Of a stretch of 64,000 bases of DNA, positions 1 to 64,000 are shown in pieces (the stretch's first letter is position 1; every line of letters starts with the position of its first letter). Origin of the DNA: a virus. Location: positions 248,001 through 312,000 of IMG/VR virus record IMGVR_UViG_3300021137_000001. One strand, written 5' to 3'. A model generated the notes under the pieces. That model ran no database searches. It saw only the letters and a program-made list of their open reading frames with translations, and was not told the origin of the DNA. A program made the position numbers and the translations under genes.

Positions 1-6
1 CAGGCA

Positions 7-1290
7 ATGGCAACAGCAACTACAACAGCAGAAAAGAAAAAAACAGTTACAGTAACTGATGCACGTATTGATGGTATAGTACGTGAAAAACTTATTACGG
101 CACGTATTGCGCTGTTACTTAAAGCGCCGTTTTTCGGTAACTTAGCGACACGTTTAAAACTTGTTAATGCTGATGAGTGGCTAGGTACTGCGGCTACAGA
201 CGGGCGTAACTTTTATTACAATAGTGAATTTGTAAACAGACTGCCGCAAAAGCAATTGGAGTTTTTGGTTGGGCATGAAGTGTTACACGTAGTTTACGAT
301 CACATGGGACGTAGACAAGATAGAGATGGGCAGTTGTATAACATTGCGGCAGATTACTGTGTTAACGCTGACTTAATTGATAGCAAGATTGGTGAGAAAA
401 TTACAGTTGTGCCTGTGTTGTATGATAGAAAATATGCGGGTATGAGTAGTGAGCAAGTGTACGATTTGCTGTTTGAAAACGCAGACAAAATTGATATGGC
501 TGAACTAATGAAACAAGTGCTTGATGAGCATTTGGATGAAGATGGTGACGGCGATGATGAAGGTGAGGGCGGCGAAGGAAACAAAGAAGGTAAAGGTGGT
601 AGCGGTCCGGACAAAATGACTAAGGAAGAACGCAAAGCATTGCGTGATGAAGTACGCGAAGCTATTTTAAATGCGGCAGAAGCGGCAGGTGCAGGTGGCG
701 TTCCGGCTGGTGTTAAACGTTTGATTAAAGACTTAACAAACCCACAATTAAACTGGCGTGAGTTGATTAGACAACAAGTGCAAAGTTTAGTTAAAAGTGA
801 CTTTACTTGGGCACGTCCAAATCGCAAGGGTCAACACATGGATGCAATTTTGCCGGGCAATAGCTTTGCAGAAACAATTGACGTTAGCGTTAGTATTGAT
901 GCGTCGGGTAGTATGAGTAGCGAAATGTTACATGATATCTTAAGTGAAGTTAAAGGTATTATGGAAGCGTTTGATGACTTTAAACTTGATGTATGGACAT
1001 TTGATACTAAAGTATACGGTTACGAAAAGTACACTCCAGATAACATTGATGATATCGATGATTATGAATTACAAGGTGGTGGCGGTACAGACTTTGAATG
1101 TAATTGGGACTTTATGCGTGAAAATGAACTTACGCCAAAATTGTTTATTATGTTTACAGATGGTTACCCGAATGGTGGTTGGGGCGATGCAGACTTTGTA
1201 GATACATTGTTTGTTATACATGGCACTACAAGTATCGAAGCTCCGTTCGGAATGACTGCTTATTATGATTTGTCTAAAGGAACTGACTAA
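7..1290 (+). CDS. Metallopeptidase-like protein with C-terminal VWA domain
   Basis: 427 residues. The N-terminal half carries a zinc-peptidase motif HEVLH (residues 90-94) followed by a D-H pair at 98-99. A very acidic, Gly-rich linker covers roughly residues 178-205. The C-terminal half is a von Willebrand A domain whose MIDAS motif is readable as D298-x-S300-x-S302. This layout matches the predicted metal-dependent peptidase/VWA family (DUF2201-like), which in bacteria and phages is usually encoded beside a MoxR-type AAA ATPase and is thought to be an ATPase partner. The upstream neighbour is outside the window, so the partner cannot be checked. Its stop overlaps the next ATG by one base (TAATG), so the two are probably translated together. 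The family call is firm; the substrate and role in infection are unknown. Confidence 0.85.
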   Translation: MATATTTAEKKKTVTVTDARIDGIVREKLITARIALLLKAPFFGNLATRLKLVNADEWLGTAATDGRNFYYNSEFVNRLPQKQLEFLVGHEVLHVVYDHMGRRQDRDGQLYNIAADYCVNADLIDSKIGEKITVVPVLYDRKYAGMSSEQVYDLLFENADKIDMAELMKQVLDEHLDEDGDGDDEGEGGEGNKEGKGGSGPDKMTKEERKALRDEVREAILNAAEAAGAGGVPAGVKRLIKDLTNPQLNWRELIRQQVQSLVKSDFTWARPNRKGQHMDAILPGNSFAETIDVSVSIDASGSMSSEMLHDILSEVKGIMEAFDDFKLDVWTFDTKVYGYEKYTPDNIDDIDDYELQGGGGTDFECNWDFMRENELTPKLFIMFTDGYPNGGWGDADFVDTLFVIHGTTSIEAPFGMTAYYDLSKGTD

Positions 1291-1595
1291 TGGCAATATA
1301 CGAAAGTTTTACACATACTCCGGCTGAGTATGCAGGTGCGCTAACCAATCAAACTCATGCCACACTTGATTGGTTAGTGAATAACAAGTATATCACCTCA
1401 GAACAATGGAATAAGTTAACTGGTACACTTGTAGTTACTGCGATTCAAAATAATAAAACTTGGGGCACAAAGCTATTGGAACGCTTCTTTAAAGAGGCTG
1501 AAACTAACACTTATGTATTTCCGCTTGCACAGTTAGATGAGTATGTTGCTCCGACTAAAGCCAAACCAACCAAACCAAAGTTAGAGATTGTATAA
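1290..1595 (+). CDS. Hypothetical protein, 101 aa
   Basis: I do not recognise a family. The protein is soluble-looking, with a mixed hydrophobic/polar body and a C-terminal tail rich in Lys, Pro and Thr (last 13 residues). It begins in a TAATG overlap with the VWA gene and ends in another TAATG overlap with the 52-residue gene that follows, so it belongs to the same translationally coupled run. No signal peptide or membrane segment is visible. Confidence 0.7.
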   Translation: MAIYESFTHTPAEYAGALTNQTHATLDWLVNNKYITSEQWNKLTGTLVVTAIQNNKTWGTKLLERFFKEAETNTYVFPLAQLDEYVAPTKAKPTKPKLEIV

Positions 1596-1753
1596 TGATT
1601 AGACTATTTGAATTTTTATGGCATGGTTGTTGGCATCGCTGGGAAGAAACAAAACAATATAAAGTTGTAGACAATGATGGCATTGATATTGGATTTGCAA
1701 TGATTCAACAATGTACAAAGTGTGGGTATGCTAAACGTACTGATTTATATTAG
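1595..1753 (+). CDS. Small putative zinc-binding protein, 52 aa
   Basis: The ORF starts in a TAATG overlap with the preceding gene and ends with TAG at 1751-1753. It contains C12-x-H14 near the N-terminus and C40-x2-C43 near the C-terminus, four potential ligands spaced like a small zinc ribbon. The N-terminus is Trp-rich (W9, W13, W16). Short proteins of this type, with an HxCxHxW-like start and a late CxxC, are common in phages; the function is unknown. Coupling, clean boundaries and paired metal-ligand motifs support a real gene in spite of its size. Confidence 0.65.
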   Translation: MIRLFEFLWHGCWHRWEETKQYKVVDNDGIDIGFAMIQQCTKCGYAKRTDLY

Positions 1754-1782
1754 TTGACTTTTAGTTAAAGTTCATGTATAAT
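1754..1782 (+). promoter_or_regulatory. Sigma70-type promoter
   Basis: TTGACT at 1754-1759 and a perfect TATAAT at 1777-1782 are separated by exactly 17 bp. The element starts at the stop codon of the 52-residue gene and would begin RNA near 1789, about 20 nt before the ATG at 1811. It should drive the block of small genes from 1811 onward using host RNA polymerase. Confidence 0.8.
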
Positions 1783-1810
1783 AGCTATATTGAAATTAGG
1801 AAAGCTGTAT

Positions 1811-2161
1811 ATGACAATTAACGCTTACATTTTTGCATGGGACAATACGGGCATTGACAGCATTATCCCAATTACGCAATATGAGCAACATGACCGCGAT
1901 AACACAATGCGCATACTAAACGATGAGCCAGTTGTACGTAATCCGTTGAATAGTATTGTGCAAGGGGTAATGCTTCGCGCTCGTTACAATGCACAACGTT
2001 GTTACGAGATTTACAGCGTAGATTGTTCAGTTGAGATGGACGAGGCTTGGTGGAGAGAACAGTGGGACAATGATCCGCAAGGGTGCGCTGATTTAGTGCG
2101 CGAACGTGGGAACAAACTGTACAGCGACCGTGCTAATAAAAGTAAACAAGTAATTAGTTAA
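1811..2161 (+). CDS. Hypothetical protein, 116 aa
   Basis: No family recognised. An in-frame TTG at 1790 would add seven residues, but it sits at the predicted transcription start. The ATG at 1811 has an AGGAAAG ribosome binding site at 1798-1804, so I place the start there. It is the first gene after a strong sigma70-type promoter, which suggests early expression. The C-terminal third is rich in Trp and charged residues (DEAWWREQWDND). No membrane segment or metal motif is visible. Confidence 0.7.
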   Translation: MTINAYIFAWDNTGIDSIIPITQYEQHDRDNTMRILNDEPVVRNPLNSIVQGVMLRARYNAQRCYEIYSVDCSVEMDEAWWREQWDNDPQGCADLVRERGNKLYSDRANKSKQVIS

Positions 2162-2170
2162 GGAAACGTA

Positions 2171-2377
2171 ATGAATGAGAAAATTGCTAAACTGATTAAA
2201 GAATCTAACTTAGAAGAATGTATCGATGATGCATACCTGATGCGTGATGATTGGCAACCCTTTATCGAATACTTTGCTGAGTTGATTGTTAAAGAATCCA
2301 TTAAAGTTATGATAGAAAATGATTATCACGGTGAATGGTTAGGCAAAAAGATTAAACAACATTTTGGAATTGAATAA
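2171..2377 (+). CDS. Hypothetical protein, 68 aa
   Basis: Small acidic, probably helical protein with no recognised family. AAGGAAACGT stands just before its ATG, and its stop overlaps the next ATG (TAATG at 2375-2379), so it is coupled to the following gene. It lies in the early-promoter block that starts at 1811. Confidence 0.65.
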   Translation: MNEKIAKLIKESNLEECIDDAYLMRDDWQPFIEYFAELIVKESIKVMIENDYHGEWLGKKIKQHFGIE

Positions 2378-2814
2378 TGGCAACGAATTGGAATAAGTTA
2401 CAGCAAATTAAACGTGTAGAAATTACTGCAAATAAGATGGGCTTTGAGTTTGCTCCTGGGCGAGATACATGGTCAGATCAAGGCGGCGAATTAATTTATC
2501 TTGTGCCGCTCGATGATAAATTTCCACATTACAGTCGCGGGGCTGAAATTTTTTGTGGCACTATTGAAGACATTGATCTTTGGCTTAAAGGTATTGAGTG
2601 GGCACGTACTTACGATATGATGCTTAGAATTAGCAGTGATAAGAAACGTGACGAACGTGAGCAAGTCGAACGTAATCGCCAACTTATGAAAATGGTCAAG
2701 ACAGGTAAGAAAGTTGATGGTTCTTATGTTAGTATTGATAATACGTATTTTGGTCTTGATAATGCGTATGATGGTGAAGACGGCGGTGTTGATTATGATG
2801 CAATCCCATTTTAG
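2377..2814 (+). CDS. Hypothetical protein, 145 aa
   Basis: No family recognised. The N-terminal part (about residues 1-80) looks globular. It is followed by a charged, probably helical stretch (about 86-108, rich in Lys, Arg, Asp, Glu) and an acidic Gly/Asp-rich tail. It overlaps the preceding stop by one base. Context is a run of small early-type genes whose roles are not known. Confidence 0.65.
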   Translation: MATNWNKLQQIKRVEITANKMGFEFAPGRDTWSDQGGELIYLVPLDDKFPHYSRGAEIFCGTIEDIDLWLKGIEWARTYDMMLRISSDKKRDEREQVERNRQLMKMVKTGKKVDGSYVSIDNTYFGLDNAYDGEDGGVDYDAIPF

Positions 2815-2823
2815 GAGAATGAT

Positions 2824-3318
2824 ATGAATTTAAAAGATTTTATGACGGTAATTGATTACAAAATCACAGAGGGCAGTGTGTATCAGTGGTCATGCTTCGG
2901 CGATAACGCTTACTCATTGGATAGCTGGAATGGCGAGCAAGAAGGGCATACTGTTACAGCATTGTTTGACACAAAGGATCAAACAATATATCAAATGATG
3001 GCATATGATTACATTGCGAATCGTGCGTATCGCTGGATGAACCCAGAGTTTGTTGATGCGTACAAAGCAGAATGTGCGAGTAGAAATAGCAACGATGAAG
3101 CATGGGAAGGTGTTGAGTATACTGACTTAGAAGTTGAAGAAGACTTTTTAGAAAAAGCACGTGGTATTGTTACAGGGGCAGAGTACGATACACGTATTCA
3201 AATTCCGTTAGACTTTGACAAAGAAACAACATTTCAACTTATGCAACTTGCGCACGAAGCAGACTTAACGCTTAATAAGTATGTTGAGAAAATTCTACGT
3301 GATATGTTAGGAGTATAA
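2824..3318 (+). CDS. Hypothetical protein, 164 aa
   Basis: Preceded by AGGAG at 2813-2817. The body is acidic and aromatic-rich. The last 40 residues hold a predicted strand (IQIPLDF) followed by two helices (about 134-163), which superficially resembles a ribbon-helix-helix layout. I do not consider that enough to call DNA binding. Confidence 0.65.
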   Translation: MNLKDFMTVIDYKITEGSVYQWSCFGDNAYSLDSWNGEQEGHTVTALFDTKDQTIYQMMAYDYIANRAYRWMNPEFVDAYKAECASRNSNDEAWEGVEYTDLEVEEDFLEKARGIVTGAEYDTRIQIPLDFDKETTFQLMQLAHEADLTLNKYVEKILRDMLGV

Positions 3319-3319
3319 A

Positions 3320-3484
3320 ATGAATCCAGATAAAAATGAATGGGGTGTATGGAAGATTATGTACAAGCATAGCCTGACTCCGAGCTTTATCGAAATGAAG
3401 AAAGATGCTGTCGAAGAACAGCTAAAGACTAGTAACTATGTCGAAGCTAATGCTGAACTTAGTCGTATTATGAAGTTGAAATGA
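3320..3484 (+). CDS. Small hypothetical protein, 54 aa
   Basis: This short ORF fills the gap between two longer ones. Its ATG follows TAGGAG at 3308-3313 (also the end of the preceding gene), and its TGA overlaps the next ATG (ATGA at 3481-3484). The product is charged and mostly helical, with no recognised motif. Gap-filling position and both junctions support translation. Confidence 0.6.
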   Translation: MNPDKNEWGVWKIMYKHSLTPSFIEMKKDAVEEQLKTSNYVEANAELSRIMKLK

Positions 3485-3699
3485 TACAAGAATATAGTTG
3501 GGACATGCACCCAACAGATCCAATGATTATATTGTTTAAGCATAACGGCAATATTGTGCAACGTGTATTTCTTGGTGAAGCAATGGAACTGGCAGGTAAA
3601 ACTGCTGTAATGAAACATGTCAATATATGTAATAATACGCCATGGCACATTACGTGGAATGATGAAATGTGGACTGCACTAAAGGAACAACATGCTTAA
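3481..3699 (+). CDS. Hypothetical protein, 72 aa
   Basis: Starts in an ATGA overlap with the 54-residue gene and overlaps the next gene by 8 bp, so it is part of the coupled run. Several Trp and His residues, no cysteine pair and no membrane segment. No family recognised. Confidence 0.6.
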   Translation: MIQEYSWDMHPTDPMIILFKHNGNIVQRVFLGEAMELAGKTAVMKHVNICNNTPWHITWNDEMWTALKEQHA

Positions 3700-3985
3700 A
3701 CACAATGAACCTAATCCTTTAAACATACACGGGCTACGACAAGTTAATCATTGTCCGCCACACTTCACTACGGTGTATTTTGACCTTAGTGTAACTGAAA
3801 AAGACTTAACTGATTGGCTTTACGAAAACTTAGAAGGACGTTTCTATAGCGGACAGGTCGACGTTAAGCAAGAGTCAGGTAAGTATGCACGACAACAATG
3901 TATTGCGTTTGAACAGTCCTCCGAAGCGAGCTATTTCGCGCTCTTCTTACCGCAGATCAACAAGGGTGAATATTTAGAGTTTTAG
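3692..3985 (+). CDS. Hypothetical protein, 97 aa
   Basis: The ATG at 3692 is preceded by AAGGAAC inside the end of the previous gene, a normal coupled start. No recognised family. It is the last gene of the packed block of small genes; a late-type promoter follows at 4012. Confidence 0.6.
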   Translation: MLKHNEPNPLNIHGLRQVNHCPPHFTTVYFDLSVTEKDLTDWLYENLEGRFYSGQVDVKQESGKYARQQCIAFEQSSEASYFALFLPQINKGEYLEF

Positions 3986-4011
3986 AAAATATTTCCACCT
4001 AATCTCCTCAT

Positions 4012-4019
4012 GGTAAATA
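4012..4019 (+). promoter_or_regulatory. Late (gp55-type) promoter
   Basis: GGTAAATA matches six of eight positions of the T4 late consensus TATAAATA. It lies 25 bp before the ATG at 4045, with AAGGAGAA between. The predicted RNA start is near 4025. It resembles the GGTAAATA element at 33379-33386 on the other strand. Confidence 0.55.
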
Positions 4020-4044
4020 ACTGTGTCCCAAGGAGAACTTTTTA

Positions 4045-4308
4045 ATGGCTAATACAGAAACAACCGTAGTAGAAGAACCAACGACTGCTGAACAAGCAGC
4101 ACCAGAACAAACCCCACCAAGTTTAGCGTTACAAGATTTAATTCTTGTTGCACAAATCATTCAACTTACATCAGCTCGCGGTGCTTTTAAAGCCGAAGAG
4201 TTGCAGAACGTTGGTGTACTTTATAACAAATTAATTGCATTTTTAGACAGCGTTGGTGCAATTACTAAGCAAGAAGAAACTGCTGCTCCGGAGAAACAAG
4301 ATGATTAA
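4045..4308 (+). CDS. Conserved T4-like phage hypothetical protein, 87 aa
   Basis: After a disordered, Glu/Thr/Pro-rich N-terminus (about residues 1-27) comes a compact helical domain of about 45 residues with a pattern (LQDLILVAQIIQL, then RGAFKAEELQNVG) that I recall as widespread in marine T4-like phages, where its function is unknown. It has its own ribosome site (AAGGAGAA) and a late-type promoter, so it is probably a late or virion-associated protein. Its 3' end overlaps the start of a GIY-YIG endonuclease gene. Confidence 0.7.
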   Translation: MANTETTVVEEPTTAEQAAPEQTPPSLALQDLILVAQIIQLTSARGAFKAEELQNVGVLYNKLIAFLDSVGAITKQEETAAPEKQDD

Positions 4309-4900
4309 TGAATTTAAACCAACTTGGCTTTATATTAAACAACATAAAGTCTCTGGTTTAAAATATTTCGGAAAAACAACTCGCGATCCCATTAAATATA
4401 ATGGGTCCGGTGTATACTGGAAAAGACATTTAATCACACACGGAAGTGAAATAACCACATTGTGGAGCCAATTATTTAATAATAAAGAATCACTAATCGA
4501 ATATGCACTTAACTTTTCACAAGAAAATAACATTGTCGATTCGACTGAATGGGCTAATCTTATTATCGAAAATGGATTAGATGGCGGCAATTTTCCAGGA
4601 GTTGGAAAAGGAAGAGTAATGTCCGAAGAAACAAAACAAAAATTAAGATTGGCTAATTTAGGAAAAAAGCAATCCAAAGAATCTGGTATTGCAAAATCCA
4701 TTGCATTAACTGGTAAATCATTAACCGAGCAACATAAAGCAAAGTTACGTAAAGAAAAACCATTGCGAACTGAATTGCATTCGATTGCAATATCAACTGC
4801 TAGAAAAGGTAAGCCATGGTCAGATGCAAGGCGCAGTTCGCAAGAAAGAAGAGATGTAGATAAAAGTAACTCAAATAATTTAAAGGAAAATATAGTATGA
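4301..4900 (+). CDS. GIY-YIG homing-type endonuclease with NUMOD3 repeats
   Basis: 199 residues from the ATG at 4301. An in-frame start at 4253 would lie wholly within the upstream gene, whereas 4301 has GGAG at 4291-4294. The N-terminus has the split GIY-YIG signature as WLYI...KYFGKT, followed by a Trp/Arg-rich segment ending YWKRHL. The second half carries NUMOD3-type helical DNA-binding repeats (MSEETKQKLRLANLGKK and a second copy). This is the Seg-like free-standing homing nuclease organisation known from T4. It is inserted between two conserved phage genes, overlapping the first by 8 bp and the second by 4 bp, so it disrupts neither. Confidence 0.8.
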   Translation: MINEFKPTWLYIKQHKVSGLKYFGKTTRDPIKYNGSGVYWKRHLITHGSEITTLWSQLFNNKESLIEYALNFSQENNIVDSTEWANLIIENGLDGGNFPGVGKGRVMSEETKQKLRLANLGKKQSKESGIAKSIALTGKSLTEQHKAKLRKEKPLRTELHSIAISTARKGKPWSDARRSSQERRDVDKSNSNNLKENIV

Positions 4901-5601
4901 TAAAACATGTCGGCAGACACAATAACAAGAGAGTTGTTATTGCATATAAGCAAGTTCCAGATGAAGATCATATGTGTTTGGTAATTTACAGTGAATCATT
5001 ACCAATGCGTATTCATGATGAAGTAATGAAAGTATTAGAAAGCGAAGTTGGTCAGCAGGCAAATGATTTTGCTGATGCACTATTCCGTCATACTATGGCA
5101 GATGGTGTTAATTGCTTAAATGCAATTCATCGTGGTGGTTTATTATCTAAGGTACCAACTAACCAAGTTATCGTAACACCAACTTCAGCTAGTTCAGTAC
5201 GCTTAGATGAGTTAAACACAATCCTTAACGAAATGGCTAAAGGTAAAGAAGCAACTGAAAAATTAGCCAATGTTGATGCAGGTCAACGTTTCGAAGGCAG
5301 AGATTTGGGCGAGCCAGCAAAAGCGGCAAGTGTAAATACAACTTCAGCTAGTGTTAATACAGATGGTGTACTATCTGACGCAGACATTGCTAATCAACGT
5401 ACAGCTCAAGCTAACAAGTTACGTGCAGATGCACAAGGCTTACTAGCAGAAGCAACACGTTTAGATAACGAAGCAAACGCACTTGCACCTAAGGTAACTA
5501 AGGCAAAAGTAACTAAGGCAAAAGCAACTACTACAGCAACAACTACACCTGCGAAGAAAACAAATGCCAGAAAACCTGCCACCAAAAAAGCCGCGGCGTA
5601 A
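4897..5601 (+). CDS. Conserved T4-like phage protein with histone-like basic tail
   Basis: 234 residues. The N-terminal 75 residues (MIKHVGRHNNKRVVIAYKQ...) are a conserved block I recall from T4-like marine phages, where the protein is uncharacterised. A central coiled-coil-like segment (about 160-190) leads to a tail made of Lys, Ala, Thr and Pro (about residues 198-234), much like histone H1 C-termini and expected to bind nucleic acid. It starts in an ATGA overlap with the endonuclease gene, and its tail-coding DNA is overlapped for 38 bp by the next gene. Function unknown. Confidence 0.7.
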   Translation: MIKHVGRHNNKRVVIAYKQVPDEDHMCLVIYSESLPMRIHDEVMKVLESEVGQQANDFADALFRHTMADGVNCLNAIHRGGLLSKVPTNQVIVTPTSASSVRLDELNTILNEMAKGKEATEKLANVDAGQRFEGRDLGEPAKAASVNTTSASVNTDGVLSDADIANQRTAQANKLRADAQGLLAEATRLDNEANALAPKVTKAKVTKAKATTTATTTPAKKTNARKPATKKAAA

Positions 5602-5917
5602 GCCGACTCCCGGTAAGAAACTTAATTTAAATATTAAGAAGCGTTGGCAAGATATTGTTAGAGGTGTTGATAAAAAGGAAGTACCAGTAGATGTGTTACA
5701 ACGTATTGTTGTTAAGCTAATCGATGGTACTGACCTTAGTATTGATATTAAGCAATTACTTGCAGACGGACAGCACCCTGATGACATTGAGGATTTACTC
5801 AATTCTAAGTTTGCTGACCTCGACGAGTTTATCGAAACAGTAGACTTCTTTATTGATATCGATAAAGTAGTTAACACAGTTCAGCCTGAGACAGACAAGG
5901 TACTTAAAAACCTATGA
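5564..5917 (+). CDS. Conserved phage hypothetical protein, 117 aa
   Basis: The first 25 residues are basic and Pro-rich; the remainder is acidic and probably helical. It begins 38 bp inside the Lys/Ala tail of the preceding gene, in another frame, and ends in an ATGA overlap with the DHFR gene. I recognise it as a conserved neighbour in T4-like phages but know no function. The coupled position next to DHFR may only reflect dense packing. Confidence 0.65.
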   Translation: MPENLPPKKPRRKPTPGKKLNLNIKKRWQDIVRGVDKKEVPVDVLQRIVVKLIDGTDLSIDIKQLLADGQHPDDIEDLLNSKFADLDEFIETVDFFIDIDKVVNTVQPETDKVLKNL

Positions 5918-6417
5918 TTATATCAATACTTGCCAGCACCAATACAGGCGGTATTGGGAATAGGGGTACCTTACCTTGGCCCAAACATTCCGAAGATATG
6001 AAGTGGTTTAAAGACCACACAGAGAATCAAATTGTTGTTATGGGTCGCAATACTTGGGATGATCCTAAAATGCCAAAGCCACTACCTAATCGCATTAATT
6101 GTGTTGTTAGTAGTAAGCACGTAGCAACTAAGTATCAACATCAAGTACGTTGGATTCCTAGTAACCCCATAGAGAATATACTACAGTTACAGAAAGATAA
6201 CCCAACTAAAGATGTTTATATCATCGGTGGTAAACAGTTATACGAAGCAACAGAAAGCATTGTTGAGAAAATTTATCTTACACGTATCAAAGGTGCATGG
6301 TTTACAGACACACGTATTCAGTTAGATAGTATGCTTGCATGCTTTCAAATTAAATCTGTCAGACCCGGTGAGAACTGTACGTACGAAACGTGGGATAGAT
6401 CCTTCTTTTTCAATTGA
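5914..6417 (+). CDS. frd: Dihydrofolate reductase
   Basis: Reduces dihydrofolate to tetrahydrofolate with NADPH, regenerating the cofactor used by thymidylate synthase. The 167 residues show the family layout: N-terminal strand MIISILAS, the substrate loop IGNRGTLPW with the acidic residue of SEDMKWFK, then VVMGRNTWDD and the cofactor motif VYIIGGKQLYE. The length is normal for a DHFR. It starts in an ATGA overlap with the upstream gene, and a promoter for thyA lies across its last codons, so thyA can be made both from read-through RNA and from its own start. Confidence 0.92.
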   Translation: MIISILASTNTGGIGNRGTLPWPKHSEDMKWFKDHTENQIVVMGRNTWDDPKMPKPLPNRINCVVSSKHVATKYQHQVRWIPSNPIENILQLQKDNPTKDVYIIGGKQLYEATESIVEKIYLTRIKGAWFTDTRIQLDSMLACFQIKSVRPGENCTYETWDRSFFFN

Positions 6418-6442
6418 CCTTTTGAACTAATTATGTTATAAT
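6414..6442 (+). promoter_or_regulatory. Sigma70-type promoter of thyA, extended -10
   Basis: TTGACC at 6414-6419, a 17-bp spacer, and TATAAT at 6437-6442 preceded by TGT (6434-6436), which makes an extended -10. The usual distance places the first RNA base at about 6449, which is the A of the thyA ATG. The same ATGTTATAATA string recurs at 56791-56801. Confidence 0.8.
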
Positions 6443-6448
6443 AGTATT

Positions 6449-7297
6449 ATGAAAACCTATCTCGATTCACTCAAATTTGTACTAGACAATGGTACAGTAA
6501 GACCAGACCGCACATCAACAGGTACTATCGGTGTGTTTGGTATGCAACAACGTTATGACCTGTCACAGTCCTTTCCTGCTATTACTACTAAAAAACTAGC
6601 ATGGAAGGCTGTTGTCTCTGAACTACTTTGGTTTATCGAAGGCTCCGGTGATGAGCGCAGGCTTGCAGAAATATTGCACAGCACACGTGACGAAAGTAAA
6701 CGTACAATCTGGACAGACAATGCATCATCTCCGTACTGGATACTTAAATCTAAATTTGCAGGTGATTTAGGTCGAGTGTATGGTGTACAGTGGCGACATT
6801 GGCAAACACCAGACGGAAAGGAAGTAGATCAACTAGCAGAACTTATCCACAATATCAAAACAGACCCACACGGACGACGTCATATATTAACTGCATGGAA
6901 TCCCGGAGAATTAAACTCTATGGCCCTGCCACCGTGTCACTGTTTTGCACAGTTTTATGTCAGTGCCGACAATAAGTTGTCGTGTCAATTATACCAGCGA
7001 TCATGCGATATGTTTTTGGGAAATCCCTTTAACATAGCATCCTACAGCCTGCTAACGCATATGATTGCGCAAGTGTGCGGACTTGGGGTAGGCGAATTCG
7101 TTCACGTTCTCGGTGATGCACACGTATATTTGAATCATGTCGATCAGGTAAATGAACAACTGCAACGTGAACCTTTACCTGCACCTCAACTTATTATTAA
7201 CACTGATGTAACTGATATCAATAACTTTACTATGAAGGACTTTGCACTCAATGGCTATGAATCACTCGCAAGCATTAAAGCACCGATGGCAATCTAA
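6449..7297 (+). CDS. thyA: Thymidylate synthase (ThyA type)
   Basis: Converts dUMP to dTMP using methylene-tetrahydrofolate. The 282 residues cover the whole family: the N-terminal motif DRTSTGTIGVFG, the central RVYGVQWRHW, the active site PPCHCFAQF with catalytic Cys at residue 163, the following CQLYQRSCDMFLGNPFN, and the conserved GDAHVYLNHVDQ. The N-terminus aligns from the first Met, so the start at 6449 is right although no Shine-Dalgarno sequence precedes it. Together with the adjacent DHFR and the dCMP deaminase at 12360 it completes a phage dTMP route. Confidence 0.96.
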   Translation: MKTYLDSLKFVLDNGTVRPDRTSTGTIGVFGMQQRYDLSQSFPAITTKKLAWKAVVSELLWFIEGSGDERRLAEILHSTRDESKRTIWTDNASSPYWILKSKFAGDLGRVYGVQWRHWQTPDGKEVDQLAELIHNIKTDPHGRRHILTAWNPGELNSMALPPCHCFAQFYVSADNKLSCQLYQRSCDMFLGNPFNIASYSLLTHMIAQVCGLGVGEFVHVLGDAHVYLNHVDQVNEQLQREPLPAPQLIINTDVTDINNFTMKDFALNGYESLASIKAPMAI

Positions 7298-7302
7298 AGT
7301 AG

Positions 7303-7328
7303 CCGACACTCATCGGGTGCGGTTTTTT
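7303..7328 (+). terminator. Rho-independent terminator after thyA
   Basis: CCG (7303-7305), a bulged A, CAC (7307-7309), a 7-nt loop, GTGCGG (7317-7322), then six T (7323-7328). It begins five bases after the thyA stop. The stem is short and bulged, so termination may be partial. Confidence 0.6.
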
Positions 7329-7334
7329 ACAAAA

Positions 7335-7577
7335 ATGATGGATATGAATGACGTTGTTAACTTGCACAACAATGAGATATTTTGGAAGGTTGCAGAAGAA
7401 TTTAAACTAACTCCGCAAGCACAATGGGTCGAGGATAATGACATTAAACTTGCATTTATGGAAGATGAAATATATTATGCATGGGGCAAGATGTGTCTTA
7501 TATACGGCGATATAACAGAACGACAATATGTAGATTATAGCTTACGTTTCTTTCAACATCAGACGGACTGGAAGTGA
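7335..7577 (+). CDS. Hypothetical protein, 80 aa
   Basis: The frame is open back to an ATG at 7242, inside thyA, but residues before 7335 are just thyA DNA read out of frame and the terminator lies between. I therefore prefer the ATG at 7335, though no good ribosome site precedes it. The product is acidic and rich in Trp and Tyr. It ends in a GTGA overlap with the next gene. Family unknown. Confidence 0.5.
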   Translation: MMDMNDVVNLHNNEIFWKVAEEFKLTPQAQWVEDNDIKLAFMEDEIYYAWGKMCLIYGDITERQYVDYSLRFFQHQTDWK

Positions 7578-7756
7578 ACGTTACTCAAGCAGAAGCATTA
7601 ATTATAGAATCATGTATTCAATCTATCAATGAGCATGATAGACTATTAGGCATTATTTCTGGCATGAAAGGCAATGCTAAGTTTGAAAAGGCTAAAGCAA
7701 TTATCAAAGCACAACGTAAACATTTTATTATGATAAAGAGTATATTCGAATCATGA
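7574..7756 (+). CDS. Hypothetical protein, 60 aa
   Basis: GTG start overlapping the previous TGA (GTGA at 7574-7577); the stop overlaps the next ATG (ATGA at 7753-7756). Predicted all-helical with a Lys-rich second half. No family recognised; kept because of the two coupled junctions. Confidence 0.55.
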   Translation: MNVTQAEALIIESCIQSINEHDRLLGIISGMKGNAKFEKAKAIIKAQRKHFIMIKSIFES

Positions 7757-7995
7757 GAATAATTGCTCATCAGTTTGGACTCGGTGATGTCGAAGACCCA
7801 GAAGTATATGCAGCACAGCCAATATATGAATGGGAGCAAACTGAACAAGGTCGTTGGCTACATGAACATAGTTACAAACAGATGGAATGGAAGATTGCAA
7901 TCAATTATGATACTTATGGTTACAAAGTAATAATATCAGCTTGGTTAGCAGAGAAAGACTTAACATACTATACGTTAAAGTGGAGTAGTAAATGA
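7753..7995 (+). CDS. Conserved phage hypothetical protein, 80 aa
   Basis: Coupled on both sides by ATGA overlaps. The pattern (WEQTEQGRWL near residue 27, then an alternating strand region ending KW) recalls small uncharacterised proteins of T4-like phages. It has no metal motif or membrane segment. Its position directly before the SGNH-like gene is probably only operon packing. Confidence 0.6.
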   Translation: MRIIAHQFGLGDVEDPEVYAAQPIYEWEQTEQGRWLHEHSYKQMEWKIAINYDTYGYKVIISAWLAEKDLTYYTLKWSSK

Positions 7996-8990
7996 TAGCA
8001 AAAGATAAATTAACAGTATTTGTTGGAGACATCGATGATGAGTTAGCAACATCTGCTAAATTACACGATTCAGCAGCATACTTGGTAGATTTTGCTAATT
8101 ATAACAAACAGCATACCGGTACTTGTTATACTAGTATAGCCGACTTGCCGGGACTTGTGGAATTTTCTGCTATATTAAGACAAGCATCTACTATAATATA
8201 TGTGCAACCAGAAAAATGGAATAATAATGAAACTAACAAATATTCATCGAAATATTGGACTGAATATTATTTAAATGTTTTTTCGTTAGATAAAACTAAA
8301 GAAGTAATTAATTTTTCCGAATCTATTAAATATCAACCAACAAATTTATCGATTATGCTAAATCTATTAGATAGCAGAAAAGATGAGCTATCTCAAATAT
8401 TATGGGTAGCTGGATGTTCTGTCACATACGGAGTTGGTGTAACTACAGAACAACGATACGGAAATTTACTAGCAAAACAATTAAATTTGCCGCTACGTAC
8501 ATTGGGGCGAGAATCATCATCAATTTCATATGCAGCTGATCAAATATTGCGGTCCGATATTAAGCAAGGGGACACAGTAGTATGGGGAATAACCAATCAA
8601 CTAAGAATAACATATTATGATCCAGCTAATCTAGAGTTAACACATATTACTACTAGTAACTATATTAAAGATCGTGCGCTCGATAAAATAATTAAATTAG
8701 ATTTCTTAGATAATCCTACCTTAATTTATTCAGCCGTAATAGCCATATACCAGGTAATTAATTTCTGTCAGAAAATTGGAGCAAAATTACTACTTGCTGG
8801 ATTATTAGTTGAACCCAAGTTAGCAGCATATTTTATAAATTTACCGGAATATATACATTTGTATAATTTTTACGGAGTAACATCATCTACATTATTCTTA
8901 GACACTGGGTCAGATAATATACATCCTGGTCCATTAACTCATCAATGGTATGCTGATAAAATATTAAACAAATTAAAGGAATTAGAATGA
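7992..8990 (+). CDS. SGNH/GDSL hydrolase-like protein with unusual GCS active-site block
   Basis: 332 residues. An N-terminal domain of about 130 residues has no recognised family. The C-terminal part is SGNH-like: block I reads WVAGCSVTYGVG, with the candidate nucleophile S143, where most members have GDS. The catalytic His block is DNIHPG, with D308 and H311. SGNH enzymes remove or transfer acyl groups on sugars and lipids; the same fold occurs in several carbohydrate-modifying clusters. It overlaps the epimerase gene by 4 bp and is co-transcribed with epimerase and aminotransferase. Two further SGNH-like genes lie in the opposing operon. The gene looks A+T-richer than its flanks, as recently acquired genes often do. 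Confidence 0.7.
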   Translation: MIAKDKLTVFVGDIDDELATSAKLHDSAAYLVDFANYNKQHTGTCYTSIADLPGLVEFSAILRQASTIIYVQPEKWNNNETNKYSSKYWTEYYLNVFSLDKTKEVINFSESIKYQPTNLSIMLNLLDSRKDELSQILWVAGCSVTYGVGVTTEQRYGNLLAKQLNLPLRTLGRESSSISYAADQILRSDIKQGDTVVWGITNQLRITYYDPANLELTHITTSNYIKDRALDKIIKLDFLDNPTLIYSAVIAIYQVINFCQKIGAKLLLAGLLVEPKLAAYFINLPEYIHLYNFYGVTSSTLFLDTGSDNIHPGPLTHQWYADKILNKLKELE

Positions 8991-9970
8991 GAATATTAAT
9001 TACAGGTGGTGCAGGGTTTATTGGTCATAATGTAACTCGCATATTGGAAGAACAAGGACATACGTGCTTTGTTGTTGATAGCTTTACTAACTACGGATTC
9101 ATCCCACAACAAGAGATTAAATTTCTTAGTAAGGCGCGACTACAGCGTTTTAACTCGCAAGTTATAACTGCTGATATACGTGACACCACACGTATGTATA
9201 ATTTGTTTAAAGAATTACAACCAGATACTGTTATTCATCTTGCTAGTTTCCCTCGACAAAAAGTAGTAAGTGATGATCCGATTGCTGGGTCGGAAGTTAT
9301 GACTACTGGATTGATTAACTTACTGGAATGTTCAAAGCATAGTGGCGTTAAAAAGTTTGTGTACATTAGTAGCAGTATGGTCTACGGTGAATTTACTGAA
9401 GGATTGTTTGATGGCATTAACGAATATGTTGATTGCAAACCAATCGGACAGTATGGCATTATGAAGTATATGGGTGAGAAACTTGTAGCCGATTATACTC
9501 GTCGTGGTTGCTTTGCGCATACTATCATTCGCCCAAGTGCTGTATACGGACCTTGGGATGTCGAGGACAGAGTTGTTAGTAAGTTTATGCTTGCGGCAAT
9601 GCGTGATGAAGTATTAAAAGTTAAAGGTGCTAACGAAGTGCTAGACTTTACATACGTTGAAGATACTGCAATGGGCATTGCTCAAGCCGCTGTAAGTGAT
9701 AATGCAAACAATAAAATATACAATATCACACGTTCATCAGAAGCAGAATATACATTACTCGATGCCGCTAAACTTGCTATTAGTATTACAGGCAAAGGTA
9801 GCATCGATGTACAAGATAAAGACATTGCGTTTCCGTCGCGTGGTAGATTAAGTATTACAAGTGCAGTCATGGACTTTGGTTACAATCCTAAGGTCAATGT
9901 CGAGGATGGCTTTGCTCGTTATCATGAGTGGTTTAGTACAACTCCGTTTTGGATTAAAAAATTAAAATGA
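8987..9970 (+). CDS. NAD-dependent sugar epimerase/dehydratase (extended SDR)
   Basis: 327 residues. The NAD-binding Rossmann motif GGAGFIG is at residues 7-13, an Asp at the end of the second strand (VVDSF) would hold the NAD ribose, and the catalytic pair is Y156-x3-K160 with the SSS motif about 30 residues earlier. IRPSAVYGP is also typical. Enzymes of this family act on NDP-sugars (4-epimerases, 4,6-dehydratases); the exact substrate cannot be read from sequence. It overlaps the SGNH-like gene by 4 bp and the aminotransferase by 4 bp, the usual arrangement for making an amino-sugar nucleotide. Confidence 0.87.
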   Translation: MRILITGGAGFIGHNVTRILEEQGHTCFVVDSFTNYGFIPQQEIKFLSKARLQRFNSQVITADIRDTTRMYNLFKELQPDTVIHLASFPRQKVVSDDPIAGSEVMTTGLINLLECSKHSGVKKFVYISSSMVYGEFTEGLFDGINEYVDCKPIGQYGIMKYMGEKLVADYTRRGCFAHTIIRPSAVYGPWDVEDRVVSKFMLAAMRDEVLKVKGANEVLDFTYVEDTAMGIAQAAVSDNANNKIYNITRSSEAEYTLLDAAKLAISITGKGSIDVQDKDIAFPSRGRLSITSAVMDFGYNPKVNVEDGFARYHEWFSTTPFWIKKLK

Positions 9971-11058
9971 TTCCGTTCTTTGGCATAGATAGACAATACA
10001 AAAATCTTCGCGAGGAGATACTTGATATTACTAATATTGTATATACGAGCGGGCAAGTTCTCGACGGCACATATACTAAAACGTTTGAGCAGACTATTGC
10101 TAAAATGACAGAGCGTAAGTATGCCATCGCTGTTAATAGTTGCACACAGGCGCTTATCTTTGCATTAAGAGCTATTGATCACTATTCATTATTTCGTAAA
10201 AACAAAGTACTAATCCCAGCGCAAAGTTTTGCCGCTACAGTCAATGTTGTTATTGAGGCGGGCTTTGAGCCTGTGTTCTGCGACGTTGATGCTGTTACTG
10301 GATTAATTAATCTCGATTCAATTCCAGTTGAGCCCGATGATATTGCGGCGGTTATGTACGTTAACTTGTTTGGTAATATTATCGACTACGATAAGTTACA
10401 GACTTATGTTACATTCTTTAATCAACATAAGATACCTGTAATCGAAGATGCTGCGCAATCGTTCGGTGCTTACTATCGTGGCGTTCCGAGTGGCAAGTTA
10501 GGTGACATTAGTTGTTTAAGTTTTGACCCAACAAAAAATCTTCCCAACTATGGAAGTGGCGGTATGATATTGTTAGATGACCCAGAGATTGCAATGTTAT
10601 GCTACAACTGGAGAGATAACGGAAAGATATCCGAACATAGTCTGTCTGGTACTAACAGCAAGATGAGTGAAGTTGATTGTGCGCAGATGTTAATTAAGTT
10701 AAAGTACTTTGATGAGTGGCAACAACGTCGTAAGAACATTGCAGAATACTATACAGAAGAATTAGATGGTCCGATTAAGTTAATCCCAATCGATAGTAAA
10801 GTAGAACATGCTTGGCATAAGTTTGTTATACACTATCCAGAGCGATCACGTCTATTCTCAGACTTGCAATCAATGAATATTGAAACTAAGATACATTATG
10901 TTGCACCATTACATCTAATGTCGCTAATTGGTGGGTATGAGGTATTGACTGGTGCTGAAGAATTTAGTAAGACTTGTTTAAGTTTGCCAATCTATCCTGA
11001 GATGACTGACGCAGAAGTTGAAGCAGTTGTTGATGCTATTAAAGAGTGTACTTGGTAG
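9967..11058 (+). CDS. DegT/DnrJ/EryC1-family PLP aminotransferase
   Basis: 363 residues. The PLP lysine is K190 in the motif SFDPTKNLPNYGSGG, close to the family form. IPVIEDAAQSFGA is the expected cofactor-binding strand, and NSCTQAL near residue 58 is the phosphate-binding region. These enzymes transaminate NDP-keto-sugars, so with the upstream epimerase it could make a 3- or 4-amino sugar nucleotide. Its 3' end overlaps the convergent minus-strand gene by 20 bp, with no terminator visible at the junction. Confidence 0.87.
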   Translation: MIPFFGIDRQYKNLREEILDITNIVYTSGQVLDGTYTKTFEQTIAKMTERKYAIAVNSCTQALIFALRAIDHYSLFRKNKVLIPAQSFAATVNVVIEAGFEPVFCDVDAVTGLINLDSIPVEPDDIAAVMYVNLFGNIIDYDKLQTYVTFFNQHKIPVIEDAAQSFGAYYRGVPSGKLGDISCLSFDPTKNLPNYGSGGMILLDDPEIAMLCYNWRDNGKISEHSLSGTNSKMSEVDCAQMLIKLKYFDEWQQRRKNIAEYYTEELDGPIKLIPIDSKVEHAWHKFVIHYPERSRLFSDLQSMNIETKIHYVAPLHLMSLIGGYEVLTGAEEFSKTCLSLPIYPEMTDAEVEAVVDAIKECTW

Positions 11059-12367
11059 CGTAATACTGTTTTAGCCAATCCCATTCAAACGTAAGCATTA
11101 GTTTATCAGCATTACCATCAACTTCATCGTAAAATACAATTGCATCTTCTGCGCCTTTAATGCTCCATTCTGCATTTGCGCCCACTGCTTCATGTAACCA
11201 TTCATCGAGTCTGTAATCACTTTCGATATTACCAGTCTTACGCACATCATCACGTAGTTTAATACACTCTCTAAACGCAGTGCGCCATGTTAGTTCTGGT
11301 GTAGTGTTATAATGCGCTATAGCACTTACTACAGGTACTACAGCGTGTGCTTTGCTTAATGTAAAGTCAAGTCCACTGTCGTTTGTATCAAGTACTAATT
11401 GTTTGTTGTATGCAATCACACCCATGTGCCCATACTCTAATCCGTTTACTGGATTCTTACTGTGGAATATGTAATGCTTGGGCTCTTGTAAATAATCGGG
11501 TTGCCATTCCCAGTTAAAGTCAGGAACAACTTCTAACTTAGCAAACACCGCAAAGAACCACGGCGTTGTACTAAGTTCAGCAGCCGCTTTATATGCTTCG
11601 ACTCGCCCATTAACATTTTGTACACGTTTAATTCGAGTAAAGGTGCGAGCCGGATGAGTTTTGCCAAATATTGAAGTTACTAAGTGCCGATACCACTTTT
11701 CTGCGTCCGGTTCGCCGTTGCTGATATAGATAATATCAAGCAATTCTGGCTTCAAATAGTCTAATTTCTGCTTCGAAACGTGTGGATAATCGTAGATTTG
11801 AGTTACTAAATGCCCCATAATATCGCGGGGTGCTAACGATACGTTATTGCTTGCATTGAATGAGTAAAACACACGGTCTTTCCATAGTGGTGCGTCAAAT
11901 TTAGTACGTGCATTAACCCAAACGTATGGAGTATCGAAGTTATATGCTTTAAGTTCAGCAGTTATGTTCTCACTTGCACATTCTACCATGGCCCATGGTA
12001 GACGCATAACTCCATCTACATGCCAGTTAATATCCTTATACCATTCCAACATCTCAACATCTTTTTGTTTGTTAAATTCAGCAACGTTAACAAGAAATGT
12101 ATCACCAAACTCTTGTGTGCCGCTTGCCCAACAGTGTAGTTGATATGCTTCCCATGGTGCTGGCCGGTAATCAAAGTCAAAGTCATAGTAACTACAGCAA
12201 CTACTAATTACCCAAGCGTATTGTGTTCTACAACGTGTAATACAGCGTTTTAACGTGTCTAAATGATTGTTGTAGTAACGTACAACTTTTGCGTGAGGAT
12301 ATAGTGTACATAGGTTCTGCACGTTTTCATCGTGCCCGCCCATATCCATAATGAATACATCAAACAC
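11039..12367 (-). CDS. Glycosyltransferase-like protein with two degenerate GT-A-type repeats
   Basis: 442 residues from a GTG start. The two halves look like copies of one module: each opens with a short strand, then a YP/TH-AK/AR segment, then a stretch ending in an aromatic strand and a Trp-rich region. The second half aligns with the protein at 24498: AYKAAAELS with AHKAAAAIS, PVNGLEYGHMG with EINGLMYGNGG, and TPELTWRTAFRECIKL with TPYQAWRAGFREGVKM. The metal-binding DGD of that protein is replaced here by SCCS in one copy and FAKLE in the other, so catalysis is doubtful. It is the last gene of the long minus operon. Confidence 0.6.
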   Translation of the reverse strand: MFDVFIMDMGGHDENVQNLCTLYPHAKVVRYYNNHLDTLKRCITRCRTQYAWVISSCCSYYDFDFDYRPAPWEAYQLHCWASGTQEFGDTFLVNVAEFNKQKDVEMLEWYKDINWHVDGVMRLPWAMVECASENITAELKAYNFDTPYVWVNARTKFDAPLWKDRVFYSFNASNNVSLAPRDIMGHLVTQIYDYPHVSKQKLDYLKPELLDIIYISNGEPDAEKWYRHLVTSIFGKTHPARTFTRIKRVQNVNGRVEAYKAAAELSTTPWFFAVFAKLEVVPDFNWEWQPDYLQEPKHYIFHSKNPVNGLEYGHMGVIAYNKQLVLDTNDSGLDFTLSKAHAVVPVVSAIAHYNTTPELTWRTAFRECIKLRDDVRKTGNIESDYRLDEWLHEAVGANAEWSIKGAEDAIVFYDEVDGNADKLMLTFEWDWLKQYYATKYTL

Positions 12368-12860
12368 TAACTTTCTCTACTGTTAATCCGCACTCTACTA
12401 GAAACGCAAGCCCTATTGTATCGCGATATGATTCAGCATAGTACACTTCTGTAATGCCAGCTTGATAAATTGTTTTTGCACAAGTCAAGCAAGGGCAATG
12501 AGTAACAAAGATTGCGGCTCCTTTGCCGCCGCCATTTAGTTTTGCAAGTTTTGCCACTGCGTTCGACTCTGCGTGAAGCACAGTTGATTTTGTTTTCAAT
12601 CTGTATCTGAGTTGGTCTGCGGCAACAAATGGCCACTGTGACTCTATTTCATCTGAGTCAAGCCAACCACCAGCATCTTGTGCCATGTATTCCGGTTCTT
12701 CGCATACGTTATCCCATCCGCTGGGTTGACCGTTGTATCCAATAGAGATAATTGCATCATCTTTAACAATAATTGCGCCAACTTGTAAGCGTACAGCACT
12801 TGAACATTCAGCATAATTGTATGCTGTTTTCATGTGCGCCAATTTCATTTTATGTTTCAT
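12360..12860 (-). CDS. cd: dCMP deaminase
   Basis: Converts dCMP to dUMP, feeding thymidylate synthase. The zinc site is complete: H96-A-E98 and P-C124-x2-C127, where E98 is the proton shuttle. The N-terminal half carries an extra loop with Cys and Asp residues typical of phage T4-type dCMP deaminases, which bind a second zinc and are regulated by dCTP/dTTP. The length (166) is near the T4 enzyme. It overlaps the upstream P-loop gene by 11 bp and the downstream gene by 8 bp. Confidence 0.9.
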   Translation of the reverse strand: MKHKMKLAHMKTAYNYAECSSAVRLQVGAIIVKDDAIISIGYNGQPSGWDNVCEEPEYMAQDAGGWLDSDEIESQWPFVAADQLRYRLKTKSTVLHAESNAVAKLAKLNGGGKGAAIFVTHCPCLTCAKTIYQAGITEVYYAESYRDTIGLAFLVECGLTVEKVSV

Positions 12861-13263
12861 TTATATCCTTAGCAATCATATCTGCCCAACGTTCAGCATC
12901 TTGTTCTGTTACACGTATATCGTATGACTCTGGTGGTTCAAATAGTCGGTTTGTATCTTCAAATCGCCCTTCATTAATTGTGTCAACCCATATAACATAG
13001 TCGGCATCAAATATATCACGTATCTCTTGAGTAGGTGCAACAAAGTCGCATATACTATGTTGCCACCCATCGAACGCATCCATTGCTGCAAGTTGACTCA
13101 TTCTACTTGCTTGTCGCAGTCTACCTTCTATGCTAAAGTCCATATCGTTAAATTGTTTTCTTATCTCATCTGCATTGTGCCAAGTTGCATTTAATCTTTT
13201 TTGCAATGCTTCTGCTAGTGTTGTTTTACCTGCACCCGGCAAGCCCATTATTAGTATGTTCAT
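12850..13263 (-). CDS. P-loop kinase related to adenylylsulfate kinase
   Basis: 137 residues with the Walker A motif GLPGAGKTT (7-15). The next conserved segment, WHNADEIRKQF, corresponds to the DGDNIR region of APS kinases, followed by a helical stretch RLRQASRM like that of CysC. It is shorter than CysC (about 200 residues), and nothing else for sulfate activation is present, so the substrate may be a different small molecule or nucleotide. It is coupled to the carbamoyltransferase gene by a 4-bp overlap. Confidence 0.75.
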   Translation of the reverse strand: MNILIMGLPGAGKTTLAEALQKRLNATWHNADEIRKQFNDMDFSIEGRLRQASRMSQLAAMDAFDGWQHSICDFVAPTQEIRDIFDADYVIWVDTINEGRFEDTNRLFEPPESYDIRVTEQDAERWADMIAKDINET

Positions 13264-14756
13264 GATAACACTTTAACTCCGTATAGTTCTTCAAATCGAT
13301 CTGCATCAGCACGATCATTTACCATTGGTTCACCACGTACATTTAAACTTGTATTAAGCAACATCGGGCAACCTGTCCAAGTGTACCATAAGCATAATAG
13401 TTCACGTATGCCACTACCATCTCGCGGCACTGTCTGTACACGACTTGTACCATCAACATGTATTATAGCAGGAAATTCATTGGGACGCAAGCACTTTGCA
13501 GTTGTTTGCATATACGGGCTAGATTTAAATCCGTTAGGCATTTCAAAATACTCATCAGCAAACTCCTCCAGTATTATAGGAGCGAATGGGCGAAACTGTT
13601 GTCTACGTTTAATTAAGTTTACAGCATCTTTAATGTCAGTGCCACGTGGGTCAGCTAATAAACTTCTATTACCTAATGCTCTAGGACCAAACTCTGCACG
13701 TCCACTAGCAACACCAACAATCTTATTTGCCATTAACTCGGATACAACATCGGTGCAAGGATAAGGGCCAGGAATATCATGCCCAAGAAAAGCATTAGTC
13801 CAATTAAGTTTCCCACCATGCGCTAATGCTGCCGCTCCAAGGCTGCTACCAGCATCACCAGGATTAGGCATAATCCAAATGTTATCAAAGTATTCTCCTA
13901 AATCTCTATTAGCACTACAGTTAAGCGCAACACCGCCAGAGTATACTAAATTACTGTTAGGTGCGAGCATACTTGCTTTATACATTATATTATGTATTAG
14001 TTCTTCAGTAAGTGTTTGTGCTGCATTAGCAATCTCAAAGTCATTCCATTTAACTTTCATATCATTAGCGGGCAGCCCAATATGTAGATTGTGTTTTAAT
14101 GTTAGATTAAACTCATTGTTAACTAGCCAATGAGAAAGTTGATCGCTTAATCGGTGTGTTTTTTTCTTTGCCCAGCCAGCCATGCCCATTAATATGTATT
14201 CTTCATCCAGTGGACGTAAACCAACTTCTTTAGTAAATGCACTATACATCAAGCCGATACTATGCGGATATTTTTGTCCCCATACCTTATTATATTGTGC
14301 CCGACCGTTTTTGTAATATGCACTCCATATGCTTATTGTATCCCATTCACCAATTGCATCAATTACAACCACAGTTGCATCATCAAATGTACTTGTTTGA
14401 AAGCCTGCAGCCGCATGTGATAGATGATGATTGTATGTACTAATTGGGAGATGATATATCGGAGAGTTGGGTACCATCTTTTTAAGCATACCACGTACAG
14501 TCCACGGCGTTTTTAATTCACTGTATTGTCCAGCATAAAGCTGACGTGTCTTCTTAACCCACGGTCTTTCATAGTATGCAATTTGATCGGGCGAGCCGTA
14601 TGTTAATGCATCTGCTATTAGCGCACTGTTTAAGTTTGCGTCATGTTTAATCAGGCTATAGCGTTCAGCATGACCTGCAAAGACAATATCATCGCCTTTG
14701 ATTAATGTTACTGCTGCGTCATGAAACCCAGCACTAATTCCTAATATGTTGTGCAT
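13260..14756 (-). CDS. NodU/TobZ-type carbamoyltransferase
   Basis: Transfers a carbamoyl group from carbamoyl phosphate through carbamoyl-AMP to a hydroxyl group. 498 residues. The N-terminal ASKHA/Kae1-like domain starts GISAGFHDA (6-14); the metal-binding H110-x3-H114 lies in NHHLSH. The C-terminal domain has ASGRAEFGPRALGNRS and LADPR, near-invariant in the family. It is somewhat shorter than TobZ (about 570), but all motifs are present. Known acceptors are sugars, antibiotics and, in some phages, modified DNA bases; here the neighbours favour a sugar or another small molecule. No Shine-Dalgarno sequence precedes the ATG, where an HNH gene on the other strand has been inserted. Confidence 0.88.
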   Translation of the reverse strand: MHNILGISAGFHDAAVTLIKGDDIVFAGHAERYSLIKHDANLNSALIADALTYGSPDQIAYYERPWVKKTRQLYAGQYSELKTPWTVRGMLKKMVPNSPIYHLPISTYNHHLSHAAAGFQTSTFDDATVVVIDAIGEWDTISIWSAYYKNGRAQYNKVWGQKYPHSIGLMYSAFTKEVGLRPLDEEYILMGMAGWAKKKTHRLSDQLSHWLVNNEFNLTLKHNLHIGLPANDMKVKWNDFEIANAAQTLTEELIHNIMYKASMLAPNSNLVYSGGVALNCSANRDLGEYFDNIWIMPNPGDAGSSLGAAALAHGGKLNWTNAFLGHDIPGPYPCTDVVSELMANKIVGVASGRAEFGPRALGNRSLLADPRGTDIKDAVNLIKRRQQFRPFAPIILEEFADEYFEMPNGFKSSPYMQTTAKCLRPNEFPAIIHVDGTSRVQTVPRDGSGIRELLCLWYTWTGCPMLLNTSLNVRGEPMVNDRADADRFEELYGVKVLS

Positions 14757-14781
14757 TTTGATAAATAAATTTAAAGGTGAT
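14691..14781 (+). promoter_or_regulatory. Late promoter inside a possible RBS-hiding hairpin, HNH gene leader
   Basis: GATAAATA at 14760-14767 is a late promoter, predicted start near 14773. The ribosome site AAAGG (14773-14777) lies in the right arm (14771-14781) of a stem with 14691-14701: 11 bp including two G-U pairs, loop 69 nt. RNA from upstream would hide the site; late RNA lacks the left arm. The left arm also codes for the carbamoyltransferase on the other strand. Confidence 0.5.
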
Positions 14782-14785
14782 TAAC

Positions 14786-15568
14786 ATGATATTTATTGAA
14801 AACAAATATACTAAAATTTATTATAGCATAATTGATTCTGCAAAGTCAAGAACTTTATCGCAGGAAACATACACAGAAAAACATCACACAATTCCCAAAT
14901 CACTTGGGGGCGACAATTCAACAGAAAACTTAGCGTCCTTGACTGCAAGAGAGCATTTTATATGCCATTGGTTGCTAACTAAAATGACTTCGGGCACATC
15001 AAAGCGTTCAATGGTTTTTGCACTAAGAATGTTAAAGGCTATGTCCACTAAGCACCAAAGATATGAAAGTTGTGTTACTGCCAAAGTGTATGAATCTATT
15101 AGAAAAGAGCACTCTGTATACCTTAGTAATATGCTTAAAGGGAGAATTGTTAGCGACGAAACTAGACACAAAATGTCTATTGCGGCAAAGAAAAAGACGC
15201 AAAATTCTTTTAAAGGGCATTCTCACAGTGAAGAAACAAAGGCTGCAATTGGGGATGCTAATAGGGGCAAACAAAGAACTGCCGAACAAAAAGAAAAAAT
15301 GTCGGCAGCACTTAGAGACATGTCAGTGAATCGTAGAGAAAAATTATCAGTTTATAAAAAGAATCATCCATTAACTGAGGATTCACTGAACAAAATTCGT
15401 AAATTATATGTCGTTACATTTCCAAACTGTACTACTGAGCAGACTAATAATTTAGCAGAATTTTGTAAAAACCACAAACTAAGTTTACCAGCAATGCGTG
15501 ATCAGGTTGCTAAAGGTAAACAAGAACATCACAATGGATACTGTGTTAAATCCATCCCAAAGACCTAA
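14786..15568 (+). CDS. HNH homing-type endonuclease with NUMOD3 repeats
   Basis: 260 residues from the ATG at 14786; a GTG at 14777 in frame is part of the ribosome site. The HNH module is readable as EKHHTIPKSLGG (H33, H34), N48 and REHFICH (H57, H61). NUMOD3-like helical repeats follow (SDETRHKMSIAAKKK, SEETKAAIGDANRGKQR). It lies on the plus strand in the middle of the long minus operon, between the carbamoyltransferase and an SGNH gene, overlapping the latter by 23 bp at the 3' ends. It has its own late promoter. This is a mobile insertion and not a pathway gene. Confidence 0.85.
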   Translation: MIFIENKYTKIYYSIIDSAKSRTLSQETYTEKHHTIPKSLGGDNSTENLASLTAREHFICHWLLTKMTSGTSKRSMVFALRMLKAMSTKHQRYESCVTAKVYESIRKEHSVYLSNMLKGRIVSDETRHKMSIAAKKKTQNSFKGHSHSEETKAAIGDANRGKQRTAEQKEKMSAALRDMSVNRREKLSVYKKNHPLTEDSLNKIRKLYVVTFPNCTTEQTNNLAEFCKNHKLSLPAMRDQVAKGKQEHHNGYCVKSIPKT

Positions 15569-16184
15569 TATGTTCATAAATTTTATCCGCTACTATTGCA
15601 TGCCCTTCTTCTAAAAAATGACCGCCCGATCCCTGGGGTGTGCCGTATGTCCATTCAGCCATAGTTCCGATTGGCCACCCTATAAAGTTCGCTGAATCAA
15701 TTTGGTCTCGAATCGGTGCAAACTCGTCCGACCAACGCAGCATAATATTGTTGCCATATGCATCGAGCATAAGCAATTTCTTGCCTTGTTGTCGCACATA
15801 AGATTGTAATAAAATTATATTTGTCAGATATTGCTTATACAAATATTTGTCATTGTAATGTATTGTAATGTATTTTAATAATTCTGTTCGGTATGCAAGG
15901 TCTTTAGTAAATGTTAGTCCACGATATCCGGGCCATGTATCAAATATTCCATGCTCATCAGCAAATTCAATACGTGCAAAATGACTCCATGCAACAATTA
16001 TTAAATCATAATCTGCTGCCTGTTCAACTATTGTCCGTACCATACTAGTATTTCCCACACCGGGTTTCCCTAAATTAGTTAACTCACATGATAATTTAGT
16101 TTGTAATACATACGGCCATGCTTGCTTAACATCCGTTAGTTCGTCACCATATGTAAAGCTATCACCAACTGTTAATACTCTCAC
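15546..16184 (-). CDS. SGNH/GDSL hydrolase-like protein
   Basis: 212 residues with a GTG start. Block I is GDSFTYGDEL (7-16), with the candidate nucleophile S9, and a later GVGNTS looks like block III. Near the C-terminus SGGHFLEEGHAIVADKI offers H189 and H195; the usual DxxH spacing is not exact. The start overlaps the stop of a 33-residue gene (GTGA), and the next upstream gene is another SGNH-like protein. It probably acts on acyl groups of a glycan or lipid; this is inference from fold and neighbours only. Confidence 0.75.
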   Translation of the reverse strand: MRVLTVGDSFTYGDELTDVKQAWPYVLQTKLSCELTNLGKPGVGNTSMVRTIVEQAADYDLIIVAWSHFARIEFADEHGIFDTWPGYRGLTFTKDLAYRTELLKYITIHYNDKYLYKQYLTNIILLQSYVRQQGKKLLMLDAYGNNIMLRWSDEFAPIRDQIDSANFIGWPIGTMAEWTYGTPQGSGGHFLEEGHAIVADKIYEHIRSLGWI

Positions 16185-16282
16185 TTGTAAATAAATGGAT
16201 CGCGCTTACGTAACTCTTTTAATTTCTTACGATAGCGTAATTCCATCTTGACACGATTAATTATGTTTAGTAACCAATTCAT
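16181..16282 (-). CDS. Small basic protein, 33 aa
   Basis: The gap between the two SGNH genes is filled by an ORF starting with ATG at 16282, inside the end of the upstream gene. GGAG stands 8 nt before the ATG, and its TGA overlaps the GTG of the next gene. The product begins with a hydrophobic helix (MNWLLNII), continues with a Lys/Arg-rich helix and ends KRDPFIYK. I recall short proteins with a similar KRDPFIY-like end in marine T4-like phages, function unknown. Coupling on both sides plus a good ribosome site support it. Confidence 0.65.
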   Translation of the reverse strand: MNWLLNIINRVKMELRYRKKLKELRKRDPFIYK

Positions 16283-16955
16283 TGAACTTCTCCGTTATTA
16301 ATGTTGCTGCGATTTTGTGTGCATCGTCGAGTGGATGTAGTTGTACTCCAACTTTATACTTATTTTCAACTGCCCATCGATGGAAGCCAATTGGTGCACG
16401 AGTTTCATTTTCCTGCATACTGGCGGCAAACCAAAACCAGTTTTCCCAATTAATTTGATTATATAAGTTATCTAGACCAGCATCTCGGCGCCGGATATAG
16501 TTTTCGTGTTGGTAGAAATGATTATCAGCAGTCATAAACATATATGGTATCTTGTTTATTATACAATACTGCTGTAGAAAGACTATTTCTTTGAGTATAG
16601 AGTAAATTTCATAGTATTCACTATCACCAGCATGTTTAAAATAACTTTCACTAAATTCTTTAGCGTTAGTATGCCAACTGTTTATACTAATCCACTCATC
16701 GTTAATTCTAAATTCAGCACGTTGTGGGTAAGTCCATTCAACTAACAAAAACTTATCATCCTCTATTTTACTTAACGCATCAATTGCCATTCTACTAATT
16801 GCATTATTGGCATTGCCAGGGTGTGCCGTGCAAACATACTCCATATTAGATTGTTGTGCTAACAATGCCGGAAAAGTTTGTTTGCTATAGACGGCCCGGC
16901 AGTCTGCAAGCTCACTACCCCATATATAACTATCCCCTGCAGCTACTAAAATCAT
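16257..16955 (-). CDS. SGNH/GDSL hydrolase-like protein
   Basis: 232 residues. Block I GDSYIWGSEL (7-16) has S9 as the candidate nucleophile; GNANNAI (about 52-58) resembles block III. The His block is QLHPLDDAHK, with H207 preceding Pro as in many family members. It is a distant paralogue of the gene at 15546: both start with GDSxxxGxEL after a short strand. It lies 5 bp after the gene at 16961 in the minus operon. Substrate unknown. Confidence 0.72.
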   Translation of the reverse strand: MILVAAGDSYIWGSELADCRAVYSKQTFPALLAQQSNMEYVCTAHPGNANNAISRMAIDALSKIEDDKFLLVEWTYPQRAEFRINDEWISINSWHTNAKEFSESYFKHAGDSEYYEIYSILKEIVFLQQYCIINKIPYMFMTADNHFYQHENYIRRRDAGLDNLYNQINWENWFWFAASMQENETRAPIGFHRWAVENKYKVGVQLHPLDDAHKIAATLITEKFNELVTKHN

Positions 16956-16960
16956 AAAAT

Positions 16961-18052
16961 TCAGGCGATCTGATCAATTTGTTGATCAGCATAATCACTG
17001 TCTGACCAATCATATTCATATGTAACTGATGCATCCTTGGTTCTTATACTGTACACATTTAGATGTTCGCCTAACTGCAACCAAATATTTTTATACTTGT
17101 CGTTGCCAAAACTTTTAATTAAATCAACTTGCCCAACTTGCGGATGACCGATGGTTAATGTCTTATCATCCGGATCAAATCCATTATTCGATAACCATTG
17201 TTTAAAATCTTGCAAGGTTTTTATTTGCCATTGATATTTTCCTGGATTGTTTGACCATTCGATATCAAAATCGCCGGCGGCTTCAGTTTGTGAACGTAAT
17301 GTAGTGGTAGTCAATTCATCGATTCTATGGTTAAGGGGATTAGCAACTTCGTCACGAAATACTTCAAAATGATGTTTGCCAACTGCTTTGTTAACTCCAG
17401 CATATACACCGCCTAGCGGACGATTTAAACTTTCAATACCGAACAGTTCGAAATCATTTTCATCTAATACAAATCTCGGTGCACTTAACCAACACATTAA
17501 TTGACTGGGTCTACGCCACTCTGGGGCATGAACAGCTTTACGCATGCTCAATATAAGAGATTCATATTCATGACATAATAAGTTTAATTGTCGAATATGC
17601 CATCGAACTCGGCTGTCTGCTCGGTTATAAAATTCAGACATGCGGCCGCTAACTCCTTGTAAATCTTCAAAATATCTATGCAGATGATTCATCTTATCAT
17701 GTACTACACCACCAATTTCTTCAGTACCGTTGATTACTCCAGGAGATATAGTATTTTCCACAGTAAAATGATCGTTAATCTGATATCCAAGATTTGCTTG
17801 ATTAATTGCCGCGATTGATAGATTAATTTGATTAGTTATATATTCTGCATTTCTGTCAGATTCAATAAATCCGTGAAAGCAATAATTTTTCTCAAGATGA
17901 TAGTTTTGTTTGATTAATGTATTAAGCGCCGATAGCCATTTACGACTAAGAGAGTTATCATATACATCAATGTATATAGTAAGTATGTCGTTAGTTTTGT
18001 TATTTTTTAGATCAATTTCAATTTGATCAAGCAATGTTTTTATACCACTCAT
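16961..18052 (-). CDS. Protein of unknown function in the radical SAM operon, 363 aa
   Basis: I do not recognise a characterised family. The N-terminal third has mixed strands and helices, with YHLEKNYCFHGF near residue 50. The middle (about 120-190) is helical and rich in His, Arg and Tyr (NHLHRYFEDLQG, RWHIRQLNLLCHEYESL). The C-terminal third is mixed again and ends in an acidic tail. There is no cysteine cluster and no Rossmann or P-loop motif. It overlaps the last radical SAM gene by 26 bp, so its production is tied to those enzymes. It could be a partner, a scaffold or a novel enzyme. Confidence 0.7.
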   Translation of the reverse strand: MSGIKTLLDQIEIDLKNNKTNDILTIYIDVYDNSLSRKWLSALNTLIKQNYHLEKNYCFHGFIESDRNAEYITNQINLSIAAINQANLGYQINDHFTVENTISPGVINGTEEIGGVVHDKMNHLHRYFEDLQGVSGRMSEFYNRADSRVRWHIRQLNLLCHEYESLILSMRKAVHAPEWRRPSQLMCWLSAPRFVLDENDFELFGIESLNRPLGGVYAGVNKAVGKHHFEVFRDEVANPLNHRIDELTTTTLRSQTEAAGDFDIEWSNNPGKYQWQIKTLQDFKQWLSNNGFDPDDKTLTIGHPQVGQVDLIKSFGNDKYKNIWLQLGEHLNVYSIRTKDASVTYEYDWSDSDYADQQIDQIA

Positions 18053-19316
18053 ATACTGCTGGTCTCTCTTTTAATATGTCTGCTAGTGTAAGCGTATCAT
18101 TACGTATACTTTCTAATTGTAACACACGTTGCTTACCTTTGTCAAGCTCTTTCTTATATGTATCAGGCCATTGCTCGTCAAACGTTGGTCGTGATTTTAA
18201 CTGTACAAGTACATCTTGCATAGCGCCGGAAGTCTGTGGAATTAGTTCGTCTAACCATGGATGTAGTAAGTCGCGTGGTAGAGCAAGGGGACTAAGGATA
18301 ATGTCGGGGCTAAAGCTGAAAACAACTTTAGCCAAGATGTCTACATTTTCTTCTGAAGCAAGGTTGGTAATGTTGATGATTTCGAACATACCGGGCAATG
18401 TGAGAGTGAAGTCGATTCGCATTTGTCGACGATGAGTAGCTGTTTTAATTCCTTCACGGAAGTTTTCAAGCCATTGATTATAATCAAGTCCTGTTCTAAT
18501 ATATTCTCCAATTGCTCCCGTTCCATCAAGGCTGGCACAGATTTGCCAGTCGCGTAACCCAGATAAAATATCGCTGAAGAGATTGATACCACGATAGTTG
18601 ACGCGGCTAAGATTAGTATTGTACCTTGCGTAAGCATGCTTGCCATCTCCTAAATCAATAATGCGTTTCATATAACGCCAATGTTGTTCGTACATTAGTG
18701 GTTCACCACCAACCCAATATACTTCTTCAACTTGATGATTCTCGACTGCTTGAGCAAACTCCTGTTCTATTTGACTATCTTGAAATGCTGTGATCTCTTG
18801 TTTTACTTCTGGTTTCATCCAATTATTCTTTGGGTTGTTCCAATTAATCATATTATGTTGTCGTTGTTCAGTTTCCCAAGCACTCGATAACATATCTCCG
18901 CACATGCGACACTTAAAATTACATAAGTTACTAAATCTATAGTCCCAACTTACAGGGCGCATAGTTGTGTAACCTGTTGTATCTGTTGTCTCTTGTACTT
19001 GTAAATACTTATTACCAAACATAGAATCAAAATAACTACGGTAAACTGATGTGTTCAATAGCTTGTCATTACACACTTCGCATTCAGGAAGTGTTTCCCC
19101 TGCCATCATACGCCGACGTACTGACTTCATATGCTCACTGTTCCAGTGTTCATCTAAGGTAATTGGAATGTATTTGCCTGTGCCAGCTCGAGTATCGATA
19201 TACTGTTCAAAGTTTTGCGCAGGCTCGCGACTAGCACAGCATATACGTCTTTCAGTTTGTGGTGAAAGATATGTGTGACACCATGCGGCAAGGCAAAGTG
19301 TACTAGGCTTCAACAT
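18027..19316 (-). CDS. Radical SAM enzyme with N-terminal cysteine (twitch/SPASM-like) domain, copy A
   Basis: 429 residues. The [4Fe-4S]-SAM motif is C132-x3-C136-x2-C139 (CNFKCRMC), followed by GGEPL, which contacts SAM. Before the barrel lies a domain with C26-C27 and C79-x2-C82, the auxiliary-cluster pattern of N-terminal twitch/SPASM-like radical SAM proteins. Most characterised SPASM enzymes carry this domain at the C-terminus and modify peptides or sugars. This is the fifth and last of five tandem paralogues, overlapping the previous one by 14 bp. The substrate is not known. Confidence 0.88.
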   Translation of the reverse strand: MLKPSTLCLAAWCHTYLSPQTERRICCASREPAQNFEQYIDTRAGTGKYIPITLDEHWNSEHMKSVRRRMMAGETLPECEVCNDKLLNTSVYRSYFDSMFGNKYLQVQETTDTTGYTTMRPVSWDYRFSNLCNFKCRMCGDMLSSAWETEQRQHNMINWNNPKNNWMKPEVKQEITAFQDSQIEQEFAQAVENHQVEEVYWVGGEPLMYEQHWRYMKRIIDLGDGKHAYARYNTNLSRVNYRGINLFSDILSGLRDWQICASLDGTGAIGEYIRTGLDYNQWLENFREGIKTATHRRQMRIDFTLTLPGMFEIINITNLASEENVDILAKVVFSFSPDIILSPLALPRDLLHPWLDELIPQTSGAMQDVLVQLKSRPTFDEQWPDTYKKELDKGKQRVLQLESIRNDTLTLADILKERPAVYEWYKNIA

Positions 19317-20502
19317 AACCCATTGCTAATGCAATTTCCTTATGTGTTGTTAGCATCGATTCTTTTCTAAATTCATCAGTCTGTTGCATTTTACGTAAGA
19401 ATTCTGTGCCATCACTGCCGTTGCCATTTTCGATAAACTTAATGATACGCATAATTTCTGCTTTGTGTTTACTGCTAAACTCATGTGTGCGCAATCTATT
19501 AATAACAAGTTCTTTTGCGGCTGGTGTCATTCTAGCAATACACATGTGCCACGGGTCGTGTAACATATTAAAGTAAACATTATCAAATGTTTGTTGCGCA
19601 ATCCAATCACATATCTCGGGTAAGTAATAAACGTTTTGTATGTTTATTGTTGTACATAAATGTATAGTTAATTTCTTACTTCTTAGTTCAATAAACTTAG
19701 CTATGTTTGCTTGTACTTCGTCCCACTTAGCAAGATAGCGTTCATATTCAAAACGTGCGCCCATATTGTCTATACTAAATGCAATCTCAACGTGCTTAAA
19801 TTCTTTCCACACATCGGCAAAATCTGGGAAGACAGTGCCGTTTGTATTGTAATGTATTTCAATATCTTTACTATAACCATGCTCTACTGCATAACGCAAT
19901 AGTTCAAAGTGTTCTTTAATTAAGAATGGCTCACCTCCCGTAAATTCAAAGTATTTAATGTTTGGTAGCAGTGCTCGTAAGTTATCCCAAAATTGTGGAT
20001 TCTCACGCGGCCATGCGCCTTGCTTAAGAAATGTATATGCTAAATGGTCTTTCTTTTTAACTTCTGGTAAGTATGCCATTTCTTCTTGTGCCCACGGACT
20101 GCTACTCCAGCTACCGCATATACGACATTTAAGATTACAAATATTGCCGAGCTTTAAGTCAATGAACCAAAGTTGATCAGGGTTAGTATTACTAAAGTCA
20201 ACTTTATCATAGTATTCTTTAAGACGTATGCGACTGTTAATGCGCTTGCTTACTCTGCCTGCCGCCTCTTCGTCCCAACATCTTTTGCATGTTGCCGGTT
20301 GCTTACCAAGTAAAAACTCTTGACGCAGGTCTTGCATATATCCACTTTGATATATTTGTGTAAGTGTGTGTTTGTTTAAATCGTACTTGACACCAGCTGC
20401 ATCTGTTATCTCATCTATAGCAAGACAACAAGGTCGACTTGTACCAATTGGACTAGTTTCAATACTAATCCAAGGTAGCATGCATATTTTACTTGACAAC
20501 AT
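19303..20502 (-). CDS. Radical SAM enzyme with N-terminal cysteine domain, copy B
   Basis: 399 residues. The SAM-cluster motif is C122-x3-C126-x2-C129 (CNLKCRIC), with GGEPF later. The N-terminal domain shows C7 followed by LPW, the pair C25-C26 and C72-x2-C75, a full set of possible auxiliary-cluster ligands. The spacing C-LPW...RPCC...C-KRC closely follows the SPASM pattern (PW near a Cys, then a Cys pair after a short hairpin). It overlaps copies A and C by 14 bp each. Likely a modifying enzyme in the same pathway as its paralogues; the reaction is unknown. Confidence 0.88.
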   Translation of the reverse strand: MLSSKICMLPWISIETSPIGTSRPCCLAIDEITDAAGVKYDLNKHTLTQIYQSGYMQDLRQEFLLGKQPATCKRCWDEEAAGRVSKRINSRIRLKEYYDKVDFSNTNPDQLWFIDLKLGNICNLKCRICGSWSSSPWAQEEMAYLPEVKKKDHLAYTFLKQGAWPRENPQFWDNLRALLPNIKYFEFTGGEPFLIKEHFELLRYAVEHGYSKDIEIHYNTNGTVFPDFADVWKEFKHVEIAFSIDNMGARFEYERYLAKWDEVQANIAKFIELRSKKLTIHLCTTINIQNVYYLPEICDWIAQQTFDNVYFNMLHDPWHMCIARMTPAAKELVINRLRTHEFSSKHKAEIMRIIKFIENGNGSDGTEFLRKMQQTDEFRKESMLTTHKEIALAMGYVEA

Positions 20503-21802
20503 ATGATTTTAAATCTATAAACTCAGGGAATACCTGTCGGAATCTTTCGTTACGATAAATGTCCATTTGTTCGTTTACTCGAAAAAATTCACTCAATAAT
20601 TCACTCTTATCATCGGCATCCATAAAGTGCAATAAACTCTGATATCCATTGGTGGCACGTTTTAAATAATCAGAAGGTGCTAACCATTGTATATGTTCTT
20701 CTATTTTTTCCCTAGCCCGATCTTTATATACCTTAGGCAATACATCAATACGGTCGCGTTCGGATCCTTGTAGAATATTAATGTTCCAATCTTGTGGTTT
20801 AATAAATCCACGCTCAACCCAATCTCTATGGAAATCTGTGATGTGTAATATATTATAGATACTAACAGTAGGACTTATATAAAAGTCTACATTAGGACAT
20901 TTTTCAATCATGCGGCGGCGATTATTTTCAATGTCTGCCCACTTAGTACCTTTGCGTATATATTCGCCTCGTTCACCCATACCATCTAAACTAGCACCTA
21001 CACTAACACTATCAAATAACTGCCAATAATCTAATACATCTTCATTTTTAAGATTAAGTCTGCTAAAGTTTGTGTTGTATACTAATTTAACATCAAAGCG
21101 TTCTTGACGCACTAACTCTTTTAATACTTTATAATGTTCTTCCATGATAAGCGGTTCGCCACCGGCAAAGTAAATCTGATCAAGATACGGAATGTGTTGT
21201 AGCATTTGCACCCACATGTCGTTTTCTGTACGACCTGCAAACATAATTTGTGGGTGATTACGTGGACCAAACAGTTTAGTTTCTTCTGTGTACCAACTAC
21301 TGCTAAACAAACTTCCACACGTTCTGCAACTAAAGTTACATAGATTACTAAAGCGTACATCATAGTAACGTAGTTTAAAGTCCTCTACTGTGCCGTTTGC
21401 TAGTGTGTTATCAACTAATGCAATGTGTTGCCCAAAGTTTTTATTTGAACTGTTGCGCATACTCATAAAGCCACTTGCTTCTTGCTCGTAGCACTTAGTA
21501 CATTCTTTACACGATTTTTCTGTAAGCATGTTTGTACGCATAGTTTTATATGCATCATCATTCCATACTTCTTCCATTGTGTTTTGTTTGAAGTTACCAA
21601 TTGGGTAATCCATTTCGCCGAGACAACAAGGATATGCTCGTCCGTCTGGGAAGCCATGCATGTGTATCCACGGGATTATGCAAAATGTATCACTATCAAC
21701 TAATCTCGCAAGTTGATCTTTACGTAAATCATCTTCGCTTATATAAACTGGCTTACGTGTATGATAGTTATGATTCTTATAATATTCTGTTTCTTTTGTC
21801 AA
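20489..21802 (-). CDS. Radical SAM enzyme with N-terminal cysteine domain, copy C
   Basis: 437 residues. The likely start is TTG at 21802, within a TTGA overlap of the upstream stop; the next Met is too far inside, because the conserved C41-IIPW would be lost. SAM-cluster motif C155-x3-C159-x2-C162 (CNFSCRTC), then AGGEPL. N-terminal ligands: C41, C59-C60, C98, C101 and C104, with a GN(F) and VWND pattern between them exactly as in SPASM domains. It carries a 35-residue extension before the first Cys that copies A and B lack. Confidence 0.86.
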   Translation of the reverse strand: MTKETEYYKNHNYHTRKPVYISEDDLRKDQLARLVDSDTFCIIPWIHMHGFPDGRAYPCCLGEMDYPIGNFKQNTMEEVWNDDAYKTMRTNMLTEKSCKECTKCYEQEASGFMSMRNSSNKNFGQHIALVDNTLANGTVEDFKLRYYDVRFSNLCNFSCRTCGSLFSSSWYTEETKLFGPRNHPQIMFAGRTENDMWVQMLQHIPYLDQIYFAGGEPLIMEEHYKVLKELVRQERFDVKLVYNTNFSRLNLKNEDVLDYWQLFDSVSVGASLDGMGERGEYIRKGTKWADIENNRRRMIEKCPNVDFYISPTVSIYNILHITDFHRDWVERGFIKPQDWNINILQGSERDRIDVLPKVYKDRAREKIEEHIQWLAPSDYLKRATNGYQSLLHFMDADDKSELLSEFFRVNEQMDIYRNERFRQVFPEFIDLKSYVVK

Positions 21803-23133
21803 AGTGTGTTATACCAGTTAGTTAATTGTGTAAACGTGTATTTAAAGTCTTTACCTCGGCGTTGGTCGTATTGCTGATAAAAATTCTTAAAGTCTTGTAA
21901 TAAGTTGTTGTCAACTGTTGTATCTTGTTGTAAGTAATCAATCAAACGTTTAATATGTTCAAGTTCATGCTCGTGTAATGCACTATTCTTACTATTGTTA
22001 ACTAAAAATTCACTAAGCTCTTTACTATATATTGCACGTAGCTCAGCTGGTAGTATCATCGGACTTTGAAAACTAGGGAAGCGCAGTATGTTTAATGTAA
22101 ATGACAATGCTTCGCGGCCATACTTCTCTTTAAGCTTCATCATGTTGTATAAAAATTCACTAAGGCTCGGCAAGCATAATGCGTTGATAGTACACATGAC
22201 ATGTATGCTACGCACTTTTTTACTGTTAAGTAAGAATATTAAATTGCCAACCCATTGTTTCCATTCTAGTCCATCACGTATATACTCTGCATGTGTGCCC
22301 ATTGACTCATTGCTAGTGTAGATATCAAGTTCAATACCCTGTGTGCTATCGAGCAAGCGTTCAAGTATATCACGCTTAAAGCCAAGATTACTATTAATAG
22401 CAAGACGTGTAGTACTCGCGCCTTTGTGTGCTTTAAACCAATCGATTAAGCGCCACGTGTTATCTGACATTAGTGGTTCGCCGCCTGTAATGCGTAGCTC
22501 TTTTAATGTTTTATGTAGGTCTGTTTCCCACCATTTGAAGAATGCTTCCACATACGGATTAACTTCATTGAGTTTAAATAATTGACTGCTACTATGCTCG
22601 TGAGTAAAATGATTTCTGCCGTCTGAAACCAAATTGGTGTATGCCCCGTTCTGATGTATGTCTCTAACCCAACTAGTGCTAAAAGCAGGGTTGCAGTAAG
22701 AACAAGCAAACTGGCAAGTTCTGTCAAAGGCAATTTCCAAAGTTTGTAAGTTAACATCTTCGTTTGCAGGTAAATTGTATGCATCATCTAAGTCCTTATC
22801 GTTATAAATTACAGTCTTATATACACGGTCACTAACTGCATCTGTGCTCATGTCTTCTATCTTCCAGCAGTAATCACAGCCCGCAGGTCGTTCTCCTGCT
22901 TGCATTTGTCTACGCTGTTCTTTCTTTTGCGGAGTATTATGTATTGCGCTTGGATTTGTTTTAATTGCTTCTATATCAATTGCATGAGGCAATGGGTGAT
23001 GACAACTTGTAGTTTGTCCACTTCCTAACCATATAGTAGCGTTGTACCATTTTGCCGCGCAGAAGCTAGCGGACTTAATGTCAATCACTCTACGCTTATA
23101 TGCTAAATCTGTTTCGTTATTAATTTTCGGCAT
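21799..23133 (-). CDS. Radical SAM enzyme, divergent N-terminal domain, copy D
   Basis: 444 residues. SAM-cluster motif C140-x3-C144-x2-C147 (CQFACSYC), then TGGEPLM. The N-terminal region keeps C25, C44 and C86-x2-C89, but the Cys-Cys pair of copies A-C is replaced by C44-H-H-P, so the auxiliary cluster could have a His ligand or a different nuclearity. The C-terminal YDQRRGKDF is shared with copy E (YDKRRGLNF), and the two are clearly closest relatives. It overlaps copy C by 4 bp and copy E by 14 bp. Confidence 0.86.
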   Translation of the reverse strand: MPKINNETDLAYKRRVIDIKSASFCAAKWYNATIWLGSGQTTSCHHPLPHAIDIEAIKTNPSAIHNTPQKKEQRRQMQAGERPAGCDYCWKIEDMSTDAVSDRVYKTVIYNDKDLDDAYNLPANEDVNLQTLEIAFDRTCQFACSYCNPAFSTSWVRDIHQNGAYTNLVSDGRNHFTHEHSSSQLFKLNEVNPYVEAFFKWWETDLHKTLKELRITGGEPLMSDNTWRLIDWFKAHKGASTTRLAINSNLGFKRDILERLLDSTQGIELDIYTSNESMGTHAEYIRDGLEWKQWVGNLIFLLNSKKVRSIHVMCTINALCLPSLSEFLYNMMKLKEKYGREALSFTLNILRFPSFQSPMILPAELRAIYSKELSEFLVNNSKNSALHEHELEHIKRLIDYLQQDTTVDNNLLQDFKNFYQQYDQRRGKDFKYTFTQLTNWYNTL

Positions 23134-24505
23134 GGTATTTACACTCCTGCCAAAAATCTTTCATTTGTGGGAATGTGTTCAAAAAGTTTAATCCTCTACG
23201 TTTATCGTATTCATTAAAAAATCTATAGAAGTCTGCACGTTGCGTTTTTAAATAGGTCGCATCTAAGTCAGCTCCTTGTTTCATCCAATCAAGATTACGT
23301 TCCATACGTTGTATCTCATAGTCTTTAAAGCCCTCAAAGTTATCAGCACGTTCGTCTGCTTGGTTTGTTCGCATAAATGTAACAACATCTTCTAATATGC
23401 GAACATAACTTGCTGGCAGTATTTGTAAACTTTGATATGTTGGGCTACGTAACAGTGGCGTGTCAAACCATACACGTTGATACGTTGAGCTAAACTTTTT
23501 ACGCATATTTAGAATTGATTCTAACAAGCGTTGCAGGCCAAGTATGTTTAAATTGTTCATTGTAATAATAAATGTTAAACTATTGCGATATGGAATATCC
23601 GTTAGGTATCGTTGAACATACGACCCACATCTATTCCAGTCTAATCCATCCCGTATATATTCAGCATGATCGGCAATGCCCGTATCTAAACTAACATACT
23701 GCATAAAGTGTTCAATGCGCTCGCCTTCGCATAGTTGTTTAACTTTATCTAGATACTTATTAAACAACGCGGGTTCAACACTAAAGTTACTTGTAACATC
23801 AACGTGCAAATCACTTTTCGGCAAAGCAAGTATGTAATCAAACACACGATGCGTATTCTTATCCATAAGCGGTTCGCCACCAGTCATTCTAAAGTGTTTT
23901 AGTTTAGGATATAGCTCAGGCCACCAGGCCCAGAATGCATCAACATAGGGGTTAGCTTCACGTACTGGGATTGGCTTACGTCGACCTTGAAAGTGCTCAG
24001 GTGCATTGTGCGGAGTACTTGTTGGGTATGCACCCCAACGATCAATATCTTTGCCCCACTCTGTTGAATACTGTGGACTGCAATATGAACAAGCTAAGTT
24101 ACAGCCATGACTGAAGTTTACTTCAACATAACTTGGCACAACATCTTGGTCCCATGGTGCATTTACTATCGCTTCATAGTGTTCAGCCGCCCATGGTTCA
24201 CCAGAACGATAGTGTCTGTCGCTTAGTTGCTTGTTATCTTCTGCACTCCAACAGTAACTACATTCTGCTGGGCGTGTTTGCTCTAGCATAAGTTTACGTT
24301 GCTGTTTCTTGTAGTCAGTATTGTGTAGCGCACCTGGATTGAATAACAATGGCGCACTATCAATCTCGTGCAACGGAGGGTGATAACAACTGTTAGTCAT
24401 GCCAGTTGTTAAATGCAAACTTACTTGTTGCCACTTAGCCAAGCAGAGTGCAGGTCCTAACTTGTCCTTCATTTCTTCTGCAGCTGACATAAAATTGCTA
24501 CTCAC
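23120..24505 (-). CDS. Radical SAM enzyme, divergent N-terminal domain, copy E
   Basis: 461 residues from GTG at 24505 (a Met codon lies five codons downstream and is an alternative start). SAM-cluster motif C135-x3-C139-x2-C142 (CNLACSYC), then TGGEPLM. N-terminal candidate ligands are C21, C40 in SCYHPP, and C82-x2-C85. It pairs with copy D: both have the N-P-G/S-A-L/I-H-N-T segment before the CxxC, an insert with ANPYVDAFWAWW-like sequence after the SAM motif, and a conserved C-terminus. First radical SAM gene in transcription order. Confidence 0.86.
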   Translation of the reverse strand: MSSNFMSAAEEMKDKLGPALCLAKWQQVSLHLTTGMTNSCYHPPLHEIDSAPLLFNPGALHNTDYKKQQRKLMLEQTRPAECSYCWSAEDNKQLSDRHYRSGEPWAAEHYEAIVNAPWDQDVVPSYVEVNFSHGCNLACSYCSPQYSTEWGKDIDRWGAYPTSTPHNAPEHFQGRRKPIPVREANPYVDAFWAWWPELYPKLKHFRMTGGEPLMDKNTHRVFDYILALPKSDLHVDVTSNFSVEPALFNKYLDKVKQLCEGERIEHFMQYVSLDTGIADHAEYIRDGLDWNRCGSYVQRYLTDIPYRNSLTFIITMNNLNILGLQRLLESILNMRKKFSSTYQRVWFDTPLLRSPTYQSLQILPASYVRILEDVVTFMRTNQADERADNFEGFKDYEIQRMERNLDWMKQGADLDATYLKTQRADFYRFFNEYDKRRGLNFLNTFPQMKDFWQECKYHAEN

Positions 24506-25391
24506 GTGTCATTATGCCTGTGTTCTTAAATACGCTTTTGTAATGATGCTTAAAGAATCTGCTTTGGTCTGCATTTAATTGTGGTGCAGGTAGACCCAAT
24601 CGTAAATTTAACGAAAGCGACATTTCCCCGCATTCCTCGACTAAGTTGTACACTTTATGTTGATGCCATATTCTGTTTAGTGCATCAAAGTCTTGCACTT
24701 CTCTATAATCCCAATCTGTAATCATTGTCATGTATGTACCAAGTTTAGCACCATACATTGCCCAGTCGCCATTCTCTACATCCATACCTACATTGTGCCA
24801 TATGCTTAAATGATCATAGTTGCGATTGTGTACCCGTTTCTCAAACTCTTGCAGGCTTGGCTTAGTACCTCGAGCTAAACACATTTTAACACCTTCCCTA
24901 AAGCCTGCTCGCCACGCTTGATACGGAGTTGCGTTTGGATATGTTGTGCTGTAACAATCGTTCATACTCCAATAGCGTGGATCAAAACAAAACTCAACAG
25001 CGGTATCATCGTCACCGTTACTTGCTTCGTGAGTACGCATATTGTTGACAAAGTCTTTAGTCCAACAACTCATGCCGCCATTGCCGTACATTAGTCCGTT
25101 TATTTCGTTACGTGCTTTCCAGCGAAATACCACGTCACTGTTTGTGTTATCAAGTTGTAATTGTAAATTGAAAAATGCAGGATCGGGTATATTATCGCCA
25201 TCGATAAGAATGAATCTATCTGTATCCGATATCGCTGCGGCGGCTTTGTGCGCAGCGTCACTACCTTTGACTCCATCTACACGTTTGGCCCACGGTACCA
25301 TATTTTGTATCTTAATCCAATTTTGCTCTTTGTTTGGCTCATCGTATGTTAGCATCACACAATCTAAATCTGCAATATCAATTAGTGGCAT
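24498..25391 (-). CDS. GT-A-type glycosyltransferase-like protein
   Basis: 297 residues from the ATG at 25391; an in-frame TTG at 25400 would add three residues. The N-terminus resembles a nucleotide-sugar-binding half: strand CVMLTYDEP, helix, then FILIDGDNIPD with a D64-x-D66 metal motif in the place expected for GT-A glycosyltransferases. The later INGLMYGNGGM and AWRAGFREG are shared with the protein at 11039, which has lost the DxD. It overlaps radical SAM copy E by 8 bp. The family assignment is by pattern only; donor and acceptor are unknown. Confidence 0.65.
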   Translation of the reverse strand: MPLIDIADLDCVMLTYDEPNKEQNWIKIQNMVPWAKRVDGVKGSDAAHKAAAAISDTDRFILIDGDNIPDPAFFNLQLQLDNTNSDVVFRWKARNEINGLMYGNGGMSCWTKDFVNNMRTHEASNGDDDTAVEFCFDPRYWSMNDCYSTTYPNATPYQAWRAGFREGVKMCLARGTKPSLQEFEKRVHNRNYDHLSIWHNVGMDVENGDWAMYGAKLGTYMTMITDWDYREVQDFDALNRIWHQHKVYNLVEECGEMSLSLNLRLGLPAPQLNADQSRFFKHHYKSVFKNTGIMTRE

Positions 25392-25728
25392 AGTATTCAA
25401 TCTCGTTATAAGTATCAGTTGGTTCTAATATTAATCCTGCGTGTTTCTTTACTACAGCATAACCCTCAGAGCTACTGATTAATTGTACATGATAACCGGG
25501 ATTGTTGTCAATCTTTTTTAGTTTACCATCTTTAATTGTGTAGCAGAAGTAGTTGTCATATTCATCTTTGCTAACAACAATATACGTTGTATCGGATGGG
25601 TGATTTATCATTGTACACATCGTAATATGCCCATCTTCATAGTGTATTCTGTATTCTTTGACTTCTTCCACAGTGGGTTGCAACATTGCAAATGCTTCAG
25701 CTAATGTATCATTTGAGTTCATCTTCAT
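25378..25728 (-). CDS. Conserved phage hypothetical protein, 116 aa
   Basis: Starts with ATG-AAG-ATG-AAC, so it may begin at residue 1 or 3. The centre is a strand-rich domain (EYRIHYEDGHITMCTMINHP, then YIVVSKDEYDNYFCYTIKDGKL) that I recall, with low certainty, as a small uncharacterised protein of T4-like phages. It overlaps the GT8-like gene upstream by 20 bp and the downstream GT-A-like gene by 14 bp. No enzymatic motif. Confidence 0.65.
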   Translation of the reverse strand: MKMNSNDTLAEAFAMLQPTVEEVKEYRIHYEDGHITMCTMINHPSDTTYIVVSKDEYDNYFCYTIKDGKLKKIDNNPGYHVQLISSSEGYAVVKKHAGLILEPTDTYNEIEYYATN

Positions 25729-26563
25729 ATTCCTTAACTAAAGCATCTGTTATCCAACTCTTTTCATGATAGTGAATGGGATGATATTGATTTGTATTTG
25801 CTATACGTATCATCGGTAAATCTGTTTCGCACATTACTAATTCGGGCCATGGCGTACTTGTCCACTTGTTAATAGCAGGTTTCATATGTACAAAGTTAAT
25901 AAAATCTGCGCTGGGCAATGTACAATTTTCTATGCCCAAGATCTTTGCCGCTAGTGCATACACTACATCAGTAGTCGGATTATTATCGCGACAGTTAAGT
26001 AATACCTTATCGCGAATGTGCGCCCAGTTTCTAAATAGTTGTTCTGCTAGTGTAAAAAATTGGGTTGCTTCGCGTGTGTATCTAAAATACATTAGTCCAT
26101 TGTAGGTGTCGGGCAATTCATTATCGTCAAACAACTTTCTGTATTCACGTGATCGACTTAACTCTTGTTTATAATCTCTATAGCCAGTGCTTAATACAAT
26201 GTTCTTTAATCTAAAAGCGGTCCACCAGTGTGCAATACTTCTAGTGAATACAATATCACTTTCAAGTTTAATTGTTTCTTTGAATGGTGTGAGATAAAAT
26301 GCTTGCCATTCGTTACTTAACTTCCAAGCTTCGTCTACGGCTAAGTCATTCTCAATTGTAATTACATAATCAAACACTCGACGATGCTGTTCGGTTACTC
26401 GCGCTAGTGTATTCTTATCAACTGCAACTGCGTATAAGCTATTGGGCATTGTAAGTTTAATGCTCATTGCCTGCACGTAAGCAAGACGCAAATAATCGAC
26501 ATCTGCGGTGTTTTGCGCAATTGTCATAAAGCCTTGCTGTGCTTGATGGGGTGTTATTCGCAT
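25709..26563 (-). CDS. GT8-like glycosyltransferase-related protein (1)
   Basis: 284 residues. The central segment WQAFYLTPFKETIKLESDIVF aligns with RYRAYELSPYDETILLDSDYLQF of the adjacent upstream protein. In this copy the metal-binding D-x-D is E101-S-D103, a substitution that may weaken metal binding. The arrangement, in which an Arg/Trp helix and a YSP/TPF-ET strand lead into a DxD, is typical of GT8-family enzymes that use UDP-sugars. It overlaps its paralogue by 10 bp. Confidence 0.62.
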   Translation of the reverse strand: MRITPHQAQQGFMTIAQNTADVDYLRLAYVQAMSIKLTMPNSLYAVAVDKNTLARVTEQHRRVFDYVITIENDLAVDEAWKLSNEWQAFYLTPFKETIKLESDIVFTRSIAHWWTAFRLKNIVLSTGYRDYKQELSRSREYRKLFDDNELPDTYNGLMYFRYTREATQFFTLAEQLFRNWAHIRDKVLLNCRDNNPTTDVVYALAAKILGIENCTLPSADFINFVHMKPAINKWTSTPWPELVMCETDLPMIRIANTNQYHPIHYHEKSWITDALVKEYEDELK

Positions 26564-27315
26564 AAGGTATCTACCAATTTATCAAAGTCGGCACTTAATA
26601 AGTAATCTTTATCCATTATGTGTACGTTTTGCAGGGCAATGACATGTGCTATATTTTCTTCACGTATAATCATCTTTTCACCTGTTATTTCGATGTTTTT
26701 GACTAGTTTATCTATGGTTAGCATAGTAAAAGGGATACTTTGTGATAGGTCAGTAGTGTAACCACTAATAATATTGTTAGCAATTGCAAATGCGTAATCA
26801 TTGCGAAAGTTGCGTTCTCTAATGTGATACAACTTTTGATAATAAGCATAGTTACGTTCAATTCTGCCTACTAAGTCAAACAATGCTTTCGTTTTATCAG
26901 TGCGCTTAAATGTTATAGCAGTTGCCCACACATAATCTAAACTCATTTGCCCCATGTTGCCCGACATTGACATTGTAGGACTTTGATTGTGATGCATTAA
27001 CTTGTAATCAATTGTAGTGTCAAGTATGTTTAATAAACTCGTATCAAATTGTAAATAATCGCTATCAAGTAATATAGTTTCATCATACGGACTAAGTTCA
27101 TACGCACGATATCTACCACCGTTCTTCCATTGTGTTCCACCTGCGTGACCTGTTCTAAAGTTTTTAGCAGATGTAACGCCAGTATCTGTTATAATAGTAG
27201 TTGGTAGATTTAATGTGTGCTCAATCAGTCGTGCGGCTTGCTCAGCGATTTTAATGTAATCAACTGTATCTGTGTTAACAGCAAATAATATTACGCCCTT
27301 AGACTTTTCTTGCAC
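26554..27315 (-). CDS. GT8-like glycosyltransferase-related protein (2)
   Basis: 253 residues from a GTG start inside the end of the upstream gene. N-terminal strand GVILFAVNTD, a helix with YIKIAEQAARLI, then TIITDTGV, and the motif ETILLDSDYLQF with D84-S-D86, a full DxD. A conserved segment later (RNFRNDYAFAIANNIISGY) is placed where GT8 enzymes have acceptor-side Asp/Asn residues. Probably a metal-dependent glycosyltransferase; the sugar is unknown. It has a close but divergent paralogue immediately downstream. Confidence 0.65.
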   Translation of the reverse strand: MQEKSKGVILFAVNTDTVDYIKIAEQAARLIEHTLNLPTTIITDTGVTSAKNFRTGHAGGTQWKNGGRYRAYELSPYDETILLDSDYLQFDTSLLNILDTTIDYKLMHHNQSPTMSMSGNMGQMSLDYVWATAITFKRTDKTKALFDLVGRIERNYAYYQKLYHIRERNFRNDYAFAIANNIISGYTTDLSQSIPFTMLTIDKLVKNIEITGEKMIIREENIAHVIALQNVHIMDKDYLLSADFDKLVDTLCE

Positions 27316-27616
27316 GTTTAAGTTCTTCGTGTTGTATATGCCACAAGTTCATTGCCTGCTGATAGTGTTGTGTGCATATATCTAAAAATTCCGATCGTTG
27401 CACAAAGATTGGGTTCTCGTACGTATCTTCTAAGTATAGCGCAACACTGGGCCATGTTGAGAGAAACGCAATAAGCTCTGGTGTTACCTTAAAGAGCCCA
27501 TTGTTATATGGTACGTGCAGATCTGTTTGCACTTTCTCTTTAAGTATACGTTTGTTTGTTTGATAATCCGTTGCTTGTTTAATTTGAGCAACTAGTTGAT
27601 TGATTTCTGTTGTCAT
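27299..27616 (-). CDS. Hypothetical protein, 105 aa, first gene of the minus operon
   Basis: Predicted helical, with a Pro-containing centre (TPELIAFLSTWP) and a basic C-terminus. I recognise no family of known function. It is the first gene after the promoter/terminator element at 27630-27699, 40 bp from the predicted RNA start, and overlaps the next gene by 17 bp. It could be a regulator or an accessory protein. Confidence 0.65.
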   Translation of the reverse strand: MTTEINQLVAQIKQATDYQTNKRILKEKVQTDLHVPYNNGLFKVTPELIAFLSTWPSVALYLEDTYENPIFVQRSEFLDICTQHYQQAMNLWHIQHEELKRARKV

Positions 27617-27632
27617 AATAGTAATTAGCCAT

Positions 27633-27662
27633 AAAAATAGGTAAGTGTTTATTCTTACCTAT
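27633..27662 (-). terminator. Rho-independent terminator, end of late structural genes
   Basis: On the minus strand: arm ATAGGTAAG (27662-27654), loop AATAAACA, arm CTTACCTAT (27645-27637), continuing into five T in a row (27637-27633). Nine perfect base pairs. On the plus strand no T tract follows, so it should act on leftward transcription only. Confidence 0.75.
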
Positions 27663-27691
27663 AGTGTACTACATTTATACGAGTATGTCAA
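27663..27691 (-). promoter_or_regulatory. Sigma70-type promoter of the radical SAM operon
   Basis: On the minus strand TTGACA (27691-27686), a 17-bp spacer, TACACT (27668-27663). The predicted RNA start is near 27656, inside the first arm of the terminator, so RNA made here cannot form that hairpin. The spacer also contains TATAAATG (27679-27672), one mismatch from the T4 late consensus. It is the only good promoter found ahead of the 16.5-kb minus operon. Confidence 0.65.
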
Positions 27692-27694
27692 CTA

Positions 27695-28648
27695 TTATGC
27701 AACTACCGGAGTGCCCCATTGAGATACCAAATATGTTGTTTCTGGGTAAACAATATCAACTCGATGATTAAGTGTTACACTTAACACTGCGTTAAGAGCA
27801 TGAGTTGGTGCGTTTAAATATAAGTTAAAAGAAACTACTGCACCTTTATCACCATGCGCCGATACATTTTGCGCACTTGATAGCATTTGAATTTGTGCGT
27901 AATCCGTAGTATATGCGGCAGTTGTACTTGTAACTTGTATAAGAGACACTGCGCCCGTTGTAAGTCCTTGATACCCAATTGTAGTCGAATTAGTATTAAG
28001 CGTACCCCCTGTGCCAGTACGTCCGCCATTTGATGCGTTACGGAATGCGGTCATACCACCGACATTAGTTACTAGTAATGTAGATACATCGACGCTACGT
28101 GCAGTAGCATTATTAGTCGATGATATTATAACAAGATTCAATTGCCCGCCTGCATTAAAAAAGTAACGTGCAGCATCACCACTGGCAAATGTTACTGTTC
28201 TAGTGGCAAATACTGCGGCATACGCCACACCTGTTGCTGCCGAAATTACTGGGGAAAATGTAGCACCAGTAGTAGTTGCGCCTTGTGCAGTAAATGTTGA
28301 ACTGTTGGTGTTAATTGTTGTAACTGCGGTATTTAATGCGGCGCTATATGTAGCGGTTGCGCCAGATGTAAGGGTTGGTACGGAGATAGCAGCGGCAGCC
28401 CCACTCTGATGTTGTACACATACATTAAGTGCTGTTAATAATCCGCTCCATTGTGTTGCTGTTACAATGCCTGCAGCCGATATAGTATTGAGATTAGTAA
28501 CTACTTGCCCATAGCCAACTGCTCCGGAACCAACACCGAGTACGTAGGCAATATTAACTGGCGAGGTAGTATAAGTGCCCTGTGTACCACCCCATGCTAA
28601 TGCATTAAAATCGGCTGCTTGAATTGTTCCAGTTGATGCGTATGACAT
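27695..28648 (-). CDS. Virion structural protein (fibre-like), paralogue 1
   Basis: 317 residues, low complexity, rich in Thr, Ala, Ser and Gly, nearly no Cys. The N-terminus MSYASTGTIQAADFNALAWGG, the central ARYFFNAGGQLNL and the C-terminus VDIVYPETTYLVSQWGT are shared with the neighbour at 28771. This composition and the position at the end of the baseplate/fibre block indicate a tail-fibre or decoration-type virion protein, as found in marine T4-like phages. Its host-recognition role is inferred. The terminator repeat follows directly. Confidence 0.72.
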   Translation of the reverse strand: MSYASTGTIQAADFNALAWGGTQGTYTTSPVNIAYVLGVGSGAVGYGQVVTNLNTISAAGIVTATQWSGLLTALNVCVQHQSGAAAAISVPTLTSGATATYSAALNTAVTTINTNSSTFTAQGATTTGATFSPVISAATGVAYAAVFATRTVTFASGDAARYFFNAGGQLNLVIISSTNNATARSVDVSTLLVTNVGGMTAFRNASNGGRTGTGGTLNTNSTTIGYQGLTTGAVSLIQVTSTTAAYTTDYAQIQMLSSAQNVSAHGDKGAVVSFNLYLNAPTHALNAVLSVTLNHRVDIVYPETTYLVSQWGTPVVA

Positions 28649-28708
28649 TTTCTATTAATTCCTTTACTGCAATATAATAATTACTTATCTTCAATGCATT
28701 GCATTCAT

Positions 28709-28738
28709 AAAAATAGGTAAGTGTTTATTCTTACCTAT
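28709..28738 (-). terminator. Rho-independent terminator between the two structural paralogues
   Basis: Same nine-bp stem (28738-28730 with 28721-28713), eight-nt loop and T tract (28713-28709) as the copy at 27633-27662, reading leftward. Confidence 0.72.
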
Positions 28739-28767
28739 AGTGTACTACATTTATATTAGTATGTCAA
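28739..28767 (-). promoter_or_regulatory. Sigma70-type promoter overlapping the terminator
   Basis: TTGACA (28767-28762), 17 bp, TACACT (28744-28739), minus strand. The predicted start near 28732 lies inside the terminator stem. It would give the 27695 gene an independent start in addition to read-through from the late genes. Confidence 0.55.
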
Positions 28768-28770
28768 CTA

Positions 28771-29727
28771 TTATGTAATTGACACTGTACCCCATGAGTT
28801 AGTTGTTAAGTAGGTTGATTCTGGATAAACAACATCAATCTGGAAGTTTAACGTAGCATTAATTGTGTCGTCCCATGCATGATCGGCAACTACATAGCCC
28901 AATCTAAAAGCAACACCATATCCAGCTGCACCGTTAGTAGTGTCGGGATTGAAGCCATAAACTTGTAAATATGAATAATTGGCAGTATATGCCGCAGTAG
29001 TGTCAGTTACTTGTACTAGTGTATTTGCCACGCCTTGTACATTATTTCTATATCCATATGCTGTATTATTTGTATTCTGTGTAAGGCCAGTACCGCTGCG
29101 CCCAGCATTTGTTGTTTGACGAAATTGTGTTATTCCGCCGACTGCATTAATTACACGTACAAAACTTTGGCTTGACAAAGATCCATTAAGATCAGTTGCA
29201 GAAACGCGAACATTTAAATAGCCGCCTGCATTAAAGAAGTAACGTGCAGCTTGTGCACCTGATGAAAAAGTCGCAAAGTGATCAGTATATGAGTTTACCC
29301 CTGTTGTACTACCGGCACCTATGTTTGTAGTTGCAAGCGAACCAGTAGTTGTAGCACCTTGCGCTGTATATAATGCAGAATTTGTGTTAATTGTTGTTAC
29401 AGCCGTTGCCACTGTACTAAAGTAAGTAATTTTATTACCAGCAGTAATAGTCGGGCTCACTGTTAATTGTGCGCCTGCGCCACTTTGATGACCCAACGCA
29501 GCATTTAATGTTGTTAACAACCCGCTCCACTGTACCGCAGTAACAGTACCTGCTGCTGCAACTGTGTTAATGGCAGTAACAGACTGGCCGTAGCCCACTG
29601 CGCCAGAACCAACTCCCATAACATAAGCAATGTTAGTTGGGCTTGCTGTGTAAGTACCTTGTGTACCACCCCATGCTAAGTTATTATAATCCGTTGCTTG
29701 TATTAAGCCAGCTGATGCGTATGACAT
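28771..29727 (-). CDS. Virion structural protein (fibre-like), paralogue 2
   Basis: 318 residues with the same N-terminus (MSYASAGLIQATDYNNLAWGG), central ARYFFNAGGYLNV and C-terminus (DVVYPESTYLTTNSWGT) as the gene at 27695. The middle parts differ, as in host-recognition proteins that diversify. It has the sequence character of a trimeric fibre (Thr/Ala/Gly-rich strands). Its ribosome site AAGGAT and a weak late-type promoter lie in the end of the gene upstream. Confidence 0.72.
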   Translation of the reverse strand: MSYASAGLIQATDYNNLAWGGTQGTYTASPTNIAYVMGVGSGAVGYGQSVTAINTVAAAGTVTAVQWSGLLTTLNAALGHQSGAGAQLTVSPTITAGNKITYFSTVATAVTTINTNSALYTAQGATTTGSLATTNIGAGSTTGVNSYTDHFATFSSGAQAARYFFNAGGYLNVRVSATDLNGSLSSQSFVRVINAVGGITQFRQTTNAGRSGTGLTQNTNNTAYGYRNNVQGVANTLVQVTDTTAAYTANYSYLQVYGFNPDTTNGAAGYGVAFRLGYVVADHAWDDTINATLNFQIDVVYPESTYLTTNSWGTVSIT

Positions 29728-29738
29728 ATTTGTTATCC

Positions 29739-31229
29739 TTAACTATTTAATTTAACTATTGCTTCAACAGTGCCTTCGCCCATTGATGTTTTATTTTCTA
29801 ACGCACGACCAATAACATTAAATGCTGTCATTTCGCTACGTGTTGCAGCTCGAGCTAAACCACGACCTGCACTTACTAACCTATCACCCTTTTTAACAGT
29901 ACCAATTACACGAACTGGCACACGACCATTGACTGCAACTGGTGGGTGAGTAACATCGTTACCTGCTCCACCGTTCATTAAGAAGCCTGCTTTCATACTT
30001 ATCACTCCAAACACTGCCTCGCTTAAATCCTGAACCACGGCAGTGATTTCTTTAAGTCCGCCAAGTTCAACAACTGTTCCTGGTGTATATGATGCGTCTG
30101 ATTCAAAGCGTTCCGCTAAGTCAGCGTATAATGAAGTAGTCGATGTACCAATTAAGTTACCGTAGAATGTAGAAGCAATTGCGTTAACTGCATATACGTT
30201 AGCAAATTTAGTACCAGTTGCACCAATGTTAATTGTATTTGGGCTGTTTGGTAAGATTGTGTTTGATGCAATAGTAATACCTTGATTTAATGTATAACCA
30301 GTTACTGTTAAGTTACCAGTAACACTTGCTGTACCTTGTGTAATAAAATTACCCGGTAATGTAACTGCTGAAGTAGTACCGTTAATACCAATTGCTTTAG
30401 TACTAACCCCACCCATCTTAACCCATAAGTTCAAGTCGCCGTTATTGAAACTGTTAGTTAAACTAACTGCTCCGCCAGTAGAAACAATAGTTAAATCACT
30501 ACTTACTACCAATCCACCATTTACTGAAAGTTGATAGTTAGTACTTGTATTTTGATCATTACGTAAGTACGAACCGCCAGTAACACCATTGACTGTTAGT
30601 GCGTTACTTGCATCGCCTGTAAATTGTGCGCCAGTAAGTGTACTTGAACTAATTAAGTTCATACCAGGTTTAACTGTTGTAAATCCTGCAATTGATGTTT
30701 GTGGAGTAAATGTACTATCTTTACTTAGAATAGCAATTACGCTATTTGAAATATAAAATTTAACAACAACGTGACTAATTGAACTACTATCTAAAATAGT
30801 TTCAACTACTGCACCACTTGTTCCCGATGTTGCAGTGTATGATGGGCCAATTGTTACCCACGCACTACCGCTCCATACTTTAAGTTGAGCATTATTAGTG
30901 TCCCACCATAAGTCACCAGTCACTGGGCTAGTCGGCGAACTGCTAGAAGCAGCAGAACTACTAATTGGTTTCCATCCTGCAGAACCACCAGCATAAACTT
31001 TCAATACATTATTAGTACTATCGTACCAAAGTTGACCAGTTAATGCAGCACTTGGTGCAGTTGTATTAGAAAAGTTTTCAAGCAACTTAATATAGTTTTC
31101 ATTTAAGAAAATACCATAACCTGCATAGTTTTTACCGATTAAAGTTAAACTAGTTGTTGTGGAATTGACTGTTCCGTCTGCTATAGTTGCGAGTGTAACA
31201 CCTGCTGTTGTAGTTATTGTATATGACAT
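29739..31229 (-). CDS. Tail fibre-type structural protein
   Basis: 496 residues. The N-terminal module (SLTLIGKNYAGYG, then LLENFSNTTAPSAALTGQLWYD) is a conserved attachment domain of marine T4-like phage fibres and is shared with the gene at 31262. A repetitive beta-rich shaft follows, with NxxxGTxxKFANVYA. The C-terminal domain (YADLAERFESDASYTPGTVVELGG... GRVPVRVIG...KGD) is a conserved fold at the ends of such fibres. Role: fibre or baseplate appendage for host contact. Confidence 0.75.
   Translation of the reverse strand: MSYTITTTAGVTLATIADGTVNSTTTSLTLIGKNYAGYGIFLNENYIKLLENFSNTTAPSAALTGQLWYDSTNNVLKVYAGGSAGWKPISSSAASSSSPTSPVTGDLWWDTNNAQLKVWSGSAWVTIGPSYTATSGTSGAVVETILDSSSISHVVVKFYISNSVIAILSKDSTFTPQTSIAGFTTVKPGMNLISSSTLTGAQFTGDASNALTVNGVTGGSYLRNDQNTSTNYQLSVNGGLVVSSDLTIVSTGGAVSLTNSFNNGDLNLWVKMGGVSTKAIGINGTTSAVTLPGNFITQGTASVTGNLTVTGYTLNQGITIASNTILPNSPNTINIGATGTKFANVYAVNAIASTFYGNLIGTSTTSLYADLAERFESDASYTPGTVVELGGLKEITAVVQDLSEAVFGVISMKAGFLMNGGAGNDVTHPPVAVNGRVPVRVIGTVKKGDRLVSAGRGLARAATRSEMTAFNVIGRALENKTSMGEGTVEAIVKLNS
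29744..29751 (-). promoter_or_regulatory. Possible late promoter for the 28771 gene
   Basis: On the minus strand ATTAAATA, six of eight matches to TATAAATA, inside the last codons of the fibre gene at 29739. Predicted start near 29738, followed by AAGGAT and the ATG at 29727. Confidence 0.4.
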
Positions 31230-31249
31230 TATTATTACCTATTATATGT

Positions 31250-31257
31250 TATTTATC
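31250..31257 (-). promoter_or_regulatory. Late (gp55-type) promoter
   Basis: GATAAATA on the minus strand, 20 bp before the ATG of the fibre gene at 31229; predicted start near 31244. The following bases ACATATAATAGG resemble those at the other late promoters. Confidence 0.65.
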
Positions 31258-31261
31258 TGCA

Positions 31262-32659
31262 TTAAGCCGTACGTTGAAACCAAAAGTCGCCATCATGTGA
31301 ACCGCTATCGTTAACACCTGCTTGCGGAGCATCGACACTAACAATCTTAGCACTACCACCCCACCATTGTCCTGCTGTTCCTACATATTCAGTTGTTGCT
31401 ACCGCAGCATTGCCTGCACTTGTATAATCTTGTGATTGTGTCACTGCTACTGCGCCATTTCTTAAATTTAAACCGCTTGCACTTGCAGTTGCAACACTAG
31501 TGCCATCAATTACTAAATTGGCACTACCTGTATCTACATCAAGTATTTCCAAATAGCTGTTGCCTTGGTATATTTTATTCTTTAAGAATCCAGAGTTATT
31601 AACTACGTATTCTGTTGTTGCTACTGTAGTATTAACTGTGCCAGCAAGTTGTGTTGGTGCTGTTAAATCGCCTGAGTAAGAACCAGTGCCAATAACATTC
31701 AATGCACCAGTTACTGTCGCACCGGCACCTAGTAATAAGCCGCCCGATAGCGTCGCACTTAAAAGCGAAGCAGTACCAGTTGCGCCATCAATACCAAATG
31801 CCAATGTATTAACTCCACCTACTGCCGCATAAAAGTTAATATCGCCATTTGTAATATTATTTTTAACACTAACATCGCCTGCTGTGGTTGTTGTAATTTG
31901 TAAGTTACTAGTAAGTCCGACAGTAATGCCACCGTTATTAACAATAGCAAGTGTACCTGTACTACTATTGTTAATATCTGTACGTAAGTAGTTAGTTGCA
32001 ATAACGCCACCTAAGTAACTAGCATTGTTAGCAGTACCCCAAAACGTTTCGCCTGAATGTATGTTATAGCCTGTTTGAATAGTTGCGTAGCCAGCAATCG
32101 GAGTAAGTGGAGTAAATTCACTGTCTTGACTGATAATGCCAGAACGTGTTCCACCTACGTACATTGAGACAACATCATGCATAGCTGTCGTTGTATCTTC
32201 AATTCGTTCCCAAATTGCGCCTGCCTTGCCATATACTTTGCTCCATGTTGGACCAACTAATTGCCAACCAGCAAGTGCATATGGTGTAGTACCATCGTAT
32301 ACGTACAATTGATTAGCATAAGTATCCCACCAAATGTCGCCAGCAATTGTAGTTACTGGGGCACCAAGTGTACTGCTATTTTGTGCAGTTGCACTACTGA
32401 TGATTTTAAAATATGTGCCGGTATATACTTTCAATAAACTATCGGCTGTATCCCACCATAATTGTCCGCTCAGTGGATTACTTGGGGAAATGTCATACGC
32501 AAAGTTTTCAGTTAGTTTAACTAAGTCATCAGTCATTATCTGACCGTAGTTACTATAGTTACGACCAACTAATGTTAAACTAGTATGCGACGTATCCACT
32601 GTACCATCTAAAATAGTACCAAGTGTTGTTCCGTTTGTTTTTCTTATTATATACGACAT
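31262..32659 (-). CDS. Tail fibre-type structural protein
   Basis: 465 residues. N-terminal module as in the gene at 29739 (MSYIIRKTNGTTLGTILDGT, then SLTLVGRNYSNYGQ and PLSGQLWWD). A beta-rich shaft follows, with two near-repeats in the C-terminal half (TEYVVNNSGFL and TEYVGTAGQWWGG). It ends in GDFWFQRTA instead of the DLAERF domain, so the tip differs from its paralogue. Only 13 bp separate it from the upstream gene, and I see no promoter of its own. Confidence 0.72.
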   Translation of the reverse strand: MSYIIRKTNGTTLGTILDGTVDTSHTSLTLVGRNYSNYGQIMTDDLVKLTENFAYDISPSNPLSGQLWWDTADSLLKVYTGTYFKIISSATAQNSSTLGAPVTTIAGDIWWDTYANQLYVYDGTTPYALAGWQLVGPTWSKVYGKAGAIWERIEDTTTAMHDVVSMYVGGTRSGIISQDSEFTPLTPIAGYATIQTGYNIHSGETFWGTANNASYLGGVIATNYLRTDINNSSTGTLAIVNNGGITVGLTSNLQITTTTAGDVSVKNNITNGDINFYAAVGGVNTLAFGIDGATGTASLLSATLSGGLLLGAGATVTGALNVIGTGSYSGDLTAPTQLAGTVNTTVATTEYVVNNSGFLKNKIYQGNSYLEILDVDTGSANLVIDGTSVATASASGLNLRNGAVAVTQSQDYTSAGNAAVATTEYVGTAGQWWGGSAKIVSVDAPQAGVNDSGSHDGDFWFQRTA

Positions 32660-32672
32660 TGTCTTTTCCTAG

Positions 32673-33335
32673 TTATACTGTAGTGCTTAAATTAGTCAGT
32701 GTTTGTATGCGCACTGTGTAATCAATTTGTATTAGTCTGTTTAGCGATTTTTGCACTGGGCTAAAAATCACGTGTGTTAGTAGTTTACCGAGTCCTTCGC
32801 CTGATGCATTAAATCCTTTTAAACCCAATTCGTCAAATACAAATTGTCCGTTTAAGTCTTGACTGTTATCAAACACTGCTTGCCCATTTGGTTCGCCATA
32901 GTCTAATAGACAGCTTATAATAATATCACTATAAATTTGTCCCGGTACGTGGGTAATTGAAATTTTATTTCTTAGTGGGTCGCCGTTTGCAGCATTAGTA
33001 TCATCTACAATTTTGTAGTATTGCGGACTATATAAATCAGCATTTTGTACGTTTGTGTTTGTTGGCAAGTATGTAATAACACCAGTTGGATCAACTGTAG
33101 TTCCGCCATTACCAAAATGCATCTCAGTAATAAAATTATTACCTTTGTTGCCTAAACTTGTAGCAATTGCTTCACTCATATTTTCATAATGAATGGCATT
33201 GCGTTTGTTTACAAACACTTCTTTAGTCTCAGGGTCAAATATTTTAATATGCCCTTGCACACTGATTCCGCCGCGTTCATCGGGTTGTTTAGCTGGCTGT
33301 GGTTTAATTATTGATTCTTGCATTTTTTTATCCAT
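32673..33335 (-). CDS. Conserved T4-like structural protein, 220 aa
   Basis: After a charged, Pro-rich N-terminus (1-25) comes a beta-rich domain with GHIKIFDPETKEVFVNKRNAIHYENMS, a pattern I recall from virion proteins of marine T4-like phages. The C-terminus (VIFSPVQKSLNRLIQIDYTVRIQTL) is also typical. There is no normally spaced ribosome site before the ATG at 33335; M5 is an alternative start. Position between the giant gene and the fibres supports a baseplate or fibre-attachment role. Confidence 0.68.
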   Translation of the reverse strand: MDKKMQESIIKPQPAKQPDERGGISVQGHIKIFDPETKEVFVNKRNAIHYENMSEAIATSLGNKGNNFITEMHFGNGGTTVDPTGVITYLPTNTNVQNADLYSPQYYKIVDDTNAANGDPLRNKISITHVPGQIYSDIIISCLLDYGEPNGQAVFDNSQDLNGQFVFDELGLKGFNASGEGLGKLLTHVIFSPVQKSLNRLIQIDYTVRIQTLTNLSTTV

Positions 33336-33340
33336 ATACT

Positions 33341-33348
33341 TATTTATT
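33341..33348 (-). promoter_or_regulatory. Late promoter placed 5 bp before an ATG
   Basis: AATAAATA on the minus strand. The normal distance puts the RNA start at 33335, the first base of the ATG. AAAGGAA is 16 nt from the ATG, too far for usual initiation. Confidence 0.5.
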
Positions 33349-33378
33349 TCATTCCTTTACGACTACTAACAGTTATAG

Positions 33379-33386
33379 TATTTACC
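33379..33386 (-). promoter_or_regulatory. Late promoter between the giant gene and the 33335 gene
   Basis: GGTAAATA on the minus strand, followed by CTATAAC as at other late promoters here. Predicted start near 33373, giving a leader of about 38 nt. Confidence 0.5.
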
Positions 33387-33392
33387 GTATAT

Positions 33393-36300
33393 TTAAGGTG
33401 CAATTAATGTAGCTGTACTATTTTTTAAGAATAATACTTGCGGTGTTATTGCTCCATTAAATCCAGTTCCGTCTGTTGCTGTTGTTGCACCATGATTTTG
33501 CCATACATTTGCAGTAATTAGCGTTACATTTGCAGCAATAGTTACTGTACCCGCAGTGCCAACTAATCCAGCTTTTGTCATACTTAATGGATATACATTT
33601 CCTGTACTTGTTCCATTAATTATCAACGCAGATCCAACCGTTGGGTTAGTAGTTATAGTTACTGGGTATACTCTGCTATCAACTCCGTTAATTGCAATGT
33701 TTCCAGCGCCAGTTACTAATTTAGCCATACTATTATAGCTTACTGCTATAGTATTAATAGTTGCACTATCACGGGTTACATATAAGTTAGCGCCAGTTAA
33801 TCCCTGGGTTACGATATCACCAGTTACCACAGTAACATTGCCACTTAATTTTACATCATTTTCTAAATATCTAAATGGGTTCGTAGAATTTGATGTAACT
33901 AATACTATATTAGTTGATGTGTTGACACTAGATATTGTTGCGCTTGCACCTAATATTGATTGTGTAATAACATCACCGATATTAGCAGTAATTCTGCTTG
34001 ATAAATCAAGATAATATGACACAGTATCAGTGACCGAATATGTTGTAGTGCCTAATGTCATTGTACTGTTAGCAGTTGCATTCGGAACAAGTTGTGACGT
34101 ACTTGCATCAACTACACGCAATCCACTTACATGCATTAATGGAGTACTTGTTCCTTGTGTACCGCGACGTATTTGCCCTAATGTATTCGCAATTAAATTA
34201 ATTGTGTAATATGTTATTCGTTCACCATTGATAAACACTACGCCCGGAGTTGCACCAGCAAGATTAGGCACAGACAATAGACTTGCATTAGTTACAATAA
34301 TAGTTGTATCACCAATATGCAAATTAGCCGCAAGTGTTGTCGAATGTGCAGTCGCAATACGTAAATAACTTTCTTCACGCATCATGTTACTAAACATTCT
34401 GTATCCGATTACATCAACATTGCCATTGATTTTAGTATATACTTGCATATCTAATGTATCAAATACAATGCCCGGGACTAATTCTTCTGGAGCATGACTT
34501 GAATATGTATCAACATACGCACCACCAACAACATCAATATCTTCTGCACGTGTGCCAAGAGCTAAATCGGTGTAATTGCTTTGTATCAATGAATCAACTG
34601 TTGCGTCAGATAACATCGGCAAGCCATCTGCAGCATATTGAATGTTGTCAAACATACCATTATCAAATGGTGTTGCACCACTAAAGCCCGGAGCTTGTTC
34701 AAAACCAAGTCCTTGTACTTGTACACCCGGATAATCAATACCACGCAATAATTGTTTTAAATCTCTTGCTGGCATAGTTGCACCTGGTTCGTAGTAGCCA
34801 GTGATACGATCATTTGCATTAGTAAAGTTCGATGCATTATAAACAGTATAATCATTCGAAATAAACGTAGAACCAGTTGTTATATTTGCATTAACTGTAA
34901 ACGCTTGACGTTTTGCTCCGGCCAATGTACCGATATGAGTTATGATATCACCAGCAGTGTAAGATGTGTTTGCTGCCCATTCTTTAACTGAACTAGTGTA
35001 ACTAATTCTATCAAATTTCAGTGTTGTATCAAAGCTTCTAACTTGATTATTTTTAAGTACAGCATACGCAGTTGCTGGTGTTGTATTACTACCATTAAGA
35101 ACTACTGTTGGCGTTGTATAATATCCACTACCATTTTTAATCATATCAATTCTAATCACTGCACCGGTATCATAGTTAATAATTGCACGTGCTGTTGCAC
35201 CAGTACCAACACCAACGATAGTAACAATTGGTTCAGCAGTATAACCACTACCTGCATTTTCAACTAAAATACTCTCAACACGATGATTTCTATTTGCATA
35301 CCATTGATCGTATGGTGCAGTTTGCCATAGTGCTTCATCTTTGGCAACTTGCTCACCACTCGGACTACGGAATACTTTCATATCTGTATCATAATATGCT
35401 GGTAAATCAAAGTCAGTTACGCTACCAGCAAATTCATCTGTACTATTATAGCTAATTAAATATTCACGCAATTTAGTTGCGTACGGTTTAACTTCTGTAA
35501 TATAGTCTTGATAATAAGTTTGATTATCCTTAATATAGTTAGGGTATTGTACTAATGAACGCAATTGATGTATTACACTAATGAAACTAGTTTTAAATAT
35601 CCAATCAACATATTTTTGTTCATTGAATAGATAGTTAACCATTACAAAGAATAGTTTATTAAATTCGGCAGCTAGCTCGCCGATGAATATATCTTCTCTG
35701 AGTGCAGTAAGAATCGAACGTATTTCAATATTTGGGTTTTGGTCGAATCTCTTAGACGAAAATCCTTGATTGCCAAATCCTAATTCATTATCAGCAAAAT
35801 TGCCAATTGATGTATCTAGTTGCACAGTTCCGTTTTGTATTCCAACAACACTAAAACTAAGATTACTGTTTACAACAATTAAACTCCAGCCATGACTCCC
35901 GCCATTGCTTACTCTGACAAGTATTTCGTTGCCCGGAGCAACTGATAATTTTAATGCATCAACTAGTGTAGGTACAACATATGTAATTTGATCAGCGATG
36001 CTATATCCCGCTGCATACCAATCAACATAATGCCAGTATAAATTAGTTTTGTAACTTTGTACTCTACTAATTTCCCATGTTTTGCTCATTGATAATTCGT
36101 ACACTACCCATAAATTATCTTGTGTAGTATCTTGATCTACTAATACTTTATAACCTGTAGCCAATGTTACTGTATCGATATATGCTAGCTCTGCATCTGT
36201 TGCAATTTTTTGGTCGTATTCACCAAGTTTAGCACTAGGTTGTGGCTCTGATGAATTTAACATAGTTAAATCATATTCACGTGCAATAGGCTTAGTTATT

Positions 36301-39300
36301 AATACACTGTTAACATAATCCACTAAATTAGTTAATGCAGGCATTCTGTCAGAGAATACTGATTGACGTGGTCTAGTCCCTAGTCCAAATCTATCAGCTA
36401 AACTAAGTGTTGGGTCTGGCACCACTGCACCCATTATATCAACTCCAGCCAAACTATCAATTAATTTATTGATAATTTTAGGAGATATTATACTATCTGC
36501 ATTGCCTTTTTGTACCAATTCATATTCACTATGAATAATATTAGTATTCTTAATTGTATTGTAGTCAAGATGCAATATAGTATTTTGCGAAGATAGATAC
36601 GGACTCACATTGTATACCGCAAGTGCATTGTCCTGTATAATCGCTGCGTATGGTATGCCTTGATTTTTAGGATTAGCAATTATATCTTGTACAGCAACAA
36701 TAGGTAATTTTCTAGTAGAATTATTAGGATCTACTGTTGTTTTATTTTTAACCCAATAGTAGTACTTGATACTAATAATATTAGTAACTGGATCTACAAA
36801 AACAAGTTCAACATACGCACTATTATCTGCATATTTTGGTATGCCATCTGCACCACTAGCAACATACGCACTTGGTAATACAGTGCTTTCTACCCACTCC
36901 AATACTTCAACAGTTGAGCCCGGGAATAAACGACCCCAGTTAATACTGCGATATGTTAATGTATCTTGCTCATAATCAATATAGCTAAGTTGTGTTAAAT
37001 CCCACCACACGTTACCAAGTTGATTACTACTCCAATATATGCTGTTGTTTAAACTTACTGCACTATTAGTACCGCGATTATATACTGCTGGGTCAAATCC
37101 AGTTTTGTATGATATTTCTTGATCTGCACGTCCAAGTATTTTACCTTTTGCTGGATCGATAAATTCCAATGAAGATAAAATAGTATTTGATAAATTGCTG
37201 TATACGTATATTCTGTTAATAGCTTCTACATCTACGGTTGGTTGTTGATATCTAATTAAATTCCATCCACGTGTATGTAATGGGTTTTCAAATAGATATA
37301 CAGACCCTGCATCAGTAAGTATAGTATCGTCACTTGGTGCACTTGCTATTATATAACCACCAACAACATCAATTGCACTACCAAATTTGTCGCCTATGTT
37401 TAAATCACCGGTATTAAGTTGTTGACAGAATGCATAACGACCCGGATGAGTAAACGCATCGCGTGGGTCATCGTATAATTCATAAATGTATACGCTACCA
37501 CTACCAACAATACTATCAAATAAACTAGTAGAATTATTATCAAATGTTGTTGCATCAGTATCTATAATTGTATATGTACGTGTTGTACCGCGTTCACTTG
37601 ATATTACAAGCATATATGCATTTGATGCTAATATTACTTTGCTGCCAAAGTATTCGCCTGGGGTATGATATGGGTTAACAATAATCTGCATCTCAGCAAA
37701 TATTTTCATGCCTGCAGCAGCGTAAACACCAGTTGCTCCAGATGGTTGTCCAGATAAAATACGCAATCTATTTTTAGCAACTGTCTTATCACTTAATAAT
37801 AGTAAGTAGCCATTTTCATTTGCAGCAGTTACACCAAGCAAGTTAGCAGCGTTGATATCATATACTAACGAATCCAATGATGACATTAATACCGGCGCCA
37901 ATGTAATTGGGTCTATATGATCGACATGCAATGGTTGTACTTCGATAGAGAAGTTATCTAAACGAATTGTATTGCCCGGAGTAAACACTGGGTTGTGTAC
38001 GTAACCAATATTTGTACCGTATAATCTTCCTCTATTATGGAATTTAAATACTGCTCCGGTATTGTACGCTGTTCCACTATTATAATACGGAGCACCCACA
38101 TAAATTGCACAATTATTAGAACAGATAGTTAGTGCTGTACCAAATTGTGCTTGCGCAACTGGTGCATCACCAGTTAATACTTCAAGTAAATTAAATTGAT
38201 TTACTTCAACAAATATTATTTGCCCAACTGCTGGCGGAGTAATGAATCGAATTGTATTTGTTCCAACCACAAAATAATCAGTTGTTTCAATATTATCGAT
38301 TGTTACTCTATGTACTGGCCCGATATTACTATCAGTGATATAATCCGAAGTACCAGTACTATTAAATGCTTCAATTACTCTATCGTAAACATAAACAGCA
38401 CCTGCATTAGTTAATCCGTTACTTGAATCAAGCGGAGCACCAACGCCAAGTTGCGCACCGTCCCAGCTTGCATCTAACGCACTACCAAAGTTACTACTAG
38501 CATTACCTGTTAATGTAGTTACTCGTGTGTAGTATGGTTGTTGAACAATAGAAATATCATTTTGTACAATATTTGCCGCAAATGTAACCACGTTGCCCAA
38601 CACGGTGTAATCGATGTTTGGGATATATGTTTTATTAGACGTTGTAATTAACAATGAGTTTGCATCATCGGCAACGTCCGGTGTGAATACTGTGTTAAGT
38701 GTGTTAGTTATAGATAACGAGCTCGATGCTAGTGCATATTTTGTTGAATCAATTCCATCAACTAAAATAGTAGCAGTAATATTACCAACAATAATGTTTG
38801 TTAAGCTGCTAACTTTAAGTGCGGCCCAATTAGTAACAGATTCTAATAGTACCACACTAGCATCCGACGATGTTTGCGTAATAATCGCACCAGCATTGGC
38901 AGTAATGTTACCACTTAGTGTTAGTATGGTTTGATCGTTAACTGATATAATTGTTTGTTGTTTAGAAACAAATTTATTCAAGCCGTAAACATAAACTTTA
39001 TTATTACCCGGTGCGCCGATATATAACCATGTTCCGTGCTCGTCAAACGCAATACTTGAACCAAATCTGTCGCCTGATACTATGTTGCCTACAATGACCT
39101 GCGCTCTATTAAAGCTAGTTGTTGCTACTGGGTTGCTATAAACATAAACATAACCAGTATTACTATTTCCACCCGGTGCACCAACTGCTAATAAATTAGT
39201 TGCAAAATCTATACTATGTCCGTACTCTCGTGTGTTTGCCGCATCCGGAGATATAGTAAATTGTTGGGTGAATTCGCCAGTGTGTCCTTTGGCAAATGTA

Positions 39301-42300
39301 CTTACTGTTCCTGTTGATGCAGATAGCGGCGTACCTGTAGCTGCAATTAACCCATCTGCGCTCATTCTTACACTAGTTCCGAATCCATCATTTGCAGTAT
39401 ATTCAGTTTGACCTTTAATTAAACTTTGTTTAATATTCCATGGGTGTGTCTTTTCATATACTTTCCATGTGTTAGTCGGAGTCTCCGCAGGTTGCCCCTG
39501 ACCGATAGTTGTAGCGGCATCGTCGTCGATCCATATCTTTTCACCTACATGCCATCCGTGTGGTGGAAGATAATTACGTGAATCTTCCATATACGTAAAG
39601 CGTAAGCTATCAAGTGAAAACAATAATCCGTTACCAGAGATTGTATCTAATTTTGATGTGTTGCCTGTGTACTTAACTAATATATTGTTAAGATCGACTA
39701 CTGTATCGACTTGATAGAAGCCATCAAATGCAGCATTAAAGTTGCGAGTCATAAACACATCACCAACAACAAATGCATGCGGTAATGCTGTTGTAAATGT
39801 TATATAGCCACCAAGCGAGTTAGAAACTAATATAGTTTGATTATTGGTTTCAGTTATTCTGTATATATTCCATTGTTGTGCAAAGTCTCTTGCGCACCAG
39901 ATAGTATACCCACTGCCCATTGTACTTAATCTATCATCTAAGTTTACAAAATTAGCAAGGTCGAATATAGTAGTATTAACATCGTCGATGTTTACATATC
40001 CTGCTCCGGGAATGTCATTGCTGTAATCACTATTATCATTTCTGTTTAATGCAATCTTGCCATTAAATTGCTCAGTTGATTTATACAATTGCGACTTATT
40101 AAATATTGTAACTCCGTTGCCGTCAATACTGTCTGCACCAGCGACAAATTGTGCTGTGGCAGGGTTAACACCAAATGCTTTTTCATCAAGTGCAATTTCT
40201 AAATACGGATTAGTGTCTAATGCACCATACTCGCCTACGCGAATTGCCCACTCTTCGTAAAATGTAATTGCACTGTTTAAATTATTAAATTCTGCACTAG
40301 TTAATTGATTAATTGCATTTGCAGAACCTTTTTGCTTAATAAAGCCTTTATATAATTCAATTTGTGTTGTATCACTTAGTCCGAGATCTGCTAAGTATTG
40401 GCGCGGTTTAAAGCCAATTAAACCATGACTGTATTTGATTTGATCTGCATCTTTAAAGTTTGTATACGAATCATAGTACGCTTGAGATTTAGTTGCAATC
40501 GTAGCAAAGTTTGGCAACAAGCCTTTTTTAAGTTCACTTGCAGCAATTGTTTTCCAATATGCAAATACAAATTCAATCGATGCTACAACATTCTGTAACG
40601 CAACATAATATTGATTTTTATATTGTACTAAGTCGCCTTTTAAGTAATCTTTACTACCGACCCACGCCGGCACATTACCAGAATTATACATAAAGCCCGG
40701 TGCACTTAAACTACCATCCCAGTCTGCTGTTTTTTGTCCAATTAGTTTTAATCTAAATTGTCTATTACCTAGCTCTGGTTTGTAGATAATGTCGTTAAAC
40801 ACTGTTGTATTATCAAATACTAATACGTGTTCGTATTGTACTAAGTTTAGTTCAGCATAACCAACAACTGCATCGTTAGTTAGTGTTAGTTTAAATGCGG
40901 TTGGGCTACGTAATACATTATAATTTACGTTCTTAACTAAGTTAAAGTTTTGATCTAATACTTTTGAACCGTATTGTGTATCTGTGATACCGTCTGTAAT
41001 TGCACCAATGGTAATAGCATTTAATACATTAGCAACTGGGCTCAATACAATAATACTACCTGTTGCCCAACCTTGTTGTGCCCAGAATAAAAATTCTTTA
41101 GCTGATAGTTTAAAGTTACGTAGTTCATTTAATGTTTCGTCCGTGTCATTAAATGTAAAGCCTTGTGCAACTAAATGTCTTTCGTAGCTAATTAAGAAAT
41201 CAGCTATTTGTTGTAGACTATTAAATTCATAACCATATGATACTGTTAGTTTTAAGTTTTGATAATCCTTGAATACAGTTACTGATTGATCTAATACAGT
41301 AATTTTGTATCCATTTGAATTAACAACACTAGGAATAATAGTGAAGTACGGGTTGGCTAAGTTATATCCACGTACACTATAGCCATTACTAGTTTTTTCA
41401 ATAATAACACTACTATATACTATTTTTTGTACAGGCGTCGATTTATACAAATGTACATTATAGTTTTCATTTGGAATAATAATGCTGTCATTTGTGCTTG
41501 TTGGTGAGCTTTGTTCTGCTAATACTTGCAGATATTTTTGATCACTGAACCCAGCCATTTTATATGCAAGATTAACTTGATAATTTTTCAGTAGCGGAGT
41601 AATAACAGTAGACGGATTAATGCCTTGACTAACTAAGTAATCTGCAATCCAATTTATATAGCCCGCTGTTCTAACTAATGTACCAGATGATGCGTCGCCA
41701 TTAAACGTCAATGACGTTTGCTTAATATGATCATTTGTGTCAGTTAGATATTGATTTAATACATAATTTCTTGTATAGCGTGAGTTATCCATTAACAAGC
41801 CAAAGTATCTGGCTGGTTTGGCTAAGGCAAGGGCTTGCTGTGCCGCAAATGCATAGTCACTACTATTACGCCATGCTGTTTCAACCGGCCCAAAATTCCC
41901 CATTGCCCATGCTGTTGCGGCACGAGATGAAGTAAAGTTTGCTGTCATAATTGCAGCAGGGCTTAATAAAAAGCCATTTACATCTACAGGAATAACAGTA
42001 GACAAACCAGGACGTGCAAAGTTAGTATCTACACCCACACGTATTCCGCTTCGGACCATTCCTGCTTCTAAGTCATCCCATAGTAATTTATTTCCACCAG
42101 TATATGGCGCAGGGCCGTATTCAGCTTCCCACCATAACGGCATCGCAGTAAAGCCTAGCATTTCCCACGGTGATGTATGCGGGCGAATTGTATCGTAATA
42201 ATATTCATAACATGCCTTCCAACTGCCCGGCAATGCTTCGCCATCTAGTCTATCAACGAAACGACTATAGTTCCATGTAAACGGATCATTGCTTTGGAAT

Positions 42301-45300
42301 GTATCGTTTACTGTATAATCAATTTTGTTATTGCCAATCCATATAAGAAAGCTCTTAGATATTAATTGATTCGCTTCAGCAAGTGAGTAATAACTATTTC
42401 TAAATTTGCCCGGAACAATTTCAAAGATATCTTGGTAACTACCGACATCCGGTAATTTAATATTGTTGTATATACGTTTTTCTAATTCCAGTAAGAAACT
42501 ATCTCTATAATCTTCAAACGCTGGTGTTATACTACCATCATGTCCACGTATAACATTAATCGGTGTGCGATAGGTATCATCTAAAAAGATTTCTGGGATA
42601 TAGCGTGGGAACAATCCTAGTTTAGTAGGAGTTTCTGGAATATAACATCCGTTTGTGTCTTGATATTCCACAAATTTAACAACGTCGCCTACTAGCAAAA
42701 TAACTGCGTCAGTGAATGTTATCCCTGGACGAGTGGTATCAAAGGTATAATCATTGATGGCTATTAATTGCACATCATTTAAGTAAACAAGTACAGCTAA
42801 GTTACTTAATATATATGTGTCAAATACATTAGTGATTTCATATGATCGAACTAACGGATCAAATATTGAATAGGTAACTGTGTTTTGCAATGTGCCAAAC
42901 GGAACCATGTCACTATAATACCATGGAAATGATTTATTTTTAATTTTGTTAATTTCAGTTATAATTAAATCAACACTTGCTATCGGGTCAGTTGGTTGTA
43001 TGCCAGTTAATGTCGCACTTAATTCTAAGAATTTATTTTTAAATCTTGCGTATTCTTGTTGTGCATAACGTGTTGCATCAATAAAGTTTGTGCTATCATT
43101 TAATAGAAATAATGCGGCATTAGATACAGGAGCGGCATGTTGTAGTATGTTTCCACCTTGCGCTGTAATCTCAATATCTCGAAGATTACTTTGTCCTAGT
43201 ATATCACCCGCCACTTCTGTACTGTTTTGACTTAGTGCAACTAAGTGATTTCTAATTTGCCCAAGTGTCAATGATGTTAAGTCAATATTTTGTGCATTTA
43301 AATCTAAGTTAGTAGGGACTTGATATTGACCCAATTTACTTACTTCGTAACTGTATACTAAAATATCAATTTTATCACTAAGTGCAGGCGCAGTTACTAA
43401 TGTCAATGCTCCGTTACTAATAGACCATTGTGTTGTTTTTAAATATGTATTATTTTTATAAACTTTAACGTGTGGAATAGTTGTTTCTGGTGCAATAGCA
43501 ACATCAATCTTAAATGGACTGTTAATACCATCATAGATGTAAGTGATTAATTGATATTGAGTAGTTGGCTCAACTACGGTTGCCCAGTTATTGCGTGGCG
43601 CAAGTGTATATCTGTCTACTATTTTTTGTACAAAACCCGTTGCAACTGCTGGAGTATGTGTTACTTGATCGACTACGTAATTATACGTATCGGCATCAAA
43701 ATAGTTAGAAAATTCAATGTCGCCTTGCGCTTGAAATGTTCTGTATTTTAATGGGAATTTAAGTACTGTATCTACTACTGTACTTGTACTTGTTCTGTTA
43801 TACCCAAATAGTTTAGTACCGGCAAAAGTACTACGTGGGTAAGTTGCAAAACTAGTACCCGCTAAGTCAAGTACATCAAACAACGGGTCTTGCTGTAATG
43901 CTATTTTTTGTTGACTTTCTAACCACTGTGCGCCATCGTACCACCATTGTGTTCCTTTGTAGGCACCTTCAGTTACAACTACAGTATCATAAATTTCAAT
44001 AGCACTATCGGCGGCTAAGTTTAAATTTACATATATAGGACCAGACGGAGTACCATTGATATCAACCGCTGTTTGTACTAAACTAAGCACGTAAATTTTA
44101 TTGCGTACTAGTGGGTCTATATCATTGGCAAATATTACTCTCATACCATCAACTAGAGTAACACCAAATGCAACTGTTAACACTTGTCCTTCTAATTCAT
44201 TAAATGCATCGCGTGTTGTTGTATCAAGTATAGTAATTGGTGTTTTGCCAATTCTGCCTGCATTAAATAATTGTATGTCTGCTTCGAACTGTACAATCGG
44301 ACGTTGAGCACGATGAGTTTGATCATATGTAACTTGTACATTATTATAGTCAGCAGTTGCATTAATTACGTCACGGTGAAACCAACGATTGTTACGTGAC
44401 CATGCATTTAAATCTTTACTTGCACGATTGATTGTAATATAGTTAGCATTAGGAATATTTCCCGGTAATCCAGTAGGATAGTTTAACGCTAGTTCATCAT
44501 TGTACAGCTCAGGAGTAACTAATAAAGTTACATCAACTAAGCGTATGCCAGATGGTGCGCCAACTCCTTCAACATAATATTCTTTATTTTGATATGTTGT
44601 TGGAGTAACATCAGTGCCAAACTTTACTTTTAATCCACTTGTAAAGATTATGCCATTAGGACTAGTATACGTGGTTTTTCCTAAAATGTCAACCTCAATA
44701 TCAATGTCCCATCCTGCAATATCAACAAGTTTAATTGTTCCATAAATTGCAGGGTTAACGCCATCTTGAAAGTATAATGTATTTTGTATACTTGATATTA
44801 CAGGAACGACATGCAAGAAGTCATCGTAGTCCTTAAAGAATTCTTTATTAGCATTCATAAGACCCGACTTGATGTATACTTTTTCATTAAGCAATACATC
44901 TTGTACATGCACCAATCGTATTAGTGGATCAAATGCAGCCGCATCAGTAAATTGTACACGCCACACACCAAAGCGTTGTGCATCTGGGATTATTGTTCCG
45001 GCATCGTACCCAGGTATAACTAAACTAGTATTTGGATCGATAACTTCAGGCATTGTCCATGCTGCTTCGCCTGCGTTTGTTAATAACTCTTGATTAACAA
45101 AAATCATTGTCTTACCATCAAGTTGACCTGTAAGACCAGCATACTGTGGATATAGTGCAATAAATTGACTTAGATATTGATTTTGTATTTCTGAGTATGC
45201 GATCGGAAGCGCATATTCTACATTAGCAACTACATTCATTAATACATATCTATCTTGTGCATTTGCTTGTGGTACATTAAATGTAACTGTGCCTGCTTCT

Positions 45301-45983
45301 GCCCCATTGTTAACAACACCAAATACATCGCGTGTACTGATTGTTGGGGTTGCATTCACTAAACCATCTACTCCCGGTTCAGTTTGTATCCAAAAGCCTG
45401 CGCCCATTTGATCTACATTAAATGTGTAGCTTCCGCCACGTGCAAGTGTTAGTGTGTTTTTTACTAATCCGCCTGTTGTAAAATCATAACGTGAAGTATT
45501 CCCATTACGAACAACGTCAAATGTTCGTGTTAACTCAACTCCACCAGTATTAACATCTACTGGGTCCGGGCCATTAGCAAGCCAATAGTATTGACTAAAG
45601 TTAACAAATTTATCAAATGATATTAGTGGAGCAAAACTATAGTATTCGCCGTCAAACATTCTGTTATGATTGCTGGCTAAACCACTATAGTAATCAATTT
45701 TATTTAATACATCAATATAGCTAGCAAAGAATGTAATTTCATTTTGTTCATCACGTACAACAATGCTTGGCTCAAGTTGATACTTTTGTCTTTCGGCTGA
45801 GCTCTCGATAACATAGCTATCTTTACTCTTATATGTAGGAGCAAACGTTCTTCCGATATAACCATATATGTTTCTTAAATTAGGTTCAGTTACTAACTGA
45901 TCTAACGTAGCAGACAAAAACTTATTGTTAGTGTCTGTTTGAAATATGGTAGGAAGAAAATTGGAGGTCTTTTTTGTCGCCAT
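33393..45983 (-). CDS. Giant virion structural protein with FG-GAP-type repeats, 4196 aa
   Basis: The N-terminus (YIGRTFAPTYKSKDSYVIE, then SIVVRDEQNEITFFASYIDVLNKIDYY) resembles the start of very large structural proteins of marine T4-like phages. From about residue 2190 to 2900 there are at least six repeats of FG-GAP/beta-propeller form (DGFGTSV, RFGSSIAFD...YIGAPG, NFGSALDAS...GVGAP, QFGTAL...YVGAP, KFGSAIDV...IASAP), each ending in YVY-like strands. Near residues 3570-3630 two GSGY repeats occur (ENAGSGYTAEP, KNGSGYYTTP). The protein is acidic-neutral, Asn/Thr-rich, with hardly any Cys. It lies between gp6 and the fibres, so it is probably a baseplate-attached or long-fibre protein. Confidence 0.78.
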   Translation of the reverse strand: MATKKTSNFLPTIFQTDTNNKFLSATLDQLVTEPNLRNIYGYIGRTFAPTYKSKDSYVIESSAERQKYQLEPSIVVRDEQNEITFFASYIDVLNKIDYYSGLASNHNRMFDGEYYSFAPLISFDKFVNFSQYYWLANGPDPVDVNTGGVELTRTFDVVRNGNTSRYDFTTGGLVKNTLTLARGGSYTFNVDQMGAGFWIQTEPGVDGLVNATPTISTRDVFGVVNNGAEAGTVTFNVPQANAQDRYVLMNVVANVEYALPIAYSEIQNQYLSQFIALYPQYAGLTGQLDGKTMIFVNQELLTNAGEAAWTMPEVIDPNTSLVIPGYDAGTIIPDAQRFGVWRVQFTDAAAFDPLIRLVHVQDVLLNEKVYIKSGLMNANKEFFKDYDDFLHVVPVISSIQNTLYFQDGVNPAIYGTIKLVDIAGWDIDIEVDILGKTTYTSPNGIIFTSGLKVKFGTDVTPTTYQNKEYYVEGVGAPSGIRLVDVTLLVTPELYNDELALNYPTGLPGNIPNANYITINRASKDLNAWSRNNRWFHRDVINATADYNNVQVTYDQTHRAQRPIVQFEADIQLFNAGRIGKTPITILDTTTRDAFNELEGQVLTVAFGVTLVDGMRVIFANDIDPLVRNKIYVLSLVQTAVDINGTPSGPIYVNLNLAADSAIEIYDTVVVTEGAYKGTQWWYDGAQWLESQQKIALQQDPLFDVLDLAGTSFATYPRSTFAGTKLFGYNRTSTSTVVDTVLKFPLKYRTFQAQGDIEFSNYFDADTYNYVVDQVTHTPAVATGFVQKIVDRYTLAPRNNWATVVEPTTQYQLITYIYDGINSPFKIDVAIAPETTIPHVKVYKNNTYLKTTQWSISNGALTLVTAPALSDKIDILVYSYEVSKLGQYQVPTNLDLNAQNIDLTSLTLGQIRNHLVALSQNSTEVAGDILGQSNLRDIEITAQGGNILQHAAPVSNAALFLLNDSTNFIDATRYAQQEYARFKNKFLELSATLTGIQPTDPIASVDLIITEINKIKNKSFPWYYSDMVPFGTLQNTVTYSIFDPLVRSYEITNVFDTYILSNLAVLVYLNDVQLIAINDYTFDTTRPGITFTDAVILLVGDVVKFVEYQDTNGCYIPETPTKLGLFPRYIPEIFLDDTYRTPINVIRGHDGSITPAFEDYRDSFLLELEKRIYNNIKLPDVGSYQDIFEIVPGKFRNSYYSLAEANQLISKSFLIWIGNNKIDYTVNDTFQSNDPFTWNYSRFVDRLDGEALPGSWKACYEYYYDTIRPHTSPWEMLGFTAMPLWWEAEYGPAPYTGGNKLLWDDLEAGMVRSGIRVGVDTNFARPGLSTVIPVDVNGFLLSPAAIMTANFTSSRAATAWAMGNFGPVETAWRNSSDYAFAAQQALALAKPARYFGLLMDNSRYTRNYVLNQYLTDTNDHIKQTSLTFNGDASSGTLVRTAGYINWIADYLVSQGINPSTVITPLLKNYQVNLAYKMAGFSDQKYLQVLAEQSSPTSTNDSIIIPNENYNVHLYKSTPVQKIVYSSVIIEKTSNGYSVRGYNLANPYFTIIPSVVNSNGYKITVLDQSVTVFKDYQNLKLTVSYGYEFNSLQQIADFLISYERHLVAQGFTFNDTDETLNELRNFKLSAKEFLFWAQQGWATGSIIVLSPVANVLNAITIGAITDGITDTQYGSKVLDQNFNLVKNVNYNVLRSPTAFKLTLTNDAVVGYAELNLVQYEHVLVFDNTTVFNDIIYKPELGNRQFRLKLIGQKTADWDGSLSAPGFMYNSGNVPAWVGSKDYLKGDLVQYKNQYYVALQNVVASIEFVFAYWKTIAASELKKGLLPNFATIATKSQAYYDSYTNFKDADQIKYSHGLIGFKPRQYLADLGLSDTTQIELYKGFIKQKGSANAINQLTSAEFNNLNSAITFYEEWAIRVGEYGALDTNPYLEIALDEKAFGVNPATAQFVAGADSIDGNGVTIFNKSQLYKSTEQFNGKIALNRNDNSDYSNDIPGAGYVNIDDVNTTIFDLANFVNLDDRLSTMGSGYTIWCARDFAQQWNIYRITETNNQTILVSNSLGGYITFTTALPHAFVVGDVFMTRNFNAAFDGFYQVDTVVDLNNILVKYTGNTSKLDTISGNGLLFSLDSLRFTYMEDSRNYLPPHGWHVGEKIWIDDDAATTIGQGQPAETPTNTWKVYEKTHPWNIKQSLIKGQTEYTANDGFGTSVRMSADGLIAATGTPLSASTGTVSTFAKGHTGEFTQQFTISPDAANTREYGHSIDFATNLLAVGAPGGNSNTGYVYVYSNPVATTSFNRAQVIVGNIVSGDRFGSSIAFDEHGTWLYIGAPGNNKVYVYGLNKFVSKQQTIISVNDQTILTLSGNITANAGAIITQTSSDASVVLLESVTNWAALKVSSLTNIIVGNITATILVDGIDSTKYALASSSLSITNTLNTVFTPDVADDANSLLITTSNKTYIPNIDYTVLGNVVTFAANIVQNDISIVQQPYYTRVTTLTGNASSNFGSALDASWDGAQLGVGAPLDSSNGLTNAGAVYVYDRVIEAFNSTGTSDYITDSNIGPVHRVTIDNIETTDYFVVGTNTIRFITPPAVGQIIFVEVNQFNLLEVLTGDAPVAQAQFGTALTICSNNCAIYVGAPYYNSGTAYNTGAVFKFHNRGRLYGTNIGYVHNPVFTPGNTIRLDNFSIEVQPLHVDHIDPITLAPVLMSSLDSLVYDINAANLLGVTAANENGYLLLLSDKTVAKNRLRILSGQPSGATGVYAAAGMKIFAEMQIIVNPYHTPGEYFGSKVILASNAYMLVISSERGTTRTYTIIDTDATTFDNNSTSLFDSIVGSGSVYIYELYDDPRDAFTHPGRYAFCQQLNTGDLNIGDKFGSAIDVVGGYIIASAPSDDTILTDAGSVYLFENPLHTRGWNLIRYQQPTVDVEAINRIYVYSNLSNTILSSLEFIDPAKGKILGRADQEISYKTGFDPAVYNRGTNSAVSLNNSIYWSSNQLGNVWWDLTQLSYIDYEQDTLTYRSINWGRLFPGSTVEVLEWVESTVLPSAYVASGADGIPKYADNSAYVELVFVDPVTNIISIKYYYWVKNKTTVDPNNSTRKLPIVAVQDIIANPKNQGIPYAAIIQDNALAVYNVSPYLSSQNTILHLDYNTIKNTNIIHSEYELVQKGNADSIISPKIINKLIDSLAGVDIMGAVVPDPTLSLADRFGLGTRPRQSVFSDRMPALTNLVDYVNSVLITKPIAREYDLTMLNSSEPQPSAKLGEYDQKIATDAELAYIDTVTLATGYKVLVDQDTTQDNLWVVYELSMSKTWEISRVQSYKTNLYWHYVDWYAAGYSIADQITYVVPTLVDALKLSVAPGNEILVRVSNGGSHGWSLIVVNSNLSFSVVGIQNGTVQLDTSIGNFADNELGFGNQGFSSKRFDQNPNIEIRSILTALREDIFIGELAAEFNKLFFVMVNYLFNEQKYVDWIFKTSFISVIHQLRSLVQYPNYIKDNQTYYQDYITEVKPYATKLREYLISYNSTDEFAGSVTDFDLPAYYDTDMKVFRSPSGEQVAKDEALWQTAPYDQWYANRNHRVESILVENAGSGYTAEPIVTIVGVGTGATARAIINYDTGAVIRIDMIKNGSGYYTTPTVVLNGSNTTPATAYAVLKNNQVRSFDTTLKFDRISYTSSVKEWAANTSYTAGDIITHIGTLAGAKRQAFTVNANITTGSTFISNDYTVYNASNFTNANDRITGYYEPGATMPARDLKQLLRGIDYPGVQVQGLGFEQAPGFSGATPFDNGMFDNIQYAADGLPMLSDATVDSLIQSNYTDLALGTRAEDIDVVGGAYVDTYSSHAPEELVPGIVFDTLDMQVYTKINGNVDVIGYRMFSNMMREESYLRIATAHSTTLAANLHIGDTTIIVTNASLLSVPNLAGATPGVVFINGERITYYTINLIANTLGQIRRGTQGTSTPLMHVSGLRVVDASTSQLVPNATANSTMTLGTTTYSVTDTVSYYLDLSSRITANIGDVITQSILGASATISSVNTSTNIVLVTSNSTNPFRYLENDVKLSGNVTVVTGDIVTQGLTGANLYVTRDSATINTIAVSYNSMAKLVTGAGNIAINGVDSRVYPVTITTNPTVGSALIINGTSTGNVYPLSMTKAGLVGTAGTVTIAANVTLITANVWQNHGATTATDGTGFNGAITPQVLFLKNSTATLIAP

Positions 45984-46009
45984 GTTGTTATAATCTCAAG
46001 TGTTATATG

Positions 46010-46017
46010 TATTTAAG
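46010..46017 (-). promoter_or_regulatory. Late promoter of the giant gene
   Basis: CTTAAATA on the minus strand, followed by CATATAACA, identical over 14 bases (TTAAATACATATAA) to the plus-strand element at 62647. It overlaps the stop codon of gene 6. Predicted start near 46004. Confidence 0.6.
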
Positions 46018-49000
46018 CCAGAACAGTTTGGTTGATTTGTGCCGCGGTAATTGCAGTAATTATTTGCACATTATCAACAGTTGCTGCACTAACAATAATT
46101 TCATTGTATTCTGCATTAATTTGTAGCAAGCTACCAAATGTACTAGTTGCACTAAATGGTACAATAGTTATACTTGCAATGTTTGGGGCAAGTACACTAT
46201 GCAAATATGCACTTAATTCACTGAAGTAAAACGTTTCGCCAAAGTCCCAGTTTGCAACATCAAAGTAACTATTAATAGCAGCAATTACACTGGTTTTAAT
46301 ATCATTATCACTAATAACAATACTTGGATTTTTAACTACTTTAAATGTTGCTTGCAATGCTATCGGGGCTTTTGCTCCGAAGATTGGTTTAAACTTAGCA
46401 GGGTTGTAAATAATTGTATCTGTTAAACTCTTATAATTTTCCAGTGTTCCGAACTCTATACCCAATGATTCTACGCTCGGAGCAGTCGGCTCGACTATTG
46501 TATTAGTCGAATCTTGAATCCATGCTGTGTAATCAGTTGAGTATTGTTTTGTTAACAAGTATAAGTCAATAATATTATTTGGGCTAGGATCAATACGACG
46601 ATAGTTTGGACTGTTGTGTCTATACTGGAAGTAAATGTCTTGTCTACCAGTCTTAGCGGTATAATCAGTAACTAGATTTAACACGTATGCTGAACCAGTT
46701 ACAGTTAACTGATAGAATGCATTATCAGGAGCAATATAAAATAATTGCCCAGATGCATATAATGTTGCAGATATTTGTGCATCTCGCAATGTTAAATAAG
46801 TGGCATTAACAAGCGCATTACTAACTGGAGTTTGTGTTACAAAATTATCATATCCATAAGTAGCTTGAAAATATACATATTTGTTTGTTGTATCAATCGA
46901 TGGATTAACAATTAACTCAAATAGTTCTGGGTTATCCGGAATGCCATTACTATCAGCATCAGGAAATGTTATTAAAATTTTATTTGGATTTTCGTATCCA
47001 TCAACTTCGATGATATTTTTATATATGTACCATGTATAATCCAATGCAAGCGGATTAGCATCATCTGGATTAGCATTTACTTTTAATACCTTAACTTGAT
47101 CGTGTACAGTAAGTCCAGTCTTTGGATCGAATACTTTAACTGTATTGTCAAAGTAAAAATTAGTTTCTTTTACACTTTCAAATATATAGTTTAATCCTTG
47201 ATAGTAAACTGTATATGTTTGTCCTACTGTTTGGAATCGAATTAACCAGCTTGCATCTAATCCTTGACCGCTAGTATCGCCTGTGTATGCTAGACTAAAA
47301 TTCCCAGTATTTAAATCACCAGGTAAAATTAATACCCAACTTGTAGTATTAATGTCATAACGTAGTCCAAAATCTTCATATGCTTGTATATAGCCTACCA
47401 TAGAATCTACTAGAGTAATCGGAAAATCAACGTTGAACACTGCATAAACTGTAGTGGCAATTGCACCTTCTGGAACAATTTCATTTAATACAAGTGGGCC
47501 ACTTCCGTTAGACAAGTTACCTGTGCCGCCATTTGTGCCATCACCAACTAATTGTTGAACAGCCGCATAGATATAATATTTGTCGCCAGACTTGCTCGGT
47601 GTTCCAACCCGAATAATATTTCTCGCGTCGAAATAATTGCCTAGTCCTGCACTAAATTTAATAATAGCACTTTGCTTAATATATTTGTTATTGTTTTCTA
47701 CTGCACCATCTACTTGTAATATTGACCCTGCTTGATTATATAAGTAACCAGTAGATCCGTTTGCTATAGTAGTCGAATAATGCCAGTATGCATCACTAAT
47801 AGTAATCGCAGGATATTGACTATAGAAAAACTGTAGTGTTTCTTGTGCAGCCGCAACTGGTTTAACTTGATTATAAATTGCTTTGTAAATATCATTTTTT
47901 GTGTTATAATCAAACGAGAACGTATTAACGAATGGGTCGCGATATAACATACCATCTTCTGCAAAGATGTTAGTACTTGAATATTTTCCAGTTGTATCAA
48001 TAACATCTAAGTAACGACTGATACCGCTTGATGTACGATTAACTGCTTTAACTTTAAGCACATTACTAAACAACGTATAAGGAAGAATATTGTAATCTTC
48101 GCCTGTAACCATACGATCTTGTGTGTAATATTGTTGTGGTGCTTTTTGACGTATTTCCTCAAGTGTTTCACGTGAGCTAGCATTAGCAACTGTATAATGT
48201 AAACTAGCACGAACCGTTAAAGTTTCAACTCTACCAGAACGACTTGTATAGTTAATAGGCATAATAACACCCTGCATTTCATTTGGTGTAATTTTATAGT
48301 CTGCGCCGTTACTTACTCTATAATATAATCTGTAATTACCTTGTGGAATGTTAGCAAAACTGCCATCACCAAATGTTAAATCAACTTGGTCATTTGCGCG
48401 AGTATTAACTTGATACACAGTCTTGCTAGTACTCTTATTATAGATAACATTTGTGTTACCGACTGATGGAACTTGTGTCCATAATGTGTGTGGTAATCCT
48501 TGTCCGTCTAAACTATATAGCCATAGATCAGTATTATTAACATTATCTACATTAACACTATACACACGATTTGGAGTGCTTTCTTGGAAAGTAAAGTCGA
48601 GTGTCTTTAATTCGCCTTGTTTAAAGTATGTGAAGAAGCCTGTGTTTGCACTTGAATTTCCTAAATTATCATTTTTGTATAACAAATTAAATGGCTGATT
48701 TGGGCGAGGAGCGATTTCATATATATAAGTTTTACCTGCACTAGTAGGGCTAGTCATTTCAAACTTAGAAGTTGTTCCTTCTATACTGGCTGCAAAACTA
48801 TAGGTTGCAATAATACTCGAAACTAAATTAACTTGATATTCATCATTTGTAATTCCATTAATAATTTGACTATTGCTTGGTTTCCCAATCATTTGATTTG
48901 ATATTAATCCTGCATTAATTACCGCAGTGAATTGTTCCTGCCAGTTATCGTTGCCACTGTCTGCCCATGAAATTACCAAGCCTGCTAAATTAATGCCGTT

Positions 49001-49396
49001 GCTATCGTAAACAGTTTCGGTTGTACTTACACTATTAATTTTTAAAAAGCCGCTTGATGGAATATTACGTTTAGGGTTATAGCTAATTAGTTTAGCAAGT
49101 TTAAGAATACTATCACGACGTTGTGCAGTATCCATAAAGTTTTCACGTGCGTTTAAATCGCCACGGAAAGCAAGCGATTGGCCTAAGAATGCAACTAAGT
49201 CAATTAATGCAATGAACTCACTTGATTCAATAAAGTCGTTAAAATCTTCTGGGTAGTATAAGCGTAAATAATCAATCATTGACTTACGAAGTGTTTCGTA
49301 GTCATAGCTCTGAAAGTCCGCATTACGGAAGGTTTGATACAGTTTAGTCCAGTCTTCTGCAACTAGTAAACCTGTTTGTCGTGTAGTAATAGCCAT
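46013..49396 (-). CDS. 6: Baseplate wedge protein gp6
   Basis: 1127 residues. The N-terminal 120 residues carry the conserved gp6 pattern: RKSMIDYLRLYYPEDFNDF, then EFIALIDLVAFLGQSLAFRGDLNARENFMDTAQRRDS and AKLISYNPKRN. Gp6 dimers form the ring that holds the baseplate wedges together around the hub in T4. It is larger than T4 gp6 (about 660), as in marine T4-like phages, with an enlarged beta-rich middle. Gene 25 lies directly upstream, the usual T4-like arrangement. A strong late promoter precedes it. Confidence 0.9.
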   Translation of the reverse strand: MAITTRQTGLLVAEDWTKLYQTFRNADFQSYDYETLRKSMIDYLRLYYPEDFNDFIESSEFIALIDLVAFLGQSLAFRGDLNARENFMDTAQRRDSILKLAKLISYNPKRNIPSSGFLKINSVSTTETVYDSNGINLAGLVISWADSGNDNWQEQFTAVINAGLISNQMIGKPSNSQIINGITNDEYQVNLVSSIIATYSFAASIEGTTSKFEMTSPTSAGKTYIYEIAPRPNQPFNLLYKNDNLGNSSANTGFFTYFKQGELKTLDFTFQESTPNRVYSVNVDNVNNTDLWLYSLDGQGLPHTLWTQVPSVGNTNVIYNKSTSKTVYQVNTRANDQVDLTFGDGSFANIPQGNYRLYYRVSNGADYKITPNEMQGVIMPINYTSRSGRVETLTVRASLHYTVANASSRETLEEIRQKAPQQYYTQDRMVTGEDYNILPYTLFSNVLKVKAVNRTSSGISRYLDVIDTTGKYSSTNIFAEDGMLYRDPFVNTFSFDYNTKNDIYKAIYNQVKPVAAAQETLQFFYSQYPAITISDAYWHYSTTIANGSTGYLYNQAGSILQVDGAVENNNKYIKQSAIIKFSAGLGNYFDARNIIRVGTPSKSGDKYYIYAAVQQLVGDGTNGGTGNLSNGSGPLVLNEIVPEGAIATTVYAVFNVDFPITLVDSMVGYIQAYEDFGLRYDINTTSWVLILPGDLNTGNFSLAYTGDTSGQGLDASWLIRFQTVGQTYTVYYQGLNYIFESVKETNFYFDNTVKVFDPKTGLTVHDQVKVLKVNANPDDANPLALDYTWYIYKNIIEVDGYENPNKILITFPDADSNGIPDNPELFELIVNPSIDTTNKYVYFQATYGYDNFVTQTPVSNALVNATYLTLRDAQISATLYASGQLFYIAPDNAFYQLTVTGSAYVLNLVTDYTAKTGRQDIYFQYRHNSPNYRRIDPSPNNIIDLYLLTKQYSTDYTAWIQDSTNTIVEPTAPSVESLGIEFGTLENYKSLTDTIIYNPAKFKPIFGAKAPIALQATFKVVKNPSIVISDNDIKTSVIAAINSYFDVANWDFGETFYFSELSAYLHSVLAPNIASITIVPFSATSTFGSLLQINAEYNEIIVSAATVDNVQIITAITAAQINQTVLA

Positions 49397-49416
49397 ACTA
49401 TTTCCCTGTTATAATG

Positions 49417-49424
49417 TATTTATT
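49417..49424 (-). promoter_or_regulatory. Late promoter of gene 6
   Basis: AATAAATA on the minus strand, followed by CATTATAACAGGG; predicted start near 49411, 15 nt before the ATG at 49396. The downstream bases match the element at 56721 almost exactly. Confidence 0.75.
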
Positions 49425-49446
49425 TAAGGAAAAAGTGCGCAGTTTA

Positions 49447-49824
49447 TTAGCGGGCAGTAAGTGTTCTACTTTGATTATCGAATCGAAGATTCATTAAATT
49501 AGTTTGATTCGTTTGTAAATATCGTAATTCAAGTTCAATTTGTATACCTGTTTCAAACTCTGTAATTACAATATTATCAATAGCAACCCGTGGATCGTAA
49601 CTAGCAATTGCTTTTACATCTGCTGCAATGGCACTTCTAAGCGATTCAGTAAATGGATCGTATAATACATTCCAGATAATAGTGCCAAAATTTGGATTCA
49701 TCAATTTCTCGCCCTTGCGAATTTGAAAGTGATTCATTAAGTCTTGTTTAACTAGCTCAAAGTCAGTTAGACGAAACTTTTTGTCGCGTCCAACAGTTGA
49801 GAAACCTTTATAGAATATAGCCAT
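49447..49824 (-). CDS. 25: Baseplate wedge protein gp25
   Basis: 125 residues. The gp25/T6SS sheath-initiator (GPW) fold is indicated by KQDLMNHFQIRKGEKLMNPNFGTIIWNVLYDP, which includes the family-defining PNFGT/I-W segment. Gp25 links the wedge to gp53/gp6 and primes sheath polymerisation. Length is near T4 gp25 (132). It lies between gene 5 and gene 6. A GATAAATA element just before it would start RNA at the ATG itself. Confidence 0.92.
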   Translation of the reverse strand: MAIFYKGFSTVGRDKKFRLTDFELVKQDLMNHFQIRKGEKLMNPNFGTIIWNVLYDPFTESLRSAIAADVKAIASYDPRVAIDNIVITEFETGIQIELELRYLQTNQTNLMNLRFDNQSRTLTAR

Positions 49825-49829
49825 AATAA

Positions 49830-49837
49830 TATTTATC
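49830..49837 (-). promoter_or_regulatory. Late promoter just before gene 25
   Basis: GATAAATA on the minus strand, five bases from the ATG at 49824. It also overlaps the last codons of gene 5. AGGA is 11 nt from the ATG, so longer RNAs can be translated in the usual way. Confidence 0.5.
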
Positions 49838-51968
49838 CTGCTCTAAGTGCTGCTACTTTTGGTGCCATAACTGCAACGGCATATTTTCCTTTTTGGAAGT
49901 AACTTTCGCCGGATGTGCCATTATTAATATCTGAACCAACTCCTGTACGTGCAAATGTATTTGCTCCACCGGCGCCTAACATATGAGCTGCCATTAGTAA
50001 TCCACCAATTTCTTCATTTGATGTAGAAGTTGTAATTGCTTTTTTAGATACTAATATGTTATAGTTAGATTTAGTAAAGTTAAAAATTGCCTGCTCTTGT
50101 ATTGCTGGAGTATTAAGAAACTTATCTCGACTTAGCCCGCCTAGCCACATTGCATCATTGCCCAAACTTGCAGTGCCTTTACAGTTACTACTAACAAAGC
50201 CAGCAGTTTGTAATGCAGCATAGCCCATCTGATACTTGCCTAAGAATCCGCATTGATTAATTGCCATATACCCTGCTTGTCCATTTTGTAAGCGTGGAGA
50301 ATATGACTGTGGTACTTTACAATCTACACTCATCGGAGTTGCACCACTACTTTCACTTTTGGCAATTTGCGCTAGCAAAGCAATTACTTCATCTTTGCTT
50401 AACGGTCCTATCACACCAAGTCCATCAGCATTAATTAATTGATCTCTAACATTCGTATCAGTTAGTGTACCCGACACTCCTTTTAACTTTTTATACGCCG
50501 GAGTAAAACTAGTATCTGGTGTGCCCGGTGGAGTTGATACCGGTGCTGTTTCTTCAGTAGCCCTACCTCCACGATTAAATGGTTCGTGAGTCGGTGCTAC
50601 AGATACAATGGTTGACAATTTTTCAGATTGAGTGTATAATCCAGTACTACTAAGCGCCACATCAGTTAAACTATTTGGAGTTATTGGTGTCGGTGCAGTA
50701 ACAGGTGCACCAGCAACTGAATTTTGAAGTATTGTTCCGTTTAGTACTAGTTTACCACTTGCATTTATCGATACCGTTGCTGCATCAATATTATATGCAC
50801 CACCCGATTTAAATTCTATTCCACTTGCGCCTACACTTAGTTTGCCAGTCGATAGTAGATTAATACCCGCCGCATTAATTTGTAATTTATTGCCTGCGTT
50901 TATGTTAATATTATTAGTTGCATTAAGATTGATATTAGTATCTGAATGAATATTAACAGTACCCTCACTTCTTACATTAAATCCAGCTTTTGAATATATA
51001 TGCACTTGCCCATCATTTGATAACTCGATCCAACTTGTTCCGTCACTGTGTGCAATATATAAAGTGTTTTGTATATCGTTCATCATTATCTGATGCCCAG
51101 TCGCAGTACGTAATCTAATTAACTGATCTTCGCCTGTTACACTTCCGTCATCCATGACAAATGTGTGACCTCCTCGACGAGTTGTGTATCTATAATCATC
51201 TTCAGTAAGCGTACCTGCATTTACTTTAGCTAGAAATGCTGCAGGATTATCGGCAGGATCATCATACGGGCGACCTGGGGTACTAATACCAAATACAGTA
51301 CTTGGACTTTCGCGTTGACTACTACTAGAAATTGTGCCGCGAGCAGTATCTCTATCTAGTCCTTGCTTTTTTAATATATCATATTGTGGTTCGTGAATTG
51401 GTTTAGGATTACTAAAAAAGTTTGACTTTTGAGCAATAATAGGATCATTTTCATTAAATTCAACTACCGGAGCATTTGTTCCAGGTTGATATGATTGTTT
51501 AGTTGCATCATTTGCTCCAGATAAATCAACATTGACGCTACTTGCCAATCCTGGTAACATAGTTCTGCTTATATGTGAGTTAACACACGCAATAAAGTAT
51601 CCACGCAATGGGTCGCCGCCAATAAACATTACAATAACTTCTATACCAACATCAGGCGGAACCATCCACATACCATATGTATGTGGTACATTTCTAAATT
51701 TGTTGTCAGTATTAGGTAATTTATTTGCTGTTTTTGCAATATCTGTTGTACCCATAAATGGGCTTGCATAACTTACAGTACGCCAATTTTGCGGTTCATC
51801 AGGATTACCACCAAAGTCCGGAATCCAAACTTGAAGCCTACCGCAGCGGGTTGGGTCAAGATTATTTTTTACAACCCCTATATACGGATGTGGGTCAACT
51901 CTGGTTGCAGCAGCTTCTTCTTTACGCAACTGTTTACTAACTTTATTACCGACTCTATGATCTAACAT
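49833..51968 (-). CDS. 5: Baseplate hub/spike protein gp5-like with C-terminal lysis-type domain
   Basis: 711 residues. Residues about 25-130 form a gp5-type OB-fold (PYIGVVKNNLDPTRCGRLQVWIP, then PPDVGIEVIVMFIGGDP). Residues about 290-430 are a repetitive beta-helix spike (INIHSDTNINLNATNN, INAGNKLQINAAG). The last 180 residues look like a lysozyme/transglycosylase-type domain: SESSG with the candidate catalytic Glu, then GFLGKYQMGYAAL. In T4 the lysozyme sits between the OB-fold and the spike; here it follows the spike. Function: puncture the outer membrane and digest murein at injection. Confidence 0.83.
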   Translation of the reverse strand: MLDHRVGNKVSKQLRKEEAAATRVDPHPYIGVVKNNLDPTRCGRLQVWIPDFGGNPDEPQNWRTVSYASPFMGTTDIAKTANKLPNTDNKFRNVPHTYGMWMVPPDVGIEVIVMFIGGDPLRGYFIACVNSHISRTMLPGLASSVNVDLSGANDATKQSYQPGTNAPVVEFNENDPIIAQKSNFFSNPKPIHEPQYDILKKQGLDRDTARGTISSSSQRESPSTVFGISTPGRPYDDPADNPAAFLAKVNAGTLTEDDYRYTTRRGGHTFVMDDGSVTGEDQLIRLRTATGHQIMMNDIQNTLYIAHSDGTSWIELSNDGQVHIYSKAGFNVRSEGTVNIHSDTNINLNATNNININAGNKLQINAAGINLLSTGKLSVGASGIEFKSGGAYNIDAATVSINASGKLVLNGTILQNSVAGAPVTAPTPITPNSLTDVALSSTGLYTQSEKLSTIVSVAPTHEPFNRGGRATEETAPVSTPPGTPDTSFTPAYKKLKGVSGTLTDTNVRDQLINADGLGVIGPLSKDEVIALLAQIAKSESSGATPMSVDCKVPQSYSPRLQNGQAGYMAINQCGFLGKYQMGYAALQTAGFVSSNCKGTASLGNDAMWLGGLSRDKFLNTPAIQEQAIFNFTKSNYNILVSKKAITTSTSNEEIGGLLMAAHMLGAGGANTFARTGVGSDINNGTSGESYFQKGKYAVAVMAPKVAALRAG

Positions 51969-51987
51969 TATTTACTTCCTTATTTTA

Positions 51988-54900
51988 TTATGCCGCTCTT
52001 GAATATGCATCTAACGCATTAACATAAGTAGTCTGCGCGGCTTTGTTGGCTGTGTCTAATGAATTAAAATTTGACTGCGCAGCGGGTAACTGGGCTTGCA
52101 TTGCTGGCAGATCAGCTTGAAGTTGTGCCAAGTTTGTTGTTGCAGTTGCTTGGAGTCCTGCATTGATATTAGGATTAGTCAATTGAGTTTGATATCTTGC
52201 AATCCTCGACTGCGTATATTCAATATTACTTTGTAGTGTATTAAGTGAGTCTAACGCAGTATTTGCCGCTGCTTGTGCAGTATTTCTATCAGCAAGGGCC
52301 TGATCTGACAGGGCTTTTAGTGATAGTTTAGCATCACTCGGTGGAACCGGACTCGGCATGGCTATTGGTTCAGTAGTAGATGTAATTGCAGTTTCGGGTG
52401 CAGTAGAATCAACTTTAGCTAGTGCCTTTTCTTCTGCGGTTTGTGTCGGTGCTTCTTTGTCTACAGTCGGATTACTACCAGGTGCTTTATCGTCACCTGT
52501 TGTTTTAGCTGGCTGTGCAGTTGGCGGCGCATTAGTAGTATCAACAGGTGCAACAGCTCCTGCGACTTCAGTTCGCTCAACACTAACTGGTTTAGGTTTA
52601 TTCACATAATCGTACATCGTTTGTCGTGGTAAGCGTACTATGTTTAAGGTTTGTGTGAATTGTCCACCAGAAAATACACTATCGACAGTCAATACTTTAT
52701 ACATACCCGTAAATACACTTTGCTGATATTTTGATTCAAACTTCATTAACCCAGTTTCTTCGTCTATGTCTGACGGGGTTCTAAATGTTATTTGTATATA
52801 TACTTCGCCAGAATCCATTTCTAAGCTACCATTTGCAATAAGTCTTGAGTCAGGACCGGTATTGTCAACTTGTTCGGATGTTACTTCCATGTTAGGTGCA
52901 CGAAATACATCATCTTGTTTAATATATTGCGGATCGCCTATAATTTTCAATGTAACCCCAATCATATCTCCACTCCAACTAGAATACAATGATTGTTCAA
53001 CATCACTTGCAGCAATTTGATGTATACTCGTGTCGCCACCAGTGGCACGTGCCGCCGAGTTAGTAGTTTCGGGACGTTCTTTTTGTTTTTGTAACGCCGT
53101 CGGGTCTGCACTAGCACTATAATTTGCTGGATTATTTACTTGATCAGACGAATCAGTGGCGCCAGCAACTACTCCCATACTCCCTTTGTATGCGGTAGTT
53201 GCATTATAATACAATGCCTTAAATTCAACATTAAAGTCAAGTATATCATCATTTTTACCAGTATACCAATAATTGTGCTCTTTAACCGGAGATTCAATTA
53301 TGCCCTGAGGAGCAATTGATAATTTAGCATTATATATTTTATATGGAATTACATTGTATGTAATTGTTCTTGCCCATGTTCCTTTTATATCATCATAATC
53401 GCCTAATATTACAGATGGAACAATCTTAAACCATTTAAGCGGTTCGTTAAGTACTTTCTTCTTAGCATCGCCCCATTTTTTCATATCGCCAGCAAAATCC
53501 TCAGGTACCACTAGCTGATCCTGAATGTAATTACTGTTACGCATAACAAAGTTGATTACTTGATCGATACTAGTCCCAGTATTAATCGAAAATATTCTCG
53601 AATTATACGACATCGCCGCTGTTTCTGCACCAATATTACCTTTTCTAATATTTGCAGTGTCACGAACATTGCCCATCTGTGTATCTTTTGGACTTAATTT
53701 TTTCTCAAGTACAAGGGTCGAATTAGCGATATCAGGATGAAAATTAAATACATACTTGTCTGCATGTGTAATTTTATTTGTGTTAACCAATTCATCATTC
53801 CATGCGTTAATTGCACTTGCGTAAGATTTTACATCATATACTGGATCGTTTGCTATCGAATTAATACCAGCGGCACTTACTTTACTCATTAACGCAAGTC
53901 CAACAACTTCGTTTGTACCACCGTTTACAGTTAATGTTCCATTTGCTGCCTGAGTGTATGCTCCTGTTGCACCAACTACTTTTTCTCGTTCTGCGGCTAC
54001 ATCAGCAAATGATGTTTCTTTTTCATTGCCTTGAAACATTGATGCAACTGTACCTGCTGCAATTTCAAAGTGGGCAGGTGTCTGCACTGTTTGTACATCA
54101 TATGCAGAATGATTATATGCAGCGGCAGTTATATTATATTCGCTTCCTTTACTGGATGCTTTAATTTCCATTGTCAGAATACGAATCGGGATATGTTTAG
54201 TTTGTCCAGGAATAGCACCTATTATTTCTCCTGCATTATTAATTGCAAAGAAATCAATTTGCAACATATACGGTTGCTCTGTATAGTTTGGTGTTTTCAT
54301 TTCATCGGATGCACACATATCAATGATACGATTCAATAATGTCATTCCATATGGTTCCATTATGGAAAATGATATTTCAACTGCATTAGTCGCACGATTG
54401 TTATCATTCATACCAATGACTGTTTTCATATTAAGCTGTTCAAAGTAAAAATCTTCATTAAAAAATGAACTACGGACAAACTGGCTCGCGCCAACTGTGT
54501 TGTTGTATCTTCCTGCACTAGCAATAATCACCCGATTCGGAACATACGATTCTGGCTTTTTAACTATATCGTTATATTCTTTTTTTGTTAACATAGCAAG
54601 GCTAAGCCCGTATGTATATGAAGGGTAATCTAATAAAGGGTTAGGAATTGGTTTACTCTGATCAACTGTCGACTTTGGAGTAGTTTTTACTGCATCTGCA
54701 GCAGTTACTTCGGATGCCTTTGAAAAGTTTGGAGCAATGTCGTAATTATTAAGAGCTACTCCTGCACCTGCGGTATTAACTTTTAGATTAGTTTGCTCAC
54801 CGGCTGACAATGTGCTGTCTTCGGCTGGTGGTGCAGGAGGTGCCACAGTATTTTGTGTAGCAACTGTTGGTTCGGCCGTTGGCGGATCGTTTGCTACTTT

Positions 54901-55188
54901 ATTTGCTGCTGTATCCGATGTCACAACCGGTGCTTCTTGTAATTGCGTATTTAAGTCTGCGATTGCCAATCCTTGTCGACGCACAATATCAGAGGAATTT
55001 GCAATTTCTACTTGTAAATCTTCAGCATCTTGAAGTAAATTTGCTCGCATACTACTATTGCCGGGCGAGTTAGCTGCTATCACTTTTGCATCATACTGAC
55101 TTTGCAAACTTGCAAGAGTAGCTTGATTAGCTGAAAGATTTTGTTGAGCTATTGATATCTGTTGCTGTAATTGTGCTGCCGTTGCCAT
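51988..55188 (-). CDS. Large baseplate-region structural protein with coiled coils at both ends, 1066 aa
   Basis: Residues 1-90 form a Gln/Ala/Leu-rich coiled coil, then a Pro/Thr/Ala linker. The core (about 185-860) begins LDYPSYTYGLSLAML and includes FYFEQLNMKTVIGMND and a long beta-rich region. A second Pro/Thr linker and a second coiled coil (about 950-1066) end the protein. Similar core sequences lie in this place, between gp5 and gp53, in marine T4-like phages and are virion proteins of unknown detailed role. It is likely a hub or baseplate component. Confidence 0.7.
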   Translation of the reverse strand: MATAAQLQQQISIAQQNLSANQATLASLQSQYDAKVIAANSPGNSSMRANLLQDAEDLQVEIANSSDIVRRQGLAIADLNTQLQEAPVVTSDTAANKVANDPPTAEPTVATQNTVAPPAPPAEDSTLSAGEQTNLKVNTAGAGVALNNYDIAPNFSKASEVTAADAVKTTPKSTVDQSKPIPNPLLDYPSYTYGLSLAMLTKKEYNDIVKKPESYVPNRVIIASAGRYNNTVGASQFVRSSFFNEDFYFEQLNMKTVIGMNDNNRATNAVEISFSIMEPYGMTLLNRIIDMCASDEMKTPNYTEQPYMLQIDFFAINNAGEIIGAIPGQTKHIPIRILTMEIKASSKGSEYNITAAAYNHSAYDVQTVQTPAHFEIAAGTVASMFQGNEKETSFADVAAEREKVVGATGAYTQAANGTLTVNGGTNEVVGLALMSKVSAAGINSIANDPVYDVKSYASAINAWNDELVNTNKITHADKYVFNFHPDIANSTLVLEKKLSPKDTQMGNVRDTANIRKGNIGAETAAMSYNSRIFSINTGTSIDQVINFVMRNSNYIQDQLVVPEDFAGDMKKWGDAKKKVLNEPLKWFKIVPSVILGDYDDIKGTWARTITYNVIPYKIYNAKLSIAPQGIIESPVKEHNYWYTGKNDDILDFNVEFKALYYNATTAYKGSMGVVAGATDSSDQVNNPANYSASADPTALQKQKERPETTNSAARATGGDTSIHQIAASDVEQSLYSSWSGDMIGVTLKIIGDPQYIKQDDVFRAPNMEVTSEQVDNTGPDSRLIANGSLEMDSGEVYIQITFRTPSDIDEETGLMKFESKYQQSVFTGMYKVLTVDSVFSGGQFTQTLNIVRLPRQTMYDYVNKPKPVSVERTEVAGAVAPVDTTNAPPTAQPAKTTGDDKAPGSNPTVDKEAPTQTAEEKALAKVDSTAPETAITSTTEPIAMPSPVPPSDAKLSLKALSDQALADRNTAQAAANTALDSLNTLQSNIEYTQSRIARYQTQLTNPNINAGLQATATTNLAQLQADLPAMQAQLPAAQSNFNSLDTANKAAQTTYVNALDAYSRAA

Positions 55189-55191
55189 TTA

Positions 55192-55497
55192 TTATAATCC
55201 TAATGCTGCGGTAATAGTTGCTTTTTTAGGAATATATATTGTTGTTCCCGGAACAAAATCAAATACTGGATCTTGTATTGTATTTGGATTACGCATGGCA
55301 AATACCCACCATAATGCACTATCACCATATAAGTCAAATGATAGCAGGTCTGGACGATATTTGTATATTGCGTCAATTTGATATACTACATCAGCCGGAT
55401 CAGCTGGAATATCCCTAAATGTTGTAATATCTAAAAAGAAACTGTAAGTCGATGTATCTGAATATGGACTAGTTTTACTGTATGTTACTGCGGCCAT
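55192..55497 (-). CDS. 53: Baseplate wedge protein gp53
   Basis: 101 residues. The signature is readable as DIPADPADVVYQIDAIYKYRPDLLSFDLYGDSALWWVFAMRNPNTIQDPVFDFVPGT; the second part is the LysM-like module typical of gp53-type wedge proteins. T4 gp53 (196 aa) is longer; the short form is usual in marine T4-like phages. It overlaps the upstream structural gene by one base. Confidence 0.85.
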   Translation of the reverse strand: MAAVTYSKTSPYSDTSTYSFFLDITTFRDIPADPADVVYQIDAIYKYRPDLLSFDLYGDSALWWVFAMRNPNTIQDPVFDFVPGTTIYIPKKATITAALGL

Positions 55498-56699
55498 TAT
55501 AGGAATCCTCCATAACCCAAATCTTTATCTTGTAGCAATCTACCTGCAGCAAACGAGTCAAGATTGAATCTATCATGCAGATTTTTACGACTGTATACTG
55601 GTTTTAATGTAATCGATATTGTACTTGTTGCAGGAACACGAGTCGATGTTGTTACTGATTTATATGCTGTTTTTGTTTTGTTTGCAACACTCATAGGAGT
55701 TTCGGGTGTAACTAATGATTCTGTTAACGTTGCTGTAGTAACTGGAATTTCTATATAATCTACCTCGTTAGGCAAAGTATGCGAAAAGTTACTAATTACA
55801 CACGGAATATGTGGGAAATAATGACTACCGTATCCATCTAAGAATACAATTGGTGGTGGGTTACCTGCATTAGCACCTTGTCCAAAAAACATTTTAGTGG
55901 CCGATCTAAAAAAGTATATTGCAGCAAGCAAGTATTTGCCCTCATCAATACCTTGAACTGTAAATTCACCAGAAATAGTAATATCGCTTACTTCACTGTT
56001 ATTATAGAATTGTTGCGGATAGTTACTATGAGTTGGAGTTGCTGGAGTGTAGTTTGCTACATGCGAAGTAGTAATGCTTGGTGTATAAGGGAAAATTACA
56101 CCGTTAGTATCTTTAAGTGGTGCCATAAGACTATTTGGATTAGGGCCAGTTTCTTTATAAAATATAGTCGACAGATCAGCTAAACTTATGCGAACTCTCC
56201 AATCATCGGATGCACCGGAGCTATCTCCTCCGGTTTGAGTTTGAAATGCAACTTGTGGTGCTGTCTTGGCATCACTTGCAGCTCCGCCATCCTTAAGTCC
56301 TGAAATTGCTTTACGTGCATCTGTTGATTCGTATGAGCCTGCATCTTTTGATGGATCATATCCGCCGTTAACTGATTCTTCTTGTCCGGGAATATATCCA
56401 CCACGTGTATCATATGTTCCAGCTAATGCACTGCCAGTTGTATAATCCTGACTAATTGCAGCCTGGCCGCCAATTGAATCAGTTCCTGTTAAATATGCAC
56501 TCGGGTTACTTGCATTGTATCCGCCACCACTACTTAATGCTTGCGCACCGTTATATCCGCCGGCAAAACTTGGCGCATACGCACCGGTATAGTTTTGCGG
56601 AGCATAAGGGTCGTAGCCACCATTGGTAGAATCAACTTGTCCGGGCACGTAACCACCTCTATTATCAAATATAGGTGCGTCTGTAGGATTTAGAGCCAT
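55497..56699 (-). CDS. Virion structural protein with Gly/Tyr-rich N-terminus, 400 aa
   Basis: The first 130 residues are a low-complexity repeat with several copies of GGYxPGQ and GGYDP, probably disordered. The rest is a globular beta-rich domain (RVRISLADLSTIFYKE..., then DITISGEFTVQGIDEGKYLLAAIYFFRSATKMFFG and FPHIPCVISNFSHTLP) that I recall from baseplate-region proteins of marine T4-like phages. It is the first gene of the baseplate operon, with a strong late promoter. Confidence 0.7.
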   Translation of the reverse strand: MALNPTDAPIFDNRGGYVPGQVDSTNGGYDPYAPQNYTGAYAPSFAGGYNGAQALSSGGGYNASNPSAYLTGTDSIGGQAAISQDYTTGSALAGTYDTRGGYIPGQEESVNGGYDPSKDAGSYESTDARKAISGLKDGGAASDAKTAPQVAFQTQTGGDSSGASDDWRVRISLADLSTIFYKETGPNPNSLMAPLKDTNGVIFPYTPSITTSHVANYTPATPTHSNYPQQFYNNSEVSDITISGEFTVQGIDEGKYLLAAIYFFRSATKMFFGQGANAGNPPPIVFLDGYGSHYFPHIPCVISNFSHTLPNEVDYIEIPVTTATLTESLVTPETPMSVANKTKTAYKSVTTSTRVPATSTISITLKPVYSRKNLHDRFNLDSFAAGRLLQDKDLGYGGFL

Positions 56700-56720
56700 A
56701 GTAAAACCTCTGTTATAGTG

Positions 56721-56728
56721 TATTTATT
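56721..56728 (-). promoter_or_regulatory. Late promoter of the baseplate operon
   Basis: AATAAATA on the minus strand, followed by CACTATAACAGAGG; predicted start near 56715, and GAGG serves as ribosome site before the ATG at 56699. The 180-bp divergent region 56700-56879 holds this element and the plus-strand elements listed next. Confidence 0.75.
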
Positions 56729-56771
56729 GTCGGAGAAATAGTAGCAGTTAAAGAATAACCAGATAAATAGG

Positions 56772-56800
56772 TTGTATAGCGCAATACTATATGTTATAAT
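56772..56800 (+). promoter_or_regulatory. Sigma70-type promoter, extended -10, ahead of the gp55 region
   Basis: TTGTAT (56772-56777), 17 bp, TATAAT (56795-56800) with TGT before it. The predicted start near 56807 gives RNA that includes the hairpin at 56841-56873. It would allow sigma factor gp55 to be made before late transcription begins. Confidence 0.6.
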
Positions 56801-56840
56801 AATTAAAAGGAATCTATTCACATCATAATAAGTAAAGTAA

Positions 56841-56873
56841 ATTACCTAAATAGATAAATATATAAAAGGTAAT
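56841..56873 (+). promoter_or_regulatory. Late promoter inside an RBS-hiding hairpin
   Basis: ATTACCT (56841-56847) pairs perfectly with AGGTAAT (56867-56873), which contains the ribosome site AAAAGG. The 19-nt loop contains GATAAATA (56853-56860), predicted start near 56866. Early RNA would fold the stem; late RNA would not contain the left arm. Confidence 0.65.
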
Positions 56874-56879
56874 ATAAAT

Positions 56880-57557
56880 ATGACAACTTATTATGTATAT
56901 GCATATATTCGTAGCAAAACTTCGCTAACTGCTAGCATCGGCACCCCGTATTATATAGGTAAAGGAATAGGGCAACGTGCGTTTACTAAACATAATTGTC
57001 CAGTTCCGATAGATAAAACAAATATTTTGTTTATTAAAGAAAATTTAACAGAAATTGACGCACATTTATTAGAAATACAGCTCATAGAACAATATGGGAG
57101 AAAAGATTTAGGCAACGGAATATTACATAATCAAACGAATGGCGGAGAAGGCATAAGCAATCCATCTAGCACTACTAGAGAAAAAATGGCGGCTGCTAAA
57201 AGAAATGAATCCGCTGATACTAGATTAAAACGATCAATTGCAGCAAAGAATAGAATCCGCACACCACTTAGCGATGAAACAAAACGTAAGATTAGCGAGG
57301 CTAATACAGGTAAAAAAAGAACAGACGATGCTAAATTAAAGCAGTCGGTTGCTAAGAAAGGTAGAACGTGGGAAGATATTTTTGGTATCGAAGAGGCAGC
57401 TAGAAGAAGGGATATACTTGCAAGTGACGAAGTTAAGTTAAAAATGAGTATAGCTGCGTGTAACAGAAGTGACGAAGGTGCCGCCAATATAGCTGAAGCA
57501 AATAGGAAAATTGGTATATTAAGAAAAGAAGCAAATAACAAATTAAAGGGTGTATAA
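56880..57557 (+). CDS. GIY-YIG homing-type endonuclease with NUMOD3 repeats
   Basis: 225 residues. GIY-YIG motifs: YYVYAYI (4-10) and PYYIGKG (23-29), with Arg at 33 and the conserved NGGEG later. NUMOD3-like repeats follow (LSDETKRKISEANTGKKR). It is a clear paralogue of the endonuclease at 62956 in the nuclease domain (shared GTPYYIGKG, YGRKDL, NGGEG). It lies directly before gene 55, ending 3 bp from it, and has a late promoter/hairpin leader. Confidence 0.85.
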   Translation: MTTYYVYAYIRSKTSLTASIGTPYYIGKGIGQRAFTKHNCPVPIDKTNILFIKENLTEIDAHLLEIQLIEQYGRKDLGNGILHNQTNGGEGISNPSSTTREKMAAAKRNESADTRLKRSIAAKNRIRTPLSDETKRKISEANTGKKRTDDAKLKQSVAKKGRTWEDIFGIEEAARRRDILASDEVKLKMSIAACNRSDEGAANIAEANRKIGILRKEANNKLKGV

Positions 57558-57560
57558 TAT

Positions 57561-58460
57561 ATGGCAAGACGTGTGAACTATTTGAATAATAAAGACATTT
57601 TAAAAGAAATCGCTAAAAGTAAATTAACATATTGTAGTTTCATTAATAAAGATGTAACTATGTACGATGCTATTGTATTAAACGTAAGTGCAATTACTAA
57701 AAAATCCGTAGCAGAAGCCAGAGCAACAAGAGCAACAAGGCTTGCTAAAGAAGCACAAGAAGCTGAATTATTGCTCGGTAACAAACGCAAGTTAGATGAA
57801 TTTGCAATCCCAGTAGAAAATATCCCAGTAACAGACATTGTATTCCGTGTTATGACATGGGAACATATACCAATCGACGAAGTTAAACAGAAAAAATCCG
57901 ACGCTAAAGCACAAGAAGCGTACGACGAAGATTTGTTCGAAACTGAATACGATGAGCCTGCACCAGTTGTTAAAGTCAAAGGTGCTGTTAAGTACGTTAA
58001 ACTAAACTTTCCTCCTTTCTTTCATTATTCAGTAACCGAAGACTTAACTCCAATTGTTGTTGGTAAGAGTCACTGGAAAGGCGACTTTGAAACTGGCGGT
58101 TTTGTTAAAGATCATGGTAGCATGACGGCTAAGTTAGCTCATATGTTTGTTAAACTATGTGAACGCTATGCTACACGTAGTAACTGGCGTGGTTATACAT
58201 ACAATGACGAGATGCGTAGCCAAGCATTACTTCAATTAAGTCAAATTGGGCTACAGTTTGACGAAAGTAAATCAGACAATCCATTTGCTTATTATACAGC
58301 CGCAATTACAAACAGCTTTACTCGTGTATTAAACATCGAAAAGCGCAATCAAAATATTCGTGATGACATTTTAGAGATGAACAACTACGCACCAAGCTAT
58401 ACTCGACAGAATCAAGGCGGTAACTGGGGCGGTGGTGGTGGACACGGAGCCGACGAATAA
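57561..58460 (+). CDS. 55: Late sigma factor gp55
   Basis: RNA polymerase sigma subunit that recognises TATAAATA-type late promoters with the sliding clamp as activator. 299 residues. The conserved region is about 205-277 (WRGYTYNDEMRSQALLQLSQIGLQFDE, then SDNPFAYYTAAITNSFTRVLN and EKRNQNIRDDIL), corresponding to the sigma region-2 core of T4 gp55. It is longer than T4 gp55 (185) by an N-terminal extension with a charged middle, and ends in a Gly-rich tail before ADE. Ribosome site AAAGGG. It fits the late promoters found through the window. Confidence 0.93.
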   Translation: MARRVNYLNNKDILKEIAKSKLTYCSFINKDVTMYDAIVLNVSAITKKSVAEARATRATRLAKEAQEAELLLGNKRKLDEFAIPVENIPVTDIVFRVMTWEHIPIDEVKQKKSDAKAQEAYDEDLFETEYDEPAPVVKVKGAVKYVKLNFPPFFHYSVTEDLTPIVVGKSHWKGDFETGGFVKDHGSMTAKLAHMFVKLCERYATRSNWRGYTYNDEMRSQALLQLSQIGLQFDESKSDNPFAYYTAAITNSFTRVLNIEKRNQNIRDDILEMNNYAPSYTRQNQGGNWGGGGGHGADE

Positions 58461-58473
58461 CCGCAAATTATTT

Positions 58474-58523
58474 TATCTGCCAGTCGCCCATAACTAAATA
58501 CATTTACAGGGGATTGGCAGATA
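58474..58523 (+). promoter_or_regulatory. Late promoter inside an RBS-hiding hairpin
   Basis: Left arm 58474-58485 pairs with 58512-58523 over 12 bp with one G-U pair; after one unpaired G, CCC (58487-58489) pairs with GGG (58509-58511) of the ribosome site. The 19-nt loop contains CTAAATACA (58494-58502). Predicted late start near 58506, so late RNA keeps AGGGGA free. The stem reaches the A of the ATG. Confidence 0.68.
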
Positions 58524-59185
58524 TGAAATACAAAAAAGATTACTATGGTTATGTATATGAATGGATAAATTCCACTAATAATATGAAATATATCGGATCG
58601 CATTACGGAGCAGTCGATGATTATTATAAAGGATCCGGCAAAGATTTTATGGTAGCATATAAAAATAACCCACAACACTTTACTATGAGAGTATTAGAAT
58701 ATGTTTCTGAAAACAATAAAAAATTAGTATTAGAAACAGAAAAAAAATGGCTTGATACAGTAGTAAATATTAAAGATGATCCAACATATTATAATCTCAA
58801 TAATGATGCGACAGGCGGATTTGGGTATTTAGATGAATCTCATATCGTTAAACGAGCAGAAACATTAAAGAAGAAACACGCTATCCACGGATTAAGTACC
58901 GAAGAAATACAATCATATAAGCAAAAAATACAAACCAGACTCGATAGAATAGCAACTACTGGGTTTACCGATAAAGAAAAAGAACAACATGCAAAATACG
59001 GAATTAAATTACAAGTCACCTTACCCTCAGGAGAAGTACGAATATATAATTCCATCGGGGCTGCCGAACGTGAGTTAAAACTTAACATTAAGTATGGATT
59101 AAAAATATGTGCCAAAAAACTTGACTTCAAAGGGTACATTCTAGTAAAATTAAATGAACCACTAATCGATTGTAGGAAAAAATGA
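58523..59185 (+). CDS. GIY-YIG homing-type endonuclease
   Basis: 220 residues from the ATG at 58523; a TTG at 58514 is within the ribosome site. Signature GYVYEWI (9-15) and KYIGS (22-26), followed by YKGSGKDF. The C-terminus has a NUMOD1-like segment (YNSIGAAERELKL) instead of NUMOD3 repeats. It lies between genes 55 and 47, overlapping gene 47 by 4 bp (ATGA). Late promoter/hairpin leader as for the other mobile genes. Confidence 0.82.
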   Translation: MKYKKDYYGYVYEWINSTNNMKYIGSHYGAVDDYYKGSGKDFMVAYKNNPQHFTMRVLEYVSENNKKLVLETEKKWLDTVVNIKDDPTYYNLNNDATGGFGYLDESHIVKRAETLKKKHAIHGLSTEEIQSYKQKIQTRLDRIATTGFTDKEKEQHAKYGIKLQVTLPSGEVRIYNSIGAAERELKLNIKYGLKICAKKLDFKGYILVKLNEPLIDCRKK

Positions 59186-60195
59186 ATTTATTCAAAAAAG
59201 CTGCGGTATTTACAGATTTACATCTAGGACTAAAGTCAAATAGTACACAACATAATGAAGATTGCCTTGCGTACATTAAATGGTTTATTAGTAATGCAAA
59301 AAAAGAAGGGTGCGATGTTTGCTTTTTTCTTGGAGACTATCATAATAATCGAGCGGCAATTAATGTAGTCACGTTAAACTATAGCCTAACAGCGTTAGAG
59401 TTGTTGGGCAAAGCGTTTGACCGTGTTATCTTTATTCCGGGCAATCATGATTTATATTATCGTGACAAGCGTGATATACAATCTGCACAATGGGCAAAGC
59501 ATATTCCAAACATTGAGATTATTAATGATTTCTATCAAGAGGGTGATGTAAGCATTGTTCCGTGGCTAGTAGGAGATGATCATAAAAAGATACAAAAGAT
59601 CAATGCAAAGTATATGTTCGGGCACTTTGAGTTACCGGGCTATTATATGAATGCAATGGTGCAAATGCCAGAGCACGGTGAGATTAGACGTGAGGATTTT
59701 GGGCATATTGATCATGTGTACAGTGGGCATTTTCATAAACGTCAAACAGGTAAGAATATTACATATATTGGCAATGCGTTTCCACATAATTATGCAGATG
59801 CAGGTGATGATGAACGTGGTATGATGATACTTAACTGGGGAGAAGAGCCAACGTTTCATGCATGGCCTGATCAACCCAAGTATCGTGTATACACACTAAG
59901 CGACATTTTGCAAACTCCAGATACGTTGTTACAAAAAGGTATGCACTGTCGAGTAAACATCGACGTGGATATTTCATATGAAGAAGCAACATTTATTAAA
60001 GAAACTTTTGTAGGTACATATAATTTGCGTGAGCTTACATTAATTCCAGTAAAGCACACTGATATCGGCACAGATATTATGCTAGGCAATATTCAATTCG
60101 AAAGTATTGATACAATCGTGACAAGTCAACTAACAGCTATCAACAGTGAGCATTATAATCCAGCATTGTTATTAGACATCTATAGGAATTTATAA
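59182..60195 (+). CDS. 47: Recombination endonuclease subunit gp47 (Mre11/SbcD-like)
   Basis: 337 residues. Phosphoesterase motifs in order: FTDLHLG (D12, H14), FLGDYHNNR (D52), GNHD (87-90), MFGHFELP and YSGHFHKRQ. Works with gp46 to resect DNA ends in recombination-dependent replication. The length equals T4 gp47 (339). It begins in an ATGA overlap with the endonuclease gene; an HNH gene separates it from gene 46, with which it is normally adjacent. Confidence 0.95.
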   Translation: MNLFKKAAVFTDLHLGLKSNSTQHNEDCLAYIKWFISNAKKEGCDVCFFLGDYHNNRAAINVVTLNYSLTALELLGKAFDRVIFIPGNHDLYYRDKRDIQSAQWAKHIPNIEIINDFYQEGDVSIVPWLVGDDHKKIQKINAKYMFGHFELPGYYMNAMVQMPEHGEIRREDFGHIDHVYSGHFHKRQTGKNITYIGNAFPHNYADAGDDERGMMILNWGEEPTFHAWPDQPKYRVYTLSDILQTPDTLLQKGMHCRVNIDVDISYEEATFIKETFVGTYNLRELTLIPVKHTDIGTDIMLGNIQFESIDTIVTSQLTAINSEHYNPALLLDIYRNL

Positions 60196-60234
60196 TTGTT
60201 TAAAATAAAAAATCTTACAGTTAACAGGTAAATG

Positions 60235-60242
60235 TATAAATA
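60235..60242 (+). promoter_or_regulatory. Late promoter, perfect TATAAATA
   Basis: Exact T4 late consensus, 18 bp before the ATG of the HNH gene; predicted start near 60248, with AGGAG (60250-60254) as ribosome site. I looked for a hairpin hiding this site and found none convincing. Confidence 0.8.
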
Positions 60243-60260
60243 GTTATATAGGAGTAATAT

Positions 60261-60851
60261 ATGGCTAAAAGAAGAATATTTACAGAGGACGAATTGAATT
60301 TAATCATTGATTTACAACGGTCGGTTACTGAGATATGCTTACTAGTTAGTGCATCACATCCAACAATAACTAAGATCAGAAAAGAGGTAGGTATCGTTAC
60401 TATTAGAGGTAGGAGAGGTGGGTCTGTTGTTCCGTCTCAACGAAGAACTATTTACTGTGTATGCCAGAATGCGGCGTGTAAAAAAGAATTCGAATCAATA
60501 AAATCAACTCCTCGTAAATTTTGTAGCCACACGTGCCAACAACGAGCTGCAAATGTTGCTGCAAAAGGAATCGGTTCAAGAAAAATGCGTAACCCTAACA
60601 CTCCTGTATATAAAAAATATGCTAGAATAGTACATGGGATGAGTCATAAGATATATTTGTCAAACATAGCTATTATTAACCCTAATGGATATGTTAGAAC
60701 ATTATGCGGAGTTAAAGATGGATGGCAATTAGATCATATCATTCCTATTAAGGAATGTTTTGAAAGAAATATACCCCCAGAAGAGGCAGCTAGTATTAAT
60801 AATCTTAGGATGCTTCCATGGAAAGATAATTTAATGAGACAATATAAATAA
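60261..60851 (+). CDS. HNH homing-type endonuclease with zinc ribbon
   Basis: 196 residues. N-terminal helix-turn-helix-like region (about 9-45), then a zinc ribbon C68-x4-C73-x14-C88-x3-C92, then the HNH module WQLDHIIPIKECFE (D158, H159), with SINNLRMLPWKDNLMR supplying the Asn residues. It sits exactly between genes 47 and 46 and overlaps the gene 46 ATG by one base (TAATG). Confidence 0.85.
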   Translation: MAKRRIFTEDELNLIIDLQRSVTEICLLVSASHPTITKIRKEVGIVTIRGRRGGSVVPSQRRTIYCVCQNAACKKEFESIKSTPRKFCSHTCQQRAANVAAKGIGSRKMRNPNTPVYKKYARIVHGMSHKIYLSNIAIINPNGYVRTLCGVKDGWQLDHIIPIKECFERNIPPEEAASINNLRMLPWKDNLMRQYK

Positions 60852-62623
60852 TGGCATTCCGTATAAAAAATCTTACCGTGAAAAATTTCATGAGTGTTGG
60901 TAATGCAACGCAAGCAGTGGACTTTGATCGCAATGATCTCACGTTAGTGCTTGGTGTCAATGTTGATTTAGGTGGTGACGACAGCGGCGCACGTAACGGC
61001 ACTGGTAAAACAACTATCATCAATGCGTTAAGCTACAGTTTGTTTGGGCAAGCGTTGACTAATATTAAACGTGATAACTTAATTAATAAAACTAATGGTA
61101 AGAACATGTTAGTCACAGTTGAGTTCGAACATAACGGGCAAGATTATAAGATTGAGCGTGGACGTAAGCCAAACGTAATGAAGTTTTACGTGGGTGATGA
61201 AGAAAAAGAAATTACAGACGAATCGCAAGGTGATAGCAGAGAAACGCAAGCTGAGATTGAGCGTATGTTAAGCATGAAGCATGATATGTTTAAACACATT
61301 GTTGCTCTTAACACGTACACTGAACCGTTCCTTAGTTTAAAGTCGGGTGATCAACGTGAGATCATCGAGCAGCTACTCGGTATTACTATGCTTAGTGAAA
61401 AGGCTGAGAATTTAAAAGAGTTGACTCGTGCTACAAAGGATGCAATTCAGCAAGAAGAATACAGTATTAAGGCGATTGCAGACGCAAACGGACGCATAAA
61501 AGAACAAATTGAGAGCTTAATTCGTCGACAAAATATGTGGACTACTAAGCACACAGATGATGCAGCAAAGTTAGAAAATGCGTTAGCAGAGTTGCATAAA
61601 ATTGATATTGAACAAGAACTTGCAGCACACACTGCGCTTACTGCATATAATCAACAGCGCAAAGACTTAGATGATTTGGGTAAAGCTATATTGCGTGGTG
61701 AGGCAGATATTGCTCGCGAACAAAAAACTATAGACAAAGTTACTAAAGAAATTGCCGATTTAGAAGCGCACACTTGCTATGCTTGCGGGCAACATTTTCA
61801 TGATGATAAACATGAGTCGGTATTAGCGGCTAAACGTGTTTCACTTGAAACCGCAACAAATCAATATTTGTCAGATCAATCACAGTTGCTTGCACTTACT
61901 GGTGCTAAGGCAGAAATTGGTGCCCTTGGTGCACAACCTCGAGTATATTATGATAAAGAAGCAGATGCATTCCATCATAAAGGTTCAATTACTAGTTTAG
62001 AAACACAGTTAGCAACTAAGAGTGCGGAAGTTGACCCATATGCTGAACAGATTGAAGAAATGACGCATACTGCTATGGCAGAAACTGATTTTACTACAAT
62101 GAATGAGCTCGTTAAGTTAAAGGAACATCAAGACTTCTTGTTAAAACTATTAACTAACAAAGATAGCTTTATCCGTAAGCGTATTATTGATCAGAACTTG
62201 TCGCATCTAAACGCAAGATTAAGTCAATACTTAGATCGCATCGGATTGCCACACACAGTAACGTTCTTAAATGATTTAAGCGTTGAAATTACAGAGCTTG
62301 GGCGCGAGTTAGACTTTGATAATTTATCACGTGGTGAACGTAATCGCTTGATCTTAAGTTTAAGCTGGGCGTTCCGTGATGTGTGGGAGAGTTTATACAA
62401 TCCGATTAACTTATTGTTTATTGATGAGCTTATTGATAGTGGCATGGACAGTAGCGGAGTTGAAAGTTCACTAGGCATACTTAAAAAGATGTCGCGTGAA
62501 CATGAGAAAAGTATTTGGCTTGTTTCGCACAAAGACGAACTTGCGGGTCGTGTAAACAATATCATGACTGTAACAAAAGAGAATGGGTTTACTACATACA
62601 GCACCGACGTTGAAGTAATTTAA
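60851..62623 (+). CDS. 46: Recombination endonuclease subunit gp46 (Rad50/SbcC-like)
   Basis: 590 residues. Walker A GARNGTGKTT (46-55), a coiled-coil centre with the zinc hook CYAC (C309, C312), the ABC signature LSRGER (492-497) and Walker B LLFIDEL (about 522). ATP-driven partner of gp47 for DNA end resection. The length is near T4 gp46 (560). The ATG overlaps the stop of the HNH gene by one base, so it depends on translation coming through the insertion. Confidence 0.95.
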   Translation: MAFRIKNLTVKNFMSVGNATQAVDFDRNDLTLVLGVNVDLGGDDSGARNGTGKTTIINALSYSLFGQALTNIKRDNLINKTNGKNMLVTVEFEHNGQDYKIERGRKPNVMKFYVGDEEKEITDESQGDSRETQAEIERMLSMKHDMFKHIVALNTYTEPFLSLKSGDQREIIEQLLGITMLSEKAENLKELTRATKDAIQQEEYSIKAIADANGRIKEQIESLIRRQNMWTTKHTDDAAKLENALAELHKIDIEQELAAHTALTAYNQQRKDLDDLGKAILRGEADIAREQKTIDKVTKEIADLEAHTCYACGQHFHDDKHESVLAAKRVSLETATNQYLSDQSQLLALTGAKAEIGALGAQPRVYYDKEADAFHHKGSITSLETQLATKSAEVDPYAEQIEEMTHTAMAETDFTTMNELVKLKEHQDFLLKLLTNKDSFIRKRIIDQNLSHLNARLSQYLDRIGLPHTVTFLNDLSVEITELGRELDFDNLSRGERNRLILSLSWAFRDVWESLYNPINLLFIDELIDSGMDSSGVESSLGILKKMSREHEKSIWLVSHKDELAGRVNNIMTVTKENGFTTYSTDVEVI

Positions 62624-62627
62624 TTTT

Positions 62628-62653
62628 ACCATCCACTACAGGGTGGTTAAATA
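62628..62653 (+). promoter_or_regulatory. Hairpin and late promoter of the histone-like gene
   Basis: ACCATCC (62628-62634) pairs with GGGTGGT (62641-62647) with one G-U, six-nt loop. GTTAAATA follows at 62646-62653 with CATATAACA after it; predicted start near 62659 and AAGGAG at 62665-62670. The hairpin has no T tract, so it is not a clear terminator; it may protect the 3' end of gene 46 RNA. Confidence 0.55.
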
Positions 62654-62678
62654 CATATAACAACAAGGAGAAGTAAAC

Positions 62679-62864
62679 ATGGCAATTCATGATGATATTT
62701 TAGCAGCAGTAGAATTATACGTTTCAGAATCAGAAAAATTTGAAGTTAAAGGTGTTAAAGCTGCAGCGGCACGTGCTCGCGGTGCATTAGGCGATTTAGG
62801 TAAGTTAACTAAAGCTCGTCGTGCAGAAATTCAAACCAAAAAGAACGAACTGTCCGCTAAGTAA
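62679..62864 (+). CDS. Histone H1-like small protein, 61 aa
   Basis: Basic, helical, Ala/Lys-rich. The pattern YVSESEKFEVKGVKAAAARARGALGDLGKLTKARRAEIQTKKN resembles the Hc1/histone-H1-like proteins of bacteria, with the conserved KGxKAAxxRxRxALxxL core. Similar small proteins occur in marine T4-like phages. Probably binds DNA, perhaps in packaging or nucleoid takeover; this is inference. Good ribosome site and late promoter suggest high late expression. Confidence 0.7.
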   Translation: MAIHDDILAAVELYVSESEKFEVKGVKAAAARARGALGDLGKLTKARRAEIQTKKNELSAK

Positions 62865-62873
62865 TAACGGAAA

Positions 62874-62957
62874 ATGCTGACATTTTGAATAAATAGTAGT
62901 GTAGTTCGCGGGTGTAGGAACCCCAACTACTCTAACATTGTAAAGGAATGTCAGCAT
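62874..62957 (+). promoter_or_regulatory. Late promoter inside a start-codon-hiding hairpin
   Basis: ATGCTGACATT (62874-62884) and AATGTCAGCAT (62947-62957) are perfect complements, 11 bp, extended by two U-G pairs into the ribosome site AAAGGA (62942-62947). The right arm includes AT of the ATG at 62956. Between the arms are AATAAATA (62888-62895, predicted start near 62901) and a second hairpin, GTAGTT (62901-62906) with AACTAC (62925-62930) and an inner GGG/CCC. Confidence 0.72.
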
Positions 62958-63534
62958 GAATATTTATTACGTATACCAGTACCTTAGAGAAAAGGATTCG
63001 TCTACTGCTCTAGCAGGTACACCATACTATATAGGAAAAGGTAAGAACAACCGAGCATATATAGGACACAATAATAGAATACCTTCAAATAAAGAATATA
63101 TTCAAATTATTAAAGATAATTTAACTGAACAAGAAGCAATGGACCTTGAAATTATGCTAATTAAAAAATATGGTCGTAAAGATTTAGTAACAGGTATTTT
63201 AATAAATCTTTCAAACGGCGGCGAAGGAGCAAGCGGATCTGTTCGTTCGCAAGAGCACAAGACACGTATATCTCAAGCACAAACAGGAAAAATTGTTTCA
63301 GATTCAACAAGAGAAAAATTAAGTAAGGCATTATCAGGTAAAAAACGATCAGATATTGCTAAGTTTAATATTAGCAAAGCACACATAGGTCAAGTTCCTT
63401 GGAATAAAAACATACAAATGACAGAAGAGTGGAAGGCAAAACGCCCTTGGCATAGTTGTGATATTTGTGGTATTCAATCCCAAAACCTTACTAATATTAA
63501 AAGATTTCACAATAGCAATTGTAAAAATAAATAG
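62956..63534 (+). CDS. GIY-YIG homing-type endonuclease with C-terminal zinc finger
   Basis: 192 residues. YYVYQYL (4-10) and PYYIGKG (23-29) with Arg 33; NGGEG; then NUMOD3-like repeats (SQEHKTRISQAQTGK, SDSTREKLSKALSGKKR). The C-terminus has C168-x2-C171-x13-H185-x3-C189, a small zinc finger not present in its paralogue at 56880. Late promoter/hairpin leader. Inserted between the histone-like gene and the final GIY-YIG gene. Confidence 0.85.
   Translation: MNIYYVYQYLREKDSSTALAGTPYYIGKGKNNRAYIGHNNRIPSNKEYIQIIKDNLTEQEAMDLEIMLIKKYGRKDLVTGILINLSNGGEGASGSVRSQEHKTRISQAQTGKIVSDSTREKLSKALSGKKRSDIAKFNISKAHIGQVPWNKNIQMTEEWKAKRPWHSCDICGIQSQNLTNIKRFHNSNCKNK
63526..63533 (+). promoter_or_regulatory. 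Late promoter overlapping a stop codon
   Basis: AATAAATA, overlapping the TAG of the upstream gene. The predicted start is 63539, the first base of the next ATG. There is no ribosome site ahead of that ATG. Confidence 0.5.
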
Positions 63535-63538
63535 CATT

Positions 63539-63991
63539 ATGGCATATGATAATCCCTGGATCTATAATGGTACAACTTTTGATTCAGGGGATATCGGTGA
63601 ATACTACGGCTTCATTTATAGAATAACTAATATCACTAACGGACACGATTATGTGGGCCGCAAATATTTTAAAACTATTAAAAAAAGACCACCACTAAAA
63701 GGTAAGAAGAACAAACGTTTAGAAACAATTGAAACTGATTGGAAAGACTATTGGGGTTCATCAAATCGTTTAGTAGCAGATATACTAGCACTAGGTAAAG
63801 AACAGTTTACCCGTGAAATTATACATTTATGTAAAAGTCGCGGTGAAACTAACTATATGGAAGCGCATTATCAATTTAAAGAAGAAGTACTGTTAAGGGA
63901 AGATAACTATAATGGTATTATACAACTTAAACTAGGTAAAAACTCCGTTAAAGATGTAAAAATTAATAAATCAGTTGACCAACGACACTAA
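63539..63991 (+). CDS. GIY-YIG nuclease-domain protein, 150 aa
   Basis: Start taken at the ATG of MAYDNPW, the N-terminus I recall as conserved in marine T4-like phages; the frame is open further upstream but runs through the preceding gene. GIY-YIG motif as YGFIYRI and DYVGRKYF, followed by a Lys-rich loop and WKDYWGSSNRL with later conserved acidic residues. There are no NUMOD repeats, so it may be a resident phage nuclease and not a mobile one. Ends 9 bp before the window end. Confidence 0.75.
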   Translation: MAYDNPWIYNGTTFDSGDIGEYYGFIYRITNITNGHDYVGRKYFKTIKKRPPLKGKKNKRLETIETDWKDYWGSSNRLVADILALGKEQFTREIIHLCKSRGETNYMEAHYQFKEEVLLREDNYNGIIQLKLGKNSVKDVKINKSVDQRH

Positions 63992-64000
63992 ACGTAATAC

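Follow-up and report, generated by a model that had tools for sequence, protein, structure and literature searches.

A conserved set of radical SAM and glycosyltransferase genes behind the tail-fiber genes of uncultured giant phages probably decorates the phage's own tail or its host's receptor

Gene content of the cassette

The window analyzed herein is a 64,000-nucleotide stretch representing positions 248001–312000 of a 329,321-bp IMG/VR virus record. The source of the cassette is a T4-like jumbo phage, with PHROGs families matched by baseplate wedge, hub, SbcCD-like, and tail sheath proteins. Upstream of the cassette, the same strand carries genes for baseplate wedge and hub proteins, one giant gene, and the gene for the tail-fiber-module protein TF (29739–31229, minus strand). 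The gene for a tail protein, T (27695–28648, minus strand), lies between TF and the cassette.

The block at 11039–27616 carries 17 genes, all on the minus strand. Neighboring genes overlap by 4–26 bp at 13 of the 16 junctions, and the remaining junctions are gaps of 5, 72, and 789 bp. Within the 789-bp gap is a plus-strand gene for an HNH/NUMOD3 homing-type endonuclease (14777–15568). It is a mobile insert that no relative shares other than the near-identical contig L025. An initial annotation had described the same overlapping block with its single HNH interruption, and had assigned to it one promoter, five radical SAM enzymes, four glycosyltransferase-like proteins, two SGNH proteins, and a carbamoyltransferase. 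All of these assignments are recovered here on the evidence given below.

The first cassette gene encodes X105 (27299–27616), a small conserved protein. G253 (26554–27315) is glycosyltransferase-like and has a DxD motif (D84, D86) that is invariant among relatives. G284 (25709–26563) weakly resembles GT8 enzymes and glycogenin, although the profile match to glycogenin (E 2e-4) covers only about the first 112 residues; its E101 and D103 are invariant. X116 (25378–25728) is a small protein found only in a subset of relatives. For G300 (24498–25400), which has an invariant DGDN motif, the top structural matches of the predicted model (pLDDT 82) are GT-A-type enzymes, but these are weak (best E 4e-3). 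A domain of G300 recurs in GT442 (11039–12367), usually the last gene of the cassette.

Five radical SAM enzymes, numbered R5 to R1 in order of transcription, occupy the center of the operon: R5 (23120–24505), R4 (21799–23133), R3 (20489–21802), R2 (19303–20502), and R1 (18027–19316). All five score between 285 and 407 bits against the model NF033640 (N_Twi_rSAM), for which the curated cut-off is 170 bits, and R3 also has an N-terminal SPASM/twitch match. A sixth protein above this cut-off is encoded at genome positions 143635–144921. The earlier description of these proteins as SPASM/twitch-like radical SAM enzymes should be amended to place all five in one named, functionally uncharacterized subfamily. 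Our literature searches found neither a reaction nor a characterized member for N_Twi_rSAM.

The R1 gene overlaps by 26 bp with that of its putative partner X363 (16961–18052), which is a new family, nearly always located beside R1. The X363 model (pLDDT 81.7) does not have a PDB-like fold, no significant sequence relation to PDB entries was detected, and a profile search of K566, C48C1, and Atu_ph07 gave no match. X363 sequences fall into two types, which track the radical SAM distances poorly.

CARB (13260–14756) is a TobZ/NovN-type O-carbamoyltransferase whose Carbam_trans_N and Carbam_trans_C domains both score above cut-off. A sequence search of the PDB identifies NovN, GdmN, and TobZ as relatives, with E values down to 3e-74, and CARB thus resembles O-carbamoyltransferases that act on small molecules. 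Both domains are common to these enzymes, whereas the phage protein is distinguished by its length of 498 amino acids and its synteny with radical SAM genes.

The other operon genes include two for SGNH-like proteins, Sc (16257–16955), assigned from a GDSY motif read by eye alone, and Sb (15546–16184), which has weak matches to GDSL models and DUF6071. A P-loop kinase-like protein (12850–13263) and a dCMP deaminase-like protein (12360–12860), the latter probably involved in nucleotide metabolism, are encoded before GT442. Convergent to GT442 on the plus strand are genes for an NDP-sugar epimerase/dehydratase (8987–9970) and a DegT-type sugar aminotransferase (9967–11058). Additional NDP-sugar genes are present at 30–41 kb of the genome.

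Conservation and order of the core genes

Queries of IMG/VR yielded at least 452 confirmed relatives of R3, at least 598 of G300, and at least 574 of X363. Synteny was mapped for the best 80 relatives per query, and the contigs in these three sets are partly the same. Among the best 80 R3 relatives, the order TF-T-X105-G253-G284-(X116)-G300-R5-R4-R3-R2-R1-X363-(Sc-Sb)-CARB-(P-loop, deaminase)-GT442 is nearly universal. From the best 80 G300 relatives, 54 loci have enough flanking sequence for comparison, and G253, G284, T, and TF are present in every one. R5 and X105 are each found in 53 of these 54 loci, R4 in 49, and R3 in 46, a fall-off that partly reflects flank length. For X363, R1 is located directly upstream in 78 of the best 80 loci, and CARB is nearby in 77. 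The arrangement is not a product of chance, since almost all contigs examined share it. The original proposal named as a refuting outcome that the genes are never conserved together. This is clearly not what is observed, as synteny of the core holds across almost all loci examined.

The core comprises approximately ten genes. SGNH, P-loop kinase, deaminase, GT442, and HNH genes vary among relatives, and with the exception of the mobile HNH gene these are accessory, as are the amino-sugar genes. The initial annotation had viewed the operon as a complete modification pathway joined by an NDP-amino-sugar branch. A pathway of glycan enzymes is well supported, but its constant portion is the smaller core. 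The amino-sugar branch survives to the extent that DegT and epimerase genes convergent to GT442 are found in many relatives, whereas the third SGNH gene assigned to it (7992–8990) shows no conservation across the retrieved loci. Many relatives have extra radical SAM and other genes between core genes. By Pfam these encode GDSL/SGNH proteins and a B12-type radical SAM protein, and the remainder were identified by eye only.

Phylogenetic analysis of the radical SAM proteins had been suggested as a check on the initial proposal. In a tree of 89 sequences, R1, R2, R3, R4, and R5 each form one clade with ultrafast bootstrap values of 96–100. There are also several long-branch extra sequences of uncertain placement. 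The CX3CX2C motif is kept in 95%–100% of the 123–144 distinct sequences examined per ortholog, and the N-terminal twitch cysteines are kept in 94%–99%. The phylogeny thus resolves five separate orthologs with intact motifs.

A search by tblastn of 50,697 deposited phage records gave no match for G300, X363, G284, or X105, and the only matches for R1 were in two Vibrio phages (20% identity). CARB relatives are common among deposited phages, and on one marine single-cell viral contig CARB is followed by an R2-like gene. Bacterial homologs of G300 and the N_Twi proteins are chromosomal. In Bdellovibrionia, a G300 homolog, a second gene with the G300 domain, and an N_Twi gene are close together. 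A Bacteriovoracaceae locus (L117) combines N_Twi genes with genes for a carbamoyltransferase, a DegT protein, a PqqD-like protein, a SPASM radical SAM protein, and ABC-2 membrane and ABC ATPase components. The composition of these bacterial loci fits glycan chemistry and is compatible with either a tail or a host surface as the target.

Transcription and linkage to the tail module

Ahead of X105 is a sigma70-type promoter, TTGACA-17-TACACT (27691–27663), followed directly by a perfect 9-bp hairpin and a T run, with the whole element spanning 27637–27691 on the minus strand. A second copy of the promoter–hairpin element is located at 28713–28767, behind a paralogous T gene. Relatives support the single promoter described earlier. 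Sigma70-like sites with at least 10 of 12 matches occur upstream of X105 in 47% of relatives versus 1.9% of shuffled sequences, where the use of the most upstream possible start codons adds noise to promoter counts. Similarly, a hairpin with a T run is found in 52 of 92 T–X105 spacers, compared with 2.4 after shuffling. The T4-late-like motif TAAATA marks TF genes (87% versus 13% shuffled), whereas its frequency at X105 (8%) equals background. A T4 late promoter, TATAAATA, was sought ahead of the cassette and was not found. Given this difference between X105 and TF, the cassette, with a sigma70-type promoter located behind a terminator, most likely forms a transcription unit of its own starting at X105, and the timing of its expression may differ from that of virion assembly.

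Cultured jumbo phages contain the same tail module. In PA5oct it ends in homologs of TF (gp359, annotated as a virion structural protein) and T (gp360, annotated as ESI-MS/MS-detected), both of which are annotated as detected by mass spectrometry, and no cassette follows them. Homology to gp360 suggests that T is a virion protein. Distances for T and G253 covary beyond linkage among 102 loci (partial correlation 0.41), whereas the value for X105, encoded between them, is 0.06. In a rank-based version with 200 bootstraps the effect is weaker, with G253 exceeding G284 in 99.5% and X105 in 94%. This covariation is modest, and it could also be expected if G253 modifies the receptor bound by T. Covariation between X363 and T is weak and is therefore left out of the argument.

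The rhizobial jumbo phages Atu_ph07 (Agrobacterium) and Phosso (Sinorhizobium) resemble the window phage in carrying a radical SAM cluster, of at least three genes, behind the TF homolog at the same tail position. Each also encodes a 300- to 302-amino-acid protein whose fold may be that of X363. In a comparison of the X363 model with BFVD, the 300-amino-acid protein A0A2L0UZJ4 of Atu_ph07 was matched (E 1.6e-6); its equivalence to AUZ94948 is based on length and place, and a profile comparison of X363 with AUZ94948 was not significant. In contrast to the window, the rhizobial radical SAM proteins are not N_Twi members but are closest to the peptide maturases DynA, PapB, and DarE. G253, G284, G300, and CARB are all absent from the tail site of both phages. 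Another difference is the presence of a 296- to 306-amino-acid protein with the conserved C terminus CHxSCHASCHxSRSRR, which together with the radical SAM genes makes it plausible that radical SAM enzymes there act on a protein of the phage.

Possible products and acceptors

Hundreds of uncultured giant phages carry the same ordered enzyme set after their tail-fiber genes, and the probable role of this set is to decorate either the tail of the phage or the receptor on its host. We slightly favor a tail protein, with a probability near 0.4 that the cassette makes a radical-SAM-tailored, carbamoylated glycan and attaches it there. The three soluble glycosyltransferases G253, G284, and G300 would work in the cytoplasm of the host to assemble a short glycan. 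The five N_Twi enzymes would use radical chemistry to tailor its sugars or the residue of attachment, with the last of them, R1, acting together with X363, and CARB would cap a hydroxyl group by carbamoylation. The acceptor would most likely be a virion protein of the adjoining tail module, with T the first candidate, such that a tail adhesin is decorated before assembly. The cassette follows TF and T in all 54 G300 loci with sufficient flank and likewise in the R3 and X363 sets, T is a virion protein by homology and covaries with G253, and conservation extends to the DxD-type motifs and to the cysteines of the radical SAM enzymes. The likeness of CARB to small-molecule O-carbamoyltransferases and the radical SAM clusters of the rhizobial phages also speak for this view. 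Furthermore, hydropathy analysis predicts no transmembrane segments in any of the 17 proteins (a control membrane protein gave five), and this suits a cytoplasmic protein acceptor. Two points argue against a tail acceptor. The sigma70-type promoter behind a terminator, contrasted with the late-like motif of TF genes, means that cassette expression may be timed differently from virion assembly, and the bacterial homologs are chromosomal, with ABC-transporter and carbamoyltransferase genes in L117 as in surface polysaccharide loci. A bolder proposal, which we consider rather unlikely, is that the cassette represents a viral post-translational modification of a new class, in which a dedicated five-enzyme radical SAM line and X363 as a carrier or recognition subunit place on the phage adhesin a kind of glycan or glycopeptide not known from cells or viruses.

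A serious competitor, only slightly less probable in our estimate, is that the cassette instead alters a glycan on the surface of the host (LPS core, O-antigen, or capsule) and thereby changes the receptor, blocking superinfection or re-adsorption of progeny. Its own sigma70-type promoter sets the cassette apart from the late tail genes, NDP-sugar genes are available in the phage genome, and DegT and epimerase genes adjoin GT442. The carbamoyltransferase, DegT, and ABC genes of L117 point in the same direction, T–G253 covariation is also expected if G253 alters the binding target of T, and this function has been proposed for the clusters of pelagimyophages that contain GT8 and radical SAM genes (PMC7029224). 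However, the cassette lacks genes for membrane proteins, flippases, and lipid-carrier enzymes, although host proteins could serve, and the rhizobial relatives retain radical SAM genes with none of these glycosyltransferases at the site.

Peptides are frequent substrates of SPASM/twitch radical SAM enzymes, and it is conceivable, though improbable, that R1–R5 mature a peptide or protein of the tail module in a RiPP-like manner, with the glycosyltransferases and CARB adding to it so that a glycosylated, modified peptide results. The DynA/PapB/DarE-like enzymes and Cys-His-Ser-tailed protein of the rhizobial phages, as well as the PqqD-like gene in L117, favor this explanation. Nevertheless, a Cys/His tail scan of window-type cassettes revealed no recurrent Cys/His-rich tail or small precursor gene; X105 and X116 are unlike precursors, and X116 is often absent. 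Phage DNA, also listed initially as a target, is highly improbable. Phage carbamoyltransferases that act on 5hmC in DNA do exist (PMC8670742), and deaminase and P-loop kinase genes are present in the operon, but these two genes are accessory. The only thymidylate synthase family gene (6449–7297) has the dUMP-type Asn, in the motif PFNIASY, rather than the Asp at position 177 of dCMP hydroxymethylases, and therefore no hydroxymethylated substrate such as that for carbamoylated hydroxymethylcytosine is predicted. Moreover, carbamoyltransferases of unmodified contigs accompany glycosyltransferases (PMC8670742). DNA modification was rejected as the main explanation on the basis of this synthase.

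A near-fixed enzymatic core of approximately ten genes, with five radical SAM orthologs kept distinct and intact across highly diverged jumbo phages, implies that a costly product is under lasting selection where phage and host meet. At least several hundred environmental contigs have matches to individual genes, and deposited phages lack the marker genes tested, which points to undescribed chemistry. Such chemistry could account for adsorption, immunity to superinfection, or protection of the virion in an abundant group of uncultured phages, and X363 and the N_Twi subfamily are now open to direct testing.

The initial annotation could not name this system. In the literature searched, which mostly did not extend to subscription papers, we likewise found no description of the fixed core, X363, the promoter split, or the T–G253 link, and radical SAM genes in jumbo phages received passing mentions only. 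The kind of system is not wholly without precedent, since tail-linked clusters with glycosyltransferase and radical SAM genes have been published (PMC7029224; PMC5332604). Gtr-type O-antigen conversion operons encode a membrane flippase and a polytopic glycosyltransferase, neither of which is among the 17 cassette proteins. A closer likeness is the host recognition cluster of pelagimyophages and cyanomyophages, a hypervariable tail-fiber region of T4-like phages with tail fibers, GT8 enzymes, and radical SAM cassettes (PMC7029224). The cassette similarly lies at the tail-fiber/baseplate module of a T4-like phage and includes glycosyltransferases. Those clusters are described as nonsyntenic and variable, in contrast to the fixed core reported here with its five orthologous N_Twi genes, X363, and CARB. 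Finally, the marine T4-like phage TARA_ERS488813_N000010 is, like the window phage, an environmental T4-like phage with many radical SAM genes, 12 in total, which the relevant passage, with no analysis of gene order or partners, interprets solely as a demand for Fe-S clusters (PMC5332604).

Variation within the X363 family

The X363 family, which adjoins the radical SAM gene R1 in the cassette (window gene 16961-18052, minus strand), falls into two sequence types that are ~60% different in alignment A3. These types track radical SAM distances poorly, a pattern as though they had been swapped among phages. The accessory SGNH genes tend to accompany one of the two types. Only one X363 open frame, that of 544 amino acids in the relative L041 (16205-17836), is far above the family length, and an X363-fold protein in BFVD (A0A6J5T9P3) has 768 amino acids. 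Both long forms are candidate fusions and might point to a partner of X363.

Radical SAM genes in rhizobial phages and bacteria

In two cultured rhizobial jumbo phages, a protein encoded between radical SAM genes of the tail operon (Atu_ph07, 26119-27009; Phosso, 19628-20548) has the C-terminal end CHxSCHASCHxSRSRR. The two proteins share ~46% identity overall, with the Cys, His, Ser, and Arg positions of the tail kept. This tail looks like a radical SAM substrate.

MAGs of Bdellovibrionia and related bacteria (L133, L134, and L138), which are relatives of predatory bacteria, carry a chromosomal cluster of two genes with the domain of glycosyltransferase-like G300, a radical SAM gene of subfamily NF033640, and additional radical SAM genes.

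Other elements of the phage genome

Two identical copies of a promoter-plus-hairpin element (window positions 28713-28767 and 27637-27691), one behind each paralogous tail protein gene T, are present, with none elsewhere in the phage genome. The hairpin could block readthrough out of T, and its 5′ arm would be absent from transcripts begun at the element's own promoter.

A second sugar cluster (genome positions 29851-40804) includes cytidylyltransferase/mannose-6-phosphate isomerase, B12 radical SAM, GDP-mannose-dehydratase-like, C-methyltransferase, and GT2 genes. Genes at genome positions 106181-110438 were called curli-like by eye on CsgG/CsgA-like starts; a Pfam search with one of them gave no match. 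Homing-type endonuclease genes of the HNH and GIY-YIG-like kinds, mostly called by eye, are numerous and dispersed over the genome, including those at window positions 4253-4900, 14777-15568, 56880-57557, 58514-59185, and 62956-63534. A related gene sits within the cassette of the relative L026, at a different site.
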